Positions 1 through 64,000 of a stretch of 64,000 nt of DNA are shown here, piece after piece. The DNA is from Candidatus Nanosynbacter sp. TM7-053. GTDB taxonomy: Bacteria; Patescibacteriota; Saccharimonadia; Saccharimonadales; Saccharimonadaceae. How positions within the stretch are numbered: position 1 is the first letter of the stretch; each line of letters starts with the position of its first letter. The translations under genes and the position numbers were made by a program. The DNA lies in the NCBI RefSeq assembly GCF_022828375.1, contig NZ_JAJQJX010000002.1:1-64000 (forward strand), given 5' to 3'. Under the pieces are notes generated by a model. It was not told the origin of the DNA and ran no database searches. It saw nothing but the letters and a program-made list of their open reading frames with translations.

Positions 1-160
1 GAGCAACTACATATCCTTGCGTTGCTATGTCTTGGTGAATAGAATTTTATTAAAGCTGCTACAGTGTAAACAATTGCTAATTCCTGCTGGATTCTGGGTT
101 GATGAAAACGAAAATGTTTACACTTCTGAAATCAGCGTACTTTACAGATTAGCTACAAAC
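1..160. other. unassigned window edge
   Basis: No gene could be supported here. An open frame runs from about 17 into the tRNA at 195-271, but it reads through a tRNA gene and lacks family features, so it is not called. This may be intergenic sequence beyond the end of the tRNA transcript. Confidence 0.4.
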
Positions 161-191
161 AAAAAAGACCTTCCAGAAGCTGAAAAGTCTT
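161..191 (-). terminator. terminator after tRNA-fMet
   Basis: An inverted repeat (AAGAC at 165-169 against GTCTT at 187-191) is followed on the minus strand by a run of U, seen as A at 160-166 on the plus strand. It lies directly downstream of the minus-strand tRNA, where a rho-independent terminator would be expected. Confidence 0.55.
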
Positions 192-194
192 TCT

Positions 195-271
195 TGGTGG
201 CGGGGGTAGGATTTGAACCTACGACCTTTTGGTTATGAGCCAAACGAGCTACCAGGCTGCTCTACCCCGCG
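195..271 (-). tRNA. initiator tRNA-fMet (CAU)
   Basis: This is a full cloverleaf with the CCA end encoded (195-197). The acceptor 5' strand CGCGGGG faces CCCCGCC, so position 1:72 is a C:C mismatch; an unpaired 1:72 marks bacterial initiator tRNAs. The D stem has the A11:U24 pair, also typical of initiators. The anticodon loop is CTCATAA. The anticodon stem is TTTGG/CCAAA, so only two of the usual three consecutive G:C pairs are present, with U29:A41 in place of G29:C41. Confidence 0.95.
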
Positions 272-314
272 ATACCTAGTTATAATATCAGTTTGGCGTA
301 ATAATTGCAATACT

Positions 315-764
315 TTAGTGTTTATGACTATTGCCACCAAATAGAAAGTTCATCCATTGCTGGAAATTGCTATCCGTTCGCTTCGCACTCGACGCAAGTT
401 TTTGGGCAGGCGTGGCGCTTTCAAAAGACTGGGTGATGAGCTGTTTTTCGCCAGGTAGACCTTTTCCTGTGCGCTGCCTGATAGTCAATTCTTGATATTC
501 TTCGCTTTGATAATATTTCGATTCGTATTCCAGCAAGGCGACTTGCAATTTTTCTATTTCCACTTGCTGGCGTTTGTTGTCAATAGAACGTTGCAGTTCG
601 TAATTTTTTTGCATTGATTCAATGGAACCCCAGGCCCAACTCATAGCAATTAAAATCGCAGCAGCAATAACGACATTATTTAGGGTTAAATAGTCGTGCT
701 GTATTCTGTAAATCAATTGTTTGAGTTTTAATTTGTTCATTTTTGCAAATTTAATATCTACCAC
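315..764 (-). CDS. DivIC/FtsB-like septum protein
   Basis: The 149-residue protein has a short cytoplasmic N-terminus, one membrane segment at about residues 29-46, and then a coiled coil (about 50-90) with the pattern of septum-formation initiator proteins, including a YYQSEEYQE stretch before a Gly/Pro-containing segment. FtsB/DivIC proteins are single-pass scaffolds of the divisome bound to FtsL and FtsQ. The GTG start at 764 is chosen because TACAAT (minus strand, 775-770) lies 5 bases before it with no Shine-Dalgarno, matching the leaderless pattern of this genome; the ATG eight codons later is an alternative. The residues after about 110 are low-complexity. The family call is by motif and architecture only. 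Confidence 0.7.
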   Translation of the reverse strand: MVDIKFAKMNKLKLKQLIYRIQHDYLTLNNVVIAAAILIAMSWAWGSIESMQKNYELQRSIDNKRQQVEIEKLQVALLEYESKYYQSEEYQELTIRQRTGKGLPGEKQLITQSFESATPAQKLASSAKRTDSNFQQWMNFLFGGNSHKH

Positions 765-769
765 ATAAT

Positions 770-775
770 ATTGTA
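770..775 (-). promoter_or_regulatory. -10 box of the DivIC-like gene (leaderless)
   Basis: TACAAT lies 5 bases before the GTG start at 764 on the minus strand. No Shine-Dalgarno precedes the start. Confidence 0.5.
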
Positions 776-820
776 GCAGGAATAGTAAAAATATTCATCT
801 TATGCTTAAAATAGACATGT

Positions 821-826
821 TATAAT
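821..826 (+). promoter_or_regulatory. -10 box before the 834/855 gene
   Basis: TATAAT lies 7 bases before ATG 834. The same transcript also carries GGAGGTGA at 840-847, ahead of a second ATG at 855, so both leaderless and Shine-Dalgarno initiation are conceivable. Confidence 0.55.
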
Positions 827-833
827 ATGGGCT

Positions 834-1334
834 ATGAATGGAGGTGACGAAGCAATGAAAAACGATAATCAAACAGACAATCTTGCGGCAACACAGGAAA
901 ATAGTCAATCGTGGAGTGTAAGTAATAATCAAAATGGCGGCTTGAAATCGATTAGTCAGCCTATGGAAGATGGTATGTGGGGTACTTTTGCTACAAAGCA
1001 TTCTTATTTGGGGAGAATTAAGCTTAAGTCGCGTAGTATATGGGCTGTTCTGTCTATGGTATGCTCCATGGTTCCTGTAATTCTCTGGGCTTATTGCTTT
1101 ATAGCATCTGGCGGTGACACCCAAGAGAATGGTCGAGGTGCAGTTTGGGGGCTTATCTTTTTTTATTATTTTACAGTGGGCTTTCCTCTGTCGGGATTGT
1201 CTATAGTTTTTGGCGCGGCGGGGTTGAATACGAGACTAGATCGGTTAGCGCGCATAAGCCTATCTATCAAGATGTTGACTATATCTGCTGTAACTATATT
1301 AATATTATGGCTTATACTTAAGCCTCGTGTATAA
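834..1334 (+). CDS. small membrane protein, DUF4190-like layout
   Basis: The protein has a polar, Asn/Gln-rich N-terminus of about 75 residues followed by three hydrophobic segments (roughly residues 70-90, 105-130 and 140-162). This recalls short DUF4190-type membrane proteins, but I cannot assign a function. The start is ambiguous. ATG 834 sits 7 bases after TATAAT, whereas ATG 855 follows an excellent Shine-Dalgarno (GGAGGTGA) at a 7-base distance. The first seven codons (MNGGDEA) encode little more than that site, so the 159-residue form from 855 may be the main product. The gene is monocistronic and diverges from the DivIC-like gene. Confidence 0.7.
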   Translation: MNGGDEAMKNDNQTDNLAATQENSQSWSVSNNQNGGLKSISQPMEDGMWGTFATKHSYLGRIKLKSRSIWAVLSMVCSMVPVILWAYCFIASGGDTQENGRGAVWGLIFFYYFTVGFPLSGLSIVFGAAGLNTRLDRLARISLSIKMLTISAVTILILWLILKPRV

Positions 1335-1427
1335 AATCAGGCCGATAAATATATCGGGTACTATAATAATTTATGATTACAAATTTGCTATTAAAAAAAT
1401 GGCGAAAACGCCAAGTTATATAGTTTG

Positions 1428-1503
1428 TGGTGGGGGCGGCTGGGATCGAACCAGCGACCAATCGGTTATGAGCCGACTGCTCTAACCCCTGAGCTACGCC
1501 CCC
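1428..1503 (-). tRNA. tRNA (CAU), probably tRNA-Ile2
   Basis: A 76-base cloverleaf with encoded CCA. The acceptor GGGGGCG/CGCCCCC is fully paired, the D arm is GCTC/GAGC, the anticodon arm GTCGG-CTCATAA-CCGAT, and the T stem GCTGG/CCAGC. The anticodon CAU could read Met, or Ile AUA after lysidine modification. The short D loop and the TTGGTCGCTGG variable and T-stem region resemble the E. coli lysidine-modified tRNA-Ile2. The modifying enzyme gene tilS lies about 3 kb away. The Ile2 call is an inference; elongator Met remains possible. Confidence 0.8.
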
Positions 1504-1533
1504 GTGAGACTTATTATAACGCATCAGGGGTAA

Positions 1534-2904
1534 TTATAGAAGTTTTCCGGCGGCAATTCGCACGACTTCTGACCAAGAAGTAAAACAATGCGGAGTAGAC
1601 GCTAGTTCTTCGCTGGTAATTTTATGTCGAACGGCCAGGGCTAGCTCGGCTGCTATATCGCTAGCGTGCGGTCCGACGATCGTTCCGCCCACGATAACTC
1701 GCTTCTTGCCAACTATCAATTTCACAAAACCTATTCGCTGGTCGGTAATGTTGCTGCGTACGGTAGTGGTGAGCGGAACAATTGCTATTTTTGCGCTTAT
1801 TCCTTTTACCTTACAATCGTACTCATTCATTCCAATTTGAGCTATTTCTGGCTGAGTAAATGCAACTTGTAGGCGTGGGGAATCATTGAATTTAATCTTA
1901 TTATTATGTAGCAAATTATGAGCCGCAATACGACTCTGCGCTAAAGCTATATGGGTTTGGACATTGGCGTCAGTTACATTTCCTGCAGCAAAAATATGTC
2001 GAGCGGAAGTTTGTAGGGAAGAATTAACCAAAATACCATTTTCGGTATATTTCACGCCGGCGTTTTCTAAGCCTAAATCTGTCGCAGGCAATTGTTGGTC
2101 GGCAATTAGAATCTCATCAACGCGTACAGATTTTTCTATTCGCCCTTGCAGAAAAGTGACGCGCTTTTGTATAGACGATTTTTGTATAGCGATAATCTTA
2201 GTGCGAGCTAAGATTGAAATATTGCGATTTTTTGCGTCATTCGTAACTAAAGCACTGACTTCTGGGTCAAATGTTGATAATATTCTGGACGATTTCTCTG
2301 CTACGTAAACTTTTGTTCCCAGGGTGGAGAAGATGTGCGCCAATTCCAGTGCCGTAGCTCCCGCGCCAACAATGAACATGGTTTTTGGTGGGCGCTTCAA
2401 GCTAAAAATAGTTTTTGGAGTGTGATAAGAAACGGCGCTTAACCCAGGTATTTCTGGAATTTGCCAATCAGATCCAGTTGCAATGAGAAATTTGCGAGCG
2501 GACAAGTGTCTTCGATTGACAGCTATTTCGTTCGGACTCAAGAAATGTGCGTTGCCAGCAAAAACACCAATGCCTTGCTTCTCGTAATAATAGCGATTAC
2601 CACCAGCTCCAGTCCTCTTTACGACTTTGTCTTTCCAGGAGAGCAGAGAAGGGTAGTTATATCCAACAGAGTTAGTGCGCAATCCAAACTTAGCAGCATC
2701 TTTGGCTGTTTGATAAACGTTAAGAGCGTGAGTTAAAAATCCAGTTGGCACATCTCCCCAGTTTGGTGATTCCCCGCCGAATGTTGATTTTTCTACAACA
2801 GCAACTTTTTTTCCGGCGCTTGCTAATATGCTGGCTGCGGGCGAACCGCCAGCGCCACTACCAATTACGATATAGTCATAGTCAAAAGTTGGTTTTTGCG
2901 ACAT
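1534..2904 (-). CDS. flavoprotein disulfide reductase homologue lacking redox cysteines
   Basis: The 456 residues have the full fold of the dihydrolipoamide dehydrogenase/mercuric reductase family. There is an N-terminal FAD dinucleotide motif (GSGAGG, about residue 16), a central NAD(P) motif (GAGATALELA) and a C-terminal dimerisation domain. The redox motif GGTCxNxGCxPTK is replaced by GGESPNWGDVPTG, so both cysteines are gone (Ser and Asp instead). The C-terminal His of the catalytic His-Glu pair appears to be Phe (HCFTSWSE), and AAGD near the second FAD contact is AAGN. It therefore probably binds flavin and nucleotide but cannot do dithiol chemistry. ATG 2904 follows AGGAG at 5 bases. 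It is the last gene of a three-gene operon with the ATP-cone and membrane proteins. Substrate unknown. Confidence 0.85.
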   Translation of the reverse strand: MSQKPTFDYDYIVIGSGAGGSPAASILASAGKKVAVVEKSTFGGESPNWGDVPTGFLTHALNVYQTAKDAAKFGLRTNSVGYNYPSLLSWKDKVVKRTGAGGNRYYYEKQGIGVFAGNAHFLSPNEIAVNRRHLSARKFLIATGSDWQIPEIPGLSAVSYHTPKTIFSLKRPPKTMFIVGAGATALELAHIFSTLGTKVYVAEKSSRILSTFDPEVSALVTNDAKNRNISILARTKIIAIQKSSIQKRVTFLQGRIEKSVRVDEILIADQQLPATDLGLENAGVKYTENGILVNSSLQTSARHIFAAGNVTDANVQTHIALAQSRIAAHNLLHNNKIKFNDSPRLQVAFTQPEIAQIGMNEYDCKVKGISAKIAIVPLTTTVRSNITDQRIGFVKLIVGKKRVIVGGTIVGPHASDIAAELALAVRHKITSEELASTPHCFTSWSEVVRIAAGKLL

Positions 2905-2912
2905 CAAATCTC

Positions 2913-3200
2913 CTAAATTATGGTTTTATAATTTTTATATAAATAAGCCGCGTCAGGATGTAGAGTTTTCATAATGCGTTGTGCTTGGCGGCGGATATCG
3001 GCAGAGGTTATTTCTGGGTGAGTTTCGCACCAATTCATAACGCCCAGAGTGACGGTTTTTGCGATGTCTTGAGCTTGACCTTCTGGCGTACGAACGCTTA
3101 GGCAGGTGGCAATTATGGAATTGTGGAGCTTGTCTGGACTGAACTCCTCTGGCGGTCGCTTTCCTTGCTTGATAACGTCAATTTGACCTGGCTTTACCAT
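2913..3200 (-). CDS. stand-alone ATP-cone domain protein
   Basis: The 95 residues are almost entirely an ATP-cone, the ATP/dATP-sensing domain normally fused to ribonucleotide reductases or to NrdR. Visible elements are VIKQGKRPPEEFSPDKL near the N-terminus, a middle helix around ACLSV, and a C-terminal PEITSADIRRQAQ with a closing DAAYLYKNYK. There is no zinc ribbon (as in NrdR) and no catalytic domain. Its 5' end overlaps the upstream membrane-protein gene by 7 bases, and the flavoprotein gene starts 8 bases downstream, so the three should be co-translated. A regulatory subunit sensing adenine nucleotides for a partner is the natural reading, but the partner is unknown. Confidence 0.8.
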   Translation of the reverse strand: MVKPGQIDVIKQGKRPPEEFSPDKLHNSIIATCLSVRTPEGQAQDIAKTVTLGVMNWCETHPEITSADIRRQAQRIMKTLHPDAAYLYKNYKTII

Positions 3201-3931
3201 AAATTGCCTCCATAGCTAATGACGCCAATAACGCGGTCGACGAATAGAAATGCCGCCAAAATTAATAAGCTACCACCGCTGGCGAATTGCAAAAATCTCT
3301 TATGATCTTCCCGCCAACGCTGTAAATTAGAGATGCTGCGTCCGCTGCCGATTAAGACGATAACGACAAATAACGGCAGTGTGGACACGATGACGTAGAC
3401 CGCTATGCTGATGATTTGCAAGAAGGGGTTTGGTAGGGTAATAATGGCCAGACTGGCGGCGATAATTGGCGCGATAATAAATATGATTTCTGCAATAACG
3501 CTAATTATTCCCAGGGCAAAGCTTTCTATGGAGTTTTTGGTTTTTTTGGTGCGCTTGTTTAAATATTCTGCAAAATTGCGTGGAAGCCATAATGAAGTTC
3601 CTGGTTGTCGTCGGAAGTAGAACGCCCAAATTGCGATTCCTAATCCAAACATCATCCCTGAAGAGACTGCGGCAACGAGTTGCTCTGCGCTGGTGACGTG
3701 GTGGATGAATAGTGATAAGAAATAGGAAATGGAGCTGATAAGTAACAAGGTAATCATTGCGACTCCAAGTACAAAACTGTTGCTCATACGAAAAATTTTT
3801 CTCTGGGCGGTTTTTTTGCCAATTGAATGTCCGCTAAGTAACGTTAAAACACTGACGCTAAGCTGAAAACTAGCGTGAATAATCGCTGCAAAAATTATGG
3901 TGGCCAGTGATGAGATTGTTACGGGGGTCAT
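3194..3931 (-). CDS. polytopic membrane protein of unknown function
   Basis: The 245-residue protein has about six hydrophobic segments (approximately residues 8-30, 52-75, 85-107, 137-160, 165-192, 215-238). A basic loop lies in the middle (NKRTKKTKN). The 3+3 arrangement recalls LysE- or DsbD-type transporters, but there is no cysteine at all, so thiol-electron transfer of the DsbD kind is excluded. It is the first gene of the operon with the ATP-cone and Cys-less flavoprotein. No family is claimed. Confidence 0.75.
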   Translation of the reverse strand: MTPVTISSLATIIFAAIIHASFQLSVSVLTLLSGHSIGKKTAQRKIFRMSNSFVLGVAMITLLLISSISYFLSLFIHHVTSAEQLVAAVSSGMMFGLGIAIWAFYFRRQPGTSLWLPRNFAEYLNKRTKKTKNSIESFALGIISVIAEIIFIIAPIIAASLAIITLPNPFLQIISIAVYVIVSTLPLFVVIVLIGSGRSISNLQRWREDHKRFLQFASGGSLLILAAFLFVDRVIGVISYGGNLW

Positions 3932-4070
3932 TTTTGTGTATAAATCCTTCCCTACCAGTGTACCACAAGCGGAATGAAAAGGTAAATAATGACCGAAAAA
4001 GGTATTGCTTTTTTGTCAAATTTATGATAGTATAAAGACAGTTAAATAATTAACACAAAAAGGAAAAAAT

Positions 4071-4235
4071 ATGGAAATCAACACCAGTGAATTAGCTGAA
4101 TTTTTAGAAGTAACCCGAAAAAGGGATCTAGCAACGTGGGAGCGTCAGCGTAATTCATGGGAATTGGATAGCTTTGTGTCACGACGATTGGCGGCTTTGG
4201 ACGGCGTTCAATCTGAAGAGCTTGAGCTAATTTAA
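4071..4235 (+). CDS. small acidic protein, 54 residues
   Basis: A short ORF opens with ATG 4071 after an AAGGA site about 7 bases upstream and ends at TAA 4233-4235. The product begins MEINTSELAEFL and is helical and charged, with no membrane segment or signal peptide. It is bracketed by a promoter-like AT-rich stretch and the minus-strand tRNA-Met. The Shine-Dalgarno, clean frame and amphipathic composition support a real gene; function unknown. Confidence 0.6.
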   Translation: MEINTSELAEFLEVTRKRDLATWERQRNSWELDSFVSRRLAALDGVQSEELELI

Positions 4236-4286
4236 TTCAGTACCTATAAAAAATTCCCCGTCGTATTGACGAGGAAAGATAATTTC

Positions 4287-4363
4287 TGGTAGCACCGGGT
4301 GGACCCGAACCACCGACCTCAGGCTTATGAGTCCTGCGCTCTAACCAGCTGAGCTACGGTGCC
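4287..4363 (-). tRNA. tRNA-Met (CAU), probably elongator
   Basis: A 77-base cloverleaf with encoded CCA. The acceptor is GGCACCG/CGGTGCT (G1:U72), the anticodon arm CAGGA-CTCATAA-GCCTG, and the T stem GGTGG/CCACC. The GAGCGCAGGACTCATAA region is typical of elongator tRNA-Met. It ends 75 bases before tilS on the opposite strand. An Ile2 identity is the alternative. Confidence 0.82.
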
Positions 4364-4425
4364 ACACTGCATTGATTGTAACAGATAGTATAAAATTTGC
4401 CAAATACGTTTTAGGTAAATTGTGA

Positions 4426-4431
4426 GATAAT
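4426..4431 (+). promoter_or_regulatory. -10 box of tilS (leaderless)
   Basis: GATAAT ends exactly six bases before GTG 4438, with no Shine-Dalgarno. Confidence 0.5.
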
Positions 4432-4437
4432 GGATAT

Positions 4438-5274
4438 GTGAGATATATTATCGCAGTCAGTGGTGGGATTGATTCGGTAGTTTTGCTGGATTTGATGTCG
4501 CGAACGGAAAAAGATTTAGTGGTTGCTCATTTTGACCACGGAATTCGTGAGGATTCGGCGAGCGATGCTAGATTTGTCGAGGCTTTAGCTGATAGATATA
4601 AAATACAATTTGTTTGTCGGCGTGAAAAGCTGGGAGCTGATGCCAGTGAAGAATTGGCGCGCCAAAGGCGGTATGAATTTTTACGTGGCGTGGCGACGGA
4701 TTTTGATGGCGTGATAGTGACGGCACATCATCGAGATGACATTATTGAAACTGTAGCGATGAATCTTAAGCGTGGCTCCAGATGGCGAGGCTTGGCGGGG
4801 ATGAGTGATAGTCAAATAGTTAGGCCGATGAACGGTTGGACGAAGCAGAGAATTTATGAATATGCGATTCGTCAGAAATTGGAATGGTGTGAAGATGAGA
4901 CAAATCAAAGTGACTTGTATCAGAGAAATAAATTTAGGCGTAAGATAAATCGTGAACTTGATGAATACCAGAAGCTTGGAATATATGAGGCGTGGCGAAA
5001 ACAGAGAGAATTAAGAGGGAAAATTGAGCAGGAAATAGAGAAGTTTGATGGAGAAGTCCTGAGTCGGTATTTTTTGACGATGATAGATGATAATGTCGCA
5101 CAAGAATTGCTATATTATTACGTTTTACGACATTATGATGTGTCGTTACTGGGTTCTCAATTGGAGCGTATGCTAATTGCTATAAAAACTGGAAAAGCTG
5201 GCTCTTGCTGGCAAGTTGGTGGCGGCATTGTGATGAAATTGACACTAAGAAGTGTTATAATAAAGAGAGTTTGA
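4438..5274 (+). CDS. tilS: tRNA(Ile)-lysidine synthase
   Basis: This is an N-type ATP pyrophosphatase with the PP-loop SGGIDS at residues 8-13 and the HFDHGIREDS and VTAHHRDDIIET stretches typical of TilS. It uses ATP and lysine to convert C34 of tRNA-Ile(CAU) to lysidine, which switches it from Met/AUG to Ile/AUA. The 278 residues are short against the 430 of E. coli TilS; the C-terminal substrate-binding TilS_C domain is reduced or absent. GTG 4438 is the start, six bases after GATAAT. Two non-initiator CAU tRNAs lie within 3 kb, one of which should be the substrate. Confidence 0.92.
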   Translation: MRYIIAVSGGIDSVVLLDLMSRTEKDLVVAHFDHGIREDSASDARFVEALADRYKIQFVCRREKLGADASEELARQRRYEFLRGVATDFDGVIVTAHHRDDIIETVAMNLKRGSRWRGLAGMSDSQIVRPMNGWTKQRIYEYAIRQKLEWCEDETNQSDLYQRNKFRRKINRELDEYQKLGIYEAWRKQRELRGKIEQEIEKFDGEVLSRYFLTMIDDNVAQELLYYYVLRHYDVSLLGSQLERMLIAIKTGKAGSCWQVGGGIVMKLTLRSVIIKRV

Positions 5275-5302
5275 TTAGTATAGGCGAAAGGATTAGTTGA
5301 GA

Positions 5303-7171
5303 ATGGCTGTTAAGATGCCTCAAAGAAATGGAAAGAATAGAATAAGTCAAATTTTACGATTTGGATTGTTTTGGGCAATTATAATTTTTGTAGCGTTAAT
5401 TTTTTACGCAACACTCTTCCCTGCGTCAAATCTTAAAGATGTTGCATTATCTGATGTAGTGCGTCGAGCAAATGACGGTAAAATTGCTCAATTGGAGATT
5501 CAAGGAAACGATATTAAGATTACTCCAAAAGATCAATCAAAACCTACCGAGCATTCAGTCAAGGAATCTAGTAGCATTTATGAGCAGGGCTTGAACAAGG
5601 ATGCTAAGGTTGAGGTGAAGGTTATTCCACCATCCACAACCGGCGAAACCATGTGGAACCTGGCGGTTATGGTTGTACCTGTGCTGATTATCGTGGTGTT
5701 CTTCATGTTTATGATGCGCCAAGCTCAGGGTCAAAATAATCAAGCTATGGGATTTGGCAAGAGTAAGGCTCGCCTGTATGGACAAGATAAAGAAAAGGTT
5801 CTGTTTACGGATATCGCGGGAAATGATAACGCCAAGCAAGATCTTCAGGAAGTTGTTGATTTTCTTAAGCATCCGAAGAAATATAAAGATTTGGGCGCAA
5901 AGATTCCAAAAGGTGTATTGTTAGTCGGTAATCCAGGTACGGGTAAGACAATGCTAGCCCGAGCTGTTGCTGGTGAGGCTGGCGTGCCATTCTTCTCAAT
6001 TTCTGGTTCTGAATTTGTGGAAATGTTTGTTGGTGTTGGCGCTAGTCGAGTGCGAGACCTATTCTCCAAGGCTAAGAAAAATGCTCCATGTATCATCTTC
6101 ATTGATGAGATTGATGCCGTGGGTCGTAAGCGTGGCTCTGGTATGGGTGGCGGTCATGATGAACGCGAGCAAACTCTGAACCAGATTTTGGTGGAAATGG
6201 ATGGCTTTGATGGCGAGACCAATGTTATTGTTTTGGCGGCAACCAACCGCGCGGATGTTTTGGATCCGGCTTTGCTTCGCCCTGGACGATTTGACCGACG
6301 TGTAACTATTACGCTTCCAGAGCGCAAAGATCGTGAGGCAATTCTGAAGGTTCACTTTAAGAAAAAGCCAACTGATGAAACTGTTGATCTTGATAAATTG
6401 GCGGCAAAAACTGCTGGCTCATCTGGTGCGGACTTGGCAAATATGGCCAATGAAGCTGCAATCATTGCCGCTCGTCGCAACAAGAAGAAGATCTCAAATG
6501 ACGAATTAACTGAGGCGTTTGAGCGCGTAGCAATTGGTCCAGAGCGCAAGACTAAGATAATGAACGATCACGAGAAAGAGTTGACTGCTTATCACGAAGC
6601 TGGCCACGCAATTGTTGGTCACGTCTTGCCTGATTCCGACCCAGTCCACAAGGTTACGATTATTCCGCGCGGCGGTACTGGTGGAGTAACATGGTTCTTG
6701 CCGCCAGAAGATAAGAGCTACACGAACGTTTACGAGTTTAAAGATATTTTGGCTCGAGCAATGGGCGGACGAATCGCTGAGCAATTGATTTACGGCGATG
6801 ACGGAATTACTACTGGAGCTGGTTCGGATTTGCGAAAAGCGACTGAAATTGCCCGCGATATGGTGATTGAGCAAGGAATGGGCAAGAGCTTGCGCGATCA
6901 AGTATTCCATGAGGATAACGGCGGCTTGATGTTCGATAAAATGACCAGAGAGCGTCCATATTCTGATGAAACTGCGAAGATGATTGATGAGGAAGTCGCG
7001 CAATTGATTACCGAAGCTAAACATCGTGCAATGTTGGTATTGAAAGAGAATCGTTCATTTCTTGACAAGCTGGCTGAAGCCTTACTGAAGGAAGAAACTC
7101 TGGAAGAATCTGAGGTTGACGAGATTCTTAAAGGCACTAAGTTACCAAAAGAAGCTAAACTGCATTCGTAA
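5303..7171 (+). CDS. ftsH: ATP-dependent zinc metalloprotease FtsH
   Basis: This membrane-bound AAA+ protease degrades unstable membrane and cytosolic proteins. Two membrane segments (about residues 19-41 and 113-133) flank the small extracytoplasmic domain. The AAA module has Walker A GNPGTGKT and Walker [13 protein letters not shown], with the second region of homology [20 protein letters not shown] in place. The zinc site HEAGH lies near residue 431. Length (about 623 residues) is normal. ATG 5303 is preferred because GAAAGGA lies about ten bases upstream; a TTG six bases earlier is too close to that site. It follows tilS by 28 bases, the order often seen in bacteria (tilS-ftsH). Confidence 0.95.
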
Positions 7172-7177
7172 AATAAT

Positions 7178-8830
7178 ATGGGGCGCGTTCGTAGTACGGT
7201 TACGAAAATAAATCAGCGGCTTAATGTGAAATTGGCTGCTACGATTCTGGCGGGCTCGACGTTGTTGTCGAGCTTGTTGGGGTTTTTCCGTGATCGTCTG
7301 CTTAACTCCGCCTACATGCCAAGCGAAAATGGAGCATTGGCGGGATACCCGGTTGGACTAGATGCTTATACGGCAGCTTTCATGGTGCCAGATTTTATGT
7401 TTGCAGTGCTGGTTTCTGGTGCGCTTAGTGTGACGTTTATTCCAGTTTTTAATGAGCGCTGGGTCAAGGGCAATAAGCAGTCGTCTTGGCAAATTAGCTC
7501 GAGTATGATCAATTTTATGGCGCTAATAACCATGGCGGCGTCGGTGTTGATTATTATCTTTGCCGATCCGTTGATGAAGTATTTAATCGCGCCTGGTCTG
7601 AGTGAATCTGGTCATGCTTTGGCGGTTAGTATGATGCAGGTGATCGCGGTTAATCCGTTTATTTTTGCGGTTGCAGCGGTGATTGCTAGTATTCAGCAAG
7701 CGGTCGGGCGATTTATGTTCTGTGCGCTGGCGCCAATGCTGTATAACGTCGGTATTATTATCGGTACGGTGTGGTTTACTGGCGGCGTCAATTTATTCGG
7801 CTGGCAGATTTTCGATGGTGGCATTATGGGTGTGGCGTTAGGCGTGGTTTTGGGTTCATTCCTGCAATTGATCGTCAGTGCGGTTGGCTTGGCTGGGCTT
7901 GGATTTGATTACAATTTCAAAATTTATTGGCGAAATAAAGGATTTAGGAAAGTTTTATCTTTATTGCCAGCGCGTTCTGTCGATCAAGGAATGGATTATG
8001 TGGTTAGCTTGGTCGAGGTCAATTTGGCTTCGCGCTTGGCTGATGGAACGGTTAGGGCGTACCAACAGGCTTTGACTCTTCATATGATGCCGATCAATCT
8101 TATTGGTGTGGCGATTTCAAATGCTGCCTTTCCGCAATTAACTGAGCATTTGGGTGAAGGTCGAAATGACCTATTTCAAAAAGACCTGCGTTCCCTGCTG
8201 AGAATTATTTTTTGGATGGCACTTCCGGTGTCGGTGGTGATTTTCTTTACCAGGGGATACGTCGTGCATTTTATTCGCAATGGTGGCAATCAACTGATCG
8301 CGGGAATTTTGGGCTGTTTGGTTGTGGCAATTTTATTCCGAACTATTTACCACATGGCCGCGCGAGCATTTTACGCCCGCCAAGACACAAAAACTCCACT
8401 GTATATTTCAATTTTCTCGATTACTTTGAACATCATTTTAGCAATTGTTTTATCAATGGTCTTGAAAATGGGCGCGTATGGATTGGCTTGGGCTCAGTCA
8501 ACAGTGGCGGTTTTGGAAGTGATTGTTCTTTTGGTGGTTATGAATCGTCAAATGCCAAAATTATTCGACATGACGTTTGTGCGAGCGATTTTTAAGATGA
8601 TAATTGCGGGTACTATTACGGGTGTGGTTTGTTATATTGCCGTGCTAATTATGCCGTTTCGTTATCATGACGACAGCTTCTTTAGCGCTTTTCCGAAATT
8701 CGTTATCATTTCATTGGTCAGTTTTGGCACGTATGCCGCGGCTTCAAAGTGGCTAAAATTGCCAGAAATTGACCCGATTCTTGCGCGATTGAAAAAAGTG
8801 TTATTTGGACGATTGGAGTTTAAGGGCTAA
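7178..8830 (+). CDS. murJ: lipid II flippase MurJ (MviN family)
   Basis: The 550-residue polytopic protein has about 14 hydrophobic segments and the MOP-superfamily signature at the start ([20 protein letters not shown]), including the conserved Arg pair of TM1. A second signature, [19 protein letters not shown], is the classic MviN motif in the middle. MurJ flips lipid II across the membrane for peptidoglycan synthesis. The start is 7 bases after the ftsH stop and the stop overlaps the lepA start (TAATG), so ftsH-murJ-lepA form one unit. Confidence 0.93.
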
Positions 8831-9660
8831 TGGAAAATATTCGGAATTTTTGTATTATTGCTCATATTGATCACGGCAAGTCTACGCTGGCCGATCGAAT
8901 GATGGAGATGACTGGGACGGTGGAAAAGCGCGAGATGAAGTCGCAGTTGCTGGACTCAATGGATTTGGAGCGGGAAAAAGGCATTACTATTAAGTTGGCG
9001 CCGGTGCGAATGCGATATAAAAATGTCGATCTGAATTTGATTGACACTCCGGGGCACGTTGACTTTAGTTATGAAGTTTCGCGTAGTTTGCAGGCTTGCG
9101 AGGGCGCGATATTGGTGGTTGATGCTAGTCAAGGAATTCAGGCACAAACACTATCGAACGTTTACTTGGCGATGGAGCAGGATTTGACGATTATTCCGGT
9201 TTTGAATAAGGTTGATTTGCCGGCTGCTGATATACCGCGCGTATCCAGGCAAGTTATTAATTTGTTAGGCTGCGACGAGAGCGAGATTATTCATATTTCT
9301 GCTAAAACTGGTCAAAATGTAGACAAGGTTTTGGATGCGGTTGTTGATAAAATTCCAGCACCAACTGGCGAGGCTGATGATCCGACTAGGGCGTTGATTT
9401 TTGATAGTTATTATGACGATTATCGTGGCGTGATTTTATACGTGCGGGTGGTTGATGGGCGAATTAAAAAGGGTGAGTCTATCCGAATGATGGCGACTGG
9501 CGCAAATGGACTAGCTCTGGAAGTTGGTCATCTTAACCCAGCCATGCAGCCCGACCCTTCGCTTGAAACTGGCGAAATTGGCTATATTGTGACAAACCTG
9601 AAGACGACACGCGAGGCGCGGGTTGGTGATACGGTAACGCTGGGGAGATATTTTAATTAA
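8830..9660 (+). CDS. lepA: LepA/EF4 N-terminal half (gene split)
   Basis: The 276 residues are the GTPase domain and domain II of elongation factor 4. G1 AHIDHGKST, the effector region around [10 protein letters not shown]3 DTPGHVD, G4 NKVDLP and G5 SAKTG are intact. The ORF ends after GDTVTL plus five residues, at the linker to domain III, where the acquired block begins; its stop codon is supplied by the repeat at 9653. The rest of LepA (320 residues) resumes at 10945. The summed length, 596, matches full LepA. There is no frameshift in either half, so this is either a recent disruption or a working two-chain factor. LepA is a ribosome-associated GTPase and is usually dispensable. Confidence 0.93.
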
Positions 9661-9709
9661 GATTAAAAAGGGAAACCACGAATCTACAAACAATAAGCTT
9701 AACTGAATT
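9653..9709 (+). repeat. degenerate copy of the mazG 5' region
   Basis: This 57-base stretch repeats 10432-10490 with few differences. It covers the leader, the ribosome binding site and roughly the first ten codons of the mazG gene further right. Here the start codon reads ACG with one base missing, and the match stops at AACTGAATT, immediately before the transposase remnant. It marks the left edge of the block that interrupts lepA. Confidence 0.85.
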
Positions 9710-9710
9710 T

Positions 9711-9931
9711 TTTTGGCGTTGGTTCGTAGTATTGACGCGTATGATTGCTGAAATCAGTTTCCTTACCAGATTTGGCATAGCATTTATTCGACAAAACTCA
9801 TTAAGTCTCTTAATAAAGAAATCAAACGTCAAACGAAATAGAAGGTTCTTTTTCCTAACGAGGAGGCTCTGGAACGTTACTTAGTTACTTTGTTTGAAGA
9901 CTCTACTAGAGTGTTTACACAAAATTATTGA
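9711..9931 (+). pseudogene. IS256-family transposase C-terminal remnant
   Basis: From about 9758 one frame reads FPYQIWHSIYST, then SLNKEIKRQTK, a TAG stop at 9839, then VLFPNEEALERYLVTLFED, ending at TGA 9929-9931. This is the C-terminal end of an IS256/mutator-type DDE transposase (family pattern: YSTN-LIE-NKEIKRRTK-FPNEE). The frame also carries a TGA just upstream (9749-9751), and the catalytic domain is missing, so the gene is dead. The bases after it (GTTTACACAAAATTATTGACAG, 9913-9934) look like the outer inverted-repeat end of such an element. No matching left end was found. Confidence 0.8.
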
Positions 9932-9957
9932 CAGCATCTTTTCCTTTATAATATAAT
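9928..9957 (+). promoter_or_regulatory. promoter of the SemiSWEET gene
   Basis: TTGACA (9928-9933), an 18-base spacer and TATAAT (9952-9957) give a near-perfect vegetative promoter. The -35 hexamer lies inside the terminal sequence of the IS256 remnant, so the element apparently donates it to the gene downstream. Confidence 0.75.
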
Positions 9958-9977
9958 AAAACCTCATGAGGTATTAT

Positions 9978-10241
9978 ATGTCTAAACAAAAAATTAATCG
10001 CTTTGTCGGATCTATTGGAGCTTTTATTGGGATCCTTGTCTTTATTGCATATATTCCACAAATTATCGCTAACCTACAAGGAGAAAAAGCTCAACCATTC
10101 CAACCACTATTCGCAGCAGTTTCTTGTTTAATTTGGGTAATCTATGGTTGGACAAAAGAACCTAAAAAAGACTGGATCCTCATCATTCCCAATGCAGCGG
10201 GAGTGATATTAGGCGGTTTAACTTTTATTACTTCTTTATAA
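9978..10241 (+). CDS. SemiSWEET sugar transporter
   Basis: The 87-residue protein has three membrane segments (about residues 10-31, 39-58, 66-86) and the PQ-loop motif YIPQI in the first. SemiSWEETs are half-transporters that dimerise and move sugars by facilitated diffusion. ATG 9978 is preferred over ATG 9966 because TGAGG at 9967-9971 then serves as ribosome binding site. From memory the sequence is very close in style to SemiSWEETs of oral Firmicutes and Actinobacteria, which with the adjoining IS remnant suggests horizontal acquisition. It is followed by its own hairpin and sits inside the interrupted lepA gene. Confidence 0.9.
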   Translation: MSKQKINRFVGSIGAFIGILVFIAYIPQIIANLQGEKAQPFQPLFAAVSCLIWVIYGWTKEPKKDWILIIPNAAGVILGGLTFITSL

Positions 10242-10257
10242 AAGTTATATAAACAAA

Positions 10258-10286
10258 ACCAGCAACTTCATAAAAAAGTTGCTGGT
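10258..10286 (+). terminator. hairpin terminator after SemiSWEET
   Basis: ACCAGCAACTT and AAGTTGCTGGT form a perfect 11-bp stem around a short A-rich loop. The following T tract is weak (AGAGATTTT), but it comes right after the stop codon, so termination is likely. Confidence 0.65.
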
Positions 10287-10352
10287 AGAGATTTTGGACT
10301 ATCACAGGAAAAAATATTTAACCAAAGTGATATATTGTTTGATAAATCAGAG

Positions 10353-10358
10353 TATAAT
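10353..10358 (+). promoter_or_regulatory. -10 box of mazG
   Basis: TATAAT about 100 bases before the mazG start implies a leader of roughly 95 bases. The leader contains a small inverted repeat (AGCAG...CTGCT, about 10386-10406) of unknown meaning and includes the repeat unit at 10432. Confidence 0.45.
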
Positions 10359-10431
10359 AGTAATTAAAAATAGGATTGGATAGCGAGCAGATTCTTGCTT
10401 CCTGCTATGTTTATATTCCATCAAGTGTAAG

Positions 10432-10490
10432 TTAATTAAGATTAAAGAAGGAAAAATCATGAATCCACAAACAATCAGCTTAACTGAATT
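10432..10490 (+). repeat. intact copy of the mazG 5' repeat
   Basis: This is the partner of the repeat at 9653-9709. It includes the AAGAAGG ribosome binding site and the ATG at 10459. The two copies flank the IS256 remnant and SemiSWEET gene as a direct repeat about 780 bases apart. Confidence 0.85.
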
Positions 10491-10773
10491 ACAAAAACAC
10501 CTCGATCAAACATGTAAAGAAAAGGGATGGGATAAAAATTCTGTCACTGAAGTATTCTTATTGTTTACTGAGGAAGTTGGCGAGCTGGCAAAAGCAGTTC
10601 GTAAAGAGACGGGATTTAAGGGCGAGAAAAAACCTGATAACCATGATAATCTGCGCGAGGAGTTCGCGGACGTGTTGAACTATTTGATGGAATTGGCAAA
10701 TCGGTTTGACGTCAATTTGGCGGAAGTATATTTTGAGAAGCATAAAATCAACCAGACACGGCAGTGGAAATAG
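10459..10773 (+). CDS. MazG-like nucleotide pyrophosphohydrolase
   Basis: The 104 residues form one all-alpha NTP-PPase domain. The metal-binding EEVGELAKAVR motif lies near residues 34-44, with the second-helix acidic cluster EEFADVLNYL around residues 71-80. Such enzymes hydrolyse non-canonical NTPs or dNTPs to the monophosphate. AAGAAGG precedes the ATG. It lies inside the block that splits lepA, together with a broken copy of its own 5' end, and so may have arrived with the insertion. Confidence 0.85.
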   Translation: MNPQTISLTELQKHLDQTCKEKGWDKNSVTEVFLLFTEEVGELAKAVRKETGFKGEKKPDNHDNLREEFADVLNYLMELANRFDVNLAEVYFEKHKINQTRQWK

Positions 10774-10944
10774 TATATACTGTATTGAAAAGCGCAGATA
10801 AGATAATAAAATGCGCGAAATAAGTATTAGTTTGTTTGGCGTAAACAGTTGCGAGTAATTGTATGGAATAATAAGTAGGCGTGCAAGGAGCGATTTACTG
10901 TGCGTTTATATAAAAACATTGAGCTGATATAATAATACATAGTT
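10774..10944. other. intergenic right edge of the lepA-splitting block
   Basis: No gene is seen. The stretch is AT-rich, and all frames leading into the lepA 3' half hit stops. TATAAT at 10928-10933 (with AATAAT at 10931-10936) lies 8-11 bases before ATG 10945 and may drive that half without a leader. I found no clear target-site duplication with the left edge. Confidence 0.5.
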
Positions 10945-11907
10945 ATGACTGAAAAAATTACCGTCCAGCCACTTCCAGGTTATAAAGAAGTTAAGCCGTT
11001 TGTTTATGCGGGTTTTTTCCCGGTGTCCAATGAAGACTATAACGACCTGAAAGAAGCAATTGAAAAGTTGAGCCTCAGCGATTCGGCGCTGCAATTCGAG
11101 CCGGAAAATTCGCCGGTTTTGGGCTATGGTGTGCGAATCGGTTTTTTGGGATTGCTACATATGGACATTATTCGCGAGCGACTGGAGCGTGAATATAATT
11201 TGGATTTAATTGTGACTAATCCGAGTACTGATTATCAAGTTAGTCTGACGAATGGCGAGGAGTTGGATATTAAATCCGCCAGTGAATTGCCCGACCCAGC
11301 GCAAATAAAAGAGATTCGCGAGCCGTGGATTGACGGTGAAATTGTTGTGCCACAGGATTACATCGGCGCGGTGATTCAGTTGATCGTGAGCAAGCGTGGT
11401 CGCCAGAAAAACCTGAGTTACATCGACGAGCGGGCGCTGATTTCATTTGCGGCGCCACTCGCGAATTTGTTGACGGATTTTTATGACCAATTGAAATCTA
11501 TCACCAGCGGCTACGGTTCGTTCAATTATGAGTTGGCGGATTATCAAGTGGAAGATTTGGTACGCGTCGATTTTTATGTGGCGGGCGAAATGGTTGATTC
11601 GTTGAGCGTGATGTGTCATCGGTCGGAATCGCAGCATTTGGGGCGTGAGATTGTTAAGAAACTGAAGGAAGTCGTGCCGCGTCAGAGTTTTGAGGTTTCA
11701 TTGCAAGCGGCAATTGGCGGTAAATTTATTGCCAGGGAAAATATCGGCGCTTATCGAAAAGATGTTACGGGCTATCTTTACGGTGGCGATGTCAGTCGTA
11801 AAAAGAAGCTTCTCGCCAAGCAAGCGCGCGGTAAAAAACGAATGAAACGCTTTGGTAAAGTCGACATACCGAGCGAAGCGTTTATGGTGATGCTGAAAAG
11901 GGATTAA
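10945..11907 (+). CDS. lepA: LepA/EF4 C-terminal half (gene split)
   Basis: The 320 residues start at the domain II-III linker (PGYKEVKPFVYAGFFP) and contain domain III (GFLGLLHMDIIRERLEREY), domain IV and the LepA-specific C-terminal domain, ending with the conserved Arg/Lys-rich KKRMKRFGKVDIPSEAF. No frameshift or stop interrupts it. The ATG is preceded by TATAAT-like boxes 8-11 bases upstream, so it could be expressed as a leaderless mRNA and pair with the N-terminal half. Without such pairing it would have no GTPase activity. The downstream nucleotidase starts 3 bases after its stop. Confidence 0.93.
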   Translation: MTEKITVQPLPGYKEVKPFVYAGFFPVSNEDYNDLKEAIEKLSLSDSALQFEPENSPVLGYGVRIGFLGLLHMDIIRERLEREYNLDLIVTNPSTDYQVSLTNGEELDIKSASELPDPAQIKEIREPWIDGEIVVPQDYIGAVIQLIVSKRGRQKNLSYIDERALISFAAPLANLLTDFYDQLKSITSGYGSFNYELADYQVEDLVRVDFYVAGEMVDSLSVMCHRSESQHLGREIVKKLKEVVPRQSFEVSLQAAIGGKFIARENIGAYRKDVTGYLYGGDVSRKKKLLAKQARGKKRMKRFGKVDIPSEAFMVMLKRD

Positions 11908-11909
11908 CT

Positions 11910-12368
11910 ATGAAAAAACCTATTGTTTATATTGATATGGATGGCGTTTTGGCGGATTTCAAATCTGCTTTAACGAAAATATCACCTGAGTTGATTGATG
12001 AGTTTGCTGGTCAGCACGATAATATTCCAGGAATTTTTTCTTTAATGGAACCCGTGCTTGGAGCTATCGAGGCGGTTTACGCCCTGAAAGACAAATACGA
12101 TTTATACATTTTATCTTCTTCTCCGTGGGAAAATCCGACGGCTTTGGGTGATAAGTTGGCGTGGGTGAAAAAGTATTTTGGCGGCGAAGGTTCGGATAAC
12201 GTTTTCTTCCGTAAGGTTATTTTTTCGTCAGTAAAGAATTTGAGCCGAGGCGATATTTTGATTGACGATCGGACGGCGAATGGCGCGGGCGAGTTTTCTG
12301 GTCGGCTTATTCGTTTTGGAAGTTCTGAATTTCCCAATTGGCAATCTGTACTTGATGAGTTATTATAG
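11910..12368 (+). CDS. 5'(3')-deoxyribonucleotidase (NT5C-type HAD)
   Basis: The 152 residues follow the HAD phosphatase layout. Motif I is DMDGVLADF (nucleophile Asp9 and Asp11), motif II is ILSSSPWENP and motif IV is ILIDDRTANG. This combination is typical of the NT5C family, which dephosphorylates (deoxy)nucleoside monophosphates. It is packed between lepA-C and the guanylate kinase-like gene, so the local theme is nucleotide handling, fitting an organism that lives on imported nucleotides. Confidence 0.85.
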   Translation: MKKPIVYIDMDGVLADFKSALTKISPELIDEFAGQHDNIPGIFSLMEPVLGAIEAVYALKDKYDLYILSSSPWENPTALGDKLAWVKKYFGGEGSDNVFFRKVIFSSVKNLSRGDILIDDRTANGAGEFSGRLIRFGSSEFPNWQSVLDELL

Positions 12369-12377
12369 GTAAATATT

Positions 12378-13088
12378 ATGCCAAGTATTGAAGATCTTAT
12401 TACAAATTATCAGCCAACTGAATCAACAATTGAGTTGGTCAAAAGTACGAAAATTGCGCTGCTTGCGGGAATTTCTGGTGCGGGCAAAGACACGATAAAA
12501 AAACAATTACTGAAGTCGTCAGAGTTTCGCGATATTGTTTCTCACACTACGCGCGCGCCACGCACAAATAACGGATGTGCCGAGCAAGATGGAATTGATT
12601 ATCACTTTATTGATTCGCAAACTGTCGAAAATATGCTACAAAATAATGAATTTATTGAGGCAAAGTTTGTTCACGGTACGGTTTATGGGACGTCGGTGGC
12701 TGAGCTGAAATTAGCGCATGATCAGAACCGCGTGGCAATTACTGACATTGACGTTCAGGGCGTGGAGGAATATGAGCGACTGGCGCCAGATAGCATTGCG
12801 ATTTTCATTGTGCCACCAAATAGCCAAACTTGGATTGAGCGATTAAAAAAGCGTTACGCAACCGAAGAAGATTTTCAAGCGGAGTGGCCAAAGCGTCATG
12901 CCTCGGCGATAAAAGAGTTGGCTTACGCGCTTGAAGTTCCGTATTATCACGTGATTATTAATGACGATTTGGAGCGAGCAATTCGAGTGACCGAGGAAAT
13001 TATTTTGCGCGGCGACGTGTTTAAGCGTCAGGATGATGAGGCGCGTTTGGTAGCTCGAAATCTCCTCAATGATATAATTAATCTATGA
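12378..13088 (+). CDS. guanylate kinase-like protein
   Basis: The 236-residue protein has a P-loop GISGAGKDT (about residues 32-40) and the guanylate-kinase signature SHTTRAPRT followed by DGIDYHF, with the GMP-binding Arg and Tyr in place. The central TDIDVQGVE strand is also typical. It carries an N-terminal extension of about 25 residues and a C-terminal extension relative to the roughly 205-residue Gmk. It phosphorylates GMP, or a related nucleotide. Whether it is the sole Gmk cannot be told here. Its last codons overlap the next gene by 4 bases. Confidence 0.8.
   Translation: MPSIEDLITNYQPTESTIELVKSTKIALLAGISGAGKDTIKKQLLKSSEFRDIVSHTTRAPRTNNGCAEQDGIDYHFIDSQTVENMLQNNEFIEAKFVHGTVYGTSVAELKLAHDQNRVAITDIDVQGVEEYERLAPDSIAIFIVPPNSQTWIERLKKRYATEEDFQAEWPKRHASAIKELAYALEVPYYHVIINDDLERAIRVTEEIILRGDVFKRQDDEARLVARNLLNDIINL
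13073..13078 (+). promoter_or_regulatory. -10 box of the LssY-domain gene (leaderless)
   Basis: TATAAT inside the 3' end of the guanylate kinase-like gene ends six bases before ATG 13085. Confidence 0.55.
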
Positions 13089-14452
13089 GTTCAGTAAAAA
13101 CTCCAAAAAAAATAGCAGCCAGGCAAGATCATTCCCCAAAGACCTTGACTACATTGTTAGACCAATCCTTCTTTATCTTTGCAGGTTTGGCGTCGTTTTG
13201 GTTAGCGTGGTTGGTGCTTAGAGAAGGTTGGGCGACGGGCGGTTGGTGGCTGGTTGGCTTGTTCTTTGTTGTGTGGATAATTGTGGCATATTTGGCGCTG
13301 CCTAGGCTTCATCGAATTTTGAGCAATATGTACGTACCGAATTATTTTATCGGCAGGACACGAACAGCGGACGGAGTATTAAGCGACCCTGTCAATTTGA
13401 GCGTGCGCGGCTCGGAAGAAAAGCTTCATAAGGCAATGACTGAGGCTGGCTGGGTTCTAGCGGATGACATAACTCCAAGGTCAGCTTGGAAAATGGTGCT
13501 TACCGTGCTGAGTGGTCGTAGTTATCCAAATGCACCGGTGTCGCCAGCATTTTTATTTGGCAGACGGCAGGACTTTGCTTATCAACAAGAAGTTGACGGC
13601 AATCCAAGGCGTCGTCATCACGTTAGGTTTTGGCGATGCCCAACTGGCTGGCTTCTTCCTGGTGGTCATCGAGTTGATTGGTTGGCGGCTGGTACGTACG
13701 ATAAGAGTATTGGCTTTTCTTTATTTACTTTTCAATTCACGCATAAAATTGACGAGAATATTGATATTGAACGAGATTATATTATTGAGTCGGTTAAAAG
13801 TAACAATAAAAATGTTAGAGTGACGATATTAAAGGATTTTTCAACGGGCTATCATTCGCGCAATGGTTTCGGAGACTCCATTCGCACTGATGGCGATTTG
13901 CCGATTTTGGAAGTTGGTCGGATAAAGACTGATGATAATGTCACCGCCTCAACGCGGCTCGGGGTGATTATGGACGGCACAATTTATGATCGTCATCCGC
14001 GAAATCACGAAACCTTGCTAGAAGAGCTTTGGGGTCGCCGACCACCGCAGATTTTAATTGGCGGCGGACTGATGATTCTGGCGTCGTTGTTTACAATCGG
14101 GCAAATGCTGGTGGACTTTTCTAGCTGGCCGACGACTTTGGTACAAGTTGCGAATATTGACGGAATTGATATAAATGCCGCGAATACCATGTTGTCAATG
14201 ATGGCTGGCTTTAATGTGCTGTTGGTCGTGGCGGAAATCGTATTGGTTGGGCTGCTGCTTCGAGGAAGTAATCGGGCGCGAATCTCACTACTTTCTGTGG
14301 CAACATTAGCTATTGTTACTGAATCCCTATCCGTGACAATTGGGCGAATCAATGCGTCGATTATGTTGCTTTTGATCTCAATTGGCGTGCATATTATGAT
14401 CATGATGTTGTTCTCTTCAGATGCAGCGCGCTACTTTACGGAAAGACGATAA
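13085..14452 (+). CDS. membrane protein with LssY-like C-terminal domain
   Basis: The 455-residue protein has two N-terminal membrane segments (about residues 27-47 and 53-76) and a soluble region of about 230 residues. This region resembles the LssY_C domain (NLSVRGSEEKLHKAMTEAGW, the SPAFLFGR segment and HHVRFW). Four more membrane segments follow at the C-terminus (about 325-345, 370-395, 400-420, 425-448). LssY_C domains occur beside PAP2-type lipid phosphatases, but their role is unclear, and no phosphatase motif is present here. The start is six bases after TATAAT. Confidence 0.75.
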   Translation: MSSVKTPKKIAARQDHSPKTLTTLLDQSFFIFAGLASFWLAWLVLREGWATGGWWLVGLFFVVWIIVAYLALPRLHRILSNMYVPNYFIGRTRTADGVLSDPVNLSVRGSEEKLHKAMTEAGWVLADDITPRSAWKMVLTVLSGRSYPNAPVSPAFLFGRRQDFAYQQEVDGNPRRRHHVRFWRCPTGWLLPGGHRVDWLAAGTYDKSIGFSLFTFQFTHKIDENIDIERDYIIESVKSNNKNVRVTILKDFSTGYHSRNGFGDSIRTDGDLPILEVGRIKTDDNVTASTRLGVIMDGTIYDRHPRNHETLLEELWGRRPPQILIGGGLMILASLFTIGQMLVDFSSWPTTLVQVANIDGIDINAANTMLSMMAGFNVLLVVAEIVLVGLLLRGSNRARISLLSVATLAIVTESLSVTIGRINASIMLLLISIGVHIMIMMLFSSDAARYFTERR

Positions 14453-14490
14453 GGCTTGGCACTCTGCTTGTATGAGTGCTAGATTTGCGA

Positions 14491-14496
14491 TATAAT
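14491..14496 (+). promoter_or_regulatory. -10 box of hrcA (leaderless)
   Basis: TATAAT ends six bases before ATG 14503; there is no Shine-Dalgarno. Confidence 0.6.
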
Positions 14497-14502
14497 TGGA
14501 CT

Positions 14503-15213
14503 ATGACCGAACGTCAACAAGCAATCCTTGTCGCGATTATCGAACAGTACGCTGAAATTGCGGCGCCAGTTGGTAGTGTAACGCTAGCCAAACTGTTTGG
14601 TGTGAGCAGCGCCACGATTCGCAGCGAGATGGCAAAACTTGAGGAGATGGGATTTATTGAGGCGCCCCACACGAGCGCGGGTCGAATTCCGACAGATAAG
14701 GGATATCGTTTTTATGTCAATGGAATCACGGCGGCGCAAATGACGGAATTGCCGAGCGGTATTGATAGCAGTACGAAGGCTATTGAGGCGCACGTCAATT
14801 CAAATGTTGACACTTCAGACAAAGCGATTCGTCGAGCGGTTGATGGTTTGGTGGAAATGACTGGCAATTTTGGTTTTGCGTCATTTGGTTCGAGTTTGTA
14901 TATGAACGGAATGACTCAGTTATTCAGTCAGCCAGAGTTTGGCGATGGCGATCATGTTCAGGCGGTTGCTAAATTGATTGACAATATCGAGCCGTGGCTG
15001 CGTGAAGCGGCACCGGACGAACCGCTAAATGTGTTTATTGGTAGCGAAAACCCAATCGGTAAAAGCAGTGGCGCTACGTTAATTATAAGTAAATTTAAGT
15101 CATCATCTGGTGGCGATAATTACATCGGTGTGATTGGTCCGACGCGACAAAATTATCGTCGAACGATGGAGCTGGTGCGTCGTACGGGTGCGATGCTAGA
15201 GGAGGTATTGTAA
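14503..15213 (+). CDS. hrcA: heat-inducible repressor HrcA
   Basis: The N-terminal winged helix is clear: helix-turn-helix [20 protein letters not shown], then [24 protein letters not shown], the strongest HrcA signature. The C-terminal sensor half is shorter than usual (236 residues in total against about 340), so part of the GAF-like or inserted domain is lost. HrcA binds CIRCE operators; three CIRCE elements lie downstream, before dnaK and dnaJ. ATG 14503 is preferred over an in-frame start at 14476 because it lies six bases after TATAAT. No CIRCE precedes hrcA itself. Confidence 0.92.
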
Positions 15214-15383
15214 TGGCTGAATGGATTGGTGGACTATTAAGCGGTTTGCCGGCGTGGCTGATTGTAATAATTTCAGTAATAATATTTATTATTGGAGCGA
15301 TTTGGATTTTAGCCTTTGATCCTGGTACGGTTGGCGGTGATCCGGTCTTGCCATTTAAAAGGAGGAAAAATGACGAAGAATAA
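15213..15383 (+). CDS. small single-pass membrane protein, 56 residues
   Basis: The ORF starts at ATG 15213 (overlapping the hrcA stop by one base, after GGAGG at 15200-15204) and ends at TAA 15381, overlapping the grpE start by 14 bases. It encodes [11 protein letters not shown], one membrane segment (about residues 12-35) and a short charged tail ending in KRRKNDEE. The good ribosome binding site and tight nesting in the operon support a real gene. No family is recognised. Confidence 0.7.
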   Translation: MAEWIGGLLSGLPAWLIVIISVIIFIIGAIWILAFDPGTVGGDPVLPFKRRKNDEE

Positions 15384-15834
15384 AAAAGCTGAAGATTTAG
15401 AGAAAGAAGTTGCTGAGCTGACGTCGGATCTGCAGCGAACTCGAGCGGATTTTGAGAATTATCGTAAGCGCGTGGATGCAGAAAAGCAATCAGCGCACGA
15501 GTTGGGTCAAACTAAGTCGGTGATGAAATTATTGCCAGTTATTGATACGATTGAGCGAGCTGTTGCCAACGTTCCAGAGGAACTTCAGGATAATGCGTGG
15601 ATTAAGGGTGTGGCTGGTCTGAGTAAGCAACTTGACAAGCAATTGAAGGAGATTGGTTTGGAGAAAATTGACGCCAAACCTGGCACTTTATTTAATCCTG
15701 AATTTCATCAGGCTGTTCAATTTGACGAATCGACGGATGGTGACAAGGAAGTTATTGCCGAAGAGCTTCGCGCCGGCTATACTTTGAACGGCTCAGTTAT
15801 TCGCGACGCAATGGTAAAAGTCACTCGTCAGTAA
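15370..15834 (+). CDS. grpE: nucleotide exchange factor GrpE
   Basis: The 154 residues comprise a long N-terminal coiled coil (about residues 6-60) with the GrpE signature RTRADFENYRKRVD. The beta domain follows, ending in AGYTLNGSVIRDAMVKVT. GrpE releases ADP from DnaK. ATG 15370 follows AAAAGGAGG, a strong ribosome binding site. It is encoded between hrcA and the CIRCE-controlled dnaK. Confidence 0.95.
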   Translation: MTKNKKAEDLEKEVAELTSDLQRTRADFENYRKRVDAEKQSAHELGQTKSVMKLLPVIDTIERAVANVPEELQDNAWIKGVAGLSKQLDKQLKEIGLEKIDAKPGTLFNPEFHQAVQFDESTDGDKEVIAEELRAGYTLNGSVIRDAMVKVTRQ

Positions 15835-15856
15835 TATGATTGCGAAAAAACAGCGA

Positions 15857-15883
15857 TTAGCACTCTTGACATGAGAGTGCTAA
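15857..15883 (+). promoter_or_regulatory. CIRCE operator 1 of dnaK
   Basis: TTAGCACTC-N9-GAGTGCTAA, a perfect HrcA operator. Confidence 0.96.
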
Positions 15884-15894
15884 TTATTTATACT
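15866..15894 (+). promoter_or_regulatory. dnaK promoter
   Basis: TTGACA (15866-15871) lies inside the spacer of CIRCE 1 and TATACT (15889-15894) lies 17 bases on, between the two CIRCE elements. HrcA bound at either operator would cover this promoter. Confidence 0.8.
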
Positions 15895-15901
15895 GAGATA
15901 G

Positions 15902-15928
15902 TTGGCACTCGCCACGAAAGAGTGCTAG
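15902..15928 (+). promoter_or_regulatory. CIRCE operator 2 of dnaK
   Basis: TTGGCACTC-N9-GAGTGCTAG: a second CIRCE with one changed base at each end, just downstream of the expected start of transcription. Confidence 0.92.
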
Positions 15929-15979
15929 AATGAATATAAGATATAGACCAGATGTGATCATAACAGAAAGGGGAATCAT

Positions 15980-17869
15980 ATGGGTAAAATTATTGGTATT
16001 GACCTCGGTACAACCAACAGCGCATTTGCGTATATGTTGGCTGGAAAACCAGAGGTGATTTCTAATGCCGAAGGTAATCGTACTACGCCATCTGTAGTTG
16101 CGGTTAATAAAAAGGGCGAACGACTCGTCGGTCAAGTTGCTCAGCGTCAGCGTGTAACAAACCCAAAAAACACGATTTACGGCGTTAAGCGTTTGATTGG
16201 TCGTAAGTTTGACGACAAGGAAGTACAAAAAGACTTGGATATCATGCCGTACAAGATTGTTAAAAAAGGTACTGGCGTGGCAGTCGAAATGGGCGATAAG
16301 GAATACACGCCAGAAGAAGTTTCAGCAATGATTCTTAGTAAAATCAAGGCTGACGCCGAAGCTTTCTTGGGTGAAAAAGTGACGGAAGCAGTGATTACGG
16401 TGCCAGCTTACTTTGACGATTCACAACGCCAAGCGACTAAGGACGCTGGTAAAATTGCTGGATTGGAAGTTAAGCGTATTATCAACGAACCAACAGCTGC
16501 GGCTTTGGCGTACGGTCTAGAAAAGGGTAAGAATGACGAAACTATCGTGGTGTTCGACCTTGGTGGTGGTACGTTTGACGTGTCTGTACTAGAGCTAGGT
16601 GACGGGGTATTTGAAGTTAAAGCAACCAATGGTGATACACACCTTGGTGGTGAAGATTTCGACAATGTTATTGTCAATTACTTCTTGGACGACTTCAAGT
16701 CAAAGGAGGGAATTGATCTTCGCAAGGATAATGCAGCGATGCAGCGCTTGAAGGACGAGGCTGAAAAGGCAAAGAAAGAATTATCAACGGTTACGGAGTA
16801 TGAAGTCAACATTCCATTTATTACCGCTGATGCCGATGGTCCAAAGCACTTTGAGATGAGCTTGAGTCGCGCTAAGCTGGAGGATTTGGTTAAGGATCTA
16901 TTGGATCGCTTAGATGGTCCAGTAGAAAAGGCTTTGAAGGATGCTAAACTTTCTAAGTCCGACATTAACAATGTAGTTATGGTTGGTGGAATGACTCGTA
17001 TGCCAGCTGTGGTTGAGCGTGTGAAGAATTTCTTTGGAAAAGATCCAATGCAAGGCGTGAACCCAGATGAGGTTGTGGCTGTTGGTGCTGCAATTCAAGG
17101 TGGTGTCTTGGCTGGTGATGTTAAGGATGTGTTACTTCTGGATGTGACTCCGCTTTCTCTTGGAATTGAGACGATGGGCGGTGTATCGACTAAGTTGATT
17201 GATCGAAACACTACAATTCCAACAAGCAAGAGTGAAGTTTTCTCAACAGCTGCTGATAACCAGCCTCAGGTGGAAATTCATGTTCTTCAGGGTGAGCGCG
17301 AGTTTGCTAATGACAATAAGAGTTTGGGTCGTTTTGTGCTTGATGGTATTGCGCCAGCACCGCGCGGCGTGCCTCAAATTGAAGTGACCTTTAACATTGA
17401 CGCCAACGGTATTCTTAACGTTACGGCTAAAGACAAGGGAACCGGCAAAGAGCAATCAATCACTATCCAAAACTCTGGCAATATGAGTAAGGAAGATATT
17501 GAGAAGGCACAAAAAGAAGCCGAACTTCACGCGGACGAAGATAAGAAAAAGCGCGAAACTGTCGATACAAAGAATCAGCTTGAAAACGCTATTTATCAGG
17601 CAAAGAAAATGCCAGACGAGTTCAAGGATAAGATTTCTGACGACGACAAGCAAGCGATTGAAAAGGCTGTCGAAGAGGCTGAAAAGCACAAAGATTCTGA
17701 AGATAAGGACGAATTGGATGCTGCAATTAAAGCTTTGAATGACGCTATTATGCCAATCGGGGCTAAGATGTATCAACAATCAGCCGACGATAAAAAAGCC
17801 GACGAAGCTAGCGACAAAAAGTCTGATAAAGACGAGCCGGTCGAAGGCGAAATTGTCGACGAAAAATAA
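15980..17869 (+). CDS. dnaK: Hsp70 chaperone DnaK
   Basis: The 629-residue protein has the full Hsp70 layout. The nucleotide-binding domain has [13 protein letters not shown] at the N-terminus, [14 protein letters not shown] near residue 190 and [13 protein letters not shown] near residue 335. The substrate-binding domain ([17 protein letters not shown]) and an acidic C-terminal lid follow. It folds and protects proteins with DnaJ and GrpE. AAAGGGG precedes ATG 15980. Two CIRCE elements and a promoter control it, and a terminator hairpin follows. Confidence 0.98.
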
Positions 17870-17888
17870 ACCTAACGTCTTTACAAAG

Positions 17889-17919
17889 AAGGCTGCTCGA
17901 TAAAAAGAGCGGCCTTTTT
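17889..17919 (+). terminator. rho-independent terminator after dnaK
   Basis: AAGGCTGCTC pairs with GAGCGGCCTT (one G-U pair), followed by T residues. Confidence 0.85.
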
Positions 17920-17923
17920 GGAC

Positions 17924-17950
17924 TTAGCACTCTTGCACTGAGAGTGCTAA
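17924..17950 (+). promoter_or_regulatory. CIRCE operator of dnaJ
   Basis: TTAGCACTC-N9-GAGTGCTAA, a perfect CIRCE placed just upstream of TATAAT at 17956-17961, in position to block the dnaJ promoter. Confidence 0.96.
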
Positions 17951-17955
17951 ACGCG

Positions 17956-17961
17956 TATAAT
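17956..17961 (+). promoter_or_regulatory. -10 box of dnaJ
   Basis: TATAAT lies 9 bases before ATG 17971, so the mRNA would have almost no leader. The CIRCE lies immediately upstream, over the -35 region. Confidence 0.6.
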
Positions 17962-17970
17962 ACATAGAGT

Positions 17971-19080
17971 ATGAGCAAGCGTGATTATTATGAAATATTG
18001 GGCGTTCCAAAGACCGCTTCCGAAGATGAGATAAAAAAGGCTTTTCGTAAATTGGCAATTAAATATCATCCTGACAAACAGGGTGGCGACGAGGCTAAGT
18101 TTAAGGAAATTAATGAAGCTTATGAAGTTCTGAAAGACAAACAGAAGCGACAGCGTTATGATCAATTTGGTCATGCTGGCGTTGGCGGTGCTTCTGGCGG
18201 CGGTTTTTCCGGTAATCCGTTTGAAGGGTTTGGTGGATTTGGCGGTCAAAACGTTCACTTTGATTTTGGTGACGGTGGACTAGGTGATATTTTTAGCCAA
18301 TTCTTCGGTGGTGCGGCTAGTGGCACTGGAAATGGTCGTTCGCGTGGACGTGATGTTGAAACTAGTGTAACACTAAGTTTTGAGGACGCGGTATTTGGTG
18401 TAGAAAAGAAAATTAGTTTAATGCTGGATGTTGAATGTGAGCATTGCCATGGCGATGGCGCTGAGCCAGGGTTTGGAATGAAAACGTGCCCAACTTGTAA
18501 GGGCGCGGGTCAGCAAACTCGAACGATGAATTCGCTGTTTGGGCAAATTCGGCAGGCGGTTGTTTGTGAAACTTGTCACGGTAAGGGAAAAGTTCCTGAA
18601 AAAGAATGTTCAGTTTGTCGAGGAAAAGGCACGACCCGACAGAATCAGGATATCACTATTAAAATTCCGGCGGGAATTGATGATGGCGCGACAATTCGTC
18701 TGCGTGGTCGTGGCGAAGCAGTTGCTGGTGGCAGTAGAGGTGATTTGTATGTCCATATTCGCGTTAAGGCGCATAAAAAATTCACTCGTGAGGGTAATAT
18801 TATTCTTAGCGAAGAACATATTTCTATGGTTGATGCGGCGCTGGGAACGGAGATTGATGTAGAGACTGTGGACGGCATAATAACGATGAAAATCCCAGCA
18901 GGCACTCAGAGCGGTACCGACTTCAAGTTGTCAGGTCATGGCGTGCCGCACTTACATAGCGAATCTCGTGGTCCGCATATTGTGGGTGTTATTGTTGATA
19001 CGCCAACCAAATTGACCAAAAAACAAAAGGAGCTTTTGGAGCAGTTTAAGGGTGCGAAAAAACGAGGACTGTTTTCCTAG
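17971..19080 (+). CDS. dnaJ: co-chaperone DnaJ (Hsp40)
   Basis: The 369 residues comprise a J domain with HPD (residues 33-35), a Gly/Phe-rich linker, and a zinc-binding domain with four CxxCxGxG-type repeats ([32 protein letters not shown]). The C-terminal substrate-binding beta domains follow. DnaJ delivers clients to DnaK and stimulates its ATPase. It is transcribed separately from dnaK, with its own CIRCE. Confidence 0.97.
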
Positions 19081-19085
19081 TATAT

Positions 19086-19113
19086 TTGTCGAGAAAAAAT
19101 CCTGTGTTATACT
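19086..19113 (+). promoter_or_regulatory. promoter of the giant membrane protein gene
   Basis: TTGTCG (19086-19091), a 16-base spacer and TATACT (19108-19113). The mRNA would have a leader of about 20 bases containing AAGAGGGG before ATG 19141. Confidence 0.55.
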
Positions 19114-19140
19114 GAAGCTAACATAAGAGGGGTTGAAGGT

Positions 19141-22100
19141 ATGGGATTAATTTTTCTGATAATAGTTATTATTGTAGTGATTAAGCTAATAAAATTATTA
19201 CAGAGAGGTAATAGTCAGCCATCTAATTATTCCGAAGATTATCGGCAGGGATATTGGGATGGCGTGCGTGATGCACAAAATGGATGCGCCAAAATTGAGA
19301 ATGACAACGGTCAAGTAAGGCTTATTACCGAGAATCAAAACGCCGCTTCGCGGCTTGCGAGTACGCCGTTAAATATCAGTAAAAATGAGAATCTCGATAA
19401 TATAATTCCTACTAGTATTTCCACATCTGAAGAGAGGGTAAATACGGTTGCTGTGTCTGTTGAGAATAATATTGAACGAGCATCACATATTGATGACAAG
19501 GAAAAGGAGAGGGGTCGTAAGGCTACAATTAATATAGCGCTATATACGGCATCGCTACTTCTGACTGCGGGAATATTGCTTCTGTCCCAGGCAATTAATC
19601 TATCTATTCAACTTAGGTTTGGGTTGGTGTGGCTGTTTATTTTTATTTATTATATTATTGGTCAGATATTGTATGCTCGCTTGCCGATATTGAAATCTGC
19701 GTCGACGGCACTTATTGGTACGGCCTTGGCAGCTGTACCGATTGGCGGTTGGATTATGAATTTGCTTTTAGGTATTGACCCTGCATGGTGCTGGCTTATT
19801 ACCTCTGTAATTGGTGCTGTTTTGTGTGTTGATGCTACGGTGAGATTAAATAGTCGACCCCTTGCTTATATGTCGCTACTATCGATGTTTACGATGACGA
19901 CTAGTTTGCCGGCTGTTGTGCATGCGCAGCTGGTCTGGTATTACGTTGTAATGCTGCTATTTGGATGCTTAATGACTGTGGCTGCGTATTTTTCTAGTCG
20001 CCTTCCTCGTCAGTTTGTCGAGCCGTTAAACGTCGTAAATCCGTTTATTGTGCCGATGACGATGTTTATCGCGCTTAGCTCGTCGGCATATATGGGTACA
20101 TTAGATATTAGCGTATTGTTATTTACTAGCGTTGCATATTACTTTACGGTTGCTCTTGTCGAGAAGTCTAAAAAGATGCGTACTTATGAATTGACAACAG
20201 CTCGCTTATTGTTAATGGTGATGGCTACTAGTTTCACAATATATTTATCTGACGATAATCAGTTGGTTGTAAGTGTGATTCTAGGGTTAGTGGCACTGGG
20301 AAATATAATCTGGTCCGCTGTATCAATGTACGCTCAGAAACAGTACGATAGACATCATGAAATAGTATTATGGGCTAGTTTTGCTGTGTCATTAAGTGCT
20401 CTGTTTGGTGTGATCGGCTCTGGAGATTCGCTACGAATGACGGTTGCTTCTATTTTGATCGGTGTTATTTCAGCGATTAGTCTTGCAATCCTTTTTTTGT
20501 TACGTCGTGTCCGCTTCGGTGTTATGATTGTGATATCTGGGATTCTATTGGTGCCGATTGGTATAACACTATTCAATATCGATATAGCTATAGCACCACG
20601 CGTACAATATCTAATTTTTCTATTTATGACACCGCTACCAGTTATTTGCCGATTGCTAATTTTGAAGCGTCCGAATATTAGTAAAAGTCAGGCCGCTTTG
20701 GTATATGGCGCCGCGTCAACTTGGCTATTAATGGCAATGTTTACTTCAGCGATGATAGCCACTTATGCGACAGAGGAAGCCCTGATGTGTCTATCGGGCG
20801 CGATAGCTATCGGCGCTGGCATTATGAGTGTGATTGTATGGCGCGAAAAAGTTTATGAGTTTGTAGTTGGAGTCCATACCTCTTTAATGTTGTCGGTATT
20901 TTTGCTAGCTTTAGGTTTTGCGATGTCTAGTGAAAACATATCTATTTTAATGGCGTGGATAAATGTGTTGTCGCTATTAATAGTAGAGTGGCTTTATCAT
21001 CGTCATGGCAACACGGTTATCAAAAATCATGAGTTATTGTTGCATTCTATCATTGGTGTGGCTGTGCTTACTGTATTGTCGTCAATTCATTCGATAGTTT
21101 GGTTGCCGCTAGCGGTGTCGCTATACTATGCATTTTACCGATGTCGCAGAGAGGTTTATTTGGGTGGGGCATATCTTACGACAATCATCTTTGTTTTATT
21201 ATCCCTGCATTGGTTGAATGTGCCGTTTAATGACAATCTCGCAATTGCTGCATGGGTGAGTCTAGTTGGTTTTGGGTCTTTGTACTGGCTGTTGCGAATG
21301 AATAGGCAATCGTCAATTATTAGTGATATGACGCTGTGTGCTGCTACAGTTCCAGCGATAGTGTTTCCAATAATTAATCTACTGGCGATATATGATCTGT
21401 CGTTCAAGGTATTGGGATGGCTAGCAGCTGTAGCGGCTCTTTATATGGCGGTACTTGCTAAACGAGATTGGCGAATAATGGCAATAGCTGCACATCCGAG
21501 TCTGGTGTTGTTGCTTTACCTTATAGCTCAATGGTTTGCCATTCCATTCGAATTTATGTCAGTCGTTGCCCTGGTTGTTTTTGCGGTGTTTTACGGCTTG
21601 GCTATTGCTGCGCGAATCAGAAAGATGTCGAGTCTTTGGTATTACTCTTCGTTCTATAGCGCCATCGGCTGGTCGGTAGTCTTATTGTCTATTGCTACAT
21701 CAGTTAGCGCTACTGTGGCGTCAGTGATTCTGGCAGCGCTAGTGTGGATAATTAATGGTATCGCCTTGATGTTCGAAGGTGTTCCTAAAAAGAATATTTT
21801 ATATTTTGATTCAGGTGTGATCCTAATTTTGTGCGGTGTTGTATTTACTATTAAAAACCTAGCCCTACCCGTTCACGCTATCACAATACCATATTTGTGG
21901 TCAGCGGCAATTCTTTCGGGAGCGGTGATGTCGTGGCGTTGGTTGGGGTATATTCATAAGTCTACGACAGTGCATCTAGTACTGGCTCTCTCTGTGTTTA
22001 GTCCGCCGACTCTCGTTCTGGCGTTTGCAGGAGACAGCGTTATGGAAATATTATTCCTAATAGAGCATTCATTGATGGTTGTTGTGGGATTGGTGCTTAA

Positions 22101-22275
22101 CAAACGGCTGATTACGACCTGGGGTGCCGTATGTGTGACATTAGCTTTGATATACCTATTGTCGGGATACACTTATGTATTAGCTATTTTGGCTGGTATA
22201 TCTATCATTGTAGCGGTGATAATTGTGGTAGCGAGAGCTCAAAGGAACAGAGGGCAAGATATTGTAAAAAGATAG
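19141..22275 (+). CDS. giant polytopic membrane protein, 1044 residues
   Basis: One N-terminal membrane segment is followed by a soluble stretch (about residues 25-125) containing YWDGVRDAQNGC, and then by some 25-30 hydrophobic segments that fill the rest of the protein. There is no recognisable catalytic motif, transporter signature or repeat. The architecture resembles DUF2339/DUF2157-type large membrane proteins, but I cannot claim membership. AAGAGGGG serves as ribosome binding site. It is the longest gene in the window and stands alone between dnaJ and the RimB/RimK pair. Function unknown. Confidence 0.8.
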   Translation: MGLIFLIIVIIVVIKLIKLLQRGNSQPSNYSEDYRQGYWDGVRDAQNGCAKIENDNGQVRLITENQNAASRLASTPLNISKNENLDNIIPTSISTSEERVNTVAVSVENNIERASHIDDKEKERGRKATINIALYTASLLLTAGILLLSQAINLSIQLRFGLVWLFIFIYYIIGQILYARLPILKSASTALIGTALAAVPIGGWIMNLLLGIDPAWCWLITSVIGAVLCVDATVRLNSRPLAYMSLLSMFTMTTSLPAVVHAQLVWYYVVMLLFGCLMTVAAYFSSRLPRQFVEPLNVVNPFIVPMTMFIALSSSAYMGTLDISVLLFTSVAYYFTVALVEKSKKMRTYELTTARLLLMVMATSFTIYLSDDNQLVVSVILGLVALGNIIWSAVSMYAQKQYDRHHEIVLWASFAVSLSALFGVIGSGDSLRMTVASILIGVISAISLAILFLLRRVRFGVMIVISGILLVPIGITLFNIDIAIAPRVQYLIFLFMTPLPVICRLLILKRPNISKSQAALVYGAASTWLLMAMFTSAMIATYATEEALMCLSGAIAIGAGIMSVIVWREKVYEFVVGVHTSLMLSVFLLALGFAMSSENISILMAWINVLSLLIVEWLYHRHGNTVIKNHELLLHSIIGVAVLTVLSSIHSIVWLPLAVSLYYAFYRCRREVYLGGAYLTTIIFVLLSLHWLNVPFNDNLAIAAWVSLVGFGSLYWLLRMNRQSSIISDMTLCAATVPAIVFPIINLLAIYDLSFKVLGWLAAVAALYMAVLAKRDWRIMAIAAHPSLVLLLYLIAQWFAIPFEFMSVVALVVFAVFYGLAIAARIRKMSSLWYYSSFYSAIGWSVVLLSIATSVSATVASVILAALVWIINGIALMFEGVPKKNILYFDSGVILILCGVVFTIKNLALPVHAITIPYLWSAAILSGAVMSWRWLGYIHKSTTVHLVLALSVFSPPTLVLAFAGDSVMEILFLIEHSLMVVVGLVLNKRLITTWGAVCVTLALIYLLSGYTYVLAILAGISIIVAVIIVVARAQRNRGQDIVKR

Positions 22276-22284
22276 TTTTTATGC

Positions 22285-22290
22285 CATAAT
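22285..22290 (+). promoter_or_regulatory. -10 box of the RimB-like gene
   Basis: CATAAT lies 8 bases before ATG 22299, with no Shine-Dalgarno. Confidence 0.45.
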
Positions 22291-22298
22291 ATGGACGT

Positions 22299-22805
22299 AT
22301 GAAAGAAAAAACCATTATTGGGTCGACTGAGCTTGTGGATTTTGGCAAGCGAGCGCAAAAAGTCCCAGCTAAAATTGATACGGGCGCCGATTCCAGTGCG
22401 GTTTGGGCGAGCAATATTCGCATTGATAAAGATGGTGTATTGAAATTTTCTCTATTTGGTAAGGGTTCGCCGTATTATAATGGTAAGATATTTAAGAGAA
22501 CTGATTATTCTGTGGCTAGCGTACGCTCTGCAATGGGTCAAAATCAGATTCGTTATCGAACGCACTTTTGGGTGAAGCTTGGCGGGCGAAAAATTAAAAT
22601 GCTGATGAATTTGTCTGATCGGTCGAAGAATGAATTTCCGGTGTTAATCGGAAGACGGTCGATTTCTGGAAAATTCCTAGTGGATGTTTCAAGAAAAAAT
22701 GTTCGCAGGAAAAAACCGTCCGTAACTGCTAGTCTTAATGAAGAAGTAAAATTGAATCCATACGAATTTTATAAAAAATATCATCAGAAAGGTGAAGAAA
22801 AGTAA
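22299..22805 (+). CDS. RimB-like putative retropepsin-fold protease
   Basis: The 168 residues match the Zn_protease/RimB family (PF05618 as I remember it). The family motif KIDTGADSSAVWA lies near residues 26-38, with PVLIGRRS near residue 118. In this fold DTGAxxS is the aspartic-protease-like site. Family members sit beside rimK; RimB has been reported to trim the poly-glutamate tails that RimK adds. It directly precedes and overlaps rimK by one base (TAATG), supporting a functional pair. Confidence 0.85.
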   Translation: MKEKTIIGSTELVDFGKRAQKVPAKIDTGADSSAVWASNIRIDKDGVLKFSLFGKGSPYYNGKIFKRTDYSVASVRSAMGQNQIRYRTHFWVKLGGRKIKMLMNLSDRSKNEFPVLIGRRSISGKFLVDVSRKNVRRKKPSVTASLNEEVKLNPYEFYKKYHQKGEEK

Positions 22806-23722
22806 TGCGAATTGCAATCTTATCCAACGGCAACATTAATTATTCGACGCTTCGCCTGAAAGAAGAGGCTGAAAAGCGCGGTCATCAAGTTAAAGTTATT
22901 AAGTATAAAAACTGCTACGTTTCAATTGATGAAAAGCATCCGACGGTCATTTACAAAGGTAAGGAAATTGGTGAATTTGACGTGGTAATTCCGCGAATCG
23001 CGAGCCATATGACAAAGTATGGAACAGCGGTTTTGCGTCAATTGGAGATGATGTATCCGAAGGCGTTTTTCATGAATCGCTCGATTGCAATTACTAGGGC
23101 GCGAGACAAATTGCGCTCAACGCAGTTATTGGTAAAAGCTGGAGTGTCGATCCCGAAGACGGTCTTTTCCCGAAACGCAACTGACATTGATTCGCTCATT
23201 GAAGAGATTGGTGGTATGCCGGCGATTATTAAGTTGGCGCGTGGCACGCACGGAAATGGTGTGGTTCTGGCGGAAACTAAAAAGGCTGCCAAGTCGGTTC
23301 TGCAGGCGTTTTATTTGACCAACTCGGACGGCACGAACGTGCTGCTTCAGGAGTTTATTAGAGAGTCGGCTGGTGTCGATATTCGTGCGTTTGTGGTTGG
23401 TAGTCAAGTGGTGGCTAGTATGAAGCGTCAGAGTTTGGACGATGATTTTCGCAGTAATTTACACAAGGGCGGCGAAGGAACTAGCATAAAATTGACAGAT
23501 TCTGAACGTAAAATGTGTGTGAAAGCTGCTAAGGCAATGGGATTAACGGTTGCTGGAGTTGATTTCATGAGATCAAGTCGTGGTGCTTTGGTGCTGGAAG
23601 TTAATGCTAGTCCAGGGTTTGGAATTGAGAAAATTACTCGTCGAAATGTGGCTGGAAAGATAATCGAATACATCGATCGAAACGCCAAGCGTGGCAATAA
23701 GAAAGATAAAATCGGTGCTTAA
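22805..23722 (+). CDS. rimK: RimK-like ATP-grasp ligase
   Basis: The 305-residue protein has the RimK layout: a N-terminal pre-ATP-grasp domain, then an ATP-grasp core with IIKLARGTHGNGV (ATP-binding loop), LQEFIRE, DIRAFVVG and the metal-binding DFMRSSRGALVLEVNASPG. E. coli RimK adds glutamates to the C-terminus of ribosomal protein S6. The substrate here is not evident from sequence, since related enzymes ligate other amino acids. Translation is coupled to the RimB-like gene upstream. Confidence 0.85.
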   Translation: MRIAILSNGNINYSTLRLKEEAEKRGHQVKVIKYKNCYVSIDEKHPTVIYKGKEIGEFDVVIPRIASHMTKYGTAVLRQLEMMYPKAFFMNRSIAITRARDKLRSTQLLVKAGVSIPKTVFSRNATDIDSLIEEIGGMPAIIKLARGTHGNGVVLAETKKAAKSVLQAFYLTNSDGTNVLLQEFIRESAGVDIRAFVVGSQVVASMKRQSLDDDFRSNLHKGGEGTSIKLTDSERKMCVKAAKAMGLTVAGVDFMRSSRGALVLEVNASPGFGIEKITRRNVAGKIIEYIDRNAKRGNKKDKIGA

Positions 23723-23734
23723 GCATAAACTTGT

Positions 23735-23740
23735 TATAAT
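23735..23740 (+). promoter_or_regulatory. -10 box of the DUF192 gene (leaderless)
   Basis: TATAAT ends six bases before ATG 23747. Confidence 0.6.
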
Positions 23741-23746
23741 AGGTTT

Positions 23747-24238
23747 ATGGACGAGCCTCGTCACTCGACAGTAACTCAAACTGTCATCAAATGGATATTT
23801 ATCTGCGGAATGCTGATGGTTATTGGTGGGGCAATTTTTTATGCTTTTCGAACGGTTTCGCCAAAAACGGAAATGATTTACCTGAATAAGACGATGCTTC
23901 GGGCGGAAATTGCTAATGATGAAGAATCGCAGCGGAAAGGTCTGTCTGGAAGGCTGGGAATTGATGAGAATTATGCCATGCTGTTTGTGTTTGATCATAA
24001 CGATCGTCATAAAATGTGGATGAAAGATATGAAGTTTTCGGTCGATATGATTTGGATCAATGATAAAAAGCGCGTTGTCTACATAAAGCATAACGTCAAG
24101 CCAGATGCTGAGCCGCATGAAAAATATGCGCCACCAGTTCCGGCAAAGTACGTGTTGGAGGTGAAGGCGGGTGTTGCTAAGCGGGCGAGCGCTGTAGTTG
24201 GGTCACCGGTAAAATTTGATTTGGAGGAGGATAAATGA
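23747..24238 (+). CDS. membrane-anchored DUF192 protein
   Basis: The 163 residues start with one membrane segment (about residues 15-35). An extracytoplasmic DUF192 domain follows, recognised by AEIANDEESQRKGLSGR, a hydrophobic AMLFVF strand, KMWMKDMKFSVDMIWIN, and YVLEVKAG near the end. DUF192 proteins form a small beta barrel of unknown function. The stop overlaps the next start (ATGA), so the two genes are coupled. Confidence 0.85.
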   Translation: MDEPRHSTVTQTVIKWIFICGMLMVIGGAIFYAFRTVSPKTEMIYLNKTMLRAEIANDEESQRKGLSGRLGIDENYAMLFVFDHNDRHKMWMKDMKFSVDMIWINDKKRVVYIKHNVKPDAEPHEKYAPPVPAKYVLEVKAGVAKRASAVVGSPVKFDLEEDK

Positions 24239-24714
24239 GCGTGATAATTCTATTTGGAGCAATTTTAGTAGCGGTTTTTGTGATTGCATTTGTTTCATCT
24301 CGAAGATTCGGTCCATTGGCGTTGTCGTTGGCGACGGGATTTTTACTATCAGAATGGTGGGGTGGCTGGCTGACAGGAATATTGGACAGCTTAAAATTGG
24401 AAACTGGTTTATTGCCAAATGGTGTAATTTCGGGATTGGTCTTAACGTTGGTTCCGTTAATTATGCTCCTTTTAAGCGGTCCGAGATATCAGAAAAAACA
24501 TGAGAGAATTGTCTCGGCGGTGGGGATCGCGTTCTTGACAGCAGCGCTATTGGTTGTCCCTCTGGGAAAATATATATCATTAGACGGACAGGCGTTGGAG
24601 CTGTATAAGATCTTCGCGAATAATTGGCGGTATGTTGCTACGGCAGGCTTGGTGTTTGGCTTGATTGATATTTTTTCACTACATACTGGCGGACATAAAC
24701 TCGCTAAGCATTGA
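24235..24714 (+). CDS. small polytopic membrane protein
   Basis: The 159 residues have about five hydrophobic segments (residues 3-20, 27-45, 62-82, 96-116, 134-150) and no cysteine or catalytic motif. It is translationally coupled to the DUF192 gene through ATGA. GGAGG at 24224-24228 supports the start at 24235. The layout is colicin-V-production-protein-like at best; no family is claimed. Confidence 0.7.
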   Translation: MSVIILFGAILVAVFVIAFVSSRRFGPLALSLATGFLLSEWWGGWLTGILDSLKLETGLLPNGVISGLVLTLVPLIMLLLSGPRYQKKHERIVSAVGIAFLTAALLVVPLGKYISLDGQALELYKIFANNWRYVATAGLVFGLIDIFSLHTGGHKLAKH

Positions 24715-24761
24715 CCTTTGTGTTAGTTTGTGCTAGGATGAAGAAAGCGGATATTCCGAAT

Positions 24762-24838
24762 GGGTCCATAGCTCAGTTGGTTAGAGCACCTGCCTTTTAA
24801 GCAGGGTGTCCCGGGTTCAAGCCCCGGTGGACCCTCCA
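24762..24838 (+). tRNA. tRNA-Lys (UUU)
   Basis: A complete cloverleaf: acceptor GGGTCCA/TGGACCC, anticodon arm CCTGC-CTTTTAA-GCAGG, T stem CCGGG/CCCGG and encoded CCA. The discriminator base 73 is U rather than the usual purine. A terminator hairpin follows at once. Confidence 0.95.
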
Positions 24839-24852
24839 AATTTGATGAAATC

Positions 24853-24876
24853 GACTCCCTTGGTGGAGTCTTTTTT
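24853..24876 (+). terminator. terminator after tRNA-Lys
   Basis: GACTCC and GGAGTC form a stem followed by six T residues. Confidence 0.85.
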
Positions 24877-24893
24877 GTAGCTCCAAATGTAGA

Positions 24894-24899
24894 TATACT
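24894..24899 (+). promoter_or_regulatory. -10 box of comEC (leaderless)
   Basis: TATACT ends six bases before ATG 24906. Confidence 0.55.
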
Positions 24900-24905
24900 T
24901 TAAGT

Positions 24906-26357
24906 ATGAATAGATGGCTATTTGAGAAGTTGCATATTTCTTGGTTGGTGGCGGCGTGGTGTCTCGGTCTGACAATTGGCGTAATTTCCATCCATTACAT
25001 ACCGCGGTCGTTTGCGACGAACCCATTATTTTTATTGGTCGGGCCGGCTATTTTCGTAATTGTGGCAATTTGGCGCTGGCGATTTTTTGTGATTTTAGCA
25101 ATTATTTCTGGAGTTTTGATTGGTCTTTGGCGCGGTGAAATTGGCAGAAAAGGTGTGGAGGTCTATGATTCGTTAATCGGAAAAGTTGCAATTATCCAAG
25201 GTCAAGTTTTGGAGGATCCTGATCTCGATAAAAATAGCCAAACGGTTCTTAGGTTGGGCAATTTGCGGATGAATAATGAAAAATTGCCGGGACAAATTTG
25301 GGTGACGACGCCAGATAAAAACTCAATTAAGCGCAGTGATATTGTGAGAATTAAGGGTAAAATGACGGCGGGATTTGGGGCTTTTTCGGCAAGCGTATAT
25401 CGGGCGAAAATTATTAGTGCCGAAAGGCCAGTTCCGGGCGATGTGGCGGTGGGAGTTCGCGATTGGTTTGCGGGGTGGGTTCGCGAGCATATTCCGGAAT
25501 CAGAATCCGCGTTGGGATTGGGATTTTTATTAGGCTTAAGGCGTGCCATGCCAACTGAATTAAGTGACAATTTGAAAATTGCCGGATTGACACATATCGT
25601 GGTGGCGAGCGGCTACAATCTAACAATTTTAGTTCGTTTAGCGCGACGATTATTCGCTAAGCGATCAAAATATTTAGCGATGCTCAGCGCGGCTGTTATG
25701 ATAATTGGTTTTATGGCGGTGACCGGATTAAGTCCTAGTATGTCGAGAGCTGGCTTGGTGGCGGGACTGAGTCTGGCGGCGTGGTATTATGGTCGGACAA
25801 TTCATCCGCTAGTTCTGCTTCCTGTGTCGGCGGCAATTACGCTATTGATAAATCCGCAATTTGGTTGGGGCGATTTGGGCTGGCAATTAAGCTTTGCTTC
25901 GTTTGCTGGCGTAATTATACTAGCGCCACTTTTACATTCTTACTTTTTTGGCAATAAAGAGCCGGGCGCGTTTCGACAAATTTTAATCGAAACTTTGTCG
26001 GCGCAAATTATGACATTGCCGCTGCTTATGATGAGTTTCGGTGTTATTAGTAATGTGGCGTTAATTGCGAATATGCTGATTTTGCCGTTTGTGCCGCTAG
26101 CGATGCTGCTGACGTTTATGTCGGGTGTACTGGTTTTTGTGCCGATGATTGGTGCGTTGATTGCAATTCCGACGACGTGGCTACTTGGTTATATGATCCA
26201 AGTCACCAATTGGACAGCTGGATTTGAATGGGCTCAAATGGAAGTTAGCATTAATTTGTGGCAATGTGTGGTTTTATATGTGGTGCTAATTTTGGCAATG
26301 ATTTGGATGAAAAAGCAAACTAAATTGGACCTCGCTAAGATAAATATTGTGGAGTAG
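24906..26357 (+). CDS. comEC: ComEC/Rec2 DNA-uptake channel
   Basis: The 483-residue protein has N-terminal membrane segments, an extracytoplasmic OB-like region (about residues 75-165; GQVLEDPDLDKNSQT) and the Competence domain. The latter is marked by GFLLGLRRAMP, the family hallmark LTHIVVASGYNLTIL and GDLGWQLSFASFAGVI. ComEC carries single-stranded DNA across the membrane in natural transformation. The C-terminal metallo-beta-lactamase-like nuclease domain of longer ComECs is absent; the protein ends after the last membrane segment. With the T4P and RecA genes in this window it supports uptake of foreign or host DNA. Confidence 0.92.
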   Translation: MNRWLFEKLHISWLVAAWCLGLTIGVISIHYIPRSFATNPLFLLVGPAIFVIVAIWRWRFFVILAIISGVLIGLWRGEIGRKGVEVYDSLIGKVAIIQGQVLEDPDLDKNSQTVLRLGNLRMNNEKLPGQIWVTTPDKNSIKRSDIVRIKGKMTAGFGAFSASVYRAKIISAERPVPGDVAVGVRDWFAGWVREHIPESESALGLGFLLGLRRAMPTELSDNLKIAGLTHIVVASGYNLTILVRLARRLFAKRSKYLAMLSAAVMIIGFMAVTGLSPSMSRAGLVAGLSLAAWYYGRTIHPLVLLPVSAAITLLINPQFGWGDLGWQLSFASFAGVIILAPLLHSYFFGNKEPGAFRQILIETLSAQIMTLPLLMMSFGVISNVALIANMLILPFVPLAMLLTFMSGVLVFVPMIGALIAIPTTWLLGYMIQVTNWTAGFEWAQMEVSINLWQCVVLYVVLILAMIWMKKQTKLDLAKINIVE

Positions 26358-26360
26358 TGT

Positions 26361-26366
26361 ATAATA
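26361..26366 (+). promoter_or_regulatory. -10 box of the yebC-family gene
   Basis: TATAAT lies 38 bases before ATG 26405. The leader carries an AGGAGA Shine-Dalgarno, so this gene uses the ordinary initiation mode. Confidence 0.5.
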
Positions 26367-26404
26367 GTAACAGATTGAAATAGCAAATAACTTTAGGAGA
26401 AATT

Positions 26405-27121
26405 ATGTCAGGACACAGTAAATGGGCTACAACTCATCGACAAAAAGCGATTGTTGACGCTAAGCGCGGCGCGATTTTTACGAAATTGGGCAATCAAATT
26501 GCTATTGCGGCACGTGGCGGCACAGACCCAGCTCTGAACTCAAGTTTGGCGATGGCGATTGAAAAAGCTAAGGCTGCAAATATGCCTAGCGCAAACATCC
26601 AGCGAGCAATTGACCGAGTGGCGGATAAGAGCGCGGCGGCTTTGGAGGAAATTGCTTACGAAGGCTATGGTCCTGGCGGCGTAGGCGTTATTATTGAAAC
26701 GGCGACAGATAATCGCAATCGAACATTGCCAGAGGTAAAAACTGCGTTGGTTAAAAATGGCGGACGAATTGCTGATGCTGGTAGTGTGATGTTCCAATTT
26801 ACGCGCAAAGGTGTCATTGCTATCGAAGGTAGCGGGGAAGATTTGTTGCTAGCGGTTTTGGACGCTGGCGCCGAAGATGCCGTCGAGGAAGACGGCGAGA
26901 TTATCGTGTATACGGAGTTGAAAGATTTGGCGAGCGTGCGGAATAAATTGGTTGAACAGGGCTTGAAGGTTAAAGATGCGGAACTGCGATATATTGCCAA
27001 TACGCCGATAGAAATTGCCGACATGGAAACTGCGCAGAAATTGATGAAAATGATTGATGCGTTGGACGATTTGGATGACGTTGTGAATGTTCATACAAAC
27101 GCGGATATCACAGCGGAATAA
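26405..27121 (+). CDS. yebC: YebC/PmpR family protein
   Basis: The 238 residues match the YebC/TACO1 family: MSGHSKWATTHRQK at the start, RGAIFTKLGNQIAIAARGG, and GYGPGGVGVIIETATDNRNRT in the middle. Proteins of this family were first described as transcription regulators and more recently as translation factors helping ribosomes at proline stretches. Here it lies between comEC and a surface protein rather than beside ruvC, which follows only after that surface gene. A terminator hairpin is directly downstream. Confidence 0.93.
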   Translation: MSGHSKWATTHRQKAIVDAKRGAIFTKLGNQIAIAARGGTDPALNSSLAMAIEKAKAANMPSANIQRAIDRVADKSAAALEEIAYEGYGPGGVGVIIETATDNRNRTLPEVKTALVKNGGRIADAGSVMFQFTRKGVIAIEGSGEDLLLAVLDAGAEDAVEEDGEIIVYTELKDLASVRNKLVEQGLKVKDAELRYIANTPIEIADMETAQKLMKMIDALDDLDDVVNVHTNADITAE

Positions 27122-27138
27122 AATCATCGCTTTAAGGA

Positions 27139-27166
27139 ATCGCTCCTTTTCTGGGGCGATTTTTAA
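27139..27166 (+). terminator. terminator after yebC
   Basis: ATCGCTCC pairs with GGGGCGAT (one G-U), followed by TTTT. Confidence 0.85.
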
Positions 27167-27220
27167 TTTGACAAAAAGTACGCTAAACTAAAGATAATTA
27201 ACCATAAGCAAGGAGCGAGC

Positions 27221-29008
27221 ATGAAGTATTTGCGCAACACACTACTTATGATACTAGCCGCGGCGCTAATAATGCCGTCGCCGTTGGTTTTGGCGGAAGG
27301 CGTTTCAAGTGCTACTCAAGAGTCGAAAGTTGATGACGCTCAGACTGTTGATAACAGTCTTAAATCGGCTGAGGAAGCGAAAGATTCAGTTATTGATAAG
27401 GAGCAGATCGATAGCAATTCACCTTCTCAATCAAGTGAAAATCTCGAGACTCCAACAGAGAATTTGTCTACAAATAGTCCGAGCGAAAATCCTGCTACCA
27501 ATGAGTCTTCAAAATCTGAGCCAAACCCTGAATCTGAGCCACCAAAAATAGATAATTCAGATGAAAGAACAGAAGAAAATGCGACGATATTAATTTCAAA
27601 GATTAGTCAGGATAAAAAATATGTTGAGATTTATAATCCGACGAATCAGAATGTTAATTTGGCTGGTTGGAAAATAGAGTATCACACTGGATCTGGCGCT
27701 CAAGCCGTTGGAAAAATTTTCAAGGATGAAGTAATCTTAGCGAACGGATTTTTGGTTTTGTCGAATGATAAGATGTTGGCGGGCGCCATAAAGTTTGATA
27801 ATAATTTAGGTTTGGCTCAGAATGATGGATCGGTCGTGTTGTTGCGTTCGGATGGGTCGGTCGCAGATACTGTCGGCTGGGGAAATAATTCAAAGTCTGC
27901 AGGTTCGCCGATTAAAGGCGGTGTGAAAATTGTTTGGCGCTGTTTTATTGATGAAAATATTATTGATTCGAAATTTTTGTCAGGTAAAAATCTTAACAAT
28001 CAGGAAATTGTGCCGTATTCGCGTCCGAATTGTAAAAGTCCAGAGCCCAACCCTGAATCTTCAAAGGAGTTGAATAAATGTGAAGGTTTGAAGTTAAGTG
28101 AAATCGCGTCGAATGTTGATGAACAATTCATTGAGATTATCAATTCTGGCGAAAAAAACGTCATTACGACGGGCTGTAAATTGACGGTTGGCGATTCTGG
28201 CGTTCGTGAAAATATTGGTGACATCGAATTAAATCCTGGCGAATTTTTAACGATCAAAATAAAAAATACGAAGCTGAAATTGCCAAAAACAAAAGGAAAA
28301 GTTTATTTACTGGATGAGGCTGGCTCGAAAATTGATGCCGCCGCTGAATATAGTAGTATGCCAAAAGGCGCTTCGTGGAGTTTTGTTGATGATGAGTGGA
28401 CTCGGACATTTGCCATCACTGAAGGCGCCGCTAATATTTTTAAGGAATATCCAGATTGTCAGAGCGGTTATGAACGAAATGTGCTGGGTAGATGTGTGAA
28501 AATTGCCATTCCGCCCGTTGAAAACCCTTGTCCTGTTGGCCAATACCGTCATCCAGAAACTCGCCGTTGTCGAAAAATTGAAGCGGCAAAAACTATTACT
28601 CCCTGTAAAGACGGTTATTATCGTAGTGAAGAGACTGGCAGATGCCGATCTATCGCATCAGCTGCGGCAAAAACTTTGAAGCCTTGCCCAGAAGGTCAAT
28701 TCCGCAATTCATCTACGGGTCGATGTAAGAAAATTGTCTCCACTGACGATATAGCAAAAGAATGCCCAGAAGGATTTGAACGTAACCCACAAACTAAGCG
28801 ATGTCGAAAGATAAAATCTGCAAATATGCCAACTGTTGGTTCGGCGGCAGCTGAAGTTAAACAAGTCGCTGGCGCTACTTGGGGTTGGTGGGTGTTTGGT
28901 GGCGTGAGTTTACTGGCCGTCGGTTACGGCGTATGGCAGTGGCGATGGGAAATTTCGCAATTTGTACGAAAAATCCGTGAACGCATTAAATCCGCAAGCG
29001 GTAAATAA
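27221..29008 (+). CDS. surface protein: two lamin-tail domains, Cys repeats, C-terminal anchor
   Basis: The 595 residues start with a signal peptide (about 1-25, ending near VLAEG). A Ser/Glu/Pro-rich stalk (to about residue 120) leads to a lamin-tail domain (ILISKISQDKKYVEIYNPT, with LAGWKIEY) and a second, more divergent one near residues 285-410. Five tandem repeats of about 25 residues follow (residues 413-531), each a C-x3-[YF]-x-R-x5-[RK]-C-[RKV] unit, so ten cysteines in five likely disulfides. A membrane segment (about 553-573) and a short basic tail end the protein. AAGGAGCG precedes the ATG. Function unknown; it is anchored with its domains outside and could serve in contact with the host cell. 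Confidence 0.85.
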   Translation: MKYLRNTLLMILAAALIMPSPLVLAEGVSSATQESKVDDAQTVDNSLKSAEEAKDSVIDKEQIDSNSPSQSSENLETPTENLSTNSPSENPATNESSKSEPNPESEPPKIDNSDERTEENATILISKISQDKKYVEIYNPTNQNVNLAGWKIEYHTGSGAQAVGKIFKDEVILANGFLVLSNDKMLAGAIKFDNNLGLAQNDGSVVLLRSDGSVADTVGWGNNSKSAGSPIKGGVKIVWRCFIDENIIDSKFLSGKNLNNQEIVPYSRPNCKSPEPNPESSKELNKCEGLKLSEIASNVDEQFIEIINSGEKNVITTGCKLTVGDSGVRENIGDIELNPGEFLTIKIKNTKLKLPKTKGKVYLLDEAGSKIDAAAEYSSMPKGASWSFVDDEWTRTFAITEGAANIFKEYPDCQSGYERNVLGRCVKIAIPPVENPCPVGQYRHPETRRCRKIEAAKTITPCKDGYYRSEETGRCRSIASAAAKTLKPCPEGQFRNSSTGRCKKIVSTDDIAKECPEGFERNPQTKRCRKIKSANMPTVGSAAAEVKQVAGATWGWWVFGGVSLLAVGYGVWQWRWEISQFVRKIRERIKSASGK

Positions 29009-29012
29009 TTGC

Positions 29013-29018
29013 TATAAT
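29013..29018 (+). promoter_or_regulatory. -10 box of ruvC (leaderless)
   Basis: TATAAT ends six bases before ATG 29025. Confidence 0.6.
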
Positions 29019-29024
29019 AAAGAT

Positions 29025-29498
29025 ATGAGAATTATCGGGATTGACCCAGGAACGGGAATTTTGGGGTTTGGTGTGATTGATTTTTCTCGTGGCAAGTTCA
29101 AGATGGTCACGGCGGGAGTTGTGACGACGCCGGCACATACGCCAATTGACGAAAGGCTTGAAGATATTTTCGATAGCCTGACCGAGATTATTGCCGAAAC
29201 AAATCCTGATGTTATGTCGATTGAAAAGCTATTTTTTGCGCGCAATGTTACGACGGCGATTTCTGTGGCGGAAGCACGCGGCGTGGCGATGTTGACTGGG
29301 CGAAAAGCTGGAATGCCGATTGCTGAATATACGCCGCTACAAATAAAGCAAACTTTGACCGGCTATGGCAAGGCTGATAAAAAGCAGGTCCAGGAAATGG
29401 TGCGACTTAATTTGGGTTTGAAAGATGTTCCGAAGCCGGATGACTGCGCGGATGCTTTGGCTGCAGCAATTACACACGCGGCGATGAATCGGGTATAA
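29025..29498 (+). CDS. ruvC: Holliday-junction endonuclease RuvC
   Basis: The 157 residues have the RNase H-like fold with four acidic catalytic positions: Asp in GIDPGTG (residue 7), Glu in SIEKLFF, and two Asp in PDDCADALAAAI near the C-terminus. RuvC resolves Holliday junctions bound by RuvAB. ATG 29025 (MRIIGIDPG) is chosen over an in-frame start at 28962 that overlaps the previous gene, because it fits the family N-terminus and the TATAAT-N6 pattern. ruvA starts 8 bases after its stop, yet with its own box. Confidence 0.95.
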   Translation: MRIIGIDPGTGILGFGVIDFSRGKFKMVTAGVVTTPAHTPIDERLEDIFDSLTEIIAETNPDVMSIEKLFFARNVTTAISVAEARGVAMLTGRKAGMPIAEYTPLQIKQTLTGYGKADKKQVQEMVRLNLGLKDVPKPDDCADALAAAITHAAMNRV

Positions 29499-29499
29499 T
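29494..29499 (+). promoter_or_regulatory. -10 box of ruvA (leaderless)
   Basis: TATAAT overlaps the end of ruvC (its last sense codon and stop) and ends six bases before ATG 29506. Confidence 0.6.
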
Positions 29500-29505
29500 T
29501 GAAAT

Positions 29506-30081
29506 ATGATTGCACATGTTTTTGGGAAAGTTGCTGAGAAGTTTAACGGCTCGTTAGTCATTGATGTTCATGGTGTTGGATATGAAATTAGCGTGGCGAC
29601 TAATGATTTTGACGCGGTGGTGTTAGATCAAGAGGTAAAGTTTTACACTTATCATCACGTGCGCGAGCAAGCTGAAGAATTGTTTGGTTTTTCGAGTTTG
29701 GCGGCGAAAAAACTGTTTGAAATGCTAATCACGGTTCAGGGGGTTGGCCCGAAGGCTGCGCTGGCTATCTTAAGCTTGGGTGATGCCGAGCAGGTGCGCA
29801 ATGCTATTGCTAATGCTGACAGCGGTTTTGTGCAAAAGGCCACTGGCGTCGGCAAAAAAACTGCCGAGCGAGTGGTGGTCGATTTGAGCGATAAAGTTGG
29901 TCTGCCTACTCATTACGGCCGAACGGAAACTCCATTGCAGACTGAATTAAACACTTCCGATGAGGCCTTAGAGGCGTTGATGGCTTTGGGCTATACATTA
30001 GCGGATGCCACTAAGGCGCTCGAAAACGTTGATGTAAATTTGCCAACTTCTCAGCGAGTTACTGAAGCTTTGAAGAAATAG
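29506..30081 (+). CDS. ruvA: Holliday-junction DNA-binding protein RuvA
   Basis: The 191 residues have the N-terminal OB fold (MIAHVFGKVAEKFNGSLVIDVHGVGYEI) and two helix-hairpin-helix motifs (TVQGVGPKAALAIL and ATGVGKKTAERVVVDL). The C-terminal RuvB-binding helices (EALEALMALGYTLADATKAL) are also present. It forms the tetramer that holds the four-way junction. Confidence 0.96.
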   Translation: MIAHVFGKVAEKFNGSLVIDVHGVGYEISVATNDFDAVVLDQEVKFYTYHHVREQAEELFGFSSLAAKKLFEMLITVQGVGPKAALAILSLGDAEQVRNAIANADSGFVQKATGVGKKTAERVVVDLSDKVGLPTHYGRTETPLQTELNTSDEALEALMALGYTLADATKALENVDVNLPTSQRVTEALKK

Positions 30082-30102
30082 AGTTTTAGTAATTGATATC
30101 TA

Positions 30103-30648
30103 TTACGACTCGTTTTCTTCCTTAACTGCCTGTTTTGCTTCTCTAATGAGATTTTCTATGTCGCCGGCTGTTAGCCTGTCGTAGTCATGAAAGCTCTGAA
30201 CACTACGGCGCAATAGCTGACCTTGTATGCCAGTAATCCCATATAATCCAGGCAGATCACCAAATTGGTGATTGCACGTTTTTTGTTCAAATGTCTCGGC
30301 CTGCTCTTTGTCAGAAGCGCCTTCTTTCGATGCGATTCTATCGTACCATAAAAATGGATATCCTACTAGTAAGTCAATTACGTGTTTTGCAATTTCTGTT
30401 GATTTGGGGTCGTATTCTTTTGTTTGCTCTAAATTGCCATATCCTCGCTCGGTTAAGGTGTTGCTAATATTTTTTACATCAATTGCGACCCTGGTCGACT
30501 CAATTCCTTCAGATTCGTCGCAAGGCGCTAATCCTAGCTCAGCCAAAATATACGGCACTGCCTCTGACATTATCCTAATTCCTTCTGGGACTTGGCCATA
30601 TACTTCTCTTATGTCTTTTTTTCGGTTTTTGGCATCAAATTCCGGCAT
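30103..30648 (-). CDS. hypothetical soluble protein between ruvA and ruvB
   Basis: The 181-residue acidic soluble protein opens MPEFDAKNRKKDIREVYGQ. It has no signal peptide, membrane segment or motif I recognise. AGGAG lies 6 bases before ATG 30648. It is encoded opposite to ruvA and ruvB and so breaks the usual ruvAB pair; its codon use does not stand out by eye. The promoters of this gene and ruvB must face each other's backs in the 60-base gap 30649-30708. Possibly an accessory or acquired gene. Confidence 0.65.
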   Translation of the reverse strand: MPEFDAKNRKKDIREVYGQVPEGIRIMSEAVPYILAELGLAPCDESEGIESTRVAIDVKNISNTLTERGYGNLEQTKEYDPKSTEIAKHVIDLLVGYPFLWYDRIASKEGASDKEQAETFEQKTCNHQFGDLPGLYGITGIQGQLLRRSVQSFHDYDRLTAGDIENLIREAKQAVKEENES

Positions 30649-30696
30649 TGTAAACTCCTAGTTTAATTGTAGATACTAATACTATACCATAAATGC

Positions 30697-30702
30697 TATA
30701 AT
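30697..30702 (+). promoter_or_regulatory. -10 box of ruvB (leaderless)
   Basis: TATAAT ends six bases before ATG 30709. Confidence 0.6.
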
Positions 30703-30708
30703 TAGTGT

Positions 30709-31707
30709 ATGGCAATTGAAAGAATAGTTGATACAAGTTCGCATGATGACGATTCTGAAGAGCAGCGAATTGAAGTTAGTTTGCGTCCGCAGAGTTTTGC
30801 TGAGTATGTTGGTCAGGAAAGATTGAAGCGTAATTTACGCTTGGCGATTGATGCGGCTAAAAAGCGCGGCGAACCGTTGGATCACGTATTATTATATGGT
30901 CCGCCAGGGCTTGGTAAAACAACTATGGCGACGGTGATTGCTAATGAAATGGGCACGAATCTGCGGATTACTAGTGGTCCGGCTATTGAAAAAGCGGGCG
31001 ATTTGGCGTCGATTCTGACTAATTTGTCGGACGGCGATATTCTGTTTATCGATGAAATTCATCGGTTGGGACGATCAGTGGAGGAAATCTTGTACTCCGC
31101 AATGGAAGATTTTAAGCTGGATATTGTGATTGGAAAAGGTCCGGCAGCGCGATCAATTCGATTAGATTTACCGCGATTTACGGTGATTGGCGCGACGACG
31201 CGAACCGGAAGTTTGGCGGCGCCTTTGCGTGATAGGTTCGGGCATATTTATCGTTTGGAATTTTACACGCCAGAGGATATTGCGAAAATTGTGACGCGTA
31301 GTGCGAAGATTTTGGAGTCGTCAATTCGAAGTGAAGCGGCGAATCTATTGTCAACGCGAGCACGCTTGACGCCGCGTATTGCCAATAGACTTCTTAAGCG
31401 CGTCCGTGATTACGCCGACGTTAATGGCGACGGAATAATTGATGTAAAAACTACAACCAACGCTTTGGAAATGCTGGAAGTGGATGAGTTGGGCTTGGAT
31501 CCGGCTGATCGTAATTTATTACAATCGATTCTGGAAAATTATGGTGATAATCCTGTTGGTCTAACAACAATTGCGGCGTTGACCGGCGACGAAGCGACGA
31601 CAATTGAGGATTTTTATGAACCGTATTTGCTGCAAATTGGTTTTATTGAGCGCACACCGCGTGGTCGTCGAGTAACGATTAGGGCAAAGCGACATTTGGA
31701 GAAATAG
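30709..31707 (+). CDS. ruvB: Holliday-junction helicase RuvB
   Basis: The 332-residue AAA+ motor has the N-terminal [19 protein letters not shown], Walker [10 protein letters not shown], Walker [17 protein letters not shown] and sensor 1 [12 protein letters not shown]. The arginine-finger region [14 protein letters not shown] and the winged helix with RTPRGRRVT at the end are also present. It drives branch migration with RuvA. It has its own -10 box because the opposite-strand gene separates it from ruvA. Confidence 0.97.
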
Positions 31708-31769
31708 TTATCGTATTCTTCGGCTTTTTGTGCTTTAATAAAACCAGACAAACTTAACTAGGAGCCGCC

Positions 31770-32258
31770 ATGGGCAAAAAACAAGCAACGACATCACCAG
31801 TTAAGAACTCTAAAGCTAGGCGCTGGCTACGGCGATTTATAATTTTGATAGGAATTTTGGCTGGTTTGTGGCTGGTCAATTTTTTAACTTGGCTGCCGGC
31901 GTATGTGGAAGTGTGGAATATGGCACGAGATCCAATGGCTGAAAAGGGCGTTTTGGGCTTAAAGCTGAAATCGTCACGCGAAAGACATCGCATACCTACA
32001 GAACGCGGATTTTTAAAAAAGAGTACATATCCGTCAGTCGATAGATATTATGAGATGCCTCAAAATGGGTCGGTGAGTGATTTGTTAAATAGACTGCAAC
32101 GATACGCTGAAAGTTCTGGCTGGAAACTGGACAAAGAGAGGTCTGGGGCGGAATATTTTGTAGGATATAAAGATATAGAGGGTAGGAAATATCAGGTCAG
32201 CGTGGGGATAGGTGACGAAAAAGTAGTATATGTATCAGTAGAGGGCTTGGGCAACTAA
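31770..32258 (+). CDS. single-pass membrane protein, hypothetical
   Basis: The 162 residues have a basic N-terminus, one membrane segment (about residues 26-50) and an extracytoplasmic part of about 110 residues without recognised motifs. AGGAG precedes the ATG. It ends one base before the SGNH/VWA surface protein gene, so the two are very likely co-expressed and may act together at the surface. Confidence 0.7.
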   Translation: MGKKQATTSPVKNSKARRWLRRFIILIGILAGLWLVNFLTWLPAYVEVWNMARDPMAEKGVLGLKLKSSRERHRIPTERGFLKKSTYPSVDRYYEMPQNGSVSDLLNRLQRYAESSGWKLDKERSGAEYFVGYKDIEGRKYQVSVGIGDEKVVYVSVEGLGN

Positions 32259-32259
32259 T

Positions 32260-34716
32260 ATGAAAATTAGAGTTATTATATTATCTTTCTTTGTGGCTAT
32301 TATTTTTGGGCTTTTTATACAACAGTCGGCTCAAGGCGAAGTTGTCCCTTATAATTACGCAGGAAAGAAACTTACGATTACATTACTAGGCGATTCTTAT
32401 TCGGCTGGCAATGGTGCCGATGGGTATGAATACGGTCCTAATATCTGTCATCGCAACAGTAATAACTGGGCGGAAATGTATAAAAGATGGCTAAGCAGCA
32501 ATGGTCTGTCGGTAACGCTTATAAATCGCGCCTGCTCTGGAGCTAAAATTAATGATTTCTTGGAGGATAGGAGTGCGGGTAATGTCGTAAAAACGATTAG
32601 CGATGATCCCAATAAGCTGGTAACTAATGAACAGGTTATTAAATACGCAGAAGATAAGGATATTTGCAATATTAAACCGAATAACGACTTAAAAGTTGCT
32701 TATAGAATCATAAGTAGTACGATTGGCTCTAAGCGCGGAAAAAATCAGAAAAGAGTCAATATAAGATGTAATTATACGATTCGACGACAACTTGATAGCG
32801 TGGATCGCAGCACAGATATGGTAATGATGACGATTGGTGGAAATGATTTGGATTTTGACGGCATTGTTAAGTCTTGTTTTGTGGTCGCAATAAGATCTGC
32901 TTCAGATTGCAAAACAAAAATTAACGACGCCAGGAATCTGCTGGATAAATTAGAAGATAGAATGAAAACCATTTTATCATCGCTTAATTCTCGTTTACGT
33001 CCAGACGCGAAAATAGTGCTTTTAGGATACCCGCTACTAGCGCTTGATAATGGCGAGAAACTATCCGATTTTTCGGTTGCTAGTGAAGTGCGTAAGTTGG
33101 GGCTGGAGGGTAATTTACGCCAGAAAAAGGTGGTTGAGGAATATAATAAAAGCCTCGGTAAAGAGAAAGTGATTTTTATTGATAGTTTACCAAAGCGGTT
33201 TTCTGGACATGAGCCAGACGCCTCAATATTTAAGAGGAATCACGATCGTTGGATTCATGAATTCCTTGAGCCAAATGCATTCAATATGAGTTCGTGGTAT
33301 CACCCGAACTTCTTTGGGCATAGCAATTATATGTCAGCACTTCGCGAAAAAGTACCACTGCCTAATTTGGTGAAACCAATAACGAAAACGAACGGCGATA
33401 TTGATATTGTATTTGCTATTGATACGACCGGTTCGATGGACAGTTCAATTAGCGCTGTTAGAAATAACATTCGAAATATAGTCGAGTCGATCAGTTCGAA
33501 AACCAAGAGCGCTAGATTTGCACTGGTTACTTATCAAGATCATCCGTGTTGTGGCGGAAGCTCGGGAGACTATCCGTCCAAAATTGAGACAGCTTTTACG
33601 AGTAGTGCCGAGGTGTTTAACAAGGCTGTCAATTCTATTCAACTCGGTAATGGCGGCGATGATGAAGAATCTGTTTATTCTGGCATTAAGGCGGGGCTGA
33701 ATCTACAGTGGCGAGCGGGAGTAAAAAAGATTATGATTGTGATTGGTGACGCTCCGGCTAAAGATCCAGAACCAGTCACTGAGCTAACCGAACAATCTAT
33801 CGTTGATGCTGCTTATGCCGTTGATCCGGCTCAAATATATATTATTGACACTTCTGGACATGATGCGATGGCACCTGTGATGTCTTTGGCTGAAAGAACG
33901 GGCGGCGCATATTTACAAGTCGATGATAATGATAAGCTCGTTGATCAGGTTAATGTGTCAGTTGAAAGTGTGACAAACAAACCGAATGCTTGGATAAATC
34001 GTCAATATGTGGCGAAAATTGGCGACACATTAGAATTGGATGGCGCCGGTTCTTATTCGTCAAACGGTAAAATCGTGAAATATGAATGGGATGTCGATCA
34101 AGACGGCGTGTATGACGTGACGACGGATAAGCCTTTTGTCAATTATACGTTTACTAAGGAGTTTTCCGGACTGTTAACACTTAGGGTGACTGATAATTCT
34201 GGACTAACGAACGTAGCGACGACGATTTTGACGGTTAGTGATGACGGCGATGAACACGAACGGGAATTTGATAATTGTCCAGATGTGGCGAATCCAGATC
34301 AAGCTGATTATGACAAGGATGGAATTGGTGATGCTTGTGATTCTGATCCGGGATATTTGGAAGAATATGGATATTATCAGATGTTAGAGTATGAAAAGAA
34401 CCAAGCAAAGAAAGATGATAGTAAAAAAGAAAATACAAATCGTAAACCTGTTGACGTGTCTTCGAGTAATAAAGTAAACGGTGGTGGTAAAAAGGAAATA
34501 GCTACCGTGGATTCTGGTGGTAAAGACGTAAAACTTCAGGAGAATAGTAGTGTTAATGAGATAGAATCGAGGAAAACTCAGAAGAAATCCGAGGATAATA
34601 ATGAAGGCAAGAGTGGATCGTCGTGGCTTGGTATTGCTGCAGCTGTTGGAATGGTTGCAATCAGTGTAGTAACAATAGTTATAAAAGTTTATCGCCAAAA
34701 AACAAGACTATCTTAA
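32260..34716 (+). CDS. large surface protein: SGNH esterase, VWA, PKD, Ca-binding repeats
   Basis: The 818-residue protein has a signal peptide (about 1-28) and then an SGNH/GDSL hydrolase domain (about 38-365). The hydrolase has block I GDSYSAGNG with the catalytic Ser, block III GGNDLDF and block V HPNFFGH with the catalytic His. A von Willebrand A domain follows (about 380-575; MIDAS start FAIDTTGSMDSS), then a PKD domain (about 590-660; YEWDVDQDGVYD). Thrombospondin type 3-like Asp-rich repeats (about 671-697; NCPDVANPDQADYDKDGIGD), a polar stalk and a C-terminal membrane segment (about 787-810) complete it. It should be an anchored extracellular esterase with adhesion modules; the substrate is unknown. 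Confidence 0.88.
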   Translation: MKIRVIILSFFVAIIFGLFIQQSAQGEVVPYNYAGKKLTITLLGDSYSAGNGADGYEYGPNICHRNSNNWAEMYKRWLSSNGLSVTLINRACSGAKINDFLEDRSAGNVVKTISDDPNKLVTNEQVIKYAEDKDICNIKPNNDLKVAYRIISSTIGSKRGKNQKRVNIRCNYTIRRQLDSVDRSTDMVMMTIGGNDLDFDGIVKSCFVVAIRSASDCKTKINDARNLLDKLEDRMKTILSSLNSRLRPDAKIVLLGYPLLALDNGEKLSDFSVASEVRKLGLEGNLRQKKVVEEYNKSLGKEKVIFIDSLPKRFSGHEPDASIFKRNHDRWIHEFLEPNAFNMSSWYHPNFFGHSNYMSALREKVPLPNLVKPITKTNGDIDIVFAIDTTGSMDSSISAVRNNIRNIVESISSKTKSARFALVTYQDHPCCGGSSGDYPSKIETAFTSSAEVFNKAVNSIQLGNGGDDEESVYSGIKAGLNLQWRAGVKKIMIVIGDAPAKDPEPVTELTEQSIVDAAYAVDPAQIYIIDTSGHDAMAPVMSLAERTGGAYLQVDDNDKLVDQVNVSVESVTNKPNAWINRQYVAKIGDTLELDGAGSYSSNGKIVKYEWDVDQDGVYDVTTDKPFVNYTFTKEFSGLLTLRVTDNSGLTNVATTILTVSDDGDEHEREFDNCPDVANPDQADYDKDGIGDACDSDPGYLEEYGYYQMLEYEKNQAKKDDSKKENTNRKPVDVSSSNKVNGGGKKEIATVDSGGKDVKLQENSSVNEIESRKTQKKSEDNNEGKSGSSWLGIAAAVGMVAISVVTIVIKVYRQKTRLS

Positions 34717-34728
34717 GTCCTGTCATGT

Positions 34729-34734
34729 TATAAT
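34729..34734 (+). promoter_or_regulatory. -10 box of the PH-domain gene (leaderless)
   Basis: TATAAT ends six bases before ATG 34741. Confidence 0.6.
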
Positions 34735-34740
34735 ATAGGC

Positions 34741-35577
34741 ATGAATCCACAAACATCCTCGTCGGAAGATTTAACACAGCCTGTTGCGTACGATGCTGAT
34801 GGCCGCCCGCTATATCATCATCCACCGCAAACTGGTCGCCCAGCTCCAGTTGTGGCGCAGACGAATTCTTATGTGACGGCAAGGCCGGAAATTATCGATG
34901 GGGAAAATTTTGATCCACGATTGCGTAGTCAATATGCCAATGAGCCGCAAGTTGTCCATGTTGCCAGGGATATTGACCCGAAGCCATTTACTATTAGCGA
35001 TGATCTGAAACAAAAACACGAAAAATCAGTTCAGCAATACCCGAATCTCAATTTGAGCGAAGGCGAATATATCATTTTGGACATTAAACGTCATCCGATT
35101 GGTATGCTAATCCCGACGGGAATTTCGGTTTTCTTGGTGGTGATGATTATGGTGTTTGTGATGTTTTATCCGTCAATTGCTCGTGACGCAATTATCTCGC
35201 CGATGCCTTCACTGACCGATGTGTTTGGCGTGGCAATGTTGCTTATTGGGCTGGTTGCGCTTGGTGGTGCGGTGTCCTTGTGGATATATTTGCAAAATCA
35301 CTTTTACATGACAAACGAAAGTGTGATTCAGGAAATCCAGGGTAGTTTATTTTATCGGCACGAGCAAACGGTGAGCTTAGGCAGCATTGAGGATGCAAGC
35401 TTCCTCCAATCAGGCATTATTCAGACTCTTTTCAATTATGGCACGATTCGCCTCAGCACCGAAGGTGAAGAAACGACATATATATTCCATTTTGTGGCAA
35501 ATCCACGCAAGCAAATTGCGATAATAAATAATGCCATTGAAGACTTTAAGAATGGTCGTCCTGTTTGTGATGATTAG
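34741..35577 (+). CDS. membrane protein with bacterial PH domain
   Basis: The 278 residues have a Pro/Gln-rich N-terminal segment of about 100 residues, two membrane segments (about 118-140 and 156-182), and a C-terminal bPH_2 (YdbS-like) domain. The latter reads YMTNESVIQEIQGSLFYRHEQTVSLGSIEDASF, ending in NYGTIRLSTEG. Such proteins occur widely in membranes of monoderms; the molecular role is not established. It converges on the pilin gene, whose stop lies 4 bases away. Confidence 0.8.
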   Translation: MNPQTSSSEDLTQPVAYDADGRPLYHHPPQTGRPAPVVAQTNSYVTARPEIIDGENFDPRLRSQYANEPQVVHVARDIDPKPFTISDDLKQKHEKSVQQYPNLNLSEGEYIILDIKRHPIGMLIPTGISVFLVVMIMVFVMFYPSIARDAIISPMPSLTDVFGVAMLLIGLVALGGAVSLWIYLQNHFYMTNESVIQEIQGSLFYRHEQTVSLGSIEDASFLQSGIIQTLFNYGTIRLSTEGEETTYIFHFVANPRKQIAIINNAIEDFKNGRPVCDD

Positions 35578-35581
35578 CTAA

Positions 35582-35974
35582 TTATTTATGGCGACTTTCT
35601 TTTACGTAGTCATCTTCATCGACAAGCGTCGCAACAAGTTTGTATGACTTACATTTTCCGTCATTACAATTTGAAGATTCATAGCGGTAACTGCTGTCTT
35701 TTTCGCCAATTTTCTTACCTTGCGGGTCTTTTAACAACGCGGGATCCATAGTCGGAAGCGTACCTTCTTCTAACTTCTCTGGGTAATAGCCGTTTTTAAC
35801 GTAAAAACCTTCTTCCAGGCTATAATGCATGGCGTTAATCGCGGTGCGTTTTTTGGCATTGTTTGATTCGTTGGTCAATTTTGTATATTGTGAGAAACCT
35901 AAGATTGCGATAATAATCAAGAAAGTCGCTACAACCAAAAGTTCAATAATAGTAAAACCGTTTCGCTTATTCAT
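35582..35974 (-). CDS. type IV pilin
   Basis: The 130-residue prepilin has the leader MNKRNG followed by FTIIELLVVATFLIIIAIL: cleavage after Gly, N-methyl-Phe at position 1 and Glu5 are all canonical. The C-terminal domain is small and carries two Cys (CNDGKC), a likely disulfide. It could be a main pilin subunit for the T4P machine encoded at 38.3-44.5 kb. It is encoded alone, upstream of and opposite to recA. Confidence 0.88.
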   Translation of the reverse strand: MNKRNGFTIIELLVVATFLIIIAILGFSQYTKLTNESNNAKKRTAINAMHYSLEEGFYVKNGYYPEKLEEGTLPTMDPALLKDPQGKKIGEKDSSYRYESSNCNDGKCKSYKLVATLVDEDDYVKESRHK

Positions 35975-36008
35975 GAATGTAATTATAGCAAATCTTGCGA
36001 CAAATCGG

Positions 36009-36014
36009 TATAAT
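36009..36014 (+). promoter_or_regulatory. -10 box of recA
   Basis: TATAAT about 27 bases before ATG 36042. The leader carries AAGGAGGG, so recA uses Shine-Dalgarno initiation. No LexA-type operator was seen. Confidence 0.5.
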
Positions 36015-36041
36015 AAAGGAAGTAACTAAGGAGGGAATGCT

Positions 36042-37097
36042 ATGGCAAAATCAGACAGTAAAACAGTAAATCCAGAAAAGTCAAGTCAGGCATCGGATAA
36101 AAAAGTTGATGAAGGTAAGCTTAAGGCGCTTGGTCTAGCGATGGATCAAATCACCAAGCAATTTGGCGACGGATCAATTATGAAATTGGGCGAGGCTCAT
36201 AAAGTTGATGTTGAAGTAATTCCTTCTGGTGCTTTGAGTTTGGATTTGGCGCTTGGTGGCGGATATCCAAAAGGTCGTATTATAGAAATTTATGGTCCAG
36301 AAAGCTCGGGTAAGACAACATTGACGCTTCACGCTATTGCAGAAATTCAGAAGCAGGGTGGAACGGCAGCGTTTATTGATGCCGAGCACGCGCTTGATCC
36401 AGCATACGCTAAGCGTCTGGGCGTGGACACGGAAAATTTGTTGGTTTCTCAGCCAGATAACGGCGAGCAAGCATTGGAAATTACGGAAACGTTGGTTCGT
36501 TCGAACGCGGTGGATTTGGTGATAGTTGACTCGGTAGCTGCCTTGACGCCACAGGCTGAAATTGATGGCGATATGGGTGACTCTCATATGGGTCTTCAGG
36601 CTCGATTGATGAGTCAGGCTCTACGTAAATTGACGGGAATTATTAATAAGTCAAAAGCTACGGTGATCTTTATCAATCAGATTCGTATGAAAATTGGCGT
36701 GATGTTTGGCAATCCTGAAACGACAACTGGCGGTAATGCCTTGAAATTTTACGCGTCGCAGCGAATTGACATTCGTCGAATTGGTCAGATTAAAGTTGGC
36801 GATGATATTATTGGTAACCGCACGAAAATTAAGGTCGTGAAAAATAAGATCGCACCGCCGTTCCGCGTGGCTGAATTTGACATTATGTACAACGAGGGAA
36901 TCAGTAAAACTGGCGATATTCTGGACTTGGCGGCAACGCATGGTATAATTGAAAAGTCGGGTGCATTTTATAAATATAACGGCGAAACGATTGGTCAAGG
37001 GCGCGACAAAACGAAGAATTATTTGAAGGAAAATCCTGAGGTTCTGGCGGAAATTGACCAGAAGGTTCGGGAGAAAGTAAAAGAAGGAGAAAACTAA
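36042..37097 (+). CDS. recA: recombinase RecA
   Basis: The 351 residues have the full RecA core: Walker [10 protein letters not shown] near residue 88, Walker [11 protein letters not shown], the L1/L2 loops including [15 protein letters not shown], and the C-terminal domain (a lysine-rich N-terminal extension precedes the core). RecA pairs homologous DNA during repair and natural transformation. It is followed, with a one-base overlap, by a 2H phosphoesterase gene, and then by recX, its usual modulator. Confidence 0.98.
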
Positions 37098-37621
37098 TGC
37101 GCGCAGCAGAAACCGCATATTCAGCCGAACACCACATGGCGTCAGTTAATCTTATTTTTGATGACGAGCAGACCGCTTACCTTCGAGAGCTGTCAGAAAA
37201 AATGAACCTTGATTTCGGTGAGTTTATTCCACACGCAACGCTGATTAATGTAACTGAGCAGGATATACCGCGTCTCAAGTTAGCTGCCGCCGCGCTGCCG
37301 TCTCTAGACAAACTGGTACTTGACGGTGTCAACTTCTTGCCAGATGAAGCTGGTAACTGTGTTTGGGTTGAACTGCGCGTACAGAAAACCTCCTGGATGA
37401 TTGAAGTACGTCGGAAGTTGCTTGAAATACTGGACGACATTCATCCAGGGCTGGATATCGATGGATTTCGTCCACACATTACGATTGGGTGTGTCGAGGC
37501 TGGTACGCTTGGCGATGTCGATATGAGTGCCATTCCGCGCCAACTGCCAGTTATTACTAAGCCGCGTGCTGCTGCTTGTTATAACGGCGTACATGGCAAA
37601 GTGGTTGAGGTGGTCGAATAG
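37097..37621 (+). CDS. 2H phosphoesterase (LigT-like)
   Basis: The 174 residues contain two H-x-[TS]-x motifs: HATL near residue 50 and HITIG near residue 132, the two catalytic histidines of the 2H superfamily (2'-5' RNA ligase/cyclic phosphodiesterases). ATG 37097 overlaps the recA stop, so translation is coupled. The substrate cannot be told from sequence; the location between recA and recX is unusual for this family. Confidence 0.78.
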   Translation: MRAAETAYSAEHHMASVNLIFDDEQTAYLRELSEKMNLDFGEFIPHATLINVTEQDIPRLKLAAAALPSLDKLVLDGVNFLPDEAGNCVWVELRVQKTSWMIEVRRKLLEILDDIHPGLDIDGFRPHITIGCVEAGTLGDVDMSAIPRQLPVITKPRAAACYNGVHGKVVEVVE

Positions 37622-37652
37622 TCCACTAGTAGCTAGCGCATAGTTTTGGCGC

Positions 37653-37658
37653 TATAAT
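37653..37658 (+). promoter_or_regulatory. -10 box of recX (leaderless)
   Basis: TATAAT ends six bases before ATG 37665. Confidence 0.6.
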
Positions 37659-37664
37659 AGTTTT

Positions 37665-38318
37665 ATGAAAATCACCGATATTTCTCTTCAGGCTCGTGAT
37701 AAAAATCGTGTCAATGTAAGTGTTGACGGGAAATATCGTTTTAGTTTGGACGTATTTCAGGTCGGCGAGCTCGGCATTAAGATTGGTCGCGAATATACGG
37801 GAGAGGAAATTTCGAAATTAGAAGACGATAGTCAGTTTGGCAAGTTGTATGCTAGGTCTATAGAGTACTGCTTAATGCGTCCGAGAGCCATCAAAGAAGT
37901 GCGCGATTACCTACGTCGGAAAACGCTAGCCACTCGTCGACGTTCAGTGAAAACTGGAAAAATTATTGAACGTTCTGGGGCAAAACCGGAGATTGCTGAG
38001 CGCGTCTTGGATCGTCTTATTGAGAAAAAATATTTGGACGATGAAAAATTTGCTCGATTTTGGTTTGAGCAGCGGTTCATGAAAAAAGGCGCCAGTATTC
38101 GTCGTTTGAAATTGGAACTGGCGCAAAAGGGAATTGATAATACAACGATTGAGTCGTTAGTTAAAGAGAATATTCGCTCTGATGACGAGGAATTGCGGAA
38201 GATTATTGCTAAAAAACGTTATCGATATAGCGACCAACAGAAGTTTATGCAATATTTGGCTAGGCAGGGTTTTTCTTACGACGACATTAAGAAGGCTCTT
38301 GAAAACCCAAATGATTAA
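37665..38318 (+). CDS. recX: RecA modulator RecX
   Basis: The 217 residues have the tandem three-helix repeats of RecX. Motifs include SIEYCLMRPRAIKEVRDYL, VLDRLIEKKYLDDEKFARFWFEQR and the KKGASIRRLKLELAQKGI segment. RecX caps or regulates RecA filaments. It overlaps by 4 bases with the convergent PRC-barrel gene. Confidence 0.9.
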   Translation: MKITDISLQARDKNRVNVSVDGKYRFSLDVFQVGELGIKIGREYTGEEISKLEDDSQFGKLYARSIEYCLMRPRAIKEVRDYLRRKTLATRRRSVKTGKIIERSGAKPEIAERVLDRLIEKKYLDDEKFARFWFEQRFMKKGASIRRLKLELAQKGIDNTTIESLVKENIRSDDEELRKIIAKKRYRYSDQQKFMQYLARQGFSYDDIKKALENPND

Positions 38319-38902
38319 TCGACTTTTGTAGATTCTGGCTGCGGACGAGGCTGCTTGCGGAATGGATTTTCGTATGAATTTATTTGCGGAATAGGTGTTT
38401 TTTCGGCTATGTGCGAGATAGTTGCTGATTTTACAACAATTTTATCGTCGGTTACTCTTATAATCTGAGAACGATGAATAAGTAGCTCTGTGTCGCCAAA
38501 ACTTTTCAAGAACGGTCGCCGAATTCGGAGTTGTTGTATAATAAAATTCCCAGCCGCCAACGTATATCCGATAACTTTTCCGATTTTCTTATTTTTTTCA
38601 TCAATAACCAACTTGTCTTTTAATGTAAAATTGATGTCATAAATTTCTTTTATAGTAATCACATCATCAATTCCGATAATCTCGTCAGTCGAATCGATAA
38701 TCATACCGAGCGGCCCAATTTCTCTGACGTCGTCAATGCGAAGTAAACTAGGATGTTGGTCCAAAAGCCGCCCCTCGAGCTCATATGCGATTATAGACAA
38801 ATTCCTCGGATTGATAATTTCCCGCGATGTTCGCGCCAGTTCGGAGCCCGTCTGAAGACTCATGACGGGAATATCAAGGAAGCGATCTGCGGATATAAGC
38901 AT
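38315..38902 (-). CDS. PRC-barrel domain protein
   Basis: The 195 residues hold two PRC-barrel-like halves: MSLQTGSELARTSREIINP (about residues 15-80) and INFTLKDKLVIDEKNKKIGKVIGYTL (about 95-165). A Pro/Gln-rich tail follows. PRC barrels are small beta modules found in RimM and photosynthetic reaction centres, and in many CPR proteins. It is the last gene of the T4P cluster, 24 bases after the small membrane gene, but a role in the pilus is not established. Confidence 0.72.
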   Translation of the reverse strand: MLISADRFLDIPVMSLQTGSELARTSREIINPRNLSIIAYELEGRLLDQHPSLLRIDDVREIGPLGMIIDSTDEIIGIDDVITIKEIYDINFTLKDKLVIDEKNKKIGKVIGYTLAAGNFIIQQLRIRRPFLKSFGDTELLIHRSQIIRVTDDKIVVKSATISHIAEKTPIPQINSYENPFRKQPRPQPESTKVD

Positions 38903-38926
38903 AACTATATTATAAACGGTTACGTT

Positions 38927-39211
38927 CTATTCGGCAAACGGATTGGAGCGACCAGCCGGCAGACTAAATGAGTCGTTTGCTGAAGTTGACGGTCGGAAGT
39001 CTTTAATAATTTTCATGGTTTTTTTATCGAAGCTTATTGATGCGGTTTGTGGTTCTTCGGTAGGAACTGCTAAAAGTCCACTCAAAAGAAATATCGCGAT
39101 TGCTACGCCTCCGATTACGACAACGCTATATATTATCACATGAAATCGCCACAGGAATTTGGACAGTGATTTTACGATTGGCTCGAGCTGTTCTGATATT
39201 GATGGACTCAT
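38927..39211 (-). CDS. small membrane protein of the T4P operon
   Basis: The 94-residue protein has one membrane segment (about residues 25-48) and a polar extracytoplasmic tail rich in Ser/Pro. It overlaps the pilO stop by 4 bases and takes the place PilP has in diderm operons, but no PilP homology is visible, and a monoderm has no PilQ to bind. Confidence 0.65.
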   Translation of the reverse strand: MSPSISEQLEPIVKSLSKFLWRFHVIIYSVVVIGGVAIAIFLLSGLLAVPTEEPQTASISFDKKTMKIIKDFRPSTSANDSFSLPAGRSNPFAE

Positions 39212-39801
39212 CGTGTATAAACCTTTACTTCAAGTGATTGGATTGATATTTCATGATTATTTGCACCTCTGGAGATTGACACGCCTGAAAGCTGCATTCG
39301 AGTGACATTTTTTTCAATAAGACTAAGGAAATGTAGAAATTTCGTGTAATCTATATGATCTCCCAATTGAATTGATACGAAAGTGCTTTTTACTCCAGCA
39401 GGGCTGGTGGATGTTTGCTTGCTAGGTGTCGTTGTCTTAGCAGAAGTTGTTGGTTCGTTTTGGAAAGAGAAAGATTTAATCGGAATGCCGGCGCGGTCGG
39501 CGTAGGTATTTAGATCTTGGATGATCTGATTTTGATATTGATAAAGTTTCGATTCTGAGACGATATTCTTTGCTTTTTTAACTGTGTCGGAATTGCGATC
39601 GAGCTGAGATTTTGACGCTAGCAAACTTTGTATTTTTGCATCAACTGCAATCGCTTCTGTTTGCATTTTTCCAACTTCTTCTGATGTTTTACTTAAGAAT
39701 GAATAGGCGAAAATAACTAGTCCTACCATTGCTGACAATATTATGAGCAATAATAACGACAAGATGATTCGCGCGATACTGGCATTTAGAACTTTTTTCA
39801 T
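39208..39801 (-). CDS. pilO: type IV pilus alignment protein PilO
   Basis: The 197 residues have a short cytoplasmic tail, one membrane segment (about 9-33), a coiled coil (about 35-90) and a ferredoxin-like C-terminal domain (VSIQLGDHIDYTKFLHFLSLIEKN). This is the PilO layout, and position after pilM-pilN confirms it. It forms the inner-membrane alignment complex with PilN and PilM. Confidence 0.85.
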   Translation of the reverse strand: MKKVLNASIARIILSLLLLIILSAMVGLVIFAYSFLSKTSEEVGKMQTEAIAVDAKIQSLLASKSQLDRNSDTVKKAKNIVSESKLYQYQNQIIQDLNTYADRAGIPIKSFSFQNEPTTSAKTTTPSKQTSTSPAGVKSTFVSIQLGDHIDYTKFLHFLSLIEKNVTRMQLSGVSISRGANNHEISIQSLEVKVYTR

Positions 39802-40373
39802 TGCTTTAAGACCTCTGGCTTTGGCGTAACGCTAATTGTTATAGTAATTGGATAATCCGCAGGTTTGTCTGACGATTGGTTGCCGCCGCTATAAACAACA
39901 GTCTCCAAGTGAACGTCGCTAAATATCTCTGATTTTTCTAAACTAGTTTTTATTCGAATAGCGTCATCCTTATTCTTTCCGAGAGCTGTTAATGACAATG
40001 GTTTATCTAACGCTGAAGTGTCTAGTGTCAGAGAATCCAAAACCATGCCTGATGGTATATATTGTGCAATTTTTGGAATAATTGTAGAGTAATGAGCTTC
40101 GCTGTTGATGATTACCTTGGCTGAGTCGAGGTCTTTCTTAAACTCGCTAACTTCTTTTTGCGTCGATTGATATTGAGCAAGTTTGGCATTTCCTTCGTCG
40201 ATGTTAGCTTGAGCTGAGGTGCGGCTATTTTCTAAGAATAGATAAAATCCGCCAATAGTTAAGAATAGCAAACCTGCAAATATCAATGATATGATGCAGT
40301 ATCGTCTTAAGATGACATTTACTCGTCCGGCGCTGATTTGCTTTTTTTCTTGAGGAGGGAGAAGGTTAATCAT
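39798..40373 (-). CDS. pilN: type IV pilus protein PilN
   Basis: The 191-residue protein opens MINLLPPQEK, the PilN N-terminal motif that binds the PilM groove. A membrane segment (about 24-46), a coiled coil and a ferredoxin-like domain follow. It overlaps pilM by 8 bases and pilO by 4 bases, so all three are coupled. Confidence 0.92.
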   Translation of the reverse strand: MINLLPPQEKKQISAGRVNVILRRYCIISLIFAGLLFLTIGGFYLFLENSRTSAQANIDEGNAKLAQYQSTQKEVSEFKKDLDSAKVIINSEAHYSTIIPKIAQYIPSGMVLDSLTLDTSALDKPLSLTALGKNKDDAIRIKTSLEKSEIFSDVHLETVVYSGGNQSSDKPADYPITITISVTPKPEVLKQ

Positions 40374-41418
40374 AAATATCCTCCTGCTTGATTAAGGCTA
40401 GTCCCGCAACTGGTGACAGCTGGGAGCGAAGCTGTTTTGCTGGCTGATCTAGTCCGTCGAAATTGAGCATTTGCCACGGACTTGCCACGCGTGCTGGCAT
40501 TAATAACTCGTTTGTGAAAAAATCACCAATTCCTGGAAGATTACCGCCGCCGCCAACTATGAGAACTTGCTCGATTTTTCTCTCATCAGGGAAGCGGTCT
40601 GTGTAATATCGCATAACGCGCTTAACTTCGTTGGTCATTTTTTCCAAACTTGGGCGCAAGGCTCCTGCGATTCTGGCTTGCCTTGGGCCGGGGTTTAATC
40701 CGTTTAAGACCTTAAATTGATGAGCTGTCTCAATTGGTACATTCATTTTTTTAGCTAAATTTAAGGTGAGTGAATAGCCGCCAACATTTAAGCCGCCCGT
40801 CACACGTATATCAGAATCTAGAATTGCAATATCTGTAGTTGATGTGCCTATATCGACAATAACAGTAGGAAGCATTCCTTCTTCTGTGCGCTTCAGAAGT
40901 CTAGCGATTGCGCTGATATTCGGCTCAATTATTGCAACTTCCAGGCCGCATTGTTTTGTGGCGTCTAACATGCTGTCAATCATTTTCTTCGGTGCGGCAC
41001 ACATTAGCACACTAAGTTCATCTTTCGTGCGATTGATGATTCGATAGTCCAAATAAAGAGAATCTAATGGCGCTGGAATGTATTGTTCGGCTTCCAAATT
41101 TACCGCACTGCGAATATTGCTTTCTTCTTTCACAGGTAGACTAAATGTTCGCGAGAATGTTCGGTTGGTTGGTATGCCTAGCGCTACGCGATTGCTGTTA
41201 ATTTGTCCTACGACGTTTTTCTTCAATAACGTTTTGATATTCTGCGCCAAATATTCAGTGTTGTCTGCAGAATTTCCGTCGCTTTTTTGAGAATCGAGGT
41301 TAATCGATCCATACCCATGAACTAGCATCCGATTTCTATCAATCGACATTACTTTTATGCTTGTTCGGCTGATATCTAGGCCGATAATTGGTTTTTTTCT
41401 ATAAAATATGCTCGACAC
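40366..41418 (-). CDS. pilM: type IV pilus actin-like ATPase PilM
   Basis: The 350 residues have the FtsA/actin-like fold: GLDISRTSIKV at the start (phosphate 1), VVDIGTSTTDIAI in the middle (phosphate 2) and VLIVGGGGNLPGIGDFF (adenosine motif). It sits on the cytoplasmic face and binds PilN. The start is GTG at 41418, following AGGTGGG about 11 bases upstream. Confidence 0.93.
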   Translation of the reverse strand: MSSIFYRKKPIIGLDISRTSIKVMSIDRNRMLVHGYGSINLDSQKSDGNSADNTEYLAQNIKTLLKKNVVGQINSNRVALGIPTNRTFSRTFSLPVKEESNIRSAVNLEAEQYIPAPLDSLYLDYRIINRTKDELSVLMCAAPKKMIDSMLDATKQCGLEVAIIEPNISAIARLLKRTEEGMLPTVIVDIGTSTTDIAILDSDIRVTGGLNVGGYSLTLNLAKKMNVPIETAHQFKVLNGLNPGPRQARIAGALRPSLEKMTNEVKRVMRYYTDRFPDERKIEQVLIVGGGGNLPGIGDFFTNELLMPARVASPWQMLNFDGLDQPAKQLRSQLSPVAGLALIKQEDIYD

Positions 41419-41475
41419 GTTATTATTTTCCCACCTATATATCGGTATTATAACATAAGCTTTTTTGAAAAACTA

Positions 41476-42702
41476 TTATTCCTTAACTTGACCCGCCATA
41501 CTTGTAATTGGACCCATAACACTAACCGCCACCAGGGCAATGACAACACCCATTGCGACAATCATTACTGGCTCGATAATAGAGCTAACGCCGTCAATCG
41601 CGGTATCAACTTCTTCTTCGTAAAAGTCAGCGACTTTAACTAGAACCTTGTCTGTTTGTCCAGTTTCTTCGCCGACAGATAACATTTGCGCAACAATCGG
41701 CGGATATAAATCATCTCGTTCGGCGATAATTTTTGACAAGACTTCACCGTTTTGAACTCGCTTAGTGGCTTCTTTTAGGGACTTTTCGTAGGCGACATTT
41801 CCGACAGCGCGCGAAGTTACGTCTAATGCTTCAAGTACAGCCACGCCCGCGCCGATAAGAGCGGAGAAGGTTCGAGTAAAGCGAGCGATTGCCACCTTTT
41901 TAACAATTGGTCCGACAGCTGGAACTTTGATGATGATATTGTGAAATTTTACGCGACCTTTTGGGGTTTTAATATAGCGAATCAATAGCCAAATGCTTCC
42001 GACAAATATTGGAATGATTATATACCAAAACGACACTACGAAATCGCTAATTCCGAGCATAATTTCAGTAAGAAGTGGCAATTTGGCGTCAGGTCCGCCC
42101 ATGTCTTTAATGGTTTTACCGATGACTGGAATAATGAAGATCATCAGGATAAAGAAGGCGATGATCGTAATGATTAAAAGTACGATCGGGTATGTCATGG
42201 CGCCTTTAATTTTTTTCTTCATGGATGAGTTTTTTTCTTGTTGTAGAGCCAGGCGCTTCAAGATGTCATCCAAAATACCTCCAGTTTCACCCGCGGCAAC
42301 CATGTTCACGTAAATATCATTGAAGGTTTCTGGATGTTTACTCAGAGCATCCGCGAAAGACATACCGCCTTCAATGTCTTTAATTACGGCGTTGATCGTG
42401 TCTCGGAAATTGGCGCTTTCGGCGTGTTTTGCCATAGAGTTAAGGGAACGAAGAATAGGAACGCCAGCTGAAACCATGGCACTTAATTGGCGAGTAAACA
42501 TCACCAATTCTTCAGTCTTGGCGCCTTTCTTTTTCTTGCCGAAAGAAAAACTAAGCTCTTTTTTTGCGCCTTTTTCTTCAATTTTTATCAATTGTCCGCG
42601 TGACCTCAAATTATTAATGGCAGATAGTTTGTCGGCCGCTTCAATTGTTGAAGAGACAGTCTCTTTCTTTTTATTGACAAGCAAATATTCAAAAATTGGC
42701 AT
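41476..42702 (-). CDS. pilC: type IV pilus platform protein PilC (GspF family)
   Basis: The 408-residue integral membrane protein has two GspF domains, recognised by FTRQLSAMVSAGVPILRSL (about 75) and FTRTFSALIGAGVAVLEAL (about 275), each followed by membrane segments. A N-terminal cytoplasmic domain of about 70 residues precedes them. It is the platform turned by the PilB ATPase. The gene starts 4 bases after the pilB stop. Confidence 0.95.
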   Translation of the reverse strand: MPIFEYLLVNKKKETVSSTIEAADKLSAINNLRSRGQLIKIEEKGAKKELSFSFGKKKKGAKTEELVMFTRQLSAMVSAGVPILRSLNSMAKHAESANFRDTINAVIKDIEGGMSFADALSKHPETFNDIYVNMVAAGETGGILDDILKRLALQQEKNSSMKKKIKGAMTYPIVLLIITIIAFFILMIFIIPVIGKTIKDMGGPDAKLPLLTEIMLGISDFVVSFWYIIIPIFVGSIWLLIRYIKTPKGRVKFHNIIIKVPAVGPIVKKVAIARFTRTFSALIGAGVAVLEALDVTSRAVGNVAYEKSLKEATKRVQNGEVLSKIIAERDDLYPPIVAQMLSVGEETGQTDKVLVKVADFYEEEVDTAIDGVSSIIEPVMIVAMGVVIALVAVSVMGPITSMAGQVKE

Positions 42703-42706
42703 AATG

Positions 42707-44485
42707 TTACTCCCTTGTTGCCCTCAAAACTTCGTCCACGGTGGTGATCCCGCGCAGTGATTTAATAAGTCCGTCCATCTGCATTGTCACCATGCCTTCG
42801 GAAATCGCTTGATCTTGAATATCGTTGCTGGTGGCGTTGGCGGTAATCATTTTTTGGATAGGGATGGATATGCCAAGAACCTCGTAAATACCAACGTGAC
42901 CCTTGAATCCATTATGTCCACACTCGTCACAACCTTCTGGATTCGGCCTCCATAATCGTTCAATTCCTGAATCTGTTGATCCCATAGGCGTGTCGCCGCC
43001 AATTTTATCCTCAAAAGCCTGTTCTTCGAGGTTGTGAATTTTTTTAATCGACTCGGTGTTTATCTTAAACATCTCGGTGATATATTTTATTTCTTCTTCG
43101 TTTGGAGTGTATTCTTGGCGGCAATTCATACATAGGCGCCTAACTAGTCGCTGTCCAATCACCGCCTTCACGGTTGAAGCGATCAAGAATGGCTCAATTC
43201 CCATATCTAGCAGACGTGGCAAACATGTCGCAGCGTTATTTGTGTGTAGAGTGGAGAACACCAAGTGCCCGGTCAGCGCCGCTTGAACACCAAGGTTTGC
43301 GGTTTCGCCGTCACGAATTTCTCCGACCATGATGATATTTGGGTCTTGGCGAAGTAGCGCCCTTAGTCCTGATGCGAAGGTCATTCCAGCTTTGGCGTTG
43401 GTTTGGGTTTGATTAACTCCTGGGATTTTATATTCTACTGGGTCTTCAATTGTGGAAATATTGACATCTGGAGTATTGAGTTCCGACAAGACGCTGAACA
43501 AGCTGGTCGATTTTCCCGATCCAGTTGGTCCAGTCACCAGGATCATTCCGTTCGGCTGGGCCATTGCATCCTTTACCGTTGCGAGCGACAAGCCCCAATA
43601 GCCAAGCTGATCCAGTTTAACGGCCTGGTTCGATTCGTCCAAAATACGCATGACCACCTTTTCGCCGTCAGCAATTGGCAATGTCGAAACACGAAGCGCA
43701 TATTGTTTTCCTGAAACTTTTATCTTAAATCGTCCGTCCTGCGGCACGCGGCGTTCGTCAATTTTCAAATTAGATAGAATCTTAATACGACTCACCAAAG
43801 CACCGTGAACGTTTCGTGGCAATTTATTAACTTCCTTCAAAACACCGTCAATTCGATAACGAACCTGAACGTAATCCTCGCGCGGTTCAATGTGAATGTC
43901 GGAAGCGTTGGATTTTATAGCGTATTCCAGTAACAAATTAACAGTTTGGGCAATTGGTGAATTTTCCGCAAAATCGTCTTGGCTAACGTTTTGGTCTTCG
44001 GCGGAAGCGTCTTTTTGTACCGCAATAACTTCGTCAAGTTCGGCATTGATATTACCGCGATAATTTTCCAAACAGTCCAAAATGTTGCTTTTTGTCGCTA
44101 GGAAAACCTTAGTGTTGTAGCCAATTTCTTTCTGAATAAAGTTCAACGCCTGCACGTCGTCTGGGTCTTCCATTGCAAGAGACAGGCTATTATCCTCATT
44201 TTTCTCAAAAAGCACAACGTTGTACTGGCGCGCGATATGTTCGGGAATTCGCTTTAATATATCTTCGGGAATATCCTTTGGCTCAATTCGCACGAAAGGC
44301 ACACCGATATAATCGCCGATCAACTTTGTCAAATCTTCCTCAGAAATGACTTTTTGTTCAATAGCGGTTTCTTGCAATGTTTGCTTCGACCGTTCAGCGA
44401 TCAATTTTAAATCAGCAAGCTGTGGCTCATCAACAACCCCACCTTGTTTCAGAATGCTCTCGATTGTCTGGTCTGAAACACGCAT
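42707..44485 (-). CDS. pilB: type IV pilus extension ATPase PilB
   Basis: The 592 residues have the N-terminal MshE-like domain and the GspE ATPase core. Walker A is GPTGSGKST, the Asp box is STIEDPVEYKIPGVNQTQ, Walker B is IIMVGEIRD and the His box is ALTGHLVFSTLHTN. A zinc tetracysteine site is present (CMNC and CDEC). It powers pilus assembly. No PilT retraction ATPase is in the window. It is the first gene of the operon pilB-C-M-N-O. Confidence 0.96.
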   Translation of the reverse strand: MRVSDQTIESILKQGGVVDEPQLADLKLIAERSKQTLQETAIEQKVISEEDLTKLIGDYIGVPFVRIEPKDIPEDILKRIPEHIARQYNVVLFEKNEDNSLSLAMEDPDDVQALNFIQKEIGYNTKVFLATKSNILDCLENYRGNINAELDEVIAVQKDASAEDQNVSQDDFAENSPIAQTVNLLLEYAIKSNASDIHIEPREDYVQVRYRIDGVLKEVNKLPRNVHGALVSRIKILSNLKIDERRVPQDGRFKIKVSGKQYALRVSTLPIADGEKVVMRILDESNQAVKLDQLGYWGLSLATVKDAMAQPNGMILVTGPTGSGKSTSLFSVLSELNTPDVNISTIEDPVEYKIPGVNQTQTNAKAGMTFASGLRALLRQDPNIIMVGEIRDGETANLGVQAALTGHLVFSTLHTNNAATCLPRLLDMGIEPFLIASTVKAVIGQRLVRRLCMNCRQEYTPNEEEIKYITEMFKINTESIKKIHNLEEQAFEDKIGGDTPMGSTDSGIERLWRPNPEGCDECGHNGFKGHVGIYEVLGISIPIQKMITANATSNDIQDQAISEGMVTMQMDGLIKSLRGITTVDEVLRATRE

Positions 44486-44533
44486 AACTCTTATGGTTAT
44501 TGTACTATCATCGCCAAAAAAAAGCTAGCATAG

Positions 44534-44539
44534 TATAAT
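44534..44539 (+). promoter_or_regulatory. -10 box of tsaE (leaderless)
   Basis: TATAAT ends six bases before GTG 44546. Confidence 0.6.
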
Positions 44540-44545
44540 ATAAGA

Positions 44546-45004
44546 GTGAATATTTCTAGTGAAGAGAAAATGCGAGAATTGGGCGCGGCAATTGGTCGGG
44601 CTGTTTCCGGTGGGGAAGTTCTGGAATTAGTCGGTGATATTGGCGCGGGTAAAACTACATTGACAAAGGGAATTGCGCAGGCTTTAGAGATTGACGAGCC
44701 AGTTCAGAGCCCAACTTTCACGATTTCACGCGTGTACGATTCACCTCGCGGTCTGAGTTTGGCGCATTACGATTTTTATAGATTGGGAAATGCTGGAATT
44801 ATGAGCGAGGAGATTCGCGAAGTGGCGGCTTCTAATTCGGTGGTTGTAGTTGAATGGGCTGGCGCTGTCGATGATGCATTACCGAGTGATCGGTTGGTGA
44901 TAAAAATTACTGCGATTAGCGAAGAAGAACGGCTTGTGGAATTTTATCTTGGCGGCAAAAAATCTGATGAACTTTTGAGAAAAATAAAGGAGAATATGGC
45001 GTGA
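44546..45004 (+). CDS. tsaE: tRNA t6A factor TsaE
   Basis: The 152-residue P-loop ATPase has ELVGDIGAGKTTLTKGIAQ (Walker A), the family SPTFTISRVY segment, LAHYDFYRL and VVVVEWAG. TsaE supports TsaB-TsaD in making N6-threonylcarbamoyladenosine at A37 of ANN-reading tRNAs. It starts with GTG and overlaps tsaB by 4 bases. Confidence 0.93.
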   Translation: MNISSEEKMRELGAAIGRAVSGGEVLELVGDIGAGKTTLTKGIAQALEIDEPVQSPTFTISRVYDSPRGLSLAHYDFYRLGNAGIMSEEIREVAASNSVVVVEWAGAVDDALPSDRLVIKITAISEEERLVEFYLGGKKSDELLRKIKENMA

Positions 45005-45375
45005 TAATTTTATTAGACACTTCAACATCAACATGTTTTTTAACAATAGTCAATGGAGAAAATCGTCAGGATTTTGAATGGGAAGCTGGGCGAACGTTGG
45101 CGCGGAATTTGTTGAAATTTTTGGAAGAAAAGACTGGCGATTTGCATCTGATAAGCGGCATTGGCGTGATGAAAGGGCCGGGAAGTTTTACGGGACTGAG
45201 AATTGGTTTGACGGTTGTGAATACCTTGGCGGACAGTTTGAATATTTCTATTGTTGGTGCGATGGGTGATAATTGGCGTGATTTGGCTTTGGACAAATTG
45301 CGTTCTGGTGAGAACGAAAAAATTGTTATGCCAGAGTACGGTGCTGCTGCGAATATCACTGCGCCGCGAAAATAA
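45001..45375 (+). CDS. tsaB: tRNA t6A factor TsaB, short form
   Basis: The 124 residues correspond to the N-terminal half of TsaB/YeaZ: ILLDTSTSTCFLTIV at the start, and GVMKGPGSFTGLRIGLTVVNTLA, the family signature that forms the TsaD-binding helices. The family is usually about 230 residues; the C-terminal lobe is reduced to some 25 residues. No frame continues it downstream, so this is a short version and not a simple frameshift. GTG start, translationally coupled to tsaE. Confidence 0.85.
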   Translation: MIILLDTSTSTCFLTIVNGENRQDFEWEAGRTLARNLLKFLEEKTGDLHLISGIGVMKGPGSFTGLRIGLTVVNTLADSLNISIVGAMGDNWRDLALDKLRSGENEKIVMPEYGAAANITAPRK

Positions 45376-45414
45376 TTTTTATCGCCCAAACCATCAAAAC
45401 CGTGTATAATTAAA

Positions 45415-45528
45415 TTACGGCGGTTTGTGATTTTTGATTCGCCGAATTAGATAGTTTGAAGTTGATCGGCTGTTGATATTTTTCCTTGAGACGAACACTC
45501 AGGGGCGGCTGATCGGAAAGGAATGATA
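45415..45528 (+). promoter_or_regulatory. promoter and structured leader of rny
   Basis: TATAAT at 45415-45420 implies a leader of about 100 bases. Two foldings are visible: CGGCG with CGCCG (extended outward by AATT on both sides with one bulge), and GATCGGC with GCTGATC (one G-U) enclosing CCTTGAG with CTCAGGG. GGAAAGG follows just before the start codon. A leader this long and paired is unusual here, where many mRNAs seem leaderless. It could be the site of feedback cleavage by RNase Y. Confidence 0.5.
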
Positions 45529-47019
45529 ATGATAGAAGTAATTATTGCCGCGGCTGTTGGAGCTGGCGCGGGCGTTGCTGGTCTTGTTGGATATCAGCGA
45601 ACTCGCCAAATTAACGGTAAAAATCAGATTGAGCGAGATCTGGCGGATGCAAAAACTAAGGCGAGCGATATTGTCCTAAAAGCTAAAGACGAGGCGCTTA
45701 AGATTGAAAATGAACGTCGCAAGGAATGGCAAAAGACCGAAAATCGTTTGGCGGATCGCGAGAAGACTCTGGATAATAAATTGGAGGAGCTTGATCGACG
45801 AGCAGAAAAATTGCGCGCGCATGAGGATGAAGTTGATAATCTTAAAAATGAAATTCGCGACATCCGCTCCAGACAGCAAGAGAAATTGGAAAAAATCGCT
45901 GGATTGAAGAAAAAAGACGCTGCCGATAAGTTAATGCAGATGACTGAGCGTGACATTAAGCAAGACTTGGTTGGTTTGGTGTCGAAACTACAACATGACG
46001 CAATGGATGACGCTGAAGAGCGAGCGCAAATGATCCTAGTGACTGCAATGGAACGAATGAGCAGTGAGGTGACTGCCGAGCGCACGGTGACTGCGGTCAA
46101 GCTGACCGATGACGAGATGAAGGGTCGAATTATCGGTAAGGAAGGGCGTAATATTCAGGCGCTGCAGCGTGAAACTGGCGTAGATATTTTAGTTGACGAT
46201 ACACCCGGCATGATTATTTTGTCGAGTTTTGATCCTGTTCGCCGACAAGTGGCTCGCTTGAGTCTTGAGATGCTGATGAAGGACGGCCGTATTCATCCTG
46301 CGCGTATTGAAGAGGTGGTTGCTAAAGCTAAAAAACAGATTGAAAAAGAGGTTCGACAAGCCGGTGAGGATGCTATGCGTGAAACTGGCGTAGTTGGGAT
46401 TCCGAAGGAGATGTTGTTGTTACTTGGTGAATTGAAGTTTCGCACCAGCTTCGGTCAGAACGTCTTGAAGCATTCGACTGAGATGGCGCAAATTGCTGGA
46501 ATGATTGCTGAGGAAATTGGTGCGGACGTGCGCATTACAAAAATTGCCACACTCCTTCATGACGTTGGCAAGGCGGTGTCGCATAAAATTGAGGGTAAAC
46601 ATCATCATATTGGGGCGGAATTGGCTCGTAAATATGGTATGGACGAGAGAATTGTCCACGCAATCGAAGCACACCACGATGATATCGAGGCAACGACACC
46701 GGAAGCGATTATTGTTCGAGTTTGCGACGCGGCTTCGGCTGCACGTCCAGGTGCGCGTAACGTTTCTGCTGAGAATTTTGCAGAGCGAATGCGCGATTTG
46801 GAAAATGTCGCTACGAGTTTTGAGGGAATTGATAAGGCTTACGCGATTTCTGCTGGTCGTGAAGTTCGTGTGATCGTGAAGCCTCAGACGATTGATGATT
46901 TGTCGGCGATTAAATTGGCGCGAGATATTGCGACGAAAATTGAGTCGACAATGCAATATCCTGGCACGATTAAGGTTAACGTGATTCGCGAAACGCGAGC
47001 AATTGAGTTTGCTAAATAA
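45529..47019 (+). CDS. rny: endoribonuclease RNase Y
   Basis: The 496-residue protein has an N-terminal membrane segment (about 1-20), a long coiled coil (about 25-150), a KH domain (MKGRIIGKEGRNIQALQRETGVDI), and an HD domain (LLHDVGKAVSHKIEGKHHHIGAEL, with the HD pair and EAHHDD). RNase Y starts mRNA decay at the membrane. ATG 45529 is chosen because AAGG then lies about 8 bases upstream; an ATG at 45523 is too close. Confidence 0.96.
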   Translation: MIEVIIAAAVGAGAGVAGLVGYQRTRQINGKNQIERDLADAKTKASDIVLKAKDEALKIENERRKEWQKTENRLADREKTLDNKLEELDRRAEKLRAHEDEVDNLKNEIRDIRSRQQEKLEKIAGLKKKDAADKLMQMTERDIKQDLVGLVSKLQHDAMDDAEERAQMILVTAMERMSSEVTAERTVTAVKLTDDEMKGRIIGKEGRNIQALQRETGVDILVDDTPGMIILSSFDPVRRQVARLSLEMLMKDGRIHPARIEEVVAKAKKQIEKEVRQAGEDAMRETGVVGIPKEMLLLLGELKFRTSFGQNVLKHSTEMAQIAGMIAEEIGADVRITKIATLLHDVGKAVSHKIEGKHHHIGAELARKYGMDERIVHAIEAHHDDIEATTPEAIIVRVCDAASAARPGARNVSAENFAERMRDLENVATSFEGIDKAYAISAGREVRVIVKPQTIDDLSAIKLARDIATKIESTMQYPGTIKVNVIRETRAIEFAK

Positions 47020-47546
47020 TGAAATTTACAGATGAAGAGCGACGGGCTTGGTTGGCAAGTTTGGGCAGACGTTTTTCTAGTGCGGCGGTGTTGATTGAAA
47101 ATGAGCAGGGCGAGTTATTGATCGTCAAGGCTGGCTATAAAGACCATTGGTCACTGCCTGGTGGCATTGTTGACGCTGGAGAATCTCCGCTAGAAGCGGC
47201 GGTGCGCGAGGTGAAAGAAGAAGTTGATATTCAAGTCGACCCTAAGGATCTGAAACTTGCCATGGTTGCTTCGCGTCATTCTGATGAGTTTTTGACACAT
47301 CAATTTGTGTTTTTTACAAAGTTAGAAAACGATGCTTTTTCTGAGATAAAATTGCAGGAATCGGAAATTGTGGCCAGCAAATTTATCGCCAAAAATGAGG
47401 TTGATTTTGAAGACATGTCGCTACTCTGGGTAATCAGATTTTGGGCAATTGATAAATTCGGTTACGTAAATACGAAAATTATTGATAATGACGGCGTGAA
47501 AAAAGAAGTTGTAGAATTTTTTGCGCCGATGATTGGAGGGAAATAA
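47019..47546 (+). CDS. Nudix hydrolase
   Basis: The 175 residues have a complete Nudix box, GGIVDAGESPLEAAVREVKEE (G-x5-E-x7-REV-x-EE), near residues 48-68. The substrate cannot be read from the sequence; candidates are nucleotide diphosphate derivatives. The start overlaps the rny stop by one base and the stop overlaps gpmA by one base, giving an rny-nudix-gpmA unit. Confidence 0.85.
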   Translation: MKFTDEERRAWLASLGRRFSSAAVLIENEQGELLIVKAGYKDHWSLPGGIVDAGESPLEAAVREVKEEVDIQVDPKDLKLAMVASRHSDEFLTHQFVFFTKLENDAFSEIKLQESEIVASKFIAKNEVDFEDMSLLWVIRFWAIDKFGYVNTKIIDNDGVKKEVVEFFAPMIGGK

Positions 47547-48181
47547 TGGGAATATTAGTTATTAGTCGACACGGTGAGAGCGAGTGGAATCTGCTCGGTA
47601 AGTGGACTGGCTGGACGGATGTTAATTTGACGGAAAAAGGTCACAATGACACCGTGCGATTGGGCGCTTTATTGAAAGGTCTGTCATTTAATGAAGCTTA
47701 CACTTCATCATTAAAACGTACACAGCAAACTTTGGCCGCACTACTCGAAGGCTGTGGTGTAGAAAATCTACCAACAACGCATGCAACTGAGTTAAACGAG
47801 CGTGATTATGGCGATTTGACTGGAAAAAATAAATGGGAAGTTAAAGCGGAGATTGGCGAAGAGGCTTTTAATGGTATTCGACGCGGTTGGGATTATCCAG
47901 TGCCGGGCGGCGAAACTTTGAAAGATGTTTATGTGCGGGTTGTTCCATATTTTGAGCAAGAGATTTTGCCGAAATTGCAGAATGGTGAGAATATTTTATT
48001 GGTGGCTCACGGCAATTCTATTCGGGCTTTAATTAAACATCTTGACCAAGTTCCAGAAGCCGAGATGGCGAATGTAGAAATGCCATTTGGTCAATTATTG
48101 GTTTATACGTTCGATCCTGGTCAATCTTTGCCAATCAAAAAAGAAGTACTGTCGGTTGAGATTGAAGCCGTGAATGCTTAA
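47546..48181 (+). CDS. gpmA: 2,3-BPG-dependent phosphoglycerate mutase
   Basis: The 211 residues carry the phosphohistidine motif SRHGESEWN (His at residue 8), ELNERDYGDLTG, and VAHGNSIRAL with the second catalytic His. The pattern is that of cofactor-dependent glycolytic mutase. At 211 residues it is somewhat shorter than the approximately 230-250 of GpmA. The stop overlaps the convergent Nudix-kinase gene by 4 bases. Confidence 0.9.
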   Translation: MGILVISRHGESEWNLLGKWTGWTDVNLTEKGHNDTVRLGALLKGLSFNEAYTSSLKRTQQTLAALLEGCGVENLPTTHATELNERDYGDLTGKNKWEVKAEIGEEAFNGIRRGWDYPVPGGETLKDVYVRVVPYFEQEILPKLQNGENILLVAHGNSIRALIKHLDQVPEAEMANVEMPFGQLLVYTFDPGQSLPIKKEVLSVEIEAVNA

Positions 48182-49509
48182 ATAGTTGTATATATTTCGT
48201 ACGCACTTAACGCCGATAAAAATTGTTGAAATCTAAGAGTGTCGTCGCCGCGATATGGCCACGTTGCATGGTTTAGCCAGAAACCCATTAAGGTTAGGCA
48301 GTGATCTAAATTTATTTCTTTGTAATAGTTTGAAATATTATGACCGCTTTTATGTAGGTCGATTAGTAGGCTAGTGATGTCACTACCGGATTCTCCAGGT
48401 CCAGACCAACTCCAGTCGATCAACTTAGTGCCGTGTTTGGGGTGCCAAGCCATATTTGATTGACGAATATCATGATGACAAAAAACTAATTTTTTTATAT
48501 CGCTATGTCGACCTCCGGCATTTAGTAAGGCGGGTAAGTCTGCCAATAATTTCTTAGTTATATTTTGGCTATGAGGCGTTAATCTGTCTAAGAATCCTAA
48601 TGACAACTCTCTCAATTTAGCTATTTTCTGCTCGTCTAACGAAGCCCACCCTTCTTTAATAAAACTATCACGTGATGATTCGATATCAAAAGTATCAGGT
48701 AGCACTGGTATATTTTCCAACTCGTCAAATTTTTCCTTCGCTGATTTGATATAAGCGCCTAGTGTTTCGCTCTTTGCTCGCCATAGCCAACCTTCGTTGG
48801 GCGTCATTGTCTCCATGATGAAAGTATCATCGTCTCGCAGTATTGATCTGGATGGGATTCCGCTATATCCATGACAGCGCAGATAAGATATCGTGAACGC
48901 TTCTTTTCTCAGATATTGGCGCAGTCTATTTCGCTTAATATTATCGTATTTAGTCGATGTTCGCTTAATAAATACCGAATGATCATTTTTTGTGGCGATA
49001 ATTTTGTCGTATTGCATATGGCCGCCGTTAATATTGCGATAATTTTCGGAAAACTCTGCTATCTTAATTAGCGACCGACAAGACAAATAATCAATAGCTC
49101 TGGCTACTATTTCATCATGCGATGCGTATAATTTAGGCAAATTATTGAGTGGTAGCCAGGCTGCGTCGATAGTGTCGTCTCGTCCTGACACCTCTGATAG
49201 TTCGTTGACTACGAACAGATACGCACTAGTTTCAATCCATGACGTCTGGCTGTTGCGTGGATCGTTAACAAGCCCTTTGTATATTAATATTGGACTGTCA
49301 CTAATTATCGTTCCAGTTTCTTCTCTTGTTTCGCGAATTGCTGCCGTAAAAGAATCCTCTTCAGGGTTGACGAATCCTCCAGGTAGTGCCCATTCTCCGC
49401 TAGATCGTTTTATCAAAAGGATTTTTTGTGCGATTGGGCTGATTATTACGCTGTCTGCGGTGTAATTTGGACCGTCATACCATAATTTACGATTTATAGA
49501 TATTGGCAT
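48178..49509 (-). CDS. Nudix-kinase fusion in the NAD salvage operon
   Basis: The 443-residue protein combines an N-terminal Nudix domain (about 1-145, with an intact box GFVNPEEDSFTAAIRETREE) and a C-terminal aminoglycoside/choline-kinase-like domain (about 165-443). The kinase has the catalytic loop HHDIRQSN and the metal-binding LIDWSWSGPG. Both active sites look complete. It is the last gene after nrtR, pncA and pncB, 7 bases from pncB, so it probably acts on an NAD-related compound, for example cleavage of ADP-ribose or NADH by the Nudix half and phosphorylation of a nucleoside or ribose product by the kinase half. That assignment is inference from context only. Confidence 0.82.
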   Translation of the reverse strand: MPISINRKLWYDGPNYTADSVIISPIAQKILLIKRSSGEWALPGGFVNPEEDSFTAAIRETREETGTIISDSPILIYKGLVNDPRNSQTSWIETSAYLFVVNELSEVSGRDDTIDAAWLPLNNLPKLYASHDEIVARAIDYLSCRSLIKIAEFSENYRNINGGHMQYDKIIATKNDHSVFIKRTSTKYDNIKRNRLRQYLRKEAFTISYLRCHGYSGIPSRSILRDDDTFIMETMTPNEGWLWRAKSETLGAYIKSAKEKFDELENIPVLPDTFDIESSRDSFIKEGWASLDEQKIAKLRELSLGFLDRLTPHSQNITKKLLADLPALLNAGGRHSDIKKLVFCHHDIRQSNMAWHPKHGTKLIDWSWSGPGESGSDITSLLIDLHKSGHNISNYYKEINLDHCLTLMGFWLNHATWPYRGDDTLRFQQFLSALSAYEIYTTI

Positions 49510-49516
49510 TGTTTTT

Positions 49517-50758
49517 TCATATAGTAACTAGAGTATTATTCAGTGCATTTTCAGCCAAAGCTGCTTTTACGTGTTCACGATACTTTCTAATTTTATCGCC
49601 TGGACCTGTATGTTTGCCAGGAGTGTCGCTCAATTTGACCGTAGGCACTCCATCGACTTCTGTGGCTTTCATAACAAAGTTATTGGGTGTAATTCCAAGG
49701 TCGTTAGTTAAAGTTGTACCCCAGCCGAATGTTACATTTATTTTGTCCTTAAAGTAATCAGCTATCCGAATAATTTCATCCACATCAAGTCCGTCACTAA
49801 AGACGATAGTTTTCTCTAAAGGATCAATTCCGTTCTTTTTGTAAATTTCAATAGCCTTATTTCCAAATTCTATTGGGTCGCCAGAATCGTGTCGTAGTCC
49901 TTTCCACGAAGTCATTTGTTCGGGCGTAAAGTCAGCAAAGAAGAAGTCGGTTGTAAATGTATCAGTTAAGGCAATTGATAGTTCGTTACCATATGTACCT
50001 TGCCAATCTTTTAGCGCCTGATTATGGCCACTCAGCGGGTTGTCTCCGGCTTTATCTGCCAGTGCAGCGTAGACCATTGGCATTTCGTGCGCAAAAGTTC
50101 CAATTGGTTTTAACCCTAGTTTATGCGCCAAGTATATATTTGAAGTTCCGACAAAATTGTCAGGGAGCTCATTTGCAACTCTTTCAATTACGTGCCTATG
50201 CCAATCATAACTAAAACGTCGCCTTGTGCCGAAATCAGAAAATTTAATGTCTGGGCGGCTCTTTAATAATTTGATTTTTTCGTCTAACCGGCGATCTCCT
50301 TCGGCATACACTTCTTCCAAAGAGTAACCTTCACGTGCGAGTTTGTTACGAAAATATATTTCATTTATCTCACTCATGATAACGGTTTCCCAGAATGTAA
50401 CTAGGGGCCATTTTCCCGTAGCCTCAACCGCTAGGTCGCCGCGCTTATCATATCCGATATTGACCAGAGGCAAGGGATTACTTATTAGGAAATCAAGGTA
50501 TTCTTGCGAAAATGTCGCTTTGCTGTCTTGGTTTTGTAGTCCGGCTAAGTAGGCTATTTCATCAGGCCGCCATCCTTCAGCTAACTCATTTAGCCTATCC
50601 TGTAATTCTACTGGGGATACAAATTCGGATAATAGATTAGGGGAGCGATTTTTCAGTGTGAAAGTAACTTCTGCTTCAGGATGTTTTAAGAACTCGTTCA
50701 TCCCCATAGTTACTTTGTAATAATCTAATCCTTGTGATATTTTTGAGCCCTTCTCCAT
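49517..50758 (-). CDS. pncB: nicotinate phosphoribosyltransferase
   Basis: The 413 residues match PncB: DYYKVTMGMNEFL near the N-terminus, FSDFGTRRRFSYDWH, GTSNIYLAHKLGLKPIGTFAHEM with the catalytic His region, and FGWGTTLTNDLG near the phosphate site. It makes nicotinate mononucleotide from nicotinate and PRPP. It starts one base after the pncA stop, so nicotinamide is deamidated and then taken up into NaMN by consecutive gene products. Confidence 0.95.
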   Translation of the reverse strand: MEKGSKISQGLDYYKVTMGMNEFLKHPEAEVTFTLKNRSPNLLSEFVSPVELQDRLNELAEGWRPDEIAYLAGLQNQDSKATFSQEYLDFLISNPLPLVNIGYDKRGDLAVEATGKWPLVTFWETVIMSEINEIYFRNKLAREGYSLEEVYAEGDRRLDEKIKLLKSRPDIKFSDFGTRRRFSYDWHRHVIERVANELPDNFVGTSNIYLAHKLGLKPIGTFAHEMPMVYAALADKAGDNPLSGHNQALKDWQGTYGNELSIALTDTFTTDFFFADFTPEQMTSWKGLRHDSGDPIEFGNKAIEIYKKNGIDPLEKTIVFSDGLDVDEIIRIADYFKDKINVTFGWGTTLTNDLGITPNNFVMKATEVDGVPTVKLSDTPGKHTGPGDKIRKYREHVKAALAENALNNTLVTI

Positions 50759-51373
50759 TTAAATTGCCCCCTGAACCATCTTCTTTGCTTCTTCAGTCGA
50801 TATTGCTAATATTCCAGCCTCCTTCATTGCGGATAATGCTTCTTCTTCGGCTGTTGGAGTTAATCCTACAGCGCGGATGGCGTCTATAAGTAAGTATGTA
50901 GTAACACGCCTGTCATCTTTGAAATGTTCGGAGATATCTAGGGCGGTAGATTTTACGCAAAAATCTGTTGCTAATCCGCCGAGAAGTACTTTAACTTTTT
51001 CATTGGGTGTTTTTGGCGTTATGATAGATTCTAGAGTTTCGCCTTTGTCGCTTCTACCTTCCCAGCCAGAGTATCCGTCTGTCTGACTGGTACCTTTATT
51101 GATGATAATATCGCTAGGCTGAATATTTAGGTCTTTGTGAAAATTGGCTCCTCTGGTGTTAGTTACGCAGTGAACTGGCCATTTGTCAAAATGTGGTGTT
51201 TTTTCGGGGTGCCAGTCTCGGGTGAATACAACTGTGCCGTCATGTTTTCGTATTTCGTCGACGATAGAATTGATGGGCTCAATGATTTGCTCTGCTTCGG
51301 CAACAGCAAGACTTCCATCGATAAAATCATTTTGTGGATCAACCCCGACAAATATATAGCTATACTTTTCCAT
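50759..51373 (-). CDS. pncA: nicotinamidase
   Basis: The 204-residue isochorismatase-fold amidase has the catalytic triad Asp in VDPQNDF, Lys in INKGTSQ and Cys in LATDFCVKST. The metal ligands lie around DWHPEKTPHF. It converts nicotinamide to nicotinate. AGGAGG lies 11 bases before the ATG. A promoter and palindrome at 51401-51449 suggest separate control by the regulator encoded upstream. Confidence 0.96.
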   Translation of the reverse strand: MEKYSYIFVGVDPQNDFIDGSLAVAEAEQIIEPINSIVDEIRKHDGTVVFTRDWHPEKTPHFDKWPVHCVTNTRGANFHKDLNIQPSDIIINKGTSQTDGYSGWEGRSDKGETLESIITPKTPNEKVKVLLGGLATDFCVKSTALDISEHFKDDRRVTTYLLIDAIRAVGLTPTAEEEALSAMKEAGILAISTEEAKKMVQGAI

Positions 51374-51400
51374 AATACTAAAATCCTCCTTACTTAATGT

Positions 51401-51418
51401 ATAGTTTACACTTACTAT
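51401..51418 (-). promoter_or_regulatory. putative operator of the pncA operon
   Basis: A palindrome, ATAGT-N8-ACTAT, just downstream of the pncA -10 box and over the likely start of transcription. It is a plausible binding site for the NrtR-like protein; no known consensus is claimed. Confidence 0.5.
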
Positions 51419-51420
51419 CT

Positions 51421-51449
51421 AGTCTAATAGTCAGTTATTGTATTGTCAA
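51421..51449 (-). promoter_or_regulatory. promoter of pncA-pncB-Nudix/kinase
   Basis: On the minus strand, TTGACA (51449-51444), 17 bases and TAGACT (51426-51421). Confidence 0.7.
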
Positions 51450-51495
51450 CACTAATTTATGAAAAATATAAATTTTCTAGATTTTTACAAGGAGA

Positions 51496-52170
51496 TCAGT
51501 CTAAACTACGATCTAAATTCTCGAGCTTACTTGAATTGAATTCATATAATTTTGCTGGACGATGCGCGCCATCTCGCCACAACTCATTAGTTTCATGAAT
51601 TAAGTTTAAGCTGAGGAATTTTTTTCGAAAATTACGCTTGTCAAATTCACGACCAAAAACTATCTCGTAAACTGTTTGCAATTGTGTTAAGGTAAATCTT
51701 CGATCCAGAAAAGCAAATGCCGAATTGGTGTATGTCATTTTGGCAATTAGGCGTTCTTTAGCGTATTTAATGATGTTGGCGTGATCGTATGCTAGTTTTG
51801 GTATTTTATTTACGTCAAAAAATGCCACTTCTAAATCTTCATTGTATGTAATATTGCGTCCACAGCTCATGTAGGTTACAGATACTGCATGTCCTCGCGG
51901 ATCACGACTAATCGTATCGAAAGTGTAAAGCTGTTCAATGTATCGTAGGTCGTCTTTAATTTTTATGCCTGTCTTTTGGAAAACTATACGTTCGAGCGCG
52001 TCTGTAGTTGTCTCGCCCTTGGCGTTATACCCTCCAGGGAGGGCCCATTCTCCTTTAAAAGGTTCATTCGGTCGTTTTAATAATAGCACTTCCAGGGTAT
52101 TGTTGTTTACTTGAAAAATTACTGCATCCACGGTTAACGTTGGAGGTGTATACGGTTTTGTGTAATTCAT
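51496..52170 (-). CDS. NrtR-like Nudix transcription regulator of NAD metabolism
   Basis: The product (224 residues from ATG 52170) has a N-terminal Nudix domain and a C-terminal winged helix (FTLTQLQTVYEIVFGREFDKRNFRKKF), the NrtR architecture. The Nudix box is damaged in the way typical of regulators: GGYNAKGETTTDALERIVFQK keeps the first Glu, but RE is RI and the EE pair is QK, so it should bind but not hydrolyse its ligand (ADP-ribose or a related product in known NrtRs). ATG 52170 is preferred because it begins just before the usual TPPTLTVDAVIF; an in-frame start at 52224 is possible. It is followed by the pncA operon and probably represses it. Confidence 0.88.
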   Translation of the reverse strand: MNYTKPYTPPTLTVDAVIFQVNNNTLEVLLLKRPNEPFKGEWALPGGYNAKGETTTDALERIVFQKTGIKIKDDLRYIEQLYTFDTISRDPRGHAVSVTYMSCGRNITYNEDLEVAFFDVNKIPKLAYDHANIIKYAKERLIAKMTYTNSAFAFLDRRFTLTQLQTVYEIVFGREFDKRNFRKKFLSLNLIHETNELWRDGAHRPAKLYEFNSSKLENLDRSLD

Positions 52171-52312
52171 ACAATATATCTTATCCTGAAGTAAGCTACT
52201 TGCCAAGTTATTTTTATGCTTCATGAGATATAAAAGTTTGTTTGCAAATTTATTCTGTACTTATTTAGTGATATATGTTAAGATAGATCAGAACGAATGA
52301 TAGAGATATCTT

Positions 52313-52389
52313 CGGGGTGTGGCGCAGTTGGCTAGCGCGCGCGGTTTGGGACCGTGAGGTCGAAGGTTCGAGTCCTTTCACCCCGACCA
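52313..52389 (+). tRNA. tRNA-Pro (UGG)
   Basis: The acceptor is CGGGGTG/CACCCCG, the anticodon arm GCGGT-TTGGGAC-CGT region with anticodon TGG, the T stem GAAGG/CCTTT, and CCA is encoded. The C1:G72 pair is usual for bacterial tRNA-Pro. Confidence 0.95.
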
Positions 52390-52478
52390 ACTTAATGATC
52401 ATTCGAAGTATTAAAATAGCTGAAAGTTTGGTCGGCTATTTTATTTTTTTTAAGTCATCTGTTATTATATAAAGTATC

Positions 52479-52745
52479 ATGAGTGTCGAATATAATTCAT
52501 CACAGAAGAGTAGTGGAGATACCCCCCCCGAAGACGATGATTACCTTCCTCCATATTCGGAGATATTTAAGCCGGGATTGCCTGGATCGCGCACGGTTAT
52601 AGGCGTGGCACAAATGACATACTATCCACGGACACCCGATTATGAGGCCGCTTTGTTGGAGCATCTTCCGTATCTAGACGAAGTTACTCCAGATACCGTG
52701 AAAAAGTGGCTCGGTCTTGACGATAGCAGTGATAAAGAGAATTAA
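52479..52745 (+). CDS. small acidic hypothetical protein
   Basis: The 88-residue protein opens MSVEYNSSQKSSGDTPPEDDD and has no membrane segment or known motif. A run of eight C (52522-52529) encodes the Pro-Pro near residue 17. The start is 5 bases after TATAAA, with no Shine-Dalgarno. Its stop overlaps the convergent glycosyltransferase gene by 4 bases. It lies just after tRNA-Pro. Confidence 0.6.
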   Translation: MSVEYNSSQKSSGDTPPEDDDYLPPYSEIFKPGLPGSRTVIGVAQMTYYPRTPDYEAALLEHLPYLDEVTPDTVKKWLGLDDSSDKEN

Positions 52746-54253
52746 AGCTTATTCACATATAATCCAATAATCAAGTCGCCATCATGGAATTCTTGCTTTA
52801 GTTGCCAATATGGCGGAACTTGTTTTTTATATTCGTCATATGTTTTTTCGCGAAGAATAAGCCAGACTCTTGGAGATTTTACTGACTCTAAAGAACTAAT
52901 TTCTGGAGTATTTAGTTTCTTAATTAATCCCCATTCGCCAACCCAACCTAGCTCTTCTTTCGGCTTCAGGAGTATAATTTCTTTATTTGTGCGGTTGTAA
53001 TAGGAAGTATGAAAATAAGTGTAGATCTCGCCAGAAATAATAACATCACTACTCTGGATATTTTCATTTATATGATTCATGGCTGTGTTGGTGCTATTCC
53101 AGGATGATTCTACGATATTTTTACCGCCGATATGCCACATGTAATGACCGATAAATAACGTCAGAATGATAGATATTCCAATAGACCACCATTTTTTATT
53201 AGAAAAAATAAGCCCGATGAATACCGCAATCAAGCCGTAAAACGCCGGCGCTGAATAAGTGAAATATCGGTCTAAGTAGACTGGTCGACCCTGGCTGAGT
53301 ATGTAAACGATGATCATCGGCAACAGTAACCAAATTGTTAAAATCCAAATTGCTGCTTGGTATTTTGGGCGTTTTTTGGCTAGAATGAATGAAACTGCGA
53401 CTATAATTGGCGGCAGTAGCAACCCAAAATAGCGGACAATTCTGTCGTCGTAAGTTAAGAACATTGATAATGTTGTCGGGATGGTAAATTTAGTAACTTC
53501 GGGGATCCAGAAGCCGCCACTTACTCGGCTGGTTTGGGAGATCATAACTGGTAGCCAGGGGAGGAATAGTAAAAAGCATGTTCCTGCGGCAAGCCAAACG
53601 TTTTTGTCCTTAAATATATTTTTTATGGCAGTGCGATTTCCGCCAAGTTTTAGCCATATATATGCGAAATGCGCGGGTAGTATTAATGCTAGGAAATATT
53701 GTGTATAAAGACCGAGTGCCACTAAAATCCCGTATAACGCCCACCAGAACTTCTTATTTTTGCGCTCGACCGCCAAGACAAATGCGTATGTCATTGCTAC
53801 AGCCAAAAGTGCCGCCAGCGCATACATTCGAGCTTCGTCGCTATAGCGAATTAAGAACGGTCCTAGCGCTGCTAAAAAACTTCCAAATACGGCGATTCTT
53901 TTAGAGAAAAGTTTTTGGAGTAATAGAAATAATAGGGCAATCGTCAGAACTCCGCATGTAACACTAAATCCTCTGAGCGAAGCTACGGAATTGCCGAAAA
54001 TCGATTGCCAAACGTGCATGATAACGTAATAAAGTGGCGGGTGGACGTCCGTGGTTGTAATGGTGATAATTTCCCTGATCGGCTGCTGAATGATGGCCGC
54101 CGTATATCCTTCATCGTGCCAAATGTTGGCTTTTGTTAAATAGGTAAGTCGAACGTTGACGGCTAAAATTAAGATTGGAATTAGCCAAATCCAACCGGGC
54201 ATTTTATGAAGAAATGCATATAGCTTTTTAAGATATATACGGATTTTTTTCAT
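52742..54253 (-). CDS. GT-C family membrane glycosyltransferase (PMT/ArnT-like)
   Basis: The 503 residues have about 11 hydrophobic segments. The first extracytoplasmic loop carries WHDEGYT, the conserved Asp-Glu pair of GT-C enzymes, followed by DVHPPLYYVIMHVW, a hallmark of GT39/ArnT-like transferases. These use polyprenyl-phosphate-linked sugars outside the membrane. The acceptor is unknown; the neighbours gatD/murT concern the cell wall, and surface proteins are the other option. Confidence 0.85.
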   Translation of the reverse strand: MKKIRIYLKKLYAFLHKMPGWIWLIPILILAVNVRLTYLTKANIWHDEGYTAAIIQQPIREIITITTTDVHPPLYYVIMHVWQSIFGNSVASLRGFSVTCGVLTIALLFLLLQKLFSKRIAVFGSFLAALGPFLIRYSDEARMYALAALLAVAMTYAFVLAVERKNKKFWWALYGILVALGLYTQYFLALILPAHFAYIWLKLGGNRTAIKNIFKDKNVWLAAGTCFLLFLPWLPVMISQTSRVSGGFWIPEVTKFTIPTTLSMFLTYDDRIVRYFGLLLPPIIVAVSFILAKKRPKYQAAIWILTIWLLLPMIIVYILSQGRPVYLDRYFTYSAPAFYGLIAVFIGLIFSNKKWWSIGISIILTLFIGHYMWHIGGKNIVESSWNSTNTAMNHINENIQSSDVIISGEIYTYFHTSYYNRTNKEIILLKPKEELGWVGEWGLIKKLNTPEISSLESVKSPRVWLILREKTYDEYKKQVPPYWQLKQEFHDGDLIIGLYVNKL

Positions 54254-54256
54254 GAA

Positions 54257-54979
54257 TTATCTGGATAATTTTAACGCTATCTCTCTCGCTTTATCCGCCA
54301 AAGTATCGTCAATTTTTTCCAGCCCCGAATCCGAACTTACGCCGCGTCGCTCTAGCGCCTCGCCAATAAGAAAATCTGCAATTTGCGGGTTTTTGGGCAG
54401 AATCGGACCGTGAAGATAGGTAGCAATTATGTTGTTGTAGCGAGCACCTTCGTTTGCGTCGGTCATATTATTGCCGGCGCCTTTAATAACTTGCCCAAGA
54501 GGTTTGGCGGTCTTATCTAAGAAAGTTTGTCCGCTGTGATTTTCATAGCCAACGATATCTCCAAATTCCTGACTTTTGATGACAATGTTGCCAATCATCC
54601 GCTCGTCGCCAGCAATCGTTTCAATTGGCAGAATGTTAGCGCCAACAATTTCCTCGCCCTTGAGCGTTCGGAAAAATCGACCAAATAATTGGTACATTCC
54701 GCAAATCATCAACATCGGCACGCCGTCTTTTGCTAATTGTCGCAGTTCGTCAGCCCGTGCTAGAAGGTCGTTTTGGATAATCGTCTGCCCAGAATCTTGT
54801 CCGCCGCCGCCAACAAAAATATCAATTTTAGAAAAATCCGTTGAATCGCCTGGATTGTGATCGATAATCTCAACTTCGAAGCCGCGTCGTTCTAATCGTT
54901 TTTTCAGGACTAGTGTATTGCCCCAGTCGCCATAAAGATTCATATCTCGCGGGTAAAGTTGTGCAATTGTTATTTTCAT
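54257..54979 (-). CDS. gatD: lipid II isoglutaminyl synthase, glutaminase subunit GatD
   Basis: The 240-residue class I glutamine amidotransferase has the nucleophile Cys in PMLMICGMYQLFGR and the His in TYLHGPILPKNP. The N-terminal DMNLYGDWGN segment is typical of GatD/CobQ-like proteins. It supplies ammonia to MurT, which amidates the D-Glu of the lipid II stem peptide. The start overlaps the murT stop by one base. Confidence 0.93.
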   Translation of the reverse strand: MKITIAQLYPRDMNLYGDWGNTLVLKKRLERRGFEVEIIDHNPGDSTDFSKIDIFVGGGGQDSGQTIIQNDLLARADELRQLAKDGVPMLMICGMYQLFGRFFRTLKGEEIVGANILPIETIAGDERMIGNIVIKSQEFGDIVGYENHSGQTFLDKTAKPLGQVIKGAGNNMTDANEGARYNNIIATYLHGPILPKNPQIADFLIGEALERRGVSSDSGLEKIDDTLADKAREIALKLSR

Positions 54980-56241
54980 TATGATATTTCCTCCACGTCG
55001 GTTTTTTCGCTCAGTAGGCGACGAATTGCTGTCATGGCTGTGTAGCTACAAAAAATCTGTTTTGGCTCATCGGGATTGACATTAATGAAATCCTCCAGAG
55101 CTTTCGAAATATTGGTGTCAATTTTCCCAATTAAAATGTCGTCATATTGAAGTCGCAAAGCCATATCGTAAGCACGCGCACCGCTGATCATCGCTACGTT
55201 TTTTAATAGCGAAAAATCGACGTCCCAGAACCAACTTACATCTCGTCCGTCGGCGTAATTGTCATTAACAGCGATCATCGTAGCACTATTATTTTTGGCA
55301 AACGACAGAAGCGCCAACCGAAAGCCACTTGGATTTTTCACTAAAATAAGCTCAATTGGCGTGCCATTCAGGTAGATCGTTTCGCCACGACCAAACGCCG
55401 GCTTTATGTTTTTCAACGCAGATAAAATCGTATCGGTAATTTCCGGTCCCGCTATTTGTCGAGCCAGGGCAACCGCTGCCGCCGCATTGAGAAGATTGTA
55501 AACTCCAGTGAGTTGCAGATCTACGTCAATTTCTTTATTGTCAATTTGAAAAGTAGCCTGTTGAGCGTTAATCTTTTTCAATAAAACATCGGCCGTCACG
55601 CTTTGATTTGCGACTGCGTTTCCGTATTTTAGGGTGTCGTCCGTTGGCATCAATTGAAGTAATTCGCTGGTTGTACCGAAGAAAACTTTTTTAGCCTGAA
55701 TATGTTCGCTAATCTTAAAAATTCGTGGATCGTCGCGGTTGAGAACGACAGTGTCGCTGGTGGCTTCAGCGATTTTTTGAAGCAATGCGGCTGTATTGTC
55801 AATTTCTCCAAATCTGTCCAATTGATCGCGCATAACATTCAGAAGCAGGGAAAAGCGCGGACGAACAATTTGCACGAATTTAACCGCCCAAGCCTCGTCC
55901 AGTTCCAGAACCGCAATATCAGCGTCCAGCTTGCCGCGGATATTAACCTCATCGAGTAGCGCTGCTGCCACGCCTCGGGAAAAATTGCTACCAGTACGAT
56001 TAGTGAAGACTTTCAATCCGACCGATTCCAACAACTCTACAACAATTTTTGTCGTAGTCGTTTTTCCGTTAGTTCCGCTGATAATCACCACGCCTTGCGG
56101 CAAATCTGCCAACGTTCTCTGAATAAATTTTGGGTCAATTTTTTCAATCACCAAACCCGGCAAGGCTGAACCGCCACCGCGTAATTTAGCGACTTTCTTG
56201 ACGCTTTTGCCAATAATAGTACTAATCATCTGTCTTGCCAT
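54979..56241 (-). CDS. murT: lipid II isoglutaminyl synthase, Mur ligase-like subunit MurT
   Basis: The 420 residues have the Mur ligase ATP site SGTNGKTTTTKI near residue 54, LELDEAWAVKFV and LNVMRDQLDRFGEID in the core, and the DUF1727-type C-terminal domain (NDNYADGRDVSWFWDVDFS). It activates the D-Glu carboxylate for amidation with GatD. Characterised MurT proteins have a four-Cys zinc ribbon in the middle domain; here that region (about residues 190-240) has no cysteines. ATG 56241 lies 7 bases after TATAAT on the minus strand. Confidence 0.93.
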   Translation of the reverse strand: MARQMISTIIGKSVKKVAKLRGGGSALPGLVIEKIDPKFIQRTLADLPQGVVIISGTNGKTTTTKIVVELLESVGLKVFTNRTGSNFSRGVAAALLDEVNIRGKLDADIAVLELDEAWAVKFVQIVRPRFSLLLNVMRDQLDRFGEIDNTAALLQKIAEATSDTVVLNRDDPRIFKISEHIQAKKVFFGTTSELLQLMPTDDTLKYGNAVANQSVTADVLLKKINAQQATFQIDNKEIDVDLQLTGVYNLLNAAAAVALARQIAGPEITDTILSALKNIKPAFGRGETIYLNGTPIELILVKNPSGFRLALLSFAKNNSATMIAVNDNYADGRDVSWFWDVDFSLLKNVAMISGARAYDMALRLQYDDILIGKIDTNISKALEDFINVNPDEPKQIFCSYTAMTAIRRLLSEKTDVEEIS

Positions 56242-56248
56242 ATTGTCT

Positions 56249-56254
56249 ATTATA
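56249..56254 (-). promoter_or_regulatory. -10 box of murT (leaderless)
   Basis: TATAAT on the minus strand ends 7 bases before ATG 56241. It lies only about 20 bases from the divergent box at 56274. Confidence 0.55.
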
Positions 56255-56273
56255 CTCTGCCGGGCCGATGTGC

Positions 56274-56279
56274 TACAAT
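56274..56279 (+). promoter_or_regulatory. -10 box of the 56286 gene (leaderless)
   Basis: TACAAT ends six bases before ATG 56286. Confidence 0.55.
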
Positions 56280-56285
56280 ATCAAT

Positions 56286-56666
56286 ATGTTTTTGGTGGGT
56301 ATCTTTCAGTGGTGGTATGGCAATGGCTTGTTGCAATATATCCGACAAAGTTTTCTGGGGGTTTTACGAACCGCGGATTTTTTCTCAGTCGGGCTACTTT
56401 TGAAAACCTTATTCAATCCGTTTCGCCAGATTTCAGCTGCTCCAGTTGGCGGCGACTTATCTGTGCAGCTATCTGCGTTTTTTGACAAAATGTTCTCGCG
56501 AGCAATTGGTGCGGTGGTGCGCTCCATGGTGATAATTGTCGGGATATTGATGATATTGCTACGATTTTTATGGATGATTGTAGGAATTATTATGTGGCTG
56601 GCGCTGCCGCTGATGCCGTTTATCGGAATTATTTTATGGCAAATGGGAGTTTCTGTATGGAAATAG
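56286..56666 (+). CDS. small membrane protein coupled to a Clp-like ATPase
   Basis: The 126-residue protein has hydrophobic segments at about residues 20-40 and 75-120 (two closely spaced) and no catalytic motif. ATG 56286 is chosen because it lies six bases after TACAAT. Its stop lies 10 bases inside the next gene, the membrane-tethered AAA+ protein, so the two are made together and may form one membrane complex. Confidence 0.72.
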   Translation: MFLVGIFQWWYGNGLLQYIRQSFLGVLRTADFFSVGLLLKTLFNPFRQISAAPVGGDLSVQLSAFFDKMFSRAIGAVVRSMVIIVGILMILLRFLWMIVGIIMWLALPLMPFIGIILWQMGVSVWK

Positions 56667-59107
56667 AGCCGAGATTTAATTACGACAGTTTGCGGGCTCA
56701 GAAGGCGCGATTTTCTGTAAGGTTTGGTAATGCTTGGCATATCGTGGCGATAGCTGTCGGCATTATGATGGTTCTACTTGGTTTGTGGTCGTTGATTGAA
56801 CACGGGGCGATTGGTTGGCTATTATTTGGTCTGAGTGGTCCGATGATTATGGTGTCGATTTGGTGGGAAAAAGATCTTAAGACGGCAGAAATTAGTAAAA
56901 ATCCTAAGACAATTGACGATGTGATGGCGGCGGACGTTTTGGGTAAATTGCCGCGCAGACCGACGCCGATTGATATTGCCGAGGCGATTACAGGCACGCG
57001 AGCCGGTCAGTTTTTGTCGGTGCGATTAGGCTTAACGCCGAATTTTTTGAGCAATATTTCCGTTGACGATCCTGATAGGACTGAGCTGGTCTGGAAAGCG
57101 GCAATTGATATTTGGAAGAGCACAGATAGCCCAAAGATCACTAGTGCAGTTTTGGCGGCGGCAATAGTTAAGCAGTTGCCGCAACATGATTCTTTGCTGG
57201 CGAATATGAAGATCGATTTTCATGATATCGAGGAGGCTATTCGATGGTATGAGCGAATCAAGGCGCTGATTGACCAATATAAAGAGAAGCCGCTAAATAC
57301 GGGCGGAATTGCTAGGGATTGGTCTTTTGGTTATACGCCACTGCTGAGTCGATTTGCTCAGAATATTAGTGTCAGTGTATCTGGCGGCGCGTTTACAACT
57401 AAGTTGGCTGCGCATGAGGAAGCGTTGGGGCAGATGCTTAAAACGTTTAGTTCTGGCGGGCGGCAGAATATTACGCTGGTTGGTGCTGACGGTGCGGGAA
57501 AAAGCACCGTCGTGTCGGCGTTTGCGGAAATGCTGATTGACGGACATCGAGGCGTTCCTGGTTCGCTGATGTATCAACAAGTTTTTATGCTGGATGCGTC
57601 TTCGTTGATTAGCGTGGCGTCGGGTCGCGGGGAATTGGAAAATCTAGTCACGATGATTTTGAACGAAGCTTTTCTGTCGAAAAACGTGATTTTATGTCTG
57701 GACAATGCGCAATTATTCTTCGAAGAAGGCGTTGGTTCGGTTGACCTGAGTAATGTGTTATTGCCAATTCTGGAGGCAGGCAGACTTAGGACGATTTTAA
57801 CGATGGACGATCAGCGATTTTTGCAAATTTCCCAGACTAAGCCGCAGCTTGCTCACGCTTTGAACACAATTGCAATTCAGCCGTCAAATGAACCCGAAAC
57901 TATGAAAATTATGCGCGATCAATTGGTTTTATTTGAGGCGCAGCATAAAGTGACATATATGTATCAGGCGCTGGCGGAGGCGTATCGTGTTGGCGGTCGT
58001 TATGTTCAAGATTTGGTGATGCCAGGTAAGGCGTTGAAAATTTTGGAGGCAGCAGCAAGTTATGCGAGTGGTGGGCTGGTGACCGCACAGTCTGTGGATG
58101 ACGCAATTGAAAAGACTCTTGGCATAAAAATTTCAGTAGCATCTTTGAGTGACGAAAAGGAAAAATTGTTAAACTTGGAGTCATTAATTCATCAGCGAAT
58201 GATCAATCAAACGCGAGCCGTGACAGTTGTTTCTGACGCTATTCGCCGCGCGCGTACAGGTGTTAGAAATCAGAATCGACCGATTGGCGCATTCCTGTTT
58301 CTTGGTCCGACTGGTGTTGGTAAAACGGAGCTTTCGAAAGCTTTGGCGGATGTTTATTTTGGCGGCGAAGGCAATATGATTCGCTTGGATTTGAACGAAT
58401 TTGTCAGGCCGGATGACGTGGCTAGGTTAATTGCGGATGGCGCGAGAGACCCAGGAAGTTTGACCGCTCAAGTACAGAAGCGTCCGTTCTCTGTCGTGCT
58501 TTTGGATGAAATTGAAAAGGCTCATCCACAGGTCTTGACGACGCTTTTGCAGCTTTTGGATGAGGGAATATTGCGTGACGAAAATAACCGAGAAATTAGT
58601 TTTCGCGATACGATTGTAATTGCGACGTCAAATGCTGGTGCGGATAGAATTCGTGAATATATTGAGCGGGGCTATCAATTGGAGCAGTTCGAGCAGACAT
58701 TTATTAACGAGTTGATTAATGCCAATTTATTCCGCCCAGAGTTTTTGAACCGTTTTGATGAAATTGTTTTGTTCCGTCCGCTAGGAAAAGAGGAGTTGCT
58801 GCAGGTTGTTGATTTGATTTTAGCGGGAGTTAATAAGACTTTGGCGCCACAAAAAATTCAAGTTGCAGTCGAGGAAGAAGGTAAGAAATTGCTAGTCGAG
58901 GCTGGCTATGATCCAAGATTGGGAGCTCGTCCGATGCGCCGCGTCGTTCAGCGAGCTGTCGAGAATACTGTCGCCAAGCAAATGCTGGCGGGAACTGTCG
59001 CGCCTGGCTCAACTACAATTATCACCGCTGATCAAATTCGCCAAATTTTAGGTTCGCAATCCGCGCAAATGCCGTCAGGAATTCAAAATCCGCCATTGAA
59101 TAGCTAG
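56657..59107 (+). CDS. membrane-tethered double AAA+ Clp-like unfoldase
   Basis: The 816 residues start with two membrane segments (about 30-48 and 52-72), then a Clp-N-like helical region (about 95-200) that begins VMAADVLGKLPRR. AAA+ domain 1 has Walker A GADGAGKST and a degenerate Walker B CLDNAQ instead of DE. AAA+ domain 2 has Walker A GPTGVGKTE, Walker B VLLDEIEKAHP and a C-terminal ClpB-type small domain (GYDPRLGARPMRRVVQ). ATG 56657 follows GGGAG. ClpB/ClpC proteins are normally soluble, so the membrane anchor is unusual. No ClpP-binding loop is evident by eye. It may remodel membrane or envelope proteins. Confidence 0.88.
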   Translation: MEIEPRFNYDSLRAQKARFSVRFGNAWHIVAIAVGIMMVLLGLWSLIEHGAIGWLLFGLSGPMIMVSIWWEKDLKTAEISKNPKTIDDVMAADVLGKLPRRPTPIDIAEAITGTRAGQFLSVRLGLTPNFLSNISVDDPDRTELVWKAAIDIWKSTDSPKITSAVLAAAIVKQLPQHDSLLANMKIDFHDIEEAIRWYERIKALIDQYKEKPLNTGGIARDWSFGYTPLLSRFAQNISVSVSGGAFTTKLAAHEEALGQMLKTFSSGGRQNITLVGADGAGKSTVVSAFAEMLIDGHRGVPGSLMYQQVFMLDASSLISVASGRGELENLVTMILNEAFLSKNVILCLDNAQLFFEEGVGSVDLSNVLLPILEAGRLRTILTMDDQRFLQISQTKPQLAHALNTIAIQPSNEPETMKIMRDQLVLFEAQHKVTYMYQALAEAYRVGGRYVQDLVMPGKALKILEAAASYASGGLVTAQSVDDAIEKTLGIKISVASLSDEKEKLLNLESLIHQRMINQTRAVTVVSDAIRRARTGVRNQNRPIGAFLFLGPTGVGKTELSKALADVYFGGEGNMIRLDLNEFVRPDDVARLIADGARDPGSLTAQVQKRPFSVVLLDEIEKAHPQVLTTLLQLLDEGILRDENNREISFRDTIVIATSNAGADRIREYIERGYQLEQFEQTFINELINANLFRPEFLNRFDEIVLFRPLGKEELLQVVDLILAGVNKTLAPQKIQVAVEEEGKKLLVEAGYDPRLGARPMRRVVQRAVENTVAKQMLAGTVAPGSTTIITADQIRQILGSQSAQMPSGIQNPPLNS

Positions 59108-59177
59108 CTCAGCCGCTCGACTAGTGTTTTTATGATTGTCATTATAAATAAAAACCCGTCATAATGACGAGCTATTT

Positions 59178-59254
59178 TGGTACACCCGGCAAGATTCGAA
59201 CTTGCGACCCCTTGGTTCGAAGCCAAGTACTCTAATCCGCTGAGCTACGGGTGC
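59178..59254 (-). tRNA. tRNA-Arg (UCG)
   Basis: The acceptor is GCACCCG/CGGGTGT, the anticodon arm CTTGG-CTTCGAA-CCAAG with anticodon TCG, the T stem GCAAG/CTTGC, and CCA is encoded. Confidence 0.95.
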
Positions 59255-59296
59255 GTATGAAGTTATTATAACATAGATGACGTGTGAGTAAAATGA

Positions 59297-59302
59297 TATA
59301 CT
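59297..59302 (+). promoter_or_regulatory. -10 box of murB (leaderless)
   Basis: TATACT ends six bases before ATG 59309. Confidence 0.6.
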
Positions 59303-59308
59303 ATATGC

Positions 59309-60334
59309 ATGGACGTTATGACTAATATATCACTGAAACAATACACAACTATGAAATTGGGAGGTGAGACTCGCTATATGGCGACAGCGGATTCTGCTGG
59401 TGATGTTGTGTCGCTATATCGTAATGCCCGAAAGGAAAATTTGCCGATTTTTGTGTTGGGTGGTGGCAGTAATGTGATTACGCATGACGAGGTTTTTGAG
59501 GGAATCGTACTGTTGAATAAGATTAAAGGTTTTGAGGTTATCTCTGAAACTGACGAAACAACTGATGTGAAAATTGGTGCGGGCGAAGTCTGGGATGAGG
59601 TTGTTGAGAAGGCTATTGAGCTTGGACTTCAGGGAATTGAGGCTATGTCGGGAATTCCTGGGACGGCTGGAGCTGCGCCGGTCCAGAACGTTGGGGCGTA
59701 CGGTCAAGAAATTGCCGACACGTTGATTAGTCTGGAAGCTTACGATTCAAAAACCGACACAATTGTAACTATTTCCGCTGACGAATGTGATTTTTCTTAT
59801 CGAAACAGCATTTTTCGCGACAAGGAAAAAGGGCGATATTGCATTCTGAATATTACTTTGCGACTAAATAAATCAGAGCCGAAACCGCCGTATTACGCTT
59901 CTTTGCAGAAATATATTGACGAGAATGATATTCGTGAGGTCAATTTGTCGGTGATTCGCGTGGCAGTTCTTAATATTCGTTCGGAAAAATTGCCAGATCC
60001 AGCGGAATTGCCAAGTGCAGGTTCTTTCTTCAAAAATGCGCTGGTTGAAAAATGGAAATTGGAAGAATTGCAAAAAGAATATAGCGACATTCCAAATTAT
60101 GCGATGTCCGACGGAAGATATAAAATCCCGACAGGTTGGTTGATAGATAAGGCTGGCTTAAGGGGTTATCGCAGTCACGGCATGCGAGTTTACGAAAAGA
60201 ACGCGTTGGTACTCGTGAACGATTCGGCAACAGGATATGATGATTTGGCGGCGATTCGTGAGGAAATTGTACAGATTGTCTTTGACAAGTTCGGTATAAA
60301 AATTGAGCAAGAGCCGCTAGAACTTTCCCGATAA
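59309..60334 (+). CDS. murB: UDP-N-acetylenolpyruvoylglucosamine reductase
   Basis: The 341-residue FAD enzyme has FVLGGGSNVITHDEVFEG (FAD binding), GIPGTAGAAPVQNVGAYGQE, and the catalytic Ser in PSAGSFFKN near residue 235. It reduces the enolpyruvyl ether to UDP-MurNAc. The length and the YRNSIFRD segment suit type I MurB. The start lies six bases after TATACT. Confidence 0.96.
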   Translation: MDVMTNISLKQYTTMKLGGETRYMATADSAGDVVSLYRNARKENLPIFVLGGGSNVITHDEVFEGIVLLNKIKGFEVISETDETTDVKIGAGEVWDEVVEKAIELGLQGIEAMSGIPGTAGAAPVQNVGAYGQEIADTLISLEAYDSKTDTIVTISADECDFSYRNSIFRDKEKGRYCILNITLRLNKSEPKPPYYASLQKYIDENDIREVNLSVIRVAVLNIRSEKLPDPAELPSAGSFFKNALVEKWKLEELQKEYSDIPNYAMSDGRYKIPTGWLIDKAGLRGYRSHGMRVYEKNALVLVNDSATGYDDLAAIREEIVQIVFDKFGIKIEQEPLELSR

Positions 60335-60363
60335 TAAGCATATGCTTTTTTGTAGATTTGCGC

Positions 60364-60369
60364 TACAAT
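60364..60369 (+). promoter_or_regulatory. -10 box of the minor-pilin operon (leaderless)
   Basis: TACAAT ends six bases before ATG 60376. Confidence 0.6.
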
Positions 60370-60375
60370 ATTGAT

Positions 60376-60861
60376 ATGAATCGTGGGACGGGTGGCTATA
60401 CGATAATAGAATTGGCGATAGTAGTGGTGGTTGTTGCAATTTTGGCTAGCATTGCCTTTGTTGGTGGTGGAAGATTTTTGAACTTAACCAAAGATCAGGA
60501 GCAGAGGGCTGATGTGTCTGAGCTGTCTTTGAGGTTGGAGCGATATTACAAGTATAAAAATGTTAGTGCTATCGGACACGAATATCCCTCCTGTGCTGAT
60601 TTAATTAAGGATTTTTCGTCAATTGTAGGAAGTGATTCTCTGAAAAAGGAGATGATCAAGTGTAATCGTAGTGATTGGGCTGGCGGTAGTAATGGTGAGT
60701 TATTGTATGAAGCTTCGAATGTGGATGACGGCGATTGCACGAAGCCTGCATCCAGTCCTGTGTCTGATGTTGTAGCGGTAACTTGTGTGAAATATAGCAT
60801 TATATATAAAGAGTTTTCAACAGGAGTAGAGAAGAAGGTGGATAGTATATGGCGCGACTAG
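60376..60861 (+). CDS. type IV pilin-like protein (minor pilin 1)
   Basis: The 161-residue prepilin has the leader MNRGTGG, then YTIIELAIVVVVVAILASI, with Glu5 present and Tyr at position 1. Two to four Cys occur in the globular part. ATG 60376 is chosen over an upstream in-frame start at 60358 because it lies six bases after TACAAT and gives a normal short prepilin leader. First of four overlapping genes. Confidence 0.85.
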   Translation: MNRGTGGYTIIELAIVVVVVAILASIAFVGGGRFLNLTKDQEQRADVSELSLRLERYYKYKNVSAIGHEYPSCADLIKDFSSIVGSDSLKKEMIKCNRSDWAGGSNGELLYEASNVDDGDCTKPASSPVSDVVAVTCVKYSIIYKEFSTGVEKKVDSIWRD

Positions 60862-61313
60862 CGGAAAAAAGTGATGGATTTACTATTGTTGAGGTAGCGG
60901 TGACGTTGGTTGTAATTAGTATTTTTTTGATTGTTATTTTGAGTATGCAAGCGCAAGTTAGCCAAATATCAGTCATGAATGCCCAGTACAACAAGGCGAG
61001 TCTTCTGGCATATAATAATATGCGTCGTTACGCAAATGATTCCGCTCCGTCTTGGTTTAAATGTACAGACCCTCCTCCAATCTTTAGGGCTCCGGGTTCT
61101 AGATATAAAGTTGAGGAAAGTGTGGGTAATATTGACGGGTTACCAGGAACGGTTAAGCAGGAAGTATATGCATCAGCGCCATACGGATGTAAGAGTGGAA
61201 CAGTTAGCCTGGGGATGCCGGTTAAAGTGGAGTCTATCGTAGAGTATGGATTGCCAAGTTCTGGTGTGGGTAGTGGAAAGAAGGTGGTACATGCGACATA
61301 TGTGGCGTTCTAA
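60849..61313 (+). CDS. type IV pilin-like protein (minor pilin 2)
   Basis: The 154-residue prepilin has cleavage expected after Gly in KSDG, then FTIVEVAVTLVVISIFLIVIL, with Glu5 present. It overlaps the first pilin by 13 bases and the third by about 23, which implies coupled translation. Globular domain with Cys pairs; minor pseudopilin (PilV/GspI-like) by position. Confidence 0.82.
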   Translation: MARLAEKSDGFTIVEVAVTLVVISIFLIVILSMQAQVSQISVMNAQYNKASLLAYNNMRRYANDSAPSWFKCTDPPPIFRAPGSRYKVEESVGNIDGLPGTVKQEVYASAPYGCKSGTVSLGMPVKVESIVEYGLPSSGVGSGKKVVHATYVAF

Positions 61314-62145
61314 TGAGGGGGGCTTTACCGTAGTCGAATTGGCAATGGTGATGGTTATCATTGCAATGGTTGTCGGCGTATTTAGTCAGATGTTAATTTC
61401 TGCAAACCAAAGTGCGTCTATCAGCAAGGCAAAAGCCGAGATTAGTCGAAATATGCACAATTCCATGGATGCAATTGAAACTGACGTACGTCAAGCTTCG
61501 CGCTTTAAGGTGAGCAGTCGCGATGGGGAAGATACTTTTGCTACGGATAAAAATTTCGCTGGCTCGACGCCCAGGGAATGGGGATATAGAAGTAATCCGT
61601 ATTCAAGTAGCGCCATTACTGACCCCGAAAAGAACTCACTTATATTGCTTCAATATGCTGCAAATATGGGGCGCGGCGCTGATTCTAGGGAGATTGTGTA
61701 TCTAAGAACTCCGAAGTTTGACTGTGGAGCAAATAAGACTCAGCAGCCGAAGTATAAAAAAATAGTCATATATTTTTTGAAGAATAGAGAGCTGCATCGG
61801 CGGACTATCTATAATGATTTAGTTGATTTCTCCAGTTATCCTCCAGCGCCATACTCAGGGTCTGCTGCGGGATATTTCTGTATGAATAGTCTGGATGCTG
61901 ATAAGTTTAAAGATCGAGCTATGAAGCTTCGTGAGGATTCGATTTTGGCAACTGGAGTTTCGGAATTTAAGATTAATTACTATGATGGAAAAACGCTAAT
62001 AAGCAAAAATAGTGACGCTCCAGATAGCGATAAGAAAGCTCTTGATGGCGCGGATAGTGTAGAAATTACTCTGACAATTCAATCACCTAGCAAGCAAGTT
62101 TCTGATTCGCAAACCTTAACAATACGAAAGATAAATAACCTATGA
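61291..62145 (+). CDS. type IV pilin-like protein (minor pilin 3, PilW/GspJ-like)
   Basis: The 284-residue product has a leader of 10 residues (MRHMWRSNEG, from ATG 61291), then GFTVVELAMVMVIIAMVVGVF, with Glu5 present. It is the largest pilin-like subunit before the tip protein, as GspJ/PilW is in other systems. ATG 61291 follows AAGAAGGTGG; an upstream in-frame start at 61246 would give an abnormally long leader. It overlaps the next gene by 4 bases. Confidence 0.8.
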   Translation: MRHMWRSNEGGFTVVELAMVMVIIAMVVGVFSQMLISANQSASISKAKAEISRNMHNSMDAIETDVRQASRFKVSSRDGEDTFATDKNFAGSTPREWGYRSNPYSSSAITDPEKNSLILLQYAANMGRGADSREIVYLRTPKFDCGANKTQQPKYKKIVIYFLKNRELHRRTIYNDLVDFSSYPPAPYSGSAAGYFCMNSLDADKFKDRAMKLREDSILATGVSEFKINYYDGKTLISKNSDAPDSDKKALDGADSVEITLTIQSPSKQVSDSQTLTIRKINNL

Positions 62146-63896
62146 TTCAACAAAAAAATGGCTATTCCTTGGTGCTGATCATACTTATGAGCACTTTTAT
62201 ATTGGCGCTTTTGGCTGGCGCCATGAGGGTTGTTACTCAGTCGTATATTTACTCTCAGGAAGAGTACTATTATAAATTAGCCCAAGAAGCTGGCGAGGCG
62301 GGTACGGCTTACGCTAATGCTTGTTTGGATGCTAATAAAGCTGAACAATCATGGAGTTCGGCTCCTGGTGGGATTGGGCCACTTCACCCAGAAACCAATT
62401 GCAAGGGGGCTGTAACTTTTCCTGGTAATAGATATGTATTTGAGAATAGTAAGTTAAGAACGACTTTTGAAGTCGGTGATTTGGAAGCGTCAACTAAAAG
62501 AGCAGCCTTGTCAGCTGCTACTGCTCAGATTTCATCTGTGGGTCGAGTTGAAATAACAAATGGTAGCGGTGTTGTTCTAAAGACTTATGTCGCTGTTGTA
62601 AAAAAATCAGTTACTTGGCCGGCTGATATTGACGCAACGCGTACAGTAAGCGGCACCAACCGTACGTGTGCGATTCTGTCGAATAATGTATGGTGTTGGG
62701 GTAAAAATAATATGGGGCAATTGGGTGATGGAACTACCAGCAACTCTAATATTCCAGTGAAAGTTCGTTCTGTTGGTGATATGAGGAATGGCGAGATTAT
62801 TGATGTTTTTACAGCACAGCACCATAGTTGTGTATTAACTAAATCGAGTACTGGTAGGAGAATATATTGTTGGGGTGATAATAGATCTGGACAACTGGGC
62901 AATAGTGATTTTGGTGGTAGCTATTCTGCTGTACCAATTGAGATTAAAGTTGTTAGCCCGGCTGCAATCTCGGATTTTTCTGGAGATAAAATTAGCGCAA
63001 TTGGAGGGACGGGTGATACTTCGTGTGCTATCGCATCAGGTAAGGTGTACTGTTGGGGCGGGAATGACAGGGGGCAATTAGGCTACGGTAGTCCAGGTAG
63101 TCCTGGCTATAGCGCAGTACCAGCGATGATTAATTCGGGCGGACTCAACAGGATTCCTAATAATTATTCCGCCACTAAGTTATCGACTGGTGGATCTCGT
63201 TCACGGACTATGTGTGTTATAACTACTGAAAAAAGGGCTTACTGTTGGGGGCAGGCTAAGTTTGGGCAGCTGGGTGTTGGTCCAATAACTGGCGATAATT
63301 ATAGTCGAGCTACTCGAGTTAGGGGATTGGAAGATGTGACCGACATATCTCAGGATGGATATTGGTGGGAAAAAGATCCTGATTATGTAACTCACACCTG
63401 CGCTATCGCCAATGCGGGCAGGGTATATTGCTGGGGTGGCGCTGGACGCGGACAGGCTGGATCTCTGGGGAGTGGTACTCCTAAAAAGCATATTGAGCCG
63501 GAGTTGGTTCATGGTTTGCCTGGGGTGGCTTTGCAGGTTGAGGTTGGTATTTCTCATTCTTGTGCTTTAATGAATAATGGCGGAGAAAATGAAGTGTATT
63601 GCTGGGGAAATAATGAGATGGGTCAACTGGGGGCAAACATGGAATATAAGAATCCTCCTGACGGAATTATATGGACATATAAACCTAGTCAAGTTAAGGA
63701 CGGGCTGCCTGCGGGAGAGAGGATTGTTAGTTTGTCAGCCGGAGCTAACCGCGGCTGTGTTATTATGACAAATAAACGCTCGTACTGCTGGGGGTTAAAT
63801 AATGAAGGACAAATCGGTGATGGTACTAATGTAGATAGGATTAGTCCAACAGAGTCTTTATTCTTGCGTCCAACGCAGAATCGATACATATATTAA
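62142..63896 (+). CDS. minor pilin with seven-blade RCC1 propeller (PilX/GspK-like tip)
   Basis: The 584 residues start with the leader MIQQKNG and a hydrophobic YSLVLIILMSTFILALL segment that lacks Glu5, as GspK and some PilX-type tip pilins do. A linker (to about 170) leads to seven RCC1-type repeats, each with [YW]-C-W-G-x6-GQ-x-G (first CWG at residue 185, last at 549). Each blade has a second Cys 7-14 residues before the CWG, so seven disulfides are likely. RCC1 repeats form beta propellers. A Glu5-less subunit at the operon end with a large head fits a pilus-tip adhesin, by inference. Confidence 0.85.
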   Translation: MIQQKNGYSLVLIILMSTFILALLAGAMRVVTQSYIYSQEEYYYKLAQEAGEAGTAYANACLDANKAEQSWSSAPGGIGPLHPETNCKGAVTFPGNRYVFENSKLRTTFEVGDLEASTKRAALSAATAQISSVGRVEITNGSGVVLKTYVAVVKKSVTWPADIDATRTVSGTNRTCAILSNNVWCWGKNNMGQLGDGTTSNSNIPVKVRSVGDMRNGEIIDVFTAQHHSCVLTKSSTGRRIYCWGDNRSGQLGNSDFGGSYSAVPIEIKVVSPAAISDFSGDKISAIGGTGDTSCAIASGKVYCWGGNDRGQLGYGSPGSPGYSAVPAMINSGGLNRIPNNYSATKLSTGGSRSRTMCVITTEKRAYCWGQAKFGQLGVGPITGDNYSRATRVRGLEDVTDISQDGYWWEKDPDYVTHTCAIANAGRVYCWGGAGRGQAGSLGSGTPKKHIEPELVHGLPGVALQVEVGISHSCALMNNGGENEVYCWGNNEMGQLGANMEYKNPPDGIIWTYKPSQVKDGLPAGERIVSLSAGANRGCVIMTNKRSYCWGLNNEGQIGDGTNVDRISPTESLFLRPTQNRYIY

Positions 63897-63975
63897 AAAA
63901 ATGCTTGCGCTTTTAAAAACGTTGTAGTATTATCGAATTACAAATTAAAATAATATATTTAGGGGGCACATTATC

Positions 63976-64000
63976 GTGACTACAAAGAATATAAAAAATC
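63976..64000 (+). CDS. start of a gene running off the window
   Basis: GTG 63976 follows AGGGGG (63961-63966) and opens a frame VTTKNIKN that continues past the window end. Too short to identify; the 80 bases between it and the RCC1 gene hold no clear hairpin. Confidence 0.4.

Follow-up and report, generated by a model that had tools for sequence, protein, structure and literature searches.

Hexamers and genes at the locus

In the window, i.e. the whole stretch of 64,000 nt of Saccharibacteria (TM7) DNA that was analysed (GC 0.43), many start codons are preceded at a short distance by a TATAAT-like hexamer. The original prediction listed 14 plus-strand starts with such a hexamer at exactly 6 nt, and all 14 were recovered (nine exact, five with one mismatch), together with the looser spacings of 5 to 9 nt that it gave for the minus-strand gene 764 (5 nt), murT (7 nt), 22299 (8 nt) and 17971 (9 nt). 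Hexamers beyond its list were found at 834, 35974 and 38902, and at 8 nt from a 91-aa ORF at 9966. The 14 starts had also been described as devoid of Shine–Dalgarno (SD) sites, which holds for 13 of them (no SD-like 4-mer or longer in the 20 nt upstream) but not for 23747, where AGGT lies just 2 nt from the ATG. The hexamers are given below, those labelled −10 being putative promoter elements.

4426..4431, plus strand: GATAAT −10 hexamer, 6 nt 5′ of the GTG of tilS (4438), one mismatch
13073..13078, plus strand: TATAAT −10 hexamer, 6 nt 5′ of ATG 13085 (LssY_C protein)
14491..14496, plus strand: TATAAT −10 hexamer, 6 nt 5′ of the ATG of hrcA (14503)
17956..17961, plus strand: TATAAT −10 hexamer, 9 nt 5′ of the ATG of dnaJ (17971)
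22285..22290, plus strand: CATAAT, 8 nt 5′ of ATG 22299 (zinc-protease-like)
23735..23740, plus strand: TATAAT −10 hexamer, 6 nt 5′ of ATG 23747 (DUF192)
24894..24899, plus strand: TATACT −10 hexamer, 6 nt 5′ of the ATG of comEC (24906), one mismatch
29013..29018, plus strand: TATAAT −10 hexamer, 6 nt 5′ of the ATG of ruvC (29025)
29494..29499, plus strand: TATAAT −10 hexamer, 6 nt 5′ of the ATG of ruvA (29506)
30697..30702, plus strand: TATAAT −10 hexamer, 6 nt 5′ of the ATG of ruvB (30709)
34729..34734, plus strand: TATAAT −10 hexamer, 6 nt 5′ of ATG 34741 (no family)
37653..37658, plus strand: TATAAT −10 hexamer, 6 nt 5′ of the ATG of recX (37665)
44534..44539, plus strand: TATAAT −10 hexamer, 6 nt 5′ of the GTG of tsaE (44546)
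56274..56279, plus strand: TACAAT, 6 nt 5′ of ATG 56286 (126-aa ORF, no family), one mismatch
59297..59302, plus strand: TATACT, 6 nt 5′ of the ATG of murB (59309), one mismatch
60364..60369, plus strand: TACAAT, 6 nt 5′ of ATG 60376 (pilin-like), one mismatch
821..826, plus strand: TATAAT −10 hexamer, 7 nt 5′ of ATG 834
770..775, minus strand: TACAAT, 5 nt 5′ of GTG 764
35982..35987, minus strand: TATAAT −10 hexamer, 7 nt 5′ of ATG 35974 (no family)
38909..38914, minus strand: TATAAT −10 hexamer, 6 nt 5′ of ATG 38902 (no family)
56249..56254, minus strand: TATAAT −10 hexamer, 7 nt 5′ of the ATG of murT (56241)

The hexamer of 13085 lies within the preceding ORF (12378-13088), and that of the minus-strand gene 764, at 5 nt, falls under the usual 6-nt edge. 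The gene names proposed earlier are borne out by family models, from NCBIfam for TilS, ComEC, RuvC, RuvA and TsaE, from NCBIfam (under the curated cut-off) together with Pfam for HrcA and RecX, and from Pfam for RuvB, MurB and MurT. Additionally, 17971 is DnaJ, 22299 a zinc-protease-like protein, 13085 an LssY_C protein and 23747 a DUF192 protein, while 60376 carries a pilin-type N-methylation motif scoring just below the Pfam cut-off. Pfam returned no family for 34741, 56286, 834, 764, 35974 and 38902.

Spacing between hexamer and start codon

The spacing is expressed as k, the number of nucleotides between hexamer and start codon. In the window, TATAAT-N_k-[AG]TG occurs on both strands 1, 0, 2, 1, 1, 5, 10, 3, 2, 2, 1, 4, 2, 2, 0 and 0 times for k = 0 to 15, and the 10 occurrences at k = 6 compare with a mean of 1.83 and a maximum of 7 in 200 order-2 Markov resamples of the window. 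Each of these 10 starts a reading frame of 100 aa or more, compared with none of the nine exact matches at k = 2 to 5.

The same picture emerges from the family of the nearest genome compared (f1; 967 kb sampled), where exact TATAAT precedes 2, 2, 77, 29, 15, 10 and 6 of 879 genes at k = 4 to 10. When no genes are picked beforehand and the ATGs that begin a reading frame of 100 aa or longer are simply counted, the fractions for the same spacings are 0/12, 2/20, 71/87, 30/44, 15/23, 16/29 and 8/21; applied to 80 ruvB loci, this test gives 0/9 at k = 5 and 87/95 at k = 6. The earlier wording ‘exactly six’ thus describes the mode in this family (77 genes) but not a rule, since spacings of 7 to 10 nt total 60 genes. 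The hard lower edge at 6 nt followed by a one-sided tail is what a transcription start point would be expected to produce. Across eight samples of the family, the window included, the share of genes of at least 100 aa that carry the arrangement above background is 11–29% (22% in the window). The lowest excess (11%) belongs to genome G010, whose 124 matches were suspected of being repeats or non-genic; this was rejected, as the sequences differ and 9 of the 13 matches in 100 kb start ORFs of 100 aa or more.

For whole genomes, the spacings k = 5 and k = 12 served as controls, reversed patterns being set aside because they depend on composition. The nearest relative genome compared (G001) has 60 exact matches at k = 6, vs 12 and 6 at the control spacings k = 5 and k = 12. 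Summed over 37 genomes of the class, the counts at k = 6, 5 and 12 are 1485, 256 and 325, with k = 6 giving the largest count in all 37. In 200 kb of E. coli the ORF-opening fraction at k = 6 is 0/1 and the excess −3% of genes. A Deinococcus deserti plasmid, intended as a positive control and read with a crude gene finder, gives a weak signal, with 8 of 124 genes at k = 6 and at most 4 at any other spacing.

The genome-wide excess that the original prediction called for is present for exact TATAAT in the nearest relative compared. In the window, TANNNT-N6-[AG]TG taken without a gene condition shows no excess, occurring 58 times (47–85 at other spacings). Conditioned on ORFs, TANNNT stands at k = 6 before 15 of 59 genes in the window and before 1–10 at other spacings. 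The flat count of the unconditioned pattern is what would be expected if TATAAT-like words before ATG were chance products of an AT-rich genome, picked by eye; with the resampling result, the 10 of 10 long ORFs, the 37-genome sums and the lack of the arrangement in 200 kb of E. coli, such an origin has a negligible probability.

Promoter features around the hexamer

In family f1, the hexamer is extended by a TGn element (T 73% and G 77% at −15/−14) and preceded by a weak TTG at −35 to −33 (T/T/G 48/49/42%), corresponding to a 17-bp spacer. The −35 element is indeed weak: a full TTG stands at the expected place in only 8 of the 77 k = 6 cases, where it is equally common (9 each) at −18 and at −16, the latter overlapping the TG. 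When the spacing lengthens to 7–10 nt, TG still adjoins the hexamer in 42 of 66 cases, and the commonest offset of TTG remains 23 nt 5′ of the hexamer (9/66). TGn and, more weakly, the −35 TTG thus stay at a fixed distance from the hexamer while that from the ATG changes, which favours a promoter. Immediately 5′ of the start codon, 64 of 77 k = 6 genes have a pyrimidine, vs 97 of 218 SD genes (p 2e-9).

Two of the hexamers are adjoined by an operator:

14456..14482, plus strand: CIRCE operator with 2 mismatches, separated by 8 bp from the −10 hexamer of hrcA
17924..17950, plus strand: perfect CIRCE operator, separated by 5 bp from the −10 hexamer of dnaJ

The inverted repeat, TTAGCACTC-N9-GAGTGCTAA, precedes hrcA, the ORF at 15980 and dnaJ, and corresponds to the CIRCE consensus. 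The same inverted repeat underlies HrcA/CIRCE heat-shock control, but in Bacillus it is located within the leader, whereas at hrcA and dnaJ of the window its position is 5′ of the −10 box.

Operon context, conservation and translation machinery

Boxes are found mainly at putative first genes of transcription units. Among 504 genes with free space before them, 72 have a box at k = 6 or 7, vs 9 of 252 tightly packed genes (p 2e-6), and SD sites follow the opposite trend (118/504 vs 105/252). The ruvB gene shows this within one set of orthologous loci, comprising 77 of 80 relatives (three were left out, having no start codon at the aligned place), with operon position defined by a preceding ORF whose end lies no more than 40 nt away: the box is present in 35 of 42 loci with room and in 8 of 35 in operon position (p 1.6e-7), while SD sites occur in none of the 43 loci with a box and in 12 of the 34 without. 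In OX335598.1, the closest relative, an SD-like AGGAG replaces the box of ruvB, and the gene starts with GTG. Conservation varies among genes. The hexamer is missing in 28 of 33 relatives for recX, 37 of 81 for ruvB and 25 of 49 for ruvC; it is found at 6–9 nt in 28 of 30 loci homologous to 34741 and in 48 of the 49 assessable loci homologous to 35974, and in 22 of 27 homologous to 38902.

The ruvB loci also bear on the assignment of the starts. Some of these come from ORF reading alone, and 56286 belongs to no family, so that the true start might lie downstream of an incidental ATG and the box be a normal promoter with a leader. This is extremely unlikely, given that RuvB begins with MAIE in 51 of 77 relatives and with MGIE in 10 of 77 at the same ATG, that its N-terminus looks alike by eye with and without a box, and that the RuvC and RuvA models align from residue 1 or 3.

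Among 19 16S loci taken from relatives, the anti-SD is present in all 13 that show the 3′ end; loss of the anti-SD, IF3 or S1 as a cause of the arrangement was consequently rejected (anti-SD 13/13, IF3 29/31 and S1 domains 31/31 relatives). Sigma-70 region 4 was detected in 30 of 31 relatives. The coexistence of two initiation modes proposed earlier is in line with these data, as SD genes occur alongside boxes, among them 36042 (the recA of that proposal), and the anti-SD of relatives is intact. YchF is found in 29 of 31 relatives, though 10 of 14 control genomes carry it too. According to PMC12641178, YchF promotes the translation of leaderless messages and is kept in CPR; the paper does not say that CPR use such messages.

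Bacteroidota-type initiation combines weak SD use with an AT-rich signal before the start that has no promoter features. By analogy, the hexamer could be a non-SD ribosome-binding element in the mRNA, with the promoter further upstream; it does occupy the position of an SD site in an AT-rich window. This reading is very improbable in view of the TGn and the TTG at 17 bp, which are features of DNA promoters and track the hexamer, the CIRCE operators adjoining it at two genes, its depletion inside operons, where a translation signal is equally needed, and the hard 6-nt edge with its one-sided tail, which fits a start point. Furthermore, the anti-SD is intact in relatives and SD genes are common, at odds with the Bacteroidota type.

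Leaderless messages as the preferred reading

The hexamers are very probably the −10 elements of ordinary housekeeping-sigma promoters, positioned such that transcription begins on the first base of the start codon or a few bases away from it. The placement of the promoter directly against the start codon, as proposed for these genes, is supported by the hard edge, TGn, CIRCE, the operon depletion and the pyrimidine–purine step. The layout would be a weak TTG (−35), 17 bp, TGn-TATAAT, 5 nt, a pyrimidine and the ATG, the first RNA base being the A (or G) of the start codon, which would yield a leaderless message translated without SD pairing. From the sequence pattern we infer that the 5′ end of the mRNA lies at the start codon. 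Spacings of 7–10 nt would give leaders of 1–4 nt, and operon-internal genes would rely on SD sites or coupling.

Some messages may carry such 1–4 nt leaders because the 7–10 nt spacings together nearly equal those of 6 nt (60 vs 77 genes). By extension, the same promoters could start 1–5 nt before the start codon even at 6 nt, and since transcription initiation points may shift by a base or so, variation of this kind would fit. Ultra-short leaders throughout are nevertheless rather unlikely, because the peak coincides with the smallest spacing that keeps the ATG in the RNA, given a start 7 nt from the box, and because the pyrimidine at −1 (64 of 77 cases) is expected if the purine of the ATG is the first base. 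This alternative overlaps with the leaderless reading, and the probabilities attached to the two do not sum to one.

Spacing across the phylum

The phylum survey used 177 of 379 genomes. Outside the class, k = 6 is the largest of the three counts (k = 6, 5 and 12) in 114 of 140 other families of the phylum and not the largest in 26. One family, f130, peaks at 5 nt, with k = 5 exceeding k = 6 in all four genomes and sums of 32, 266, 164, 88 and 75 for k = 4 to 8, compared with 134, 101, 710, 347 and 236 in eleven comparison genomes, hand-picked and most of them for a strong k = 6. A stop-codon artefact was rejected as the origin of this peak, as code 25 alters little. In one f130 genome (G338) the whole-genome counts are 64 at k = 5 and 53 at k = 6; three short contigs of it (17 kb) gave 2/3 at k = 6 and no match at k = 5, too few to set against these counts. 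The k = 5 count is also the largest in other families, for example f39 (19/25/12 at k = 6, 5 and 12) and f127 (17/24/18), with less contrast than in f130. A genome that seemed to represent an 8-nt lineage in an 80-kb sample (G185) was discarded as such, its whole genome peaking at 6 (95, then 67 and 46).

These data are compatible with leaderless initiation being general, and perhaps ancestral, in Patescibacteria/CPR, with a box-to-start distance that evolves along with the polymerase's choice of start point, a model to which we give even chances. Most lineages would then start sharply at 6 nt, and f130 would have moved as a whole to 5 nt.

Comparison with known systems

Leaderless initiation itself is of a known kind, here apparently in widespread use in the Saccharibacteria branch. 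A literature search, mostly outside subscription journals, returned no report of it for Patescibacteria or Saccharibacteria. A close likeness is found in Deinococcus-Thermus, where leaderless genes have an adjacent −10 motif (PMC12340547; de Groot 2014, through the same source) located ∼6–7 bp before about 30% of ORFs, with SD genes alongside, and acting experimentally as a −10 region (PMC12340547). That motif is TANNNT, most commonly TACACT (PMC12340547), whereas Saccharibacteria have a near-consensus TATAAT with a strong TGn; they also belong to another phylum and have small genomes. The same study also scanned bacteria of ‘common phyla’ (its Fig. S7). Pribnow-like TA-like signals ∼12 bp before the start were read as leaderless by Zheng et al. 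2011 (PMC3160421), who remarked on a TG extension in Lactococcus; ‘TM7’ is absent from the main text of that paper. GeneMarkS-2 includes a class of leaderless bacteria (Lomsadze 2018, through PMC9581028), and ‘Candidate phyla’ does not appear in the main text of PMC9581028.

Implications

Patescibacteria represent over a quarter of bacterial diversity (PMC12815258), and few have been cultured. Should leaderless genes make up a tenth to a third of the total, misannotation of start codons may be frequent; in the window, choosing the longest ORF would overextend hrcA, ruvC and 60376. Expression constructs for Patescibacteria should, if the leaderless reading is true, accommodate leaderless starts. 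Antibiotics can treat leadered and leaderless messages differently (PMC9581028), and such antibiotics may then act unevenly on these bacteria. The hard edge would allow the transcription start point of uncultured lineages to be read from their sequence and, if the shift model is true, the start codon would report where the polymerase of such a lineage starts. The edge may also bear on the antiquity of leaderless initiation.

Source of the window and samples compared

Judged by its RuvB relatives, the window (GC 0.43 over 64 kb) comes from a Saccharibacterium: OX335598.1 encodes a RuvB 98% identical to the one found here, and of the titles of the 80 best loci, out of 567 related ones, 61 name Saccharibacteria, Saccharimonadia or TM7, 3 name Nomurabacteria, 1 names Chloroflexi and 15 read simply 'bacterium'. 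The nearest genome compared, G001, whose class and phylum we take to be Saccharimonadia and Patescibacteria, has 32% of sampled 31-mers in common with the window. Its family (f1) was sampled for the open reading frame (ORF) test as 47 stretches, the window among them, totalling 967 kb; the control was 200 kb of Escherichia coli K-12, processed with identical scripts.

Spacing between the hexamer and the start codon

The original prediction, that 14 plus-strand genes carry a TATAAT-like hexamer (−10 box) exactly 6 nt before the start codon, holds on re-reading at 14/14 sites, each with ATG or GTG. TATAAT-N6-[AG]TG occurs 10 times in the window, against a mean of 1.83 and a maximum of 7 in 200 order-2 Markov resamples, and each of the 10 starts leads into an ORF of 100 aa or longer. 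The looser TANNNT pattern, with no gene condition imposed, is not in excess in the window. Across the f1 sample, the ATGs lying k nt past TATAAT that begin an ORF of 100 aa or more number 0/12, 2/20, 71/87, 30/44, 15/23, 16/29 and 8/21 for k = 4 to 10, and in the 80 loci around ruvB they number 0/9 (k5), 87/95 (k6) and 38/48 (k7); the spacing peak is absent from the E. coli control. A transcription start point 7 nt past the box predicts an edge between k5 and k6: at k5 the RNA would begin one base into the start codon, and at k7–10 it would keep a leader of 1–4 nt.

Extent across genomes

Relative to all genes encoding 100 aa or more, the excess of one-mismatch boxes at 6–10 nt above background is 22% in the window, 20% in G002, 27% in G006, 11% in G010, 25% in G271, 27% in G001, 29% in G017, 15% in G019 and −3% in E. 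coli. Whole-genome counts of exact TATAAT used 177 of 379 genomes, with the first-listed genome per family outside the class. The predicted genome-wide excess of TATAAT-N6-start is present: k6/k5/k12 counts sum to 1485/256/325 in the 37 genomes of the class, k6 being the largest in 37/37. In 140 other families of the phylum they sum to 3154/1539/1359, with k6 largest in 114/140 (46/140 individually at p <0.001, uncorrected), so that the signal is weaker yet widespread outside the class.

Promoter features of the hexamer

The 77 exact 6-nt cases resemble extended −10 promoters, with T in 73% and G in 77% at −15/−14. At −35 to −33, T/T/G reach 48/49/42% across a 17-bp spacer, the standard −35 box distance; this element is weak, a complete TTG standing at its place in 8/77, with 9 each at −18 and −16 (the latter overlapping TG). 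Among 7–10 nt cases, TTG at unchanged distance from the hexamer is the commonest offset (9/66; next 6), and TG adjoins the hexamer in 42/66. A pyrimidine lies just 5′ of the start codon in 64/77 box cases versus 97/218 genes with a Shine-Dalgarno (SD) site (p 2e-9). With room upstream defined as a divergent neighbour or a gap of at least 40 nt, and tight operons by a gap <15 nt (in-between gaps excluded), a 6/7-nt box precedes 72/504 genes with room versus 9/252 tight operon genes; SD sites follow the opposite trend (118/504 versus 105/252). The anti-SD is present in all 13 loci showing the 16S 3′ end, out of 19 16S loci fetched.

Conservation gene by gene

Conservation was scored as a hexamer at 6–9 nt with one mismatch allowed and a start shift of at most 8 codons, a tolerance from which both false positives and false negatives arise.

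Hexamer kept among homologous loci
35974 (minus): 48/49 assessable loci
34741: 28/30
38902 (minus): 22/27
dnaJ: 8/8
hrcA: 3/3
murB: 2/2
tilS: 3/5
23747: 2/3
tsaE: 2/3
22299: 2/4
comEC: 2/4
13085: 1/2
ruvA: 41/59
ruvB: 44/81
ruvC: 24/49
recX: 4/33, one further at 5 nt
764 (minus): 0/1
36042 (recA in the original prediction): 0/18

No homologous locus of 56286, 60376, 834 or murT was found among the sequences compared. The ORFs at 35582–35974 (130 aa) and 34741–35577 (278 aa), both beside 36042, lack Pfam matches; the promoter-start layout of these two proteins is near-universal in the homologues found.

For ruvB, a start codon occupies the aligned position in 77/80 relatives (the other 3 were dropped); the N-terminus reads MAIE in 51/77 and MGIE in 10/77. 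A box (one mismatch, 5–10 nt from the start) is found in 35/42 relatives with room upstream versus 8/35 in which an upstream frame, open for at least 100 codons, ends between 40 nt ahead of the start and 20 nt past it (p 1.6e-7), and an SD in 0/43 with a box versus 12/34 without. In the closest relative, OX335598.1 (L001, 4960–5010), AGGAG and a GTG start replace the box; initiation modes are thus exchangeable over short distances, and this ruvB is a recent swap of mode.

CIRCE operators and neighbouring loci

The window holds two perfect and two 2-mismatch copies of CIRCE, the HrcA heat-shock operator (expected mean 0.01).

14456–17950: CIRCE span, with single copies preceding hrcA and dnaJ and a tandem pair preceding ORF 15980

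At hrcA and dnaJ, CIRCE lies upstream of the −10 box, ending 8 and 5 bp before the hexamer, respectively; repressor bound there should block polymerase.

The start codons of murT (56241, minus) and ORF 56286 (plus) are 44 bp apart (56242–56285), with two divergent leaderless-type −10 boxes inside the gap, so that the upstream parts of both promoters must overlap. A second divergent adjacent-box pair lies at 764–834, with 764 (minus) at 5 nt and 834 (plus) at 7 nt. At 4287–4438, a CAT-anticodon tRNA gene (minus) adjoins tilS (plus); the first 4.4 kb hold three CAT tRNAs, and the Ile2 tRNA modified by TilS may be among them.

A family with shifted spacing, and precedents

In f130, another family of the same phylum, the spacing edge lies one base lower.

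L180, L184, L185, L195–L206: f130 stretches with a box-to-start distance of 5 nt, a property of the whole lineage

Counts at k4 to k8 and then k12 are 32, 266, 164, 88, 75 and 38 in four f130 genomes, and 134, 101, 710, 347, 236 and 104 in eleven comparison genomes. These were hand-picked: seven belong to families in which k6 stands out clearly, the other four to f1. Across three f130 genomes, sampled over 300 kb, 19/23 k5 ATGs begin an ORF of 100 aa or more, and the box excess, counted at 5–9 nt, is 30%. We infer from these spacings that the preferred start point of the f130 polymerase would have moved by one base.

According to passages of PMC12340547, the same −10/start arrangement is established in Deinococcus-Thermus, which the layout here resembles; passages of PMC3160421 and PMC9581028 record it across many bacteria. 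The literature searched yielded no report of it in Patescibacteria or Saccharibacteria, and it is therefore classed as a further case of an established phenomenon. Candidate phyla radiation bacteria retain YchF, a factor promoting leaderless translation (passages of PMC12641178); its domain occurs in 29/31 relatives, yet also in 10/14 control genomes. Work on cultured Saccharibacteria has used tuf, rpsJ or arcA promoters (PMC10633639, PMC12815258), the passages found there making no mention of start points. The arrangement is thus known elsewhere, and the unusual part is the lineage shift in spacing.
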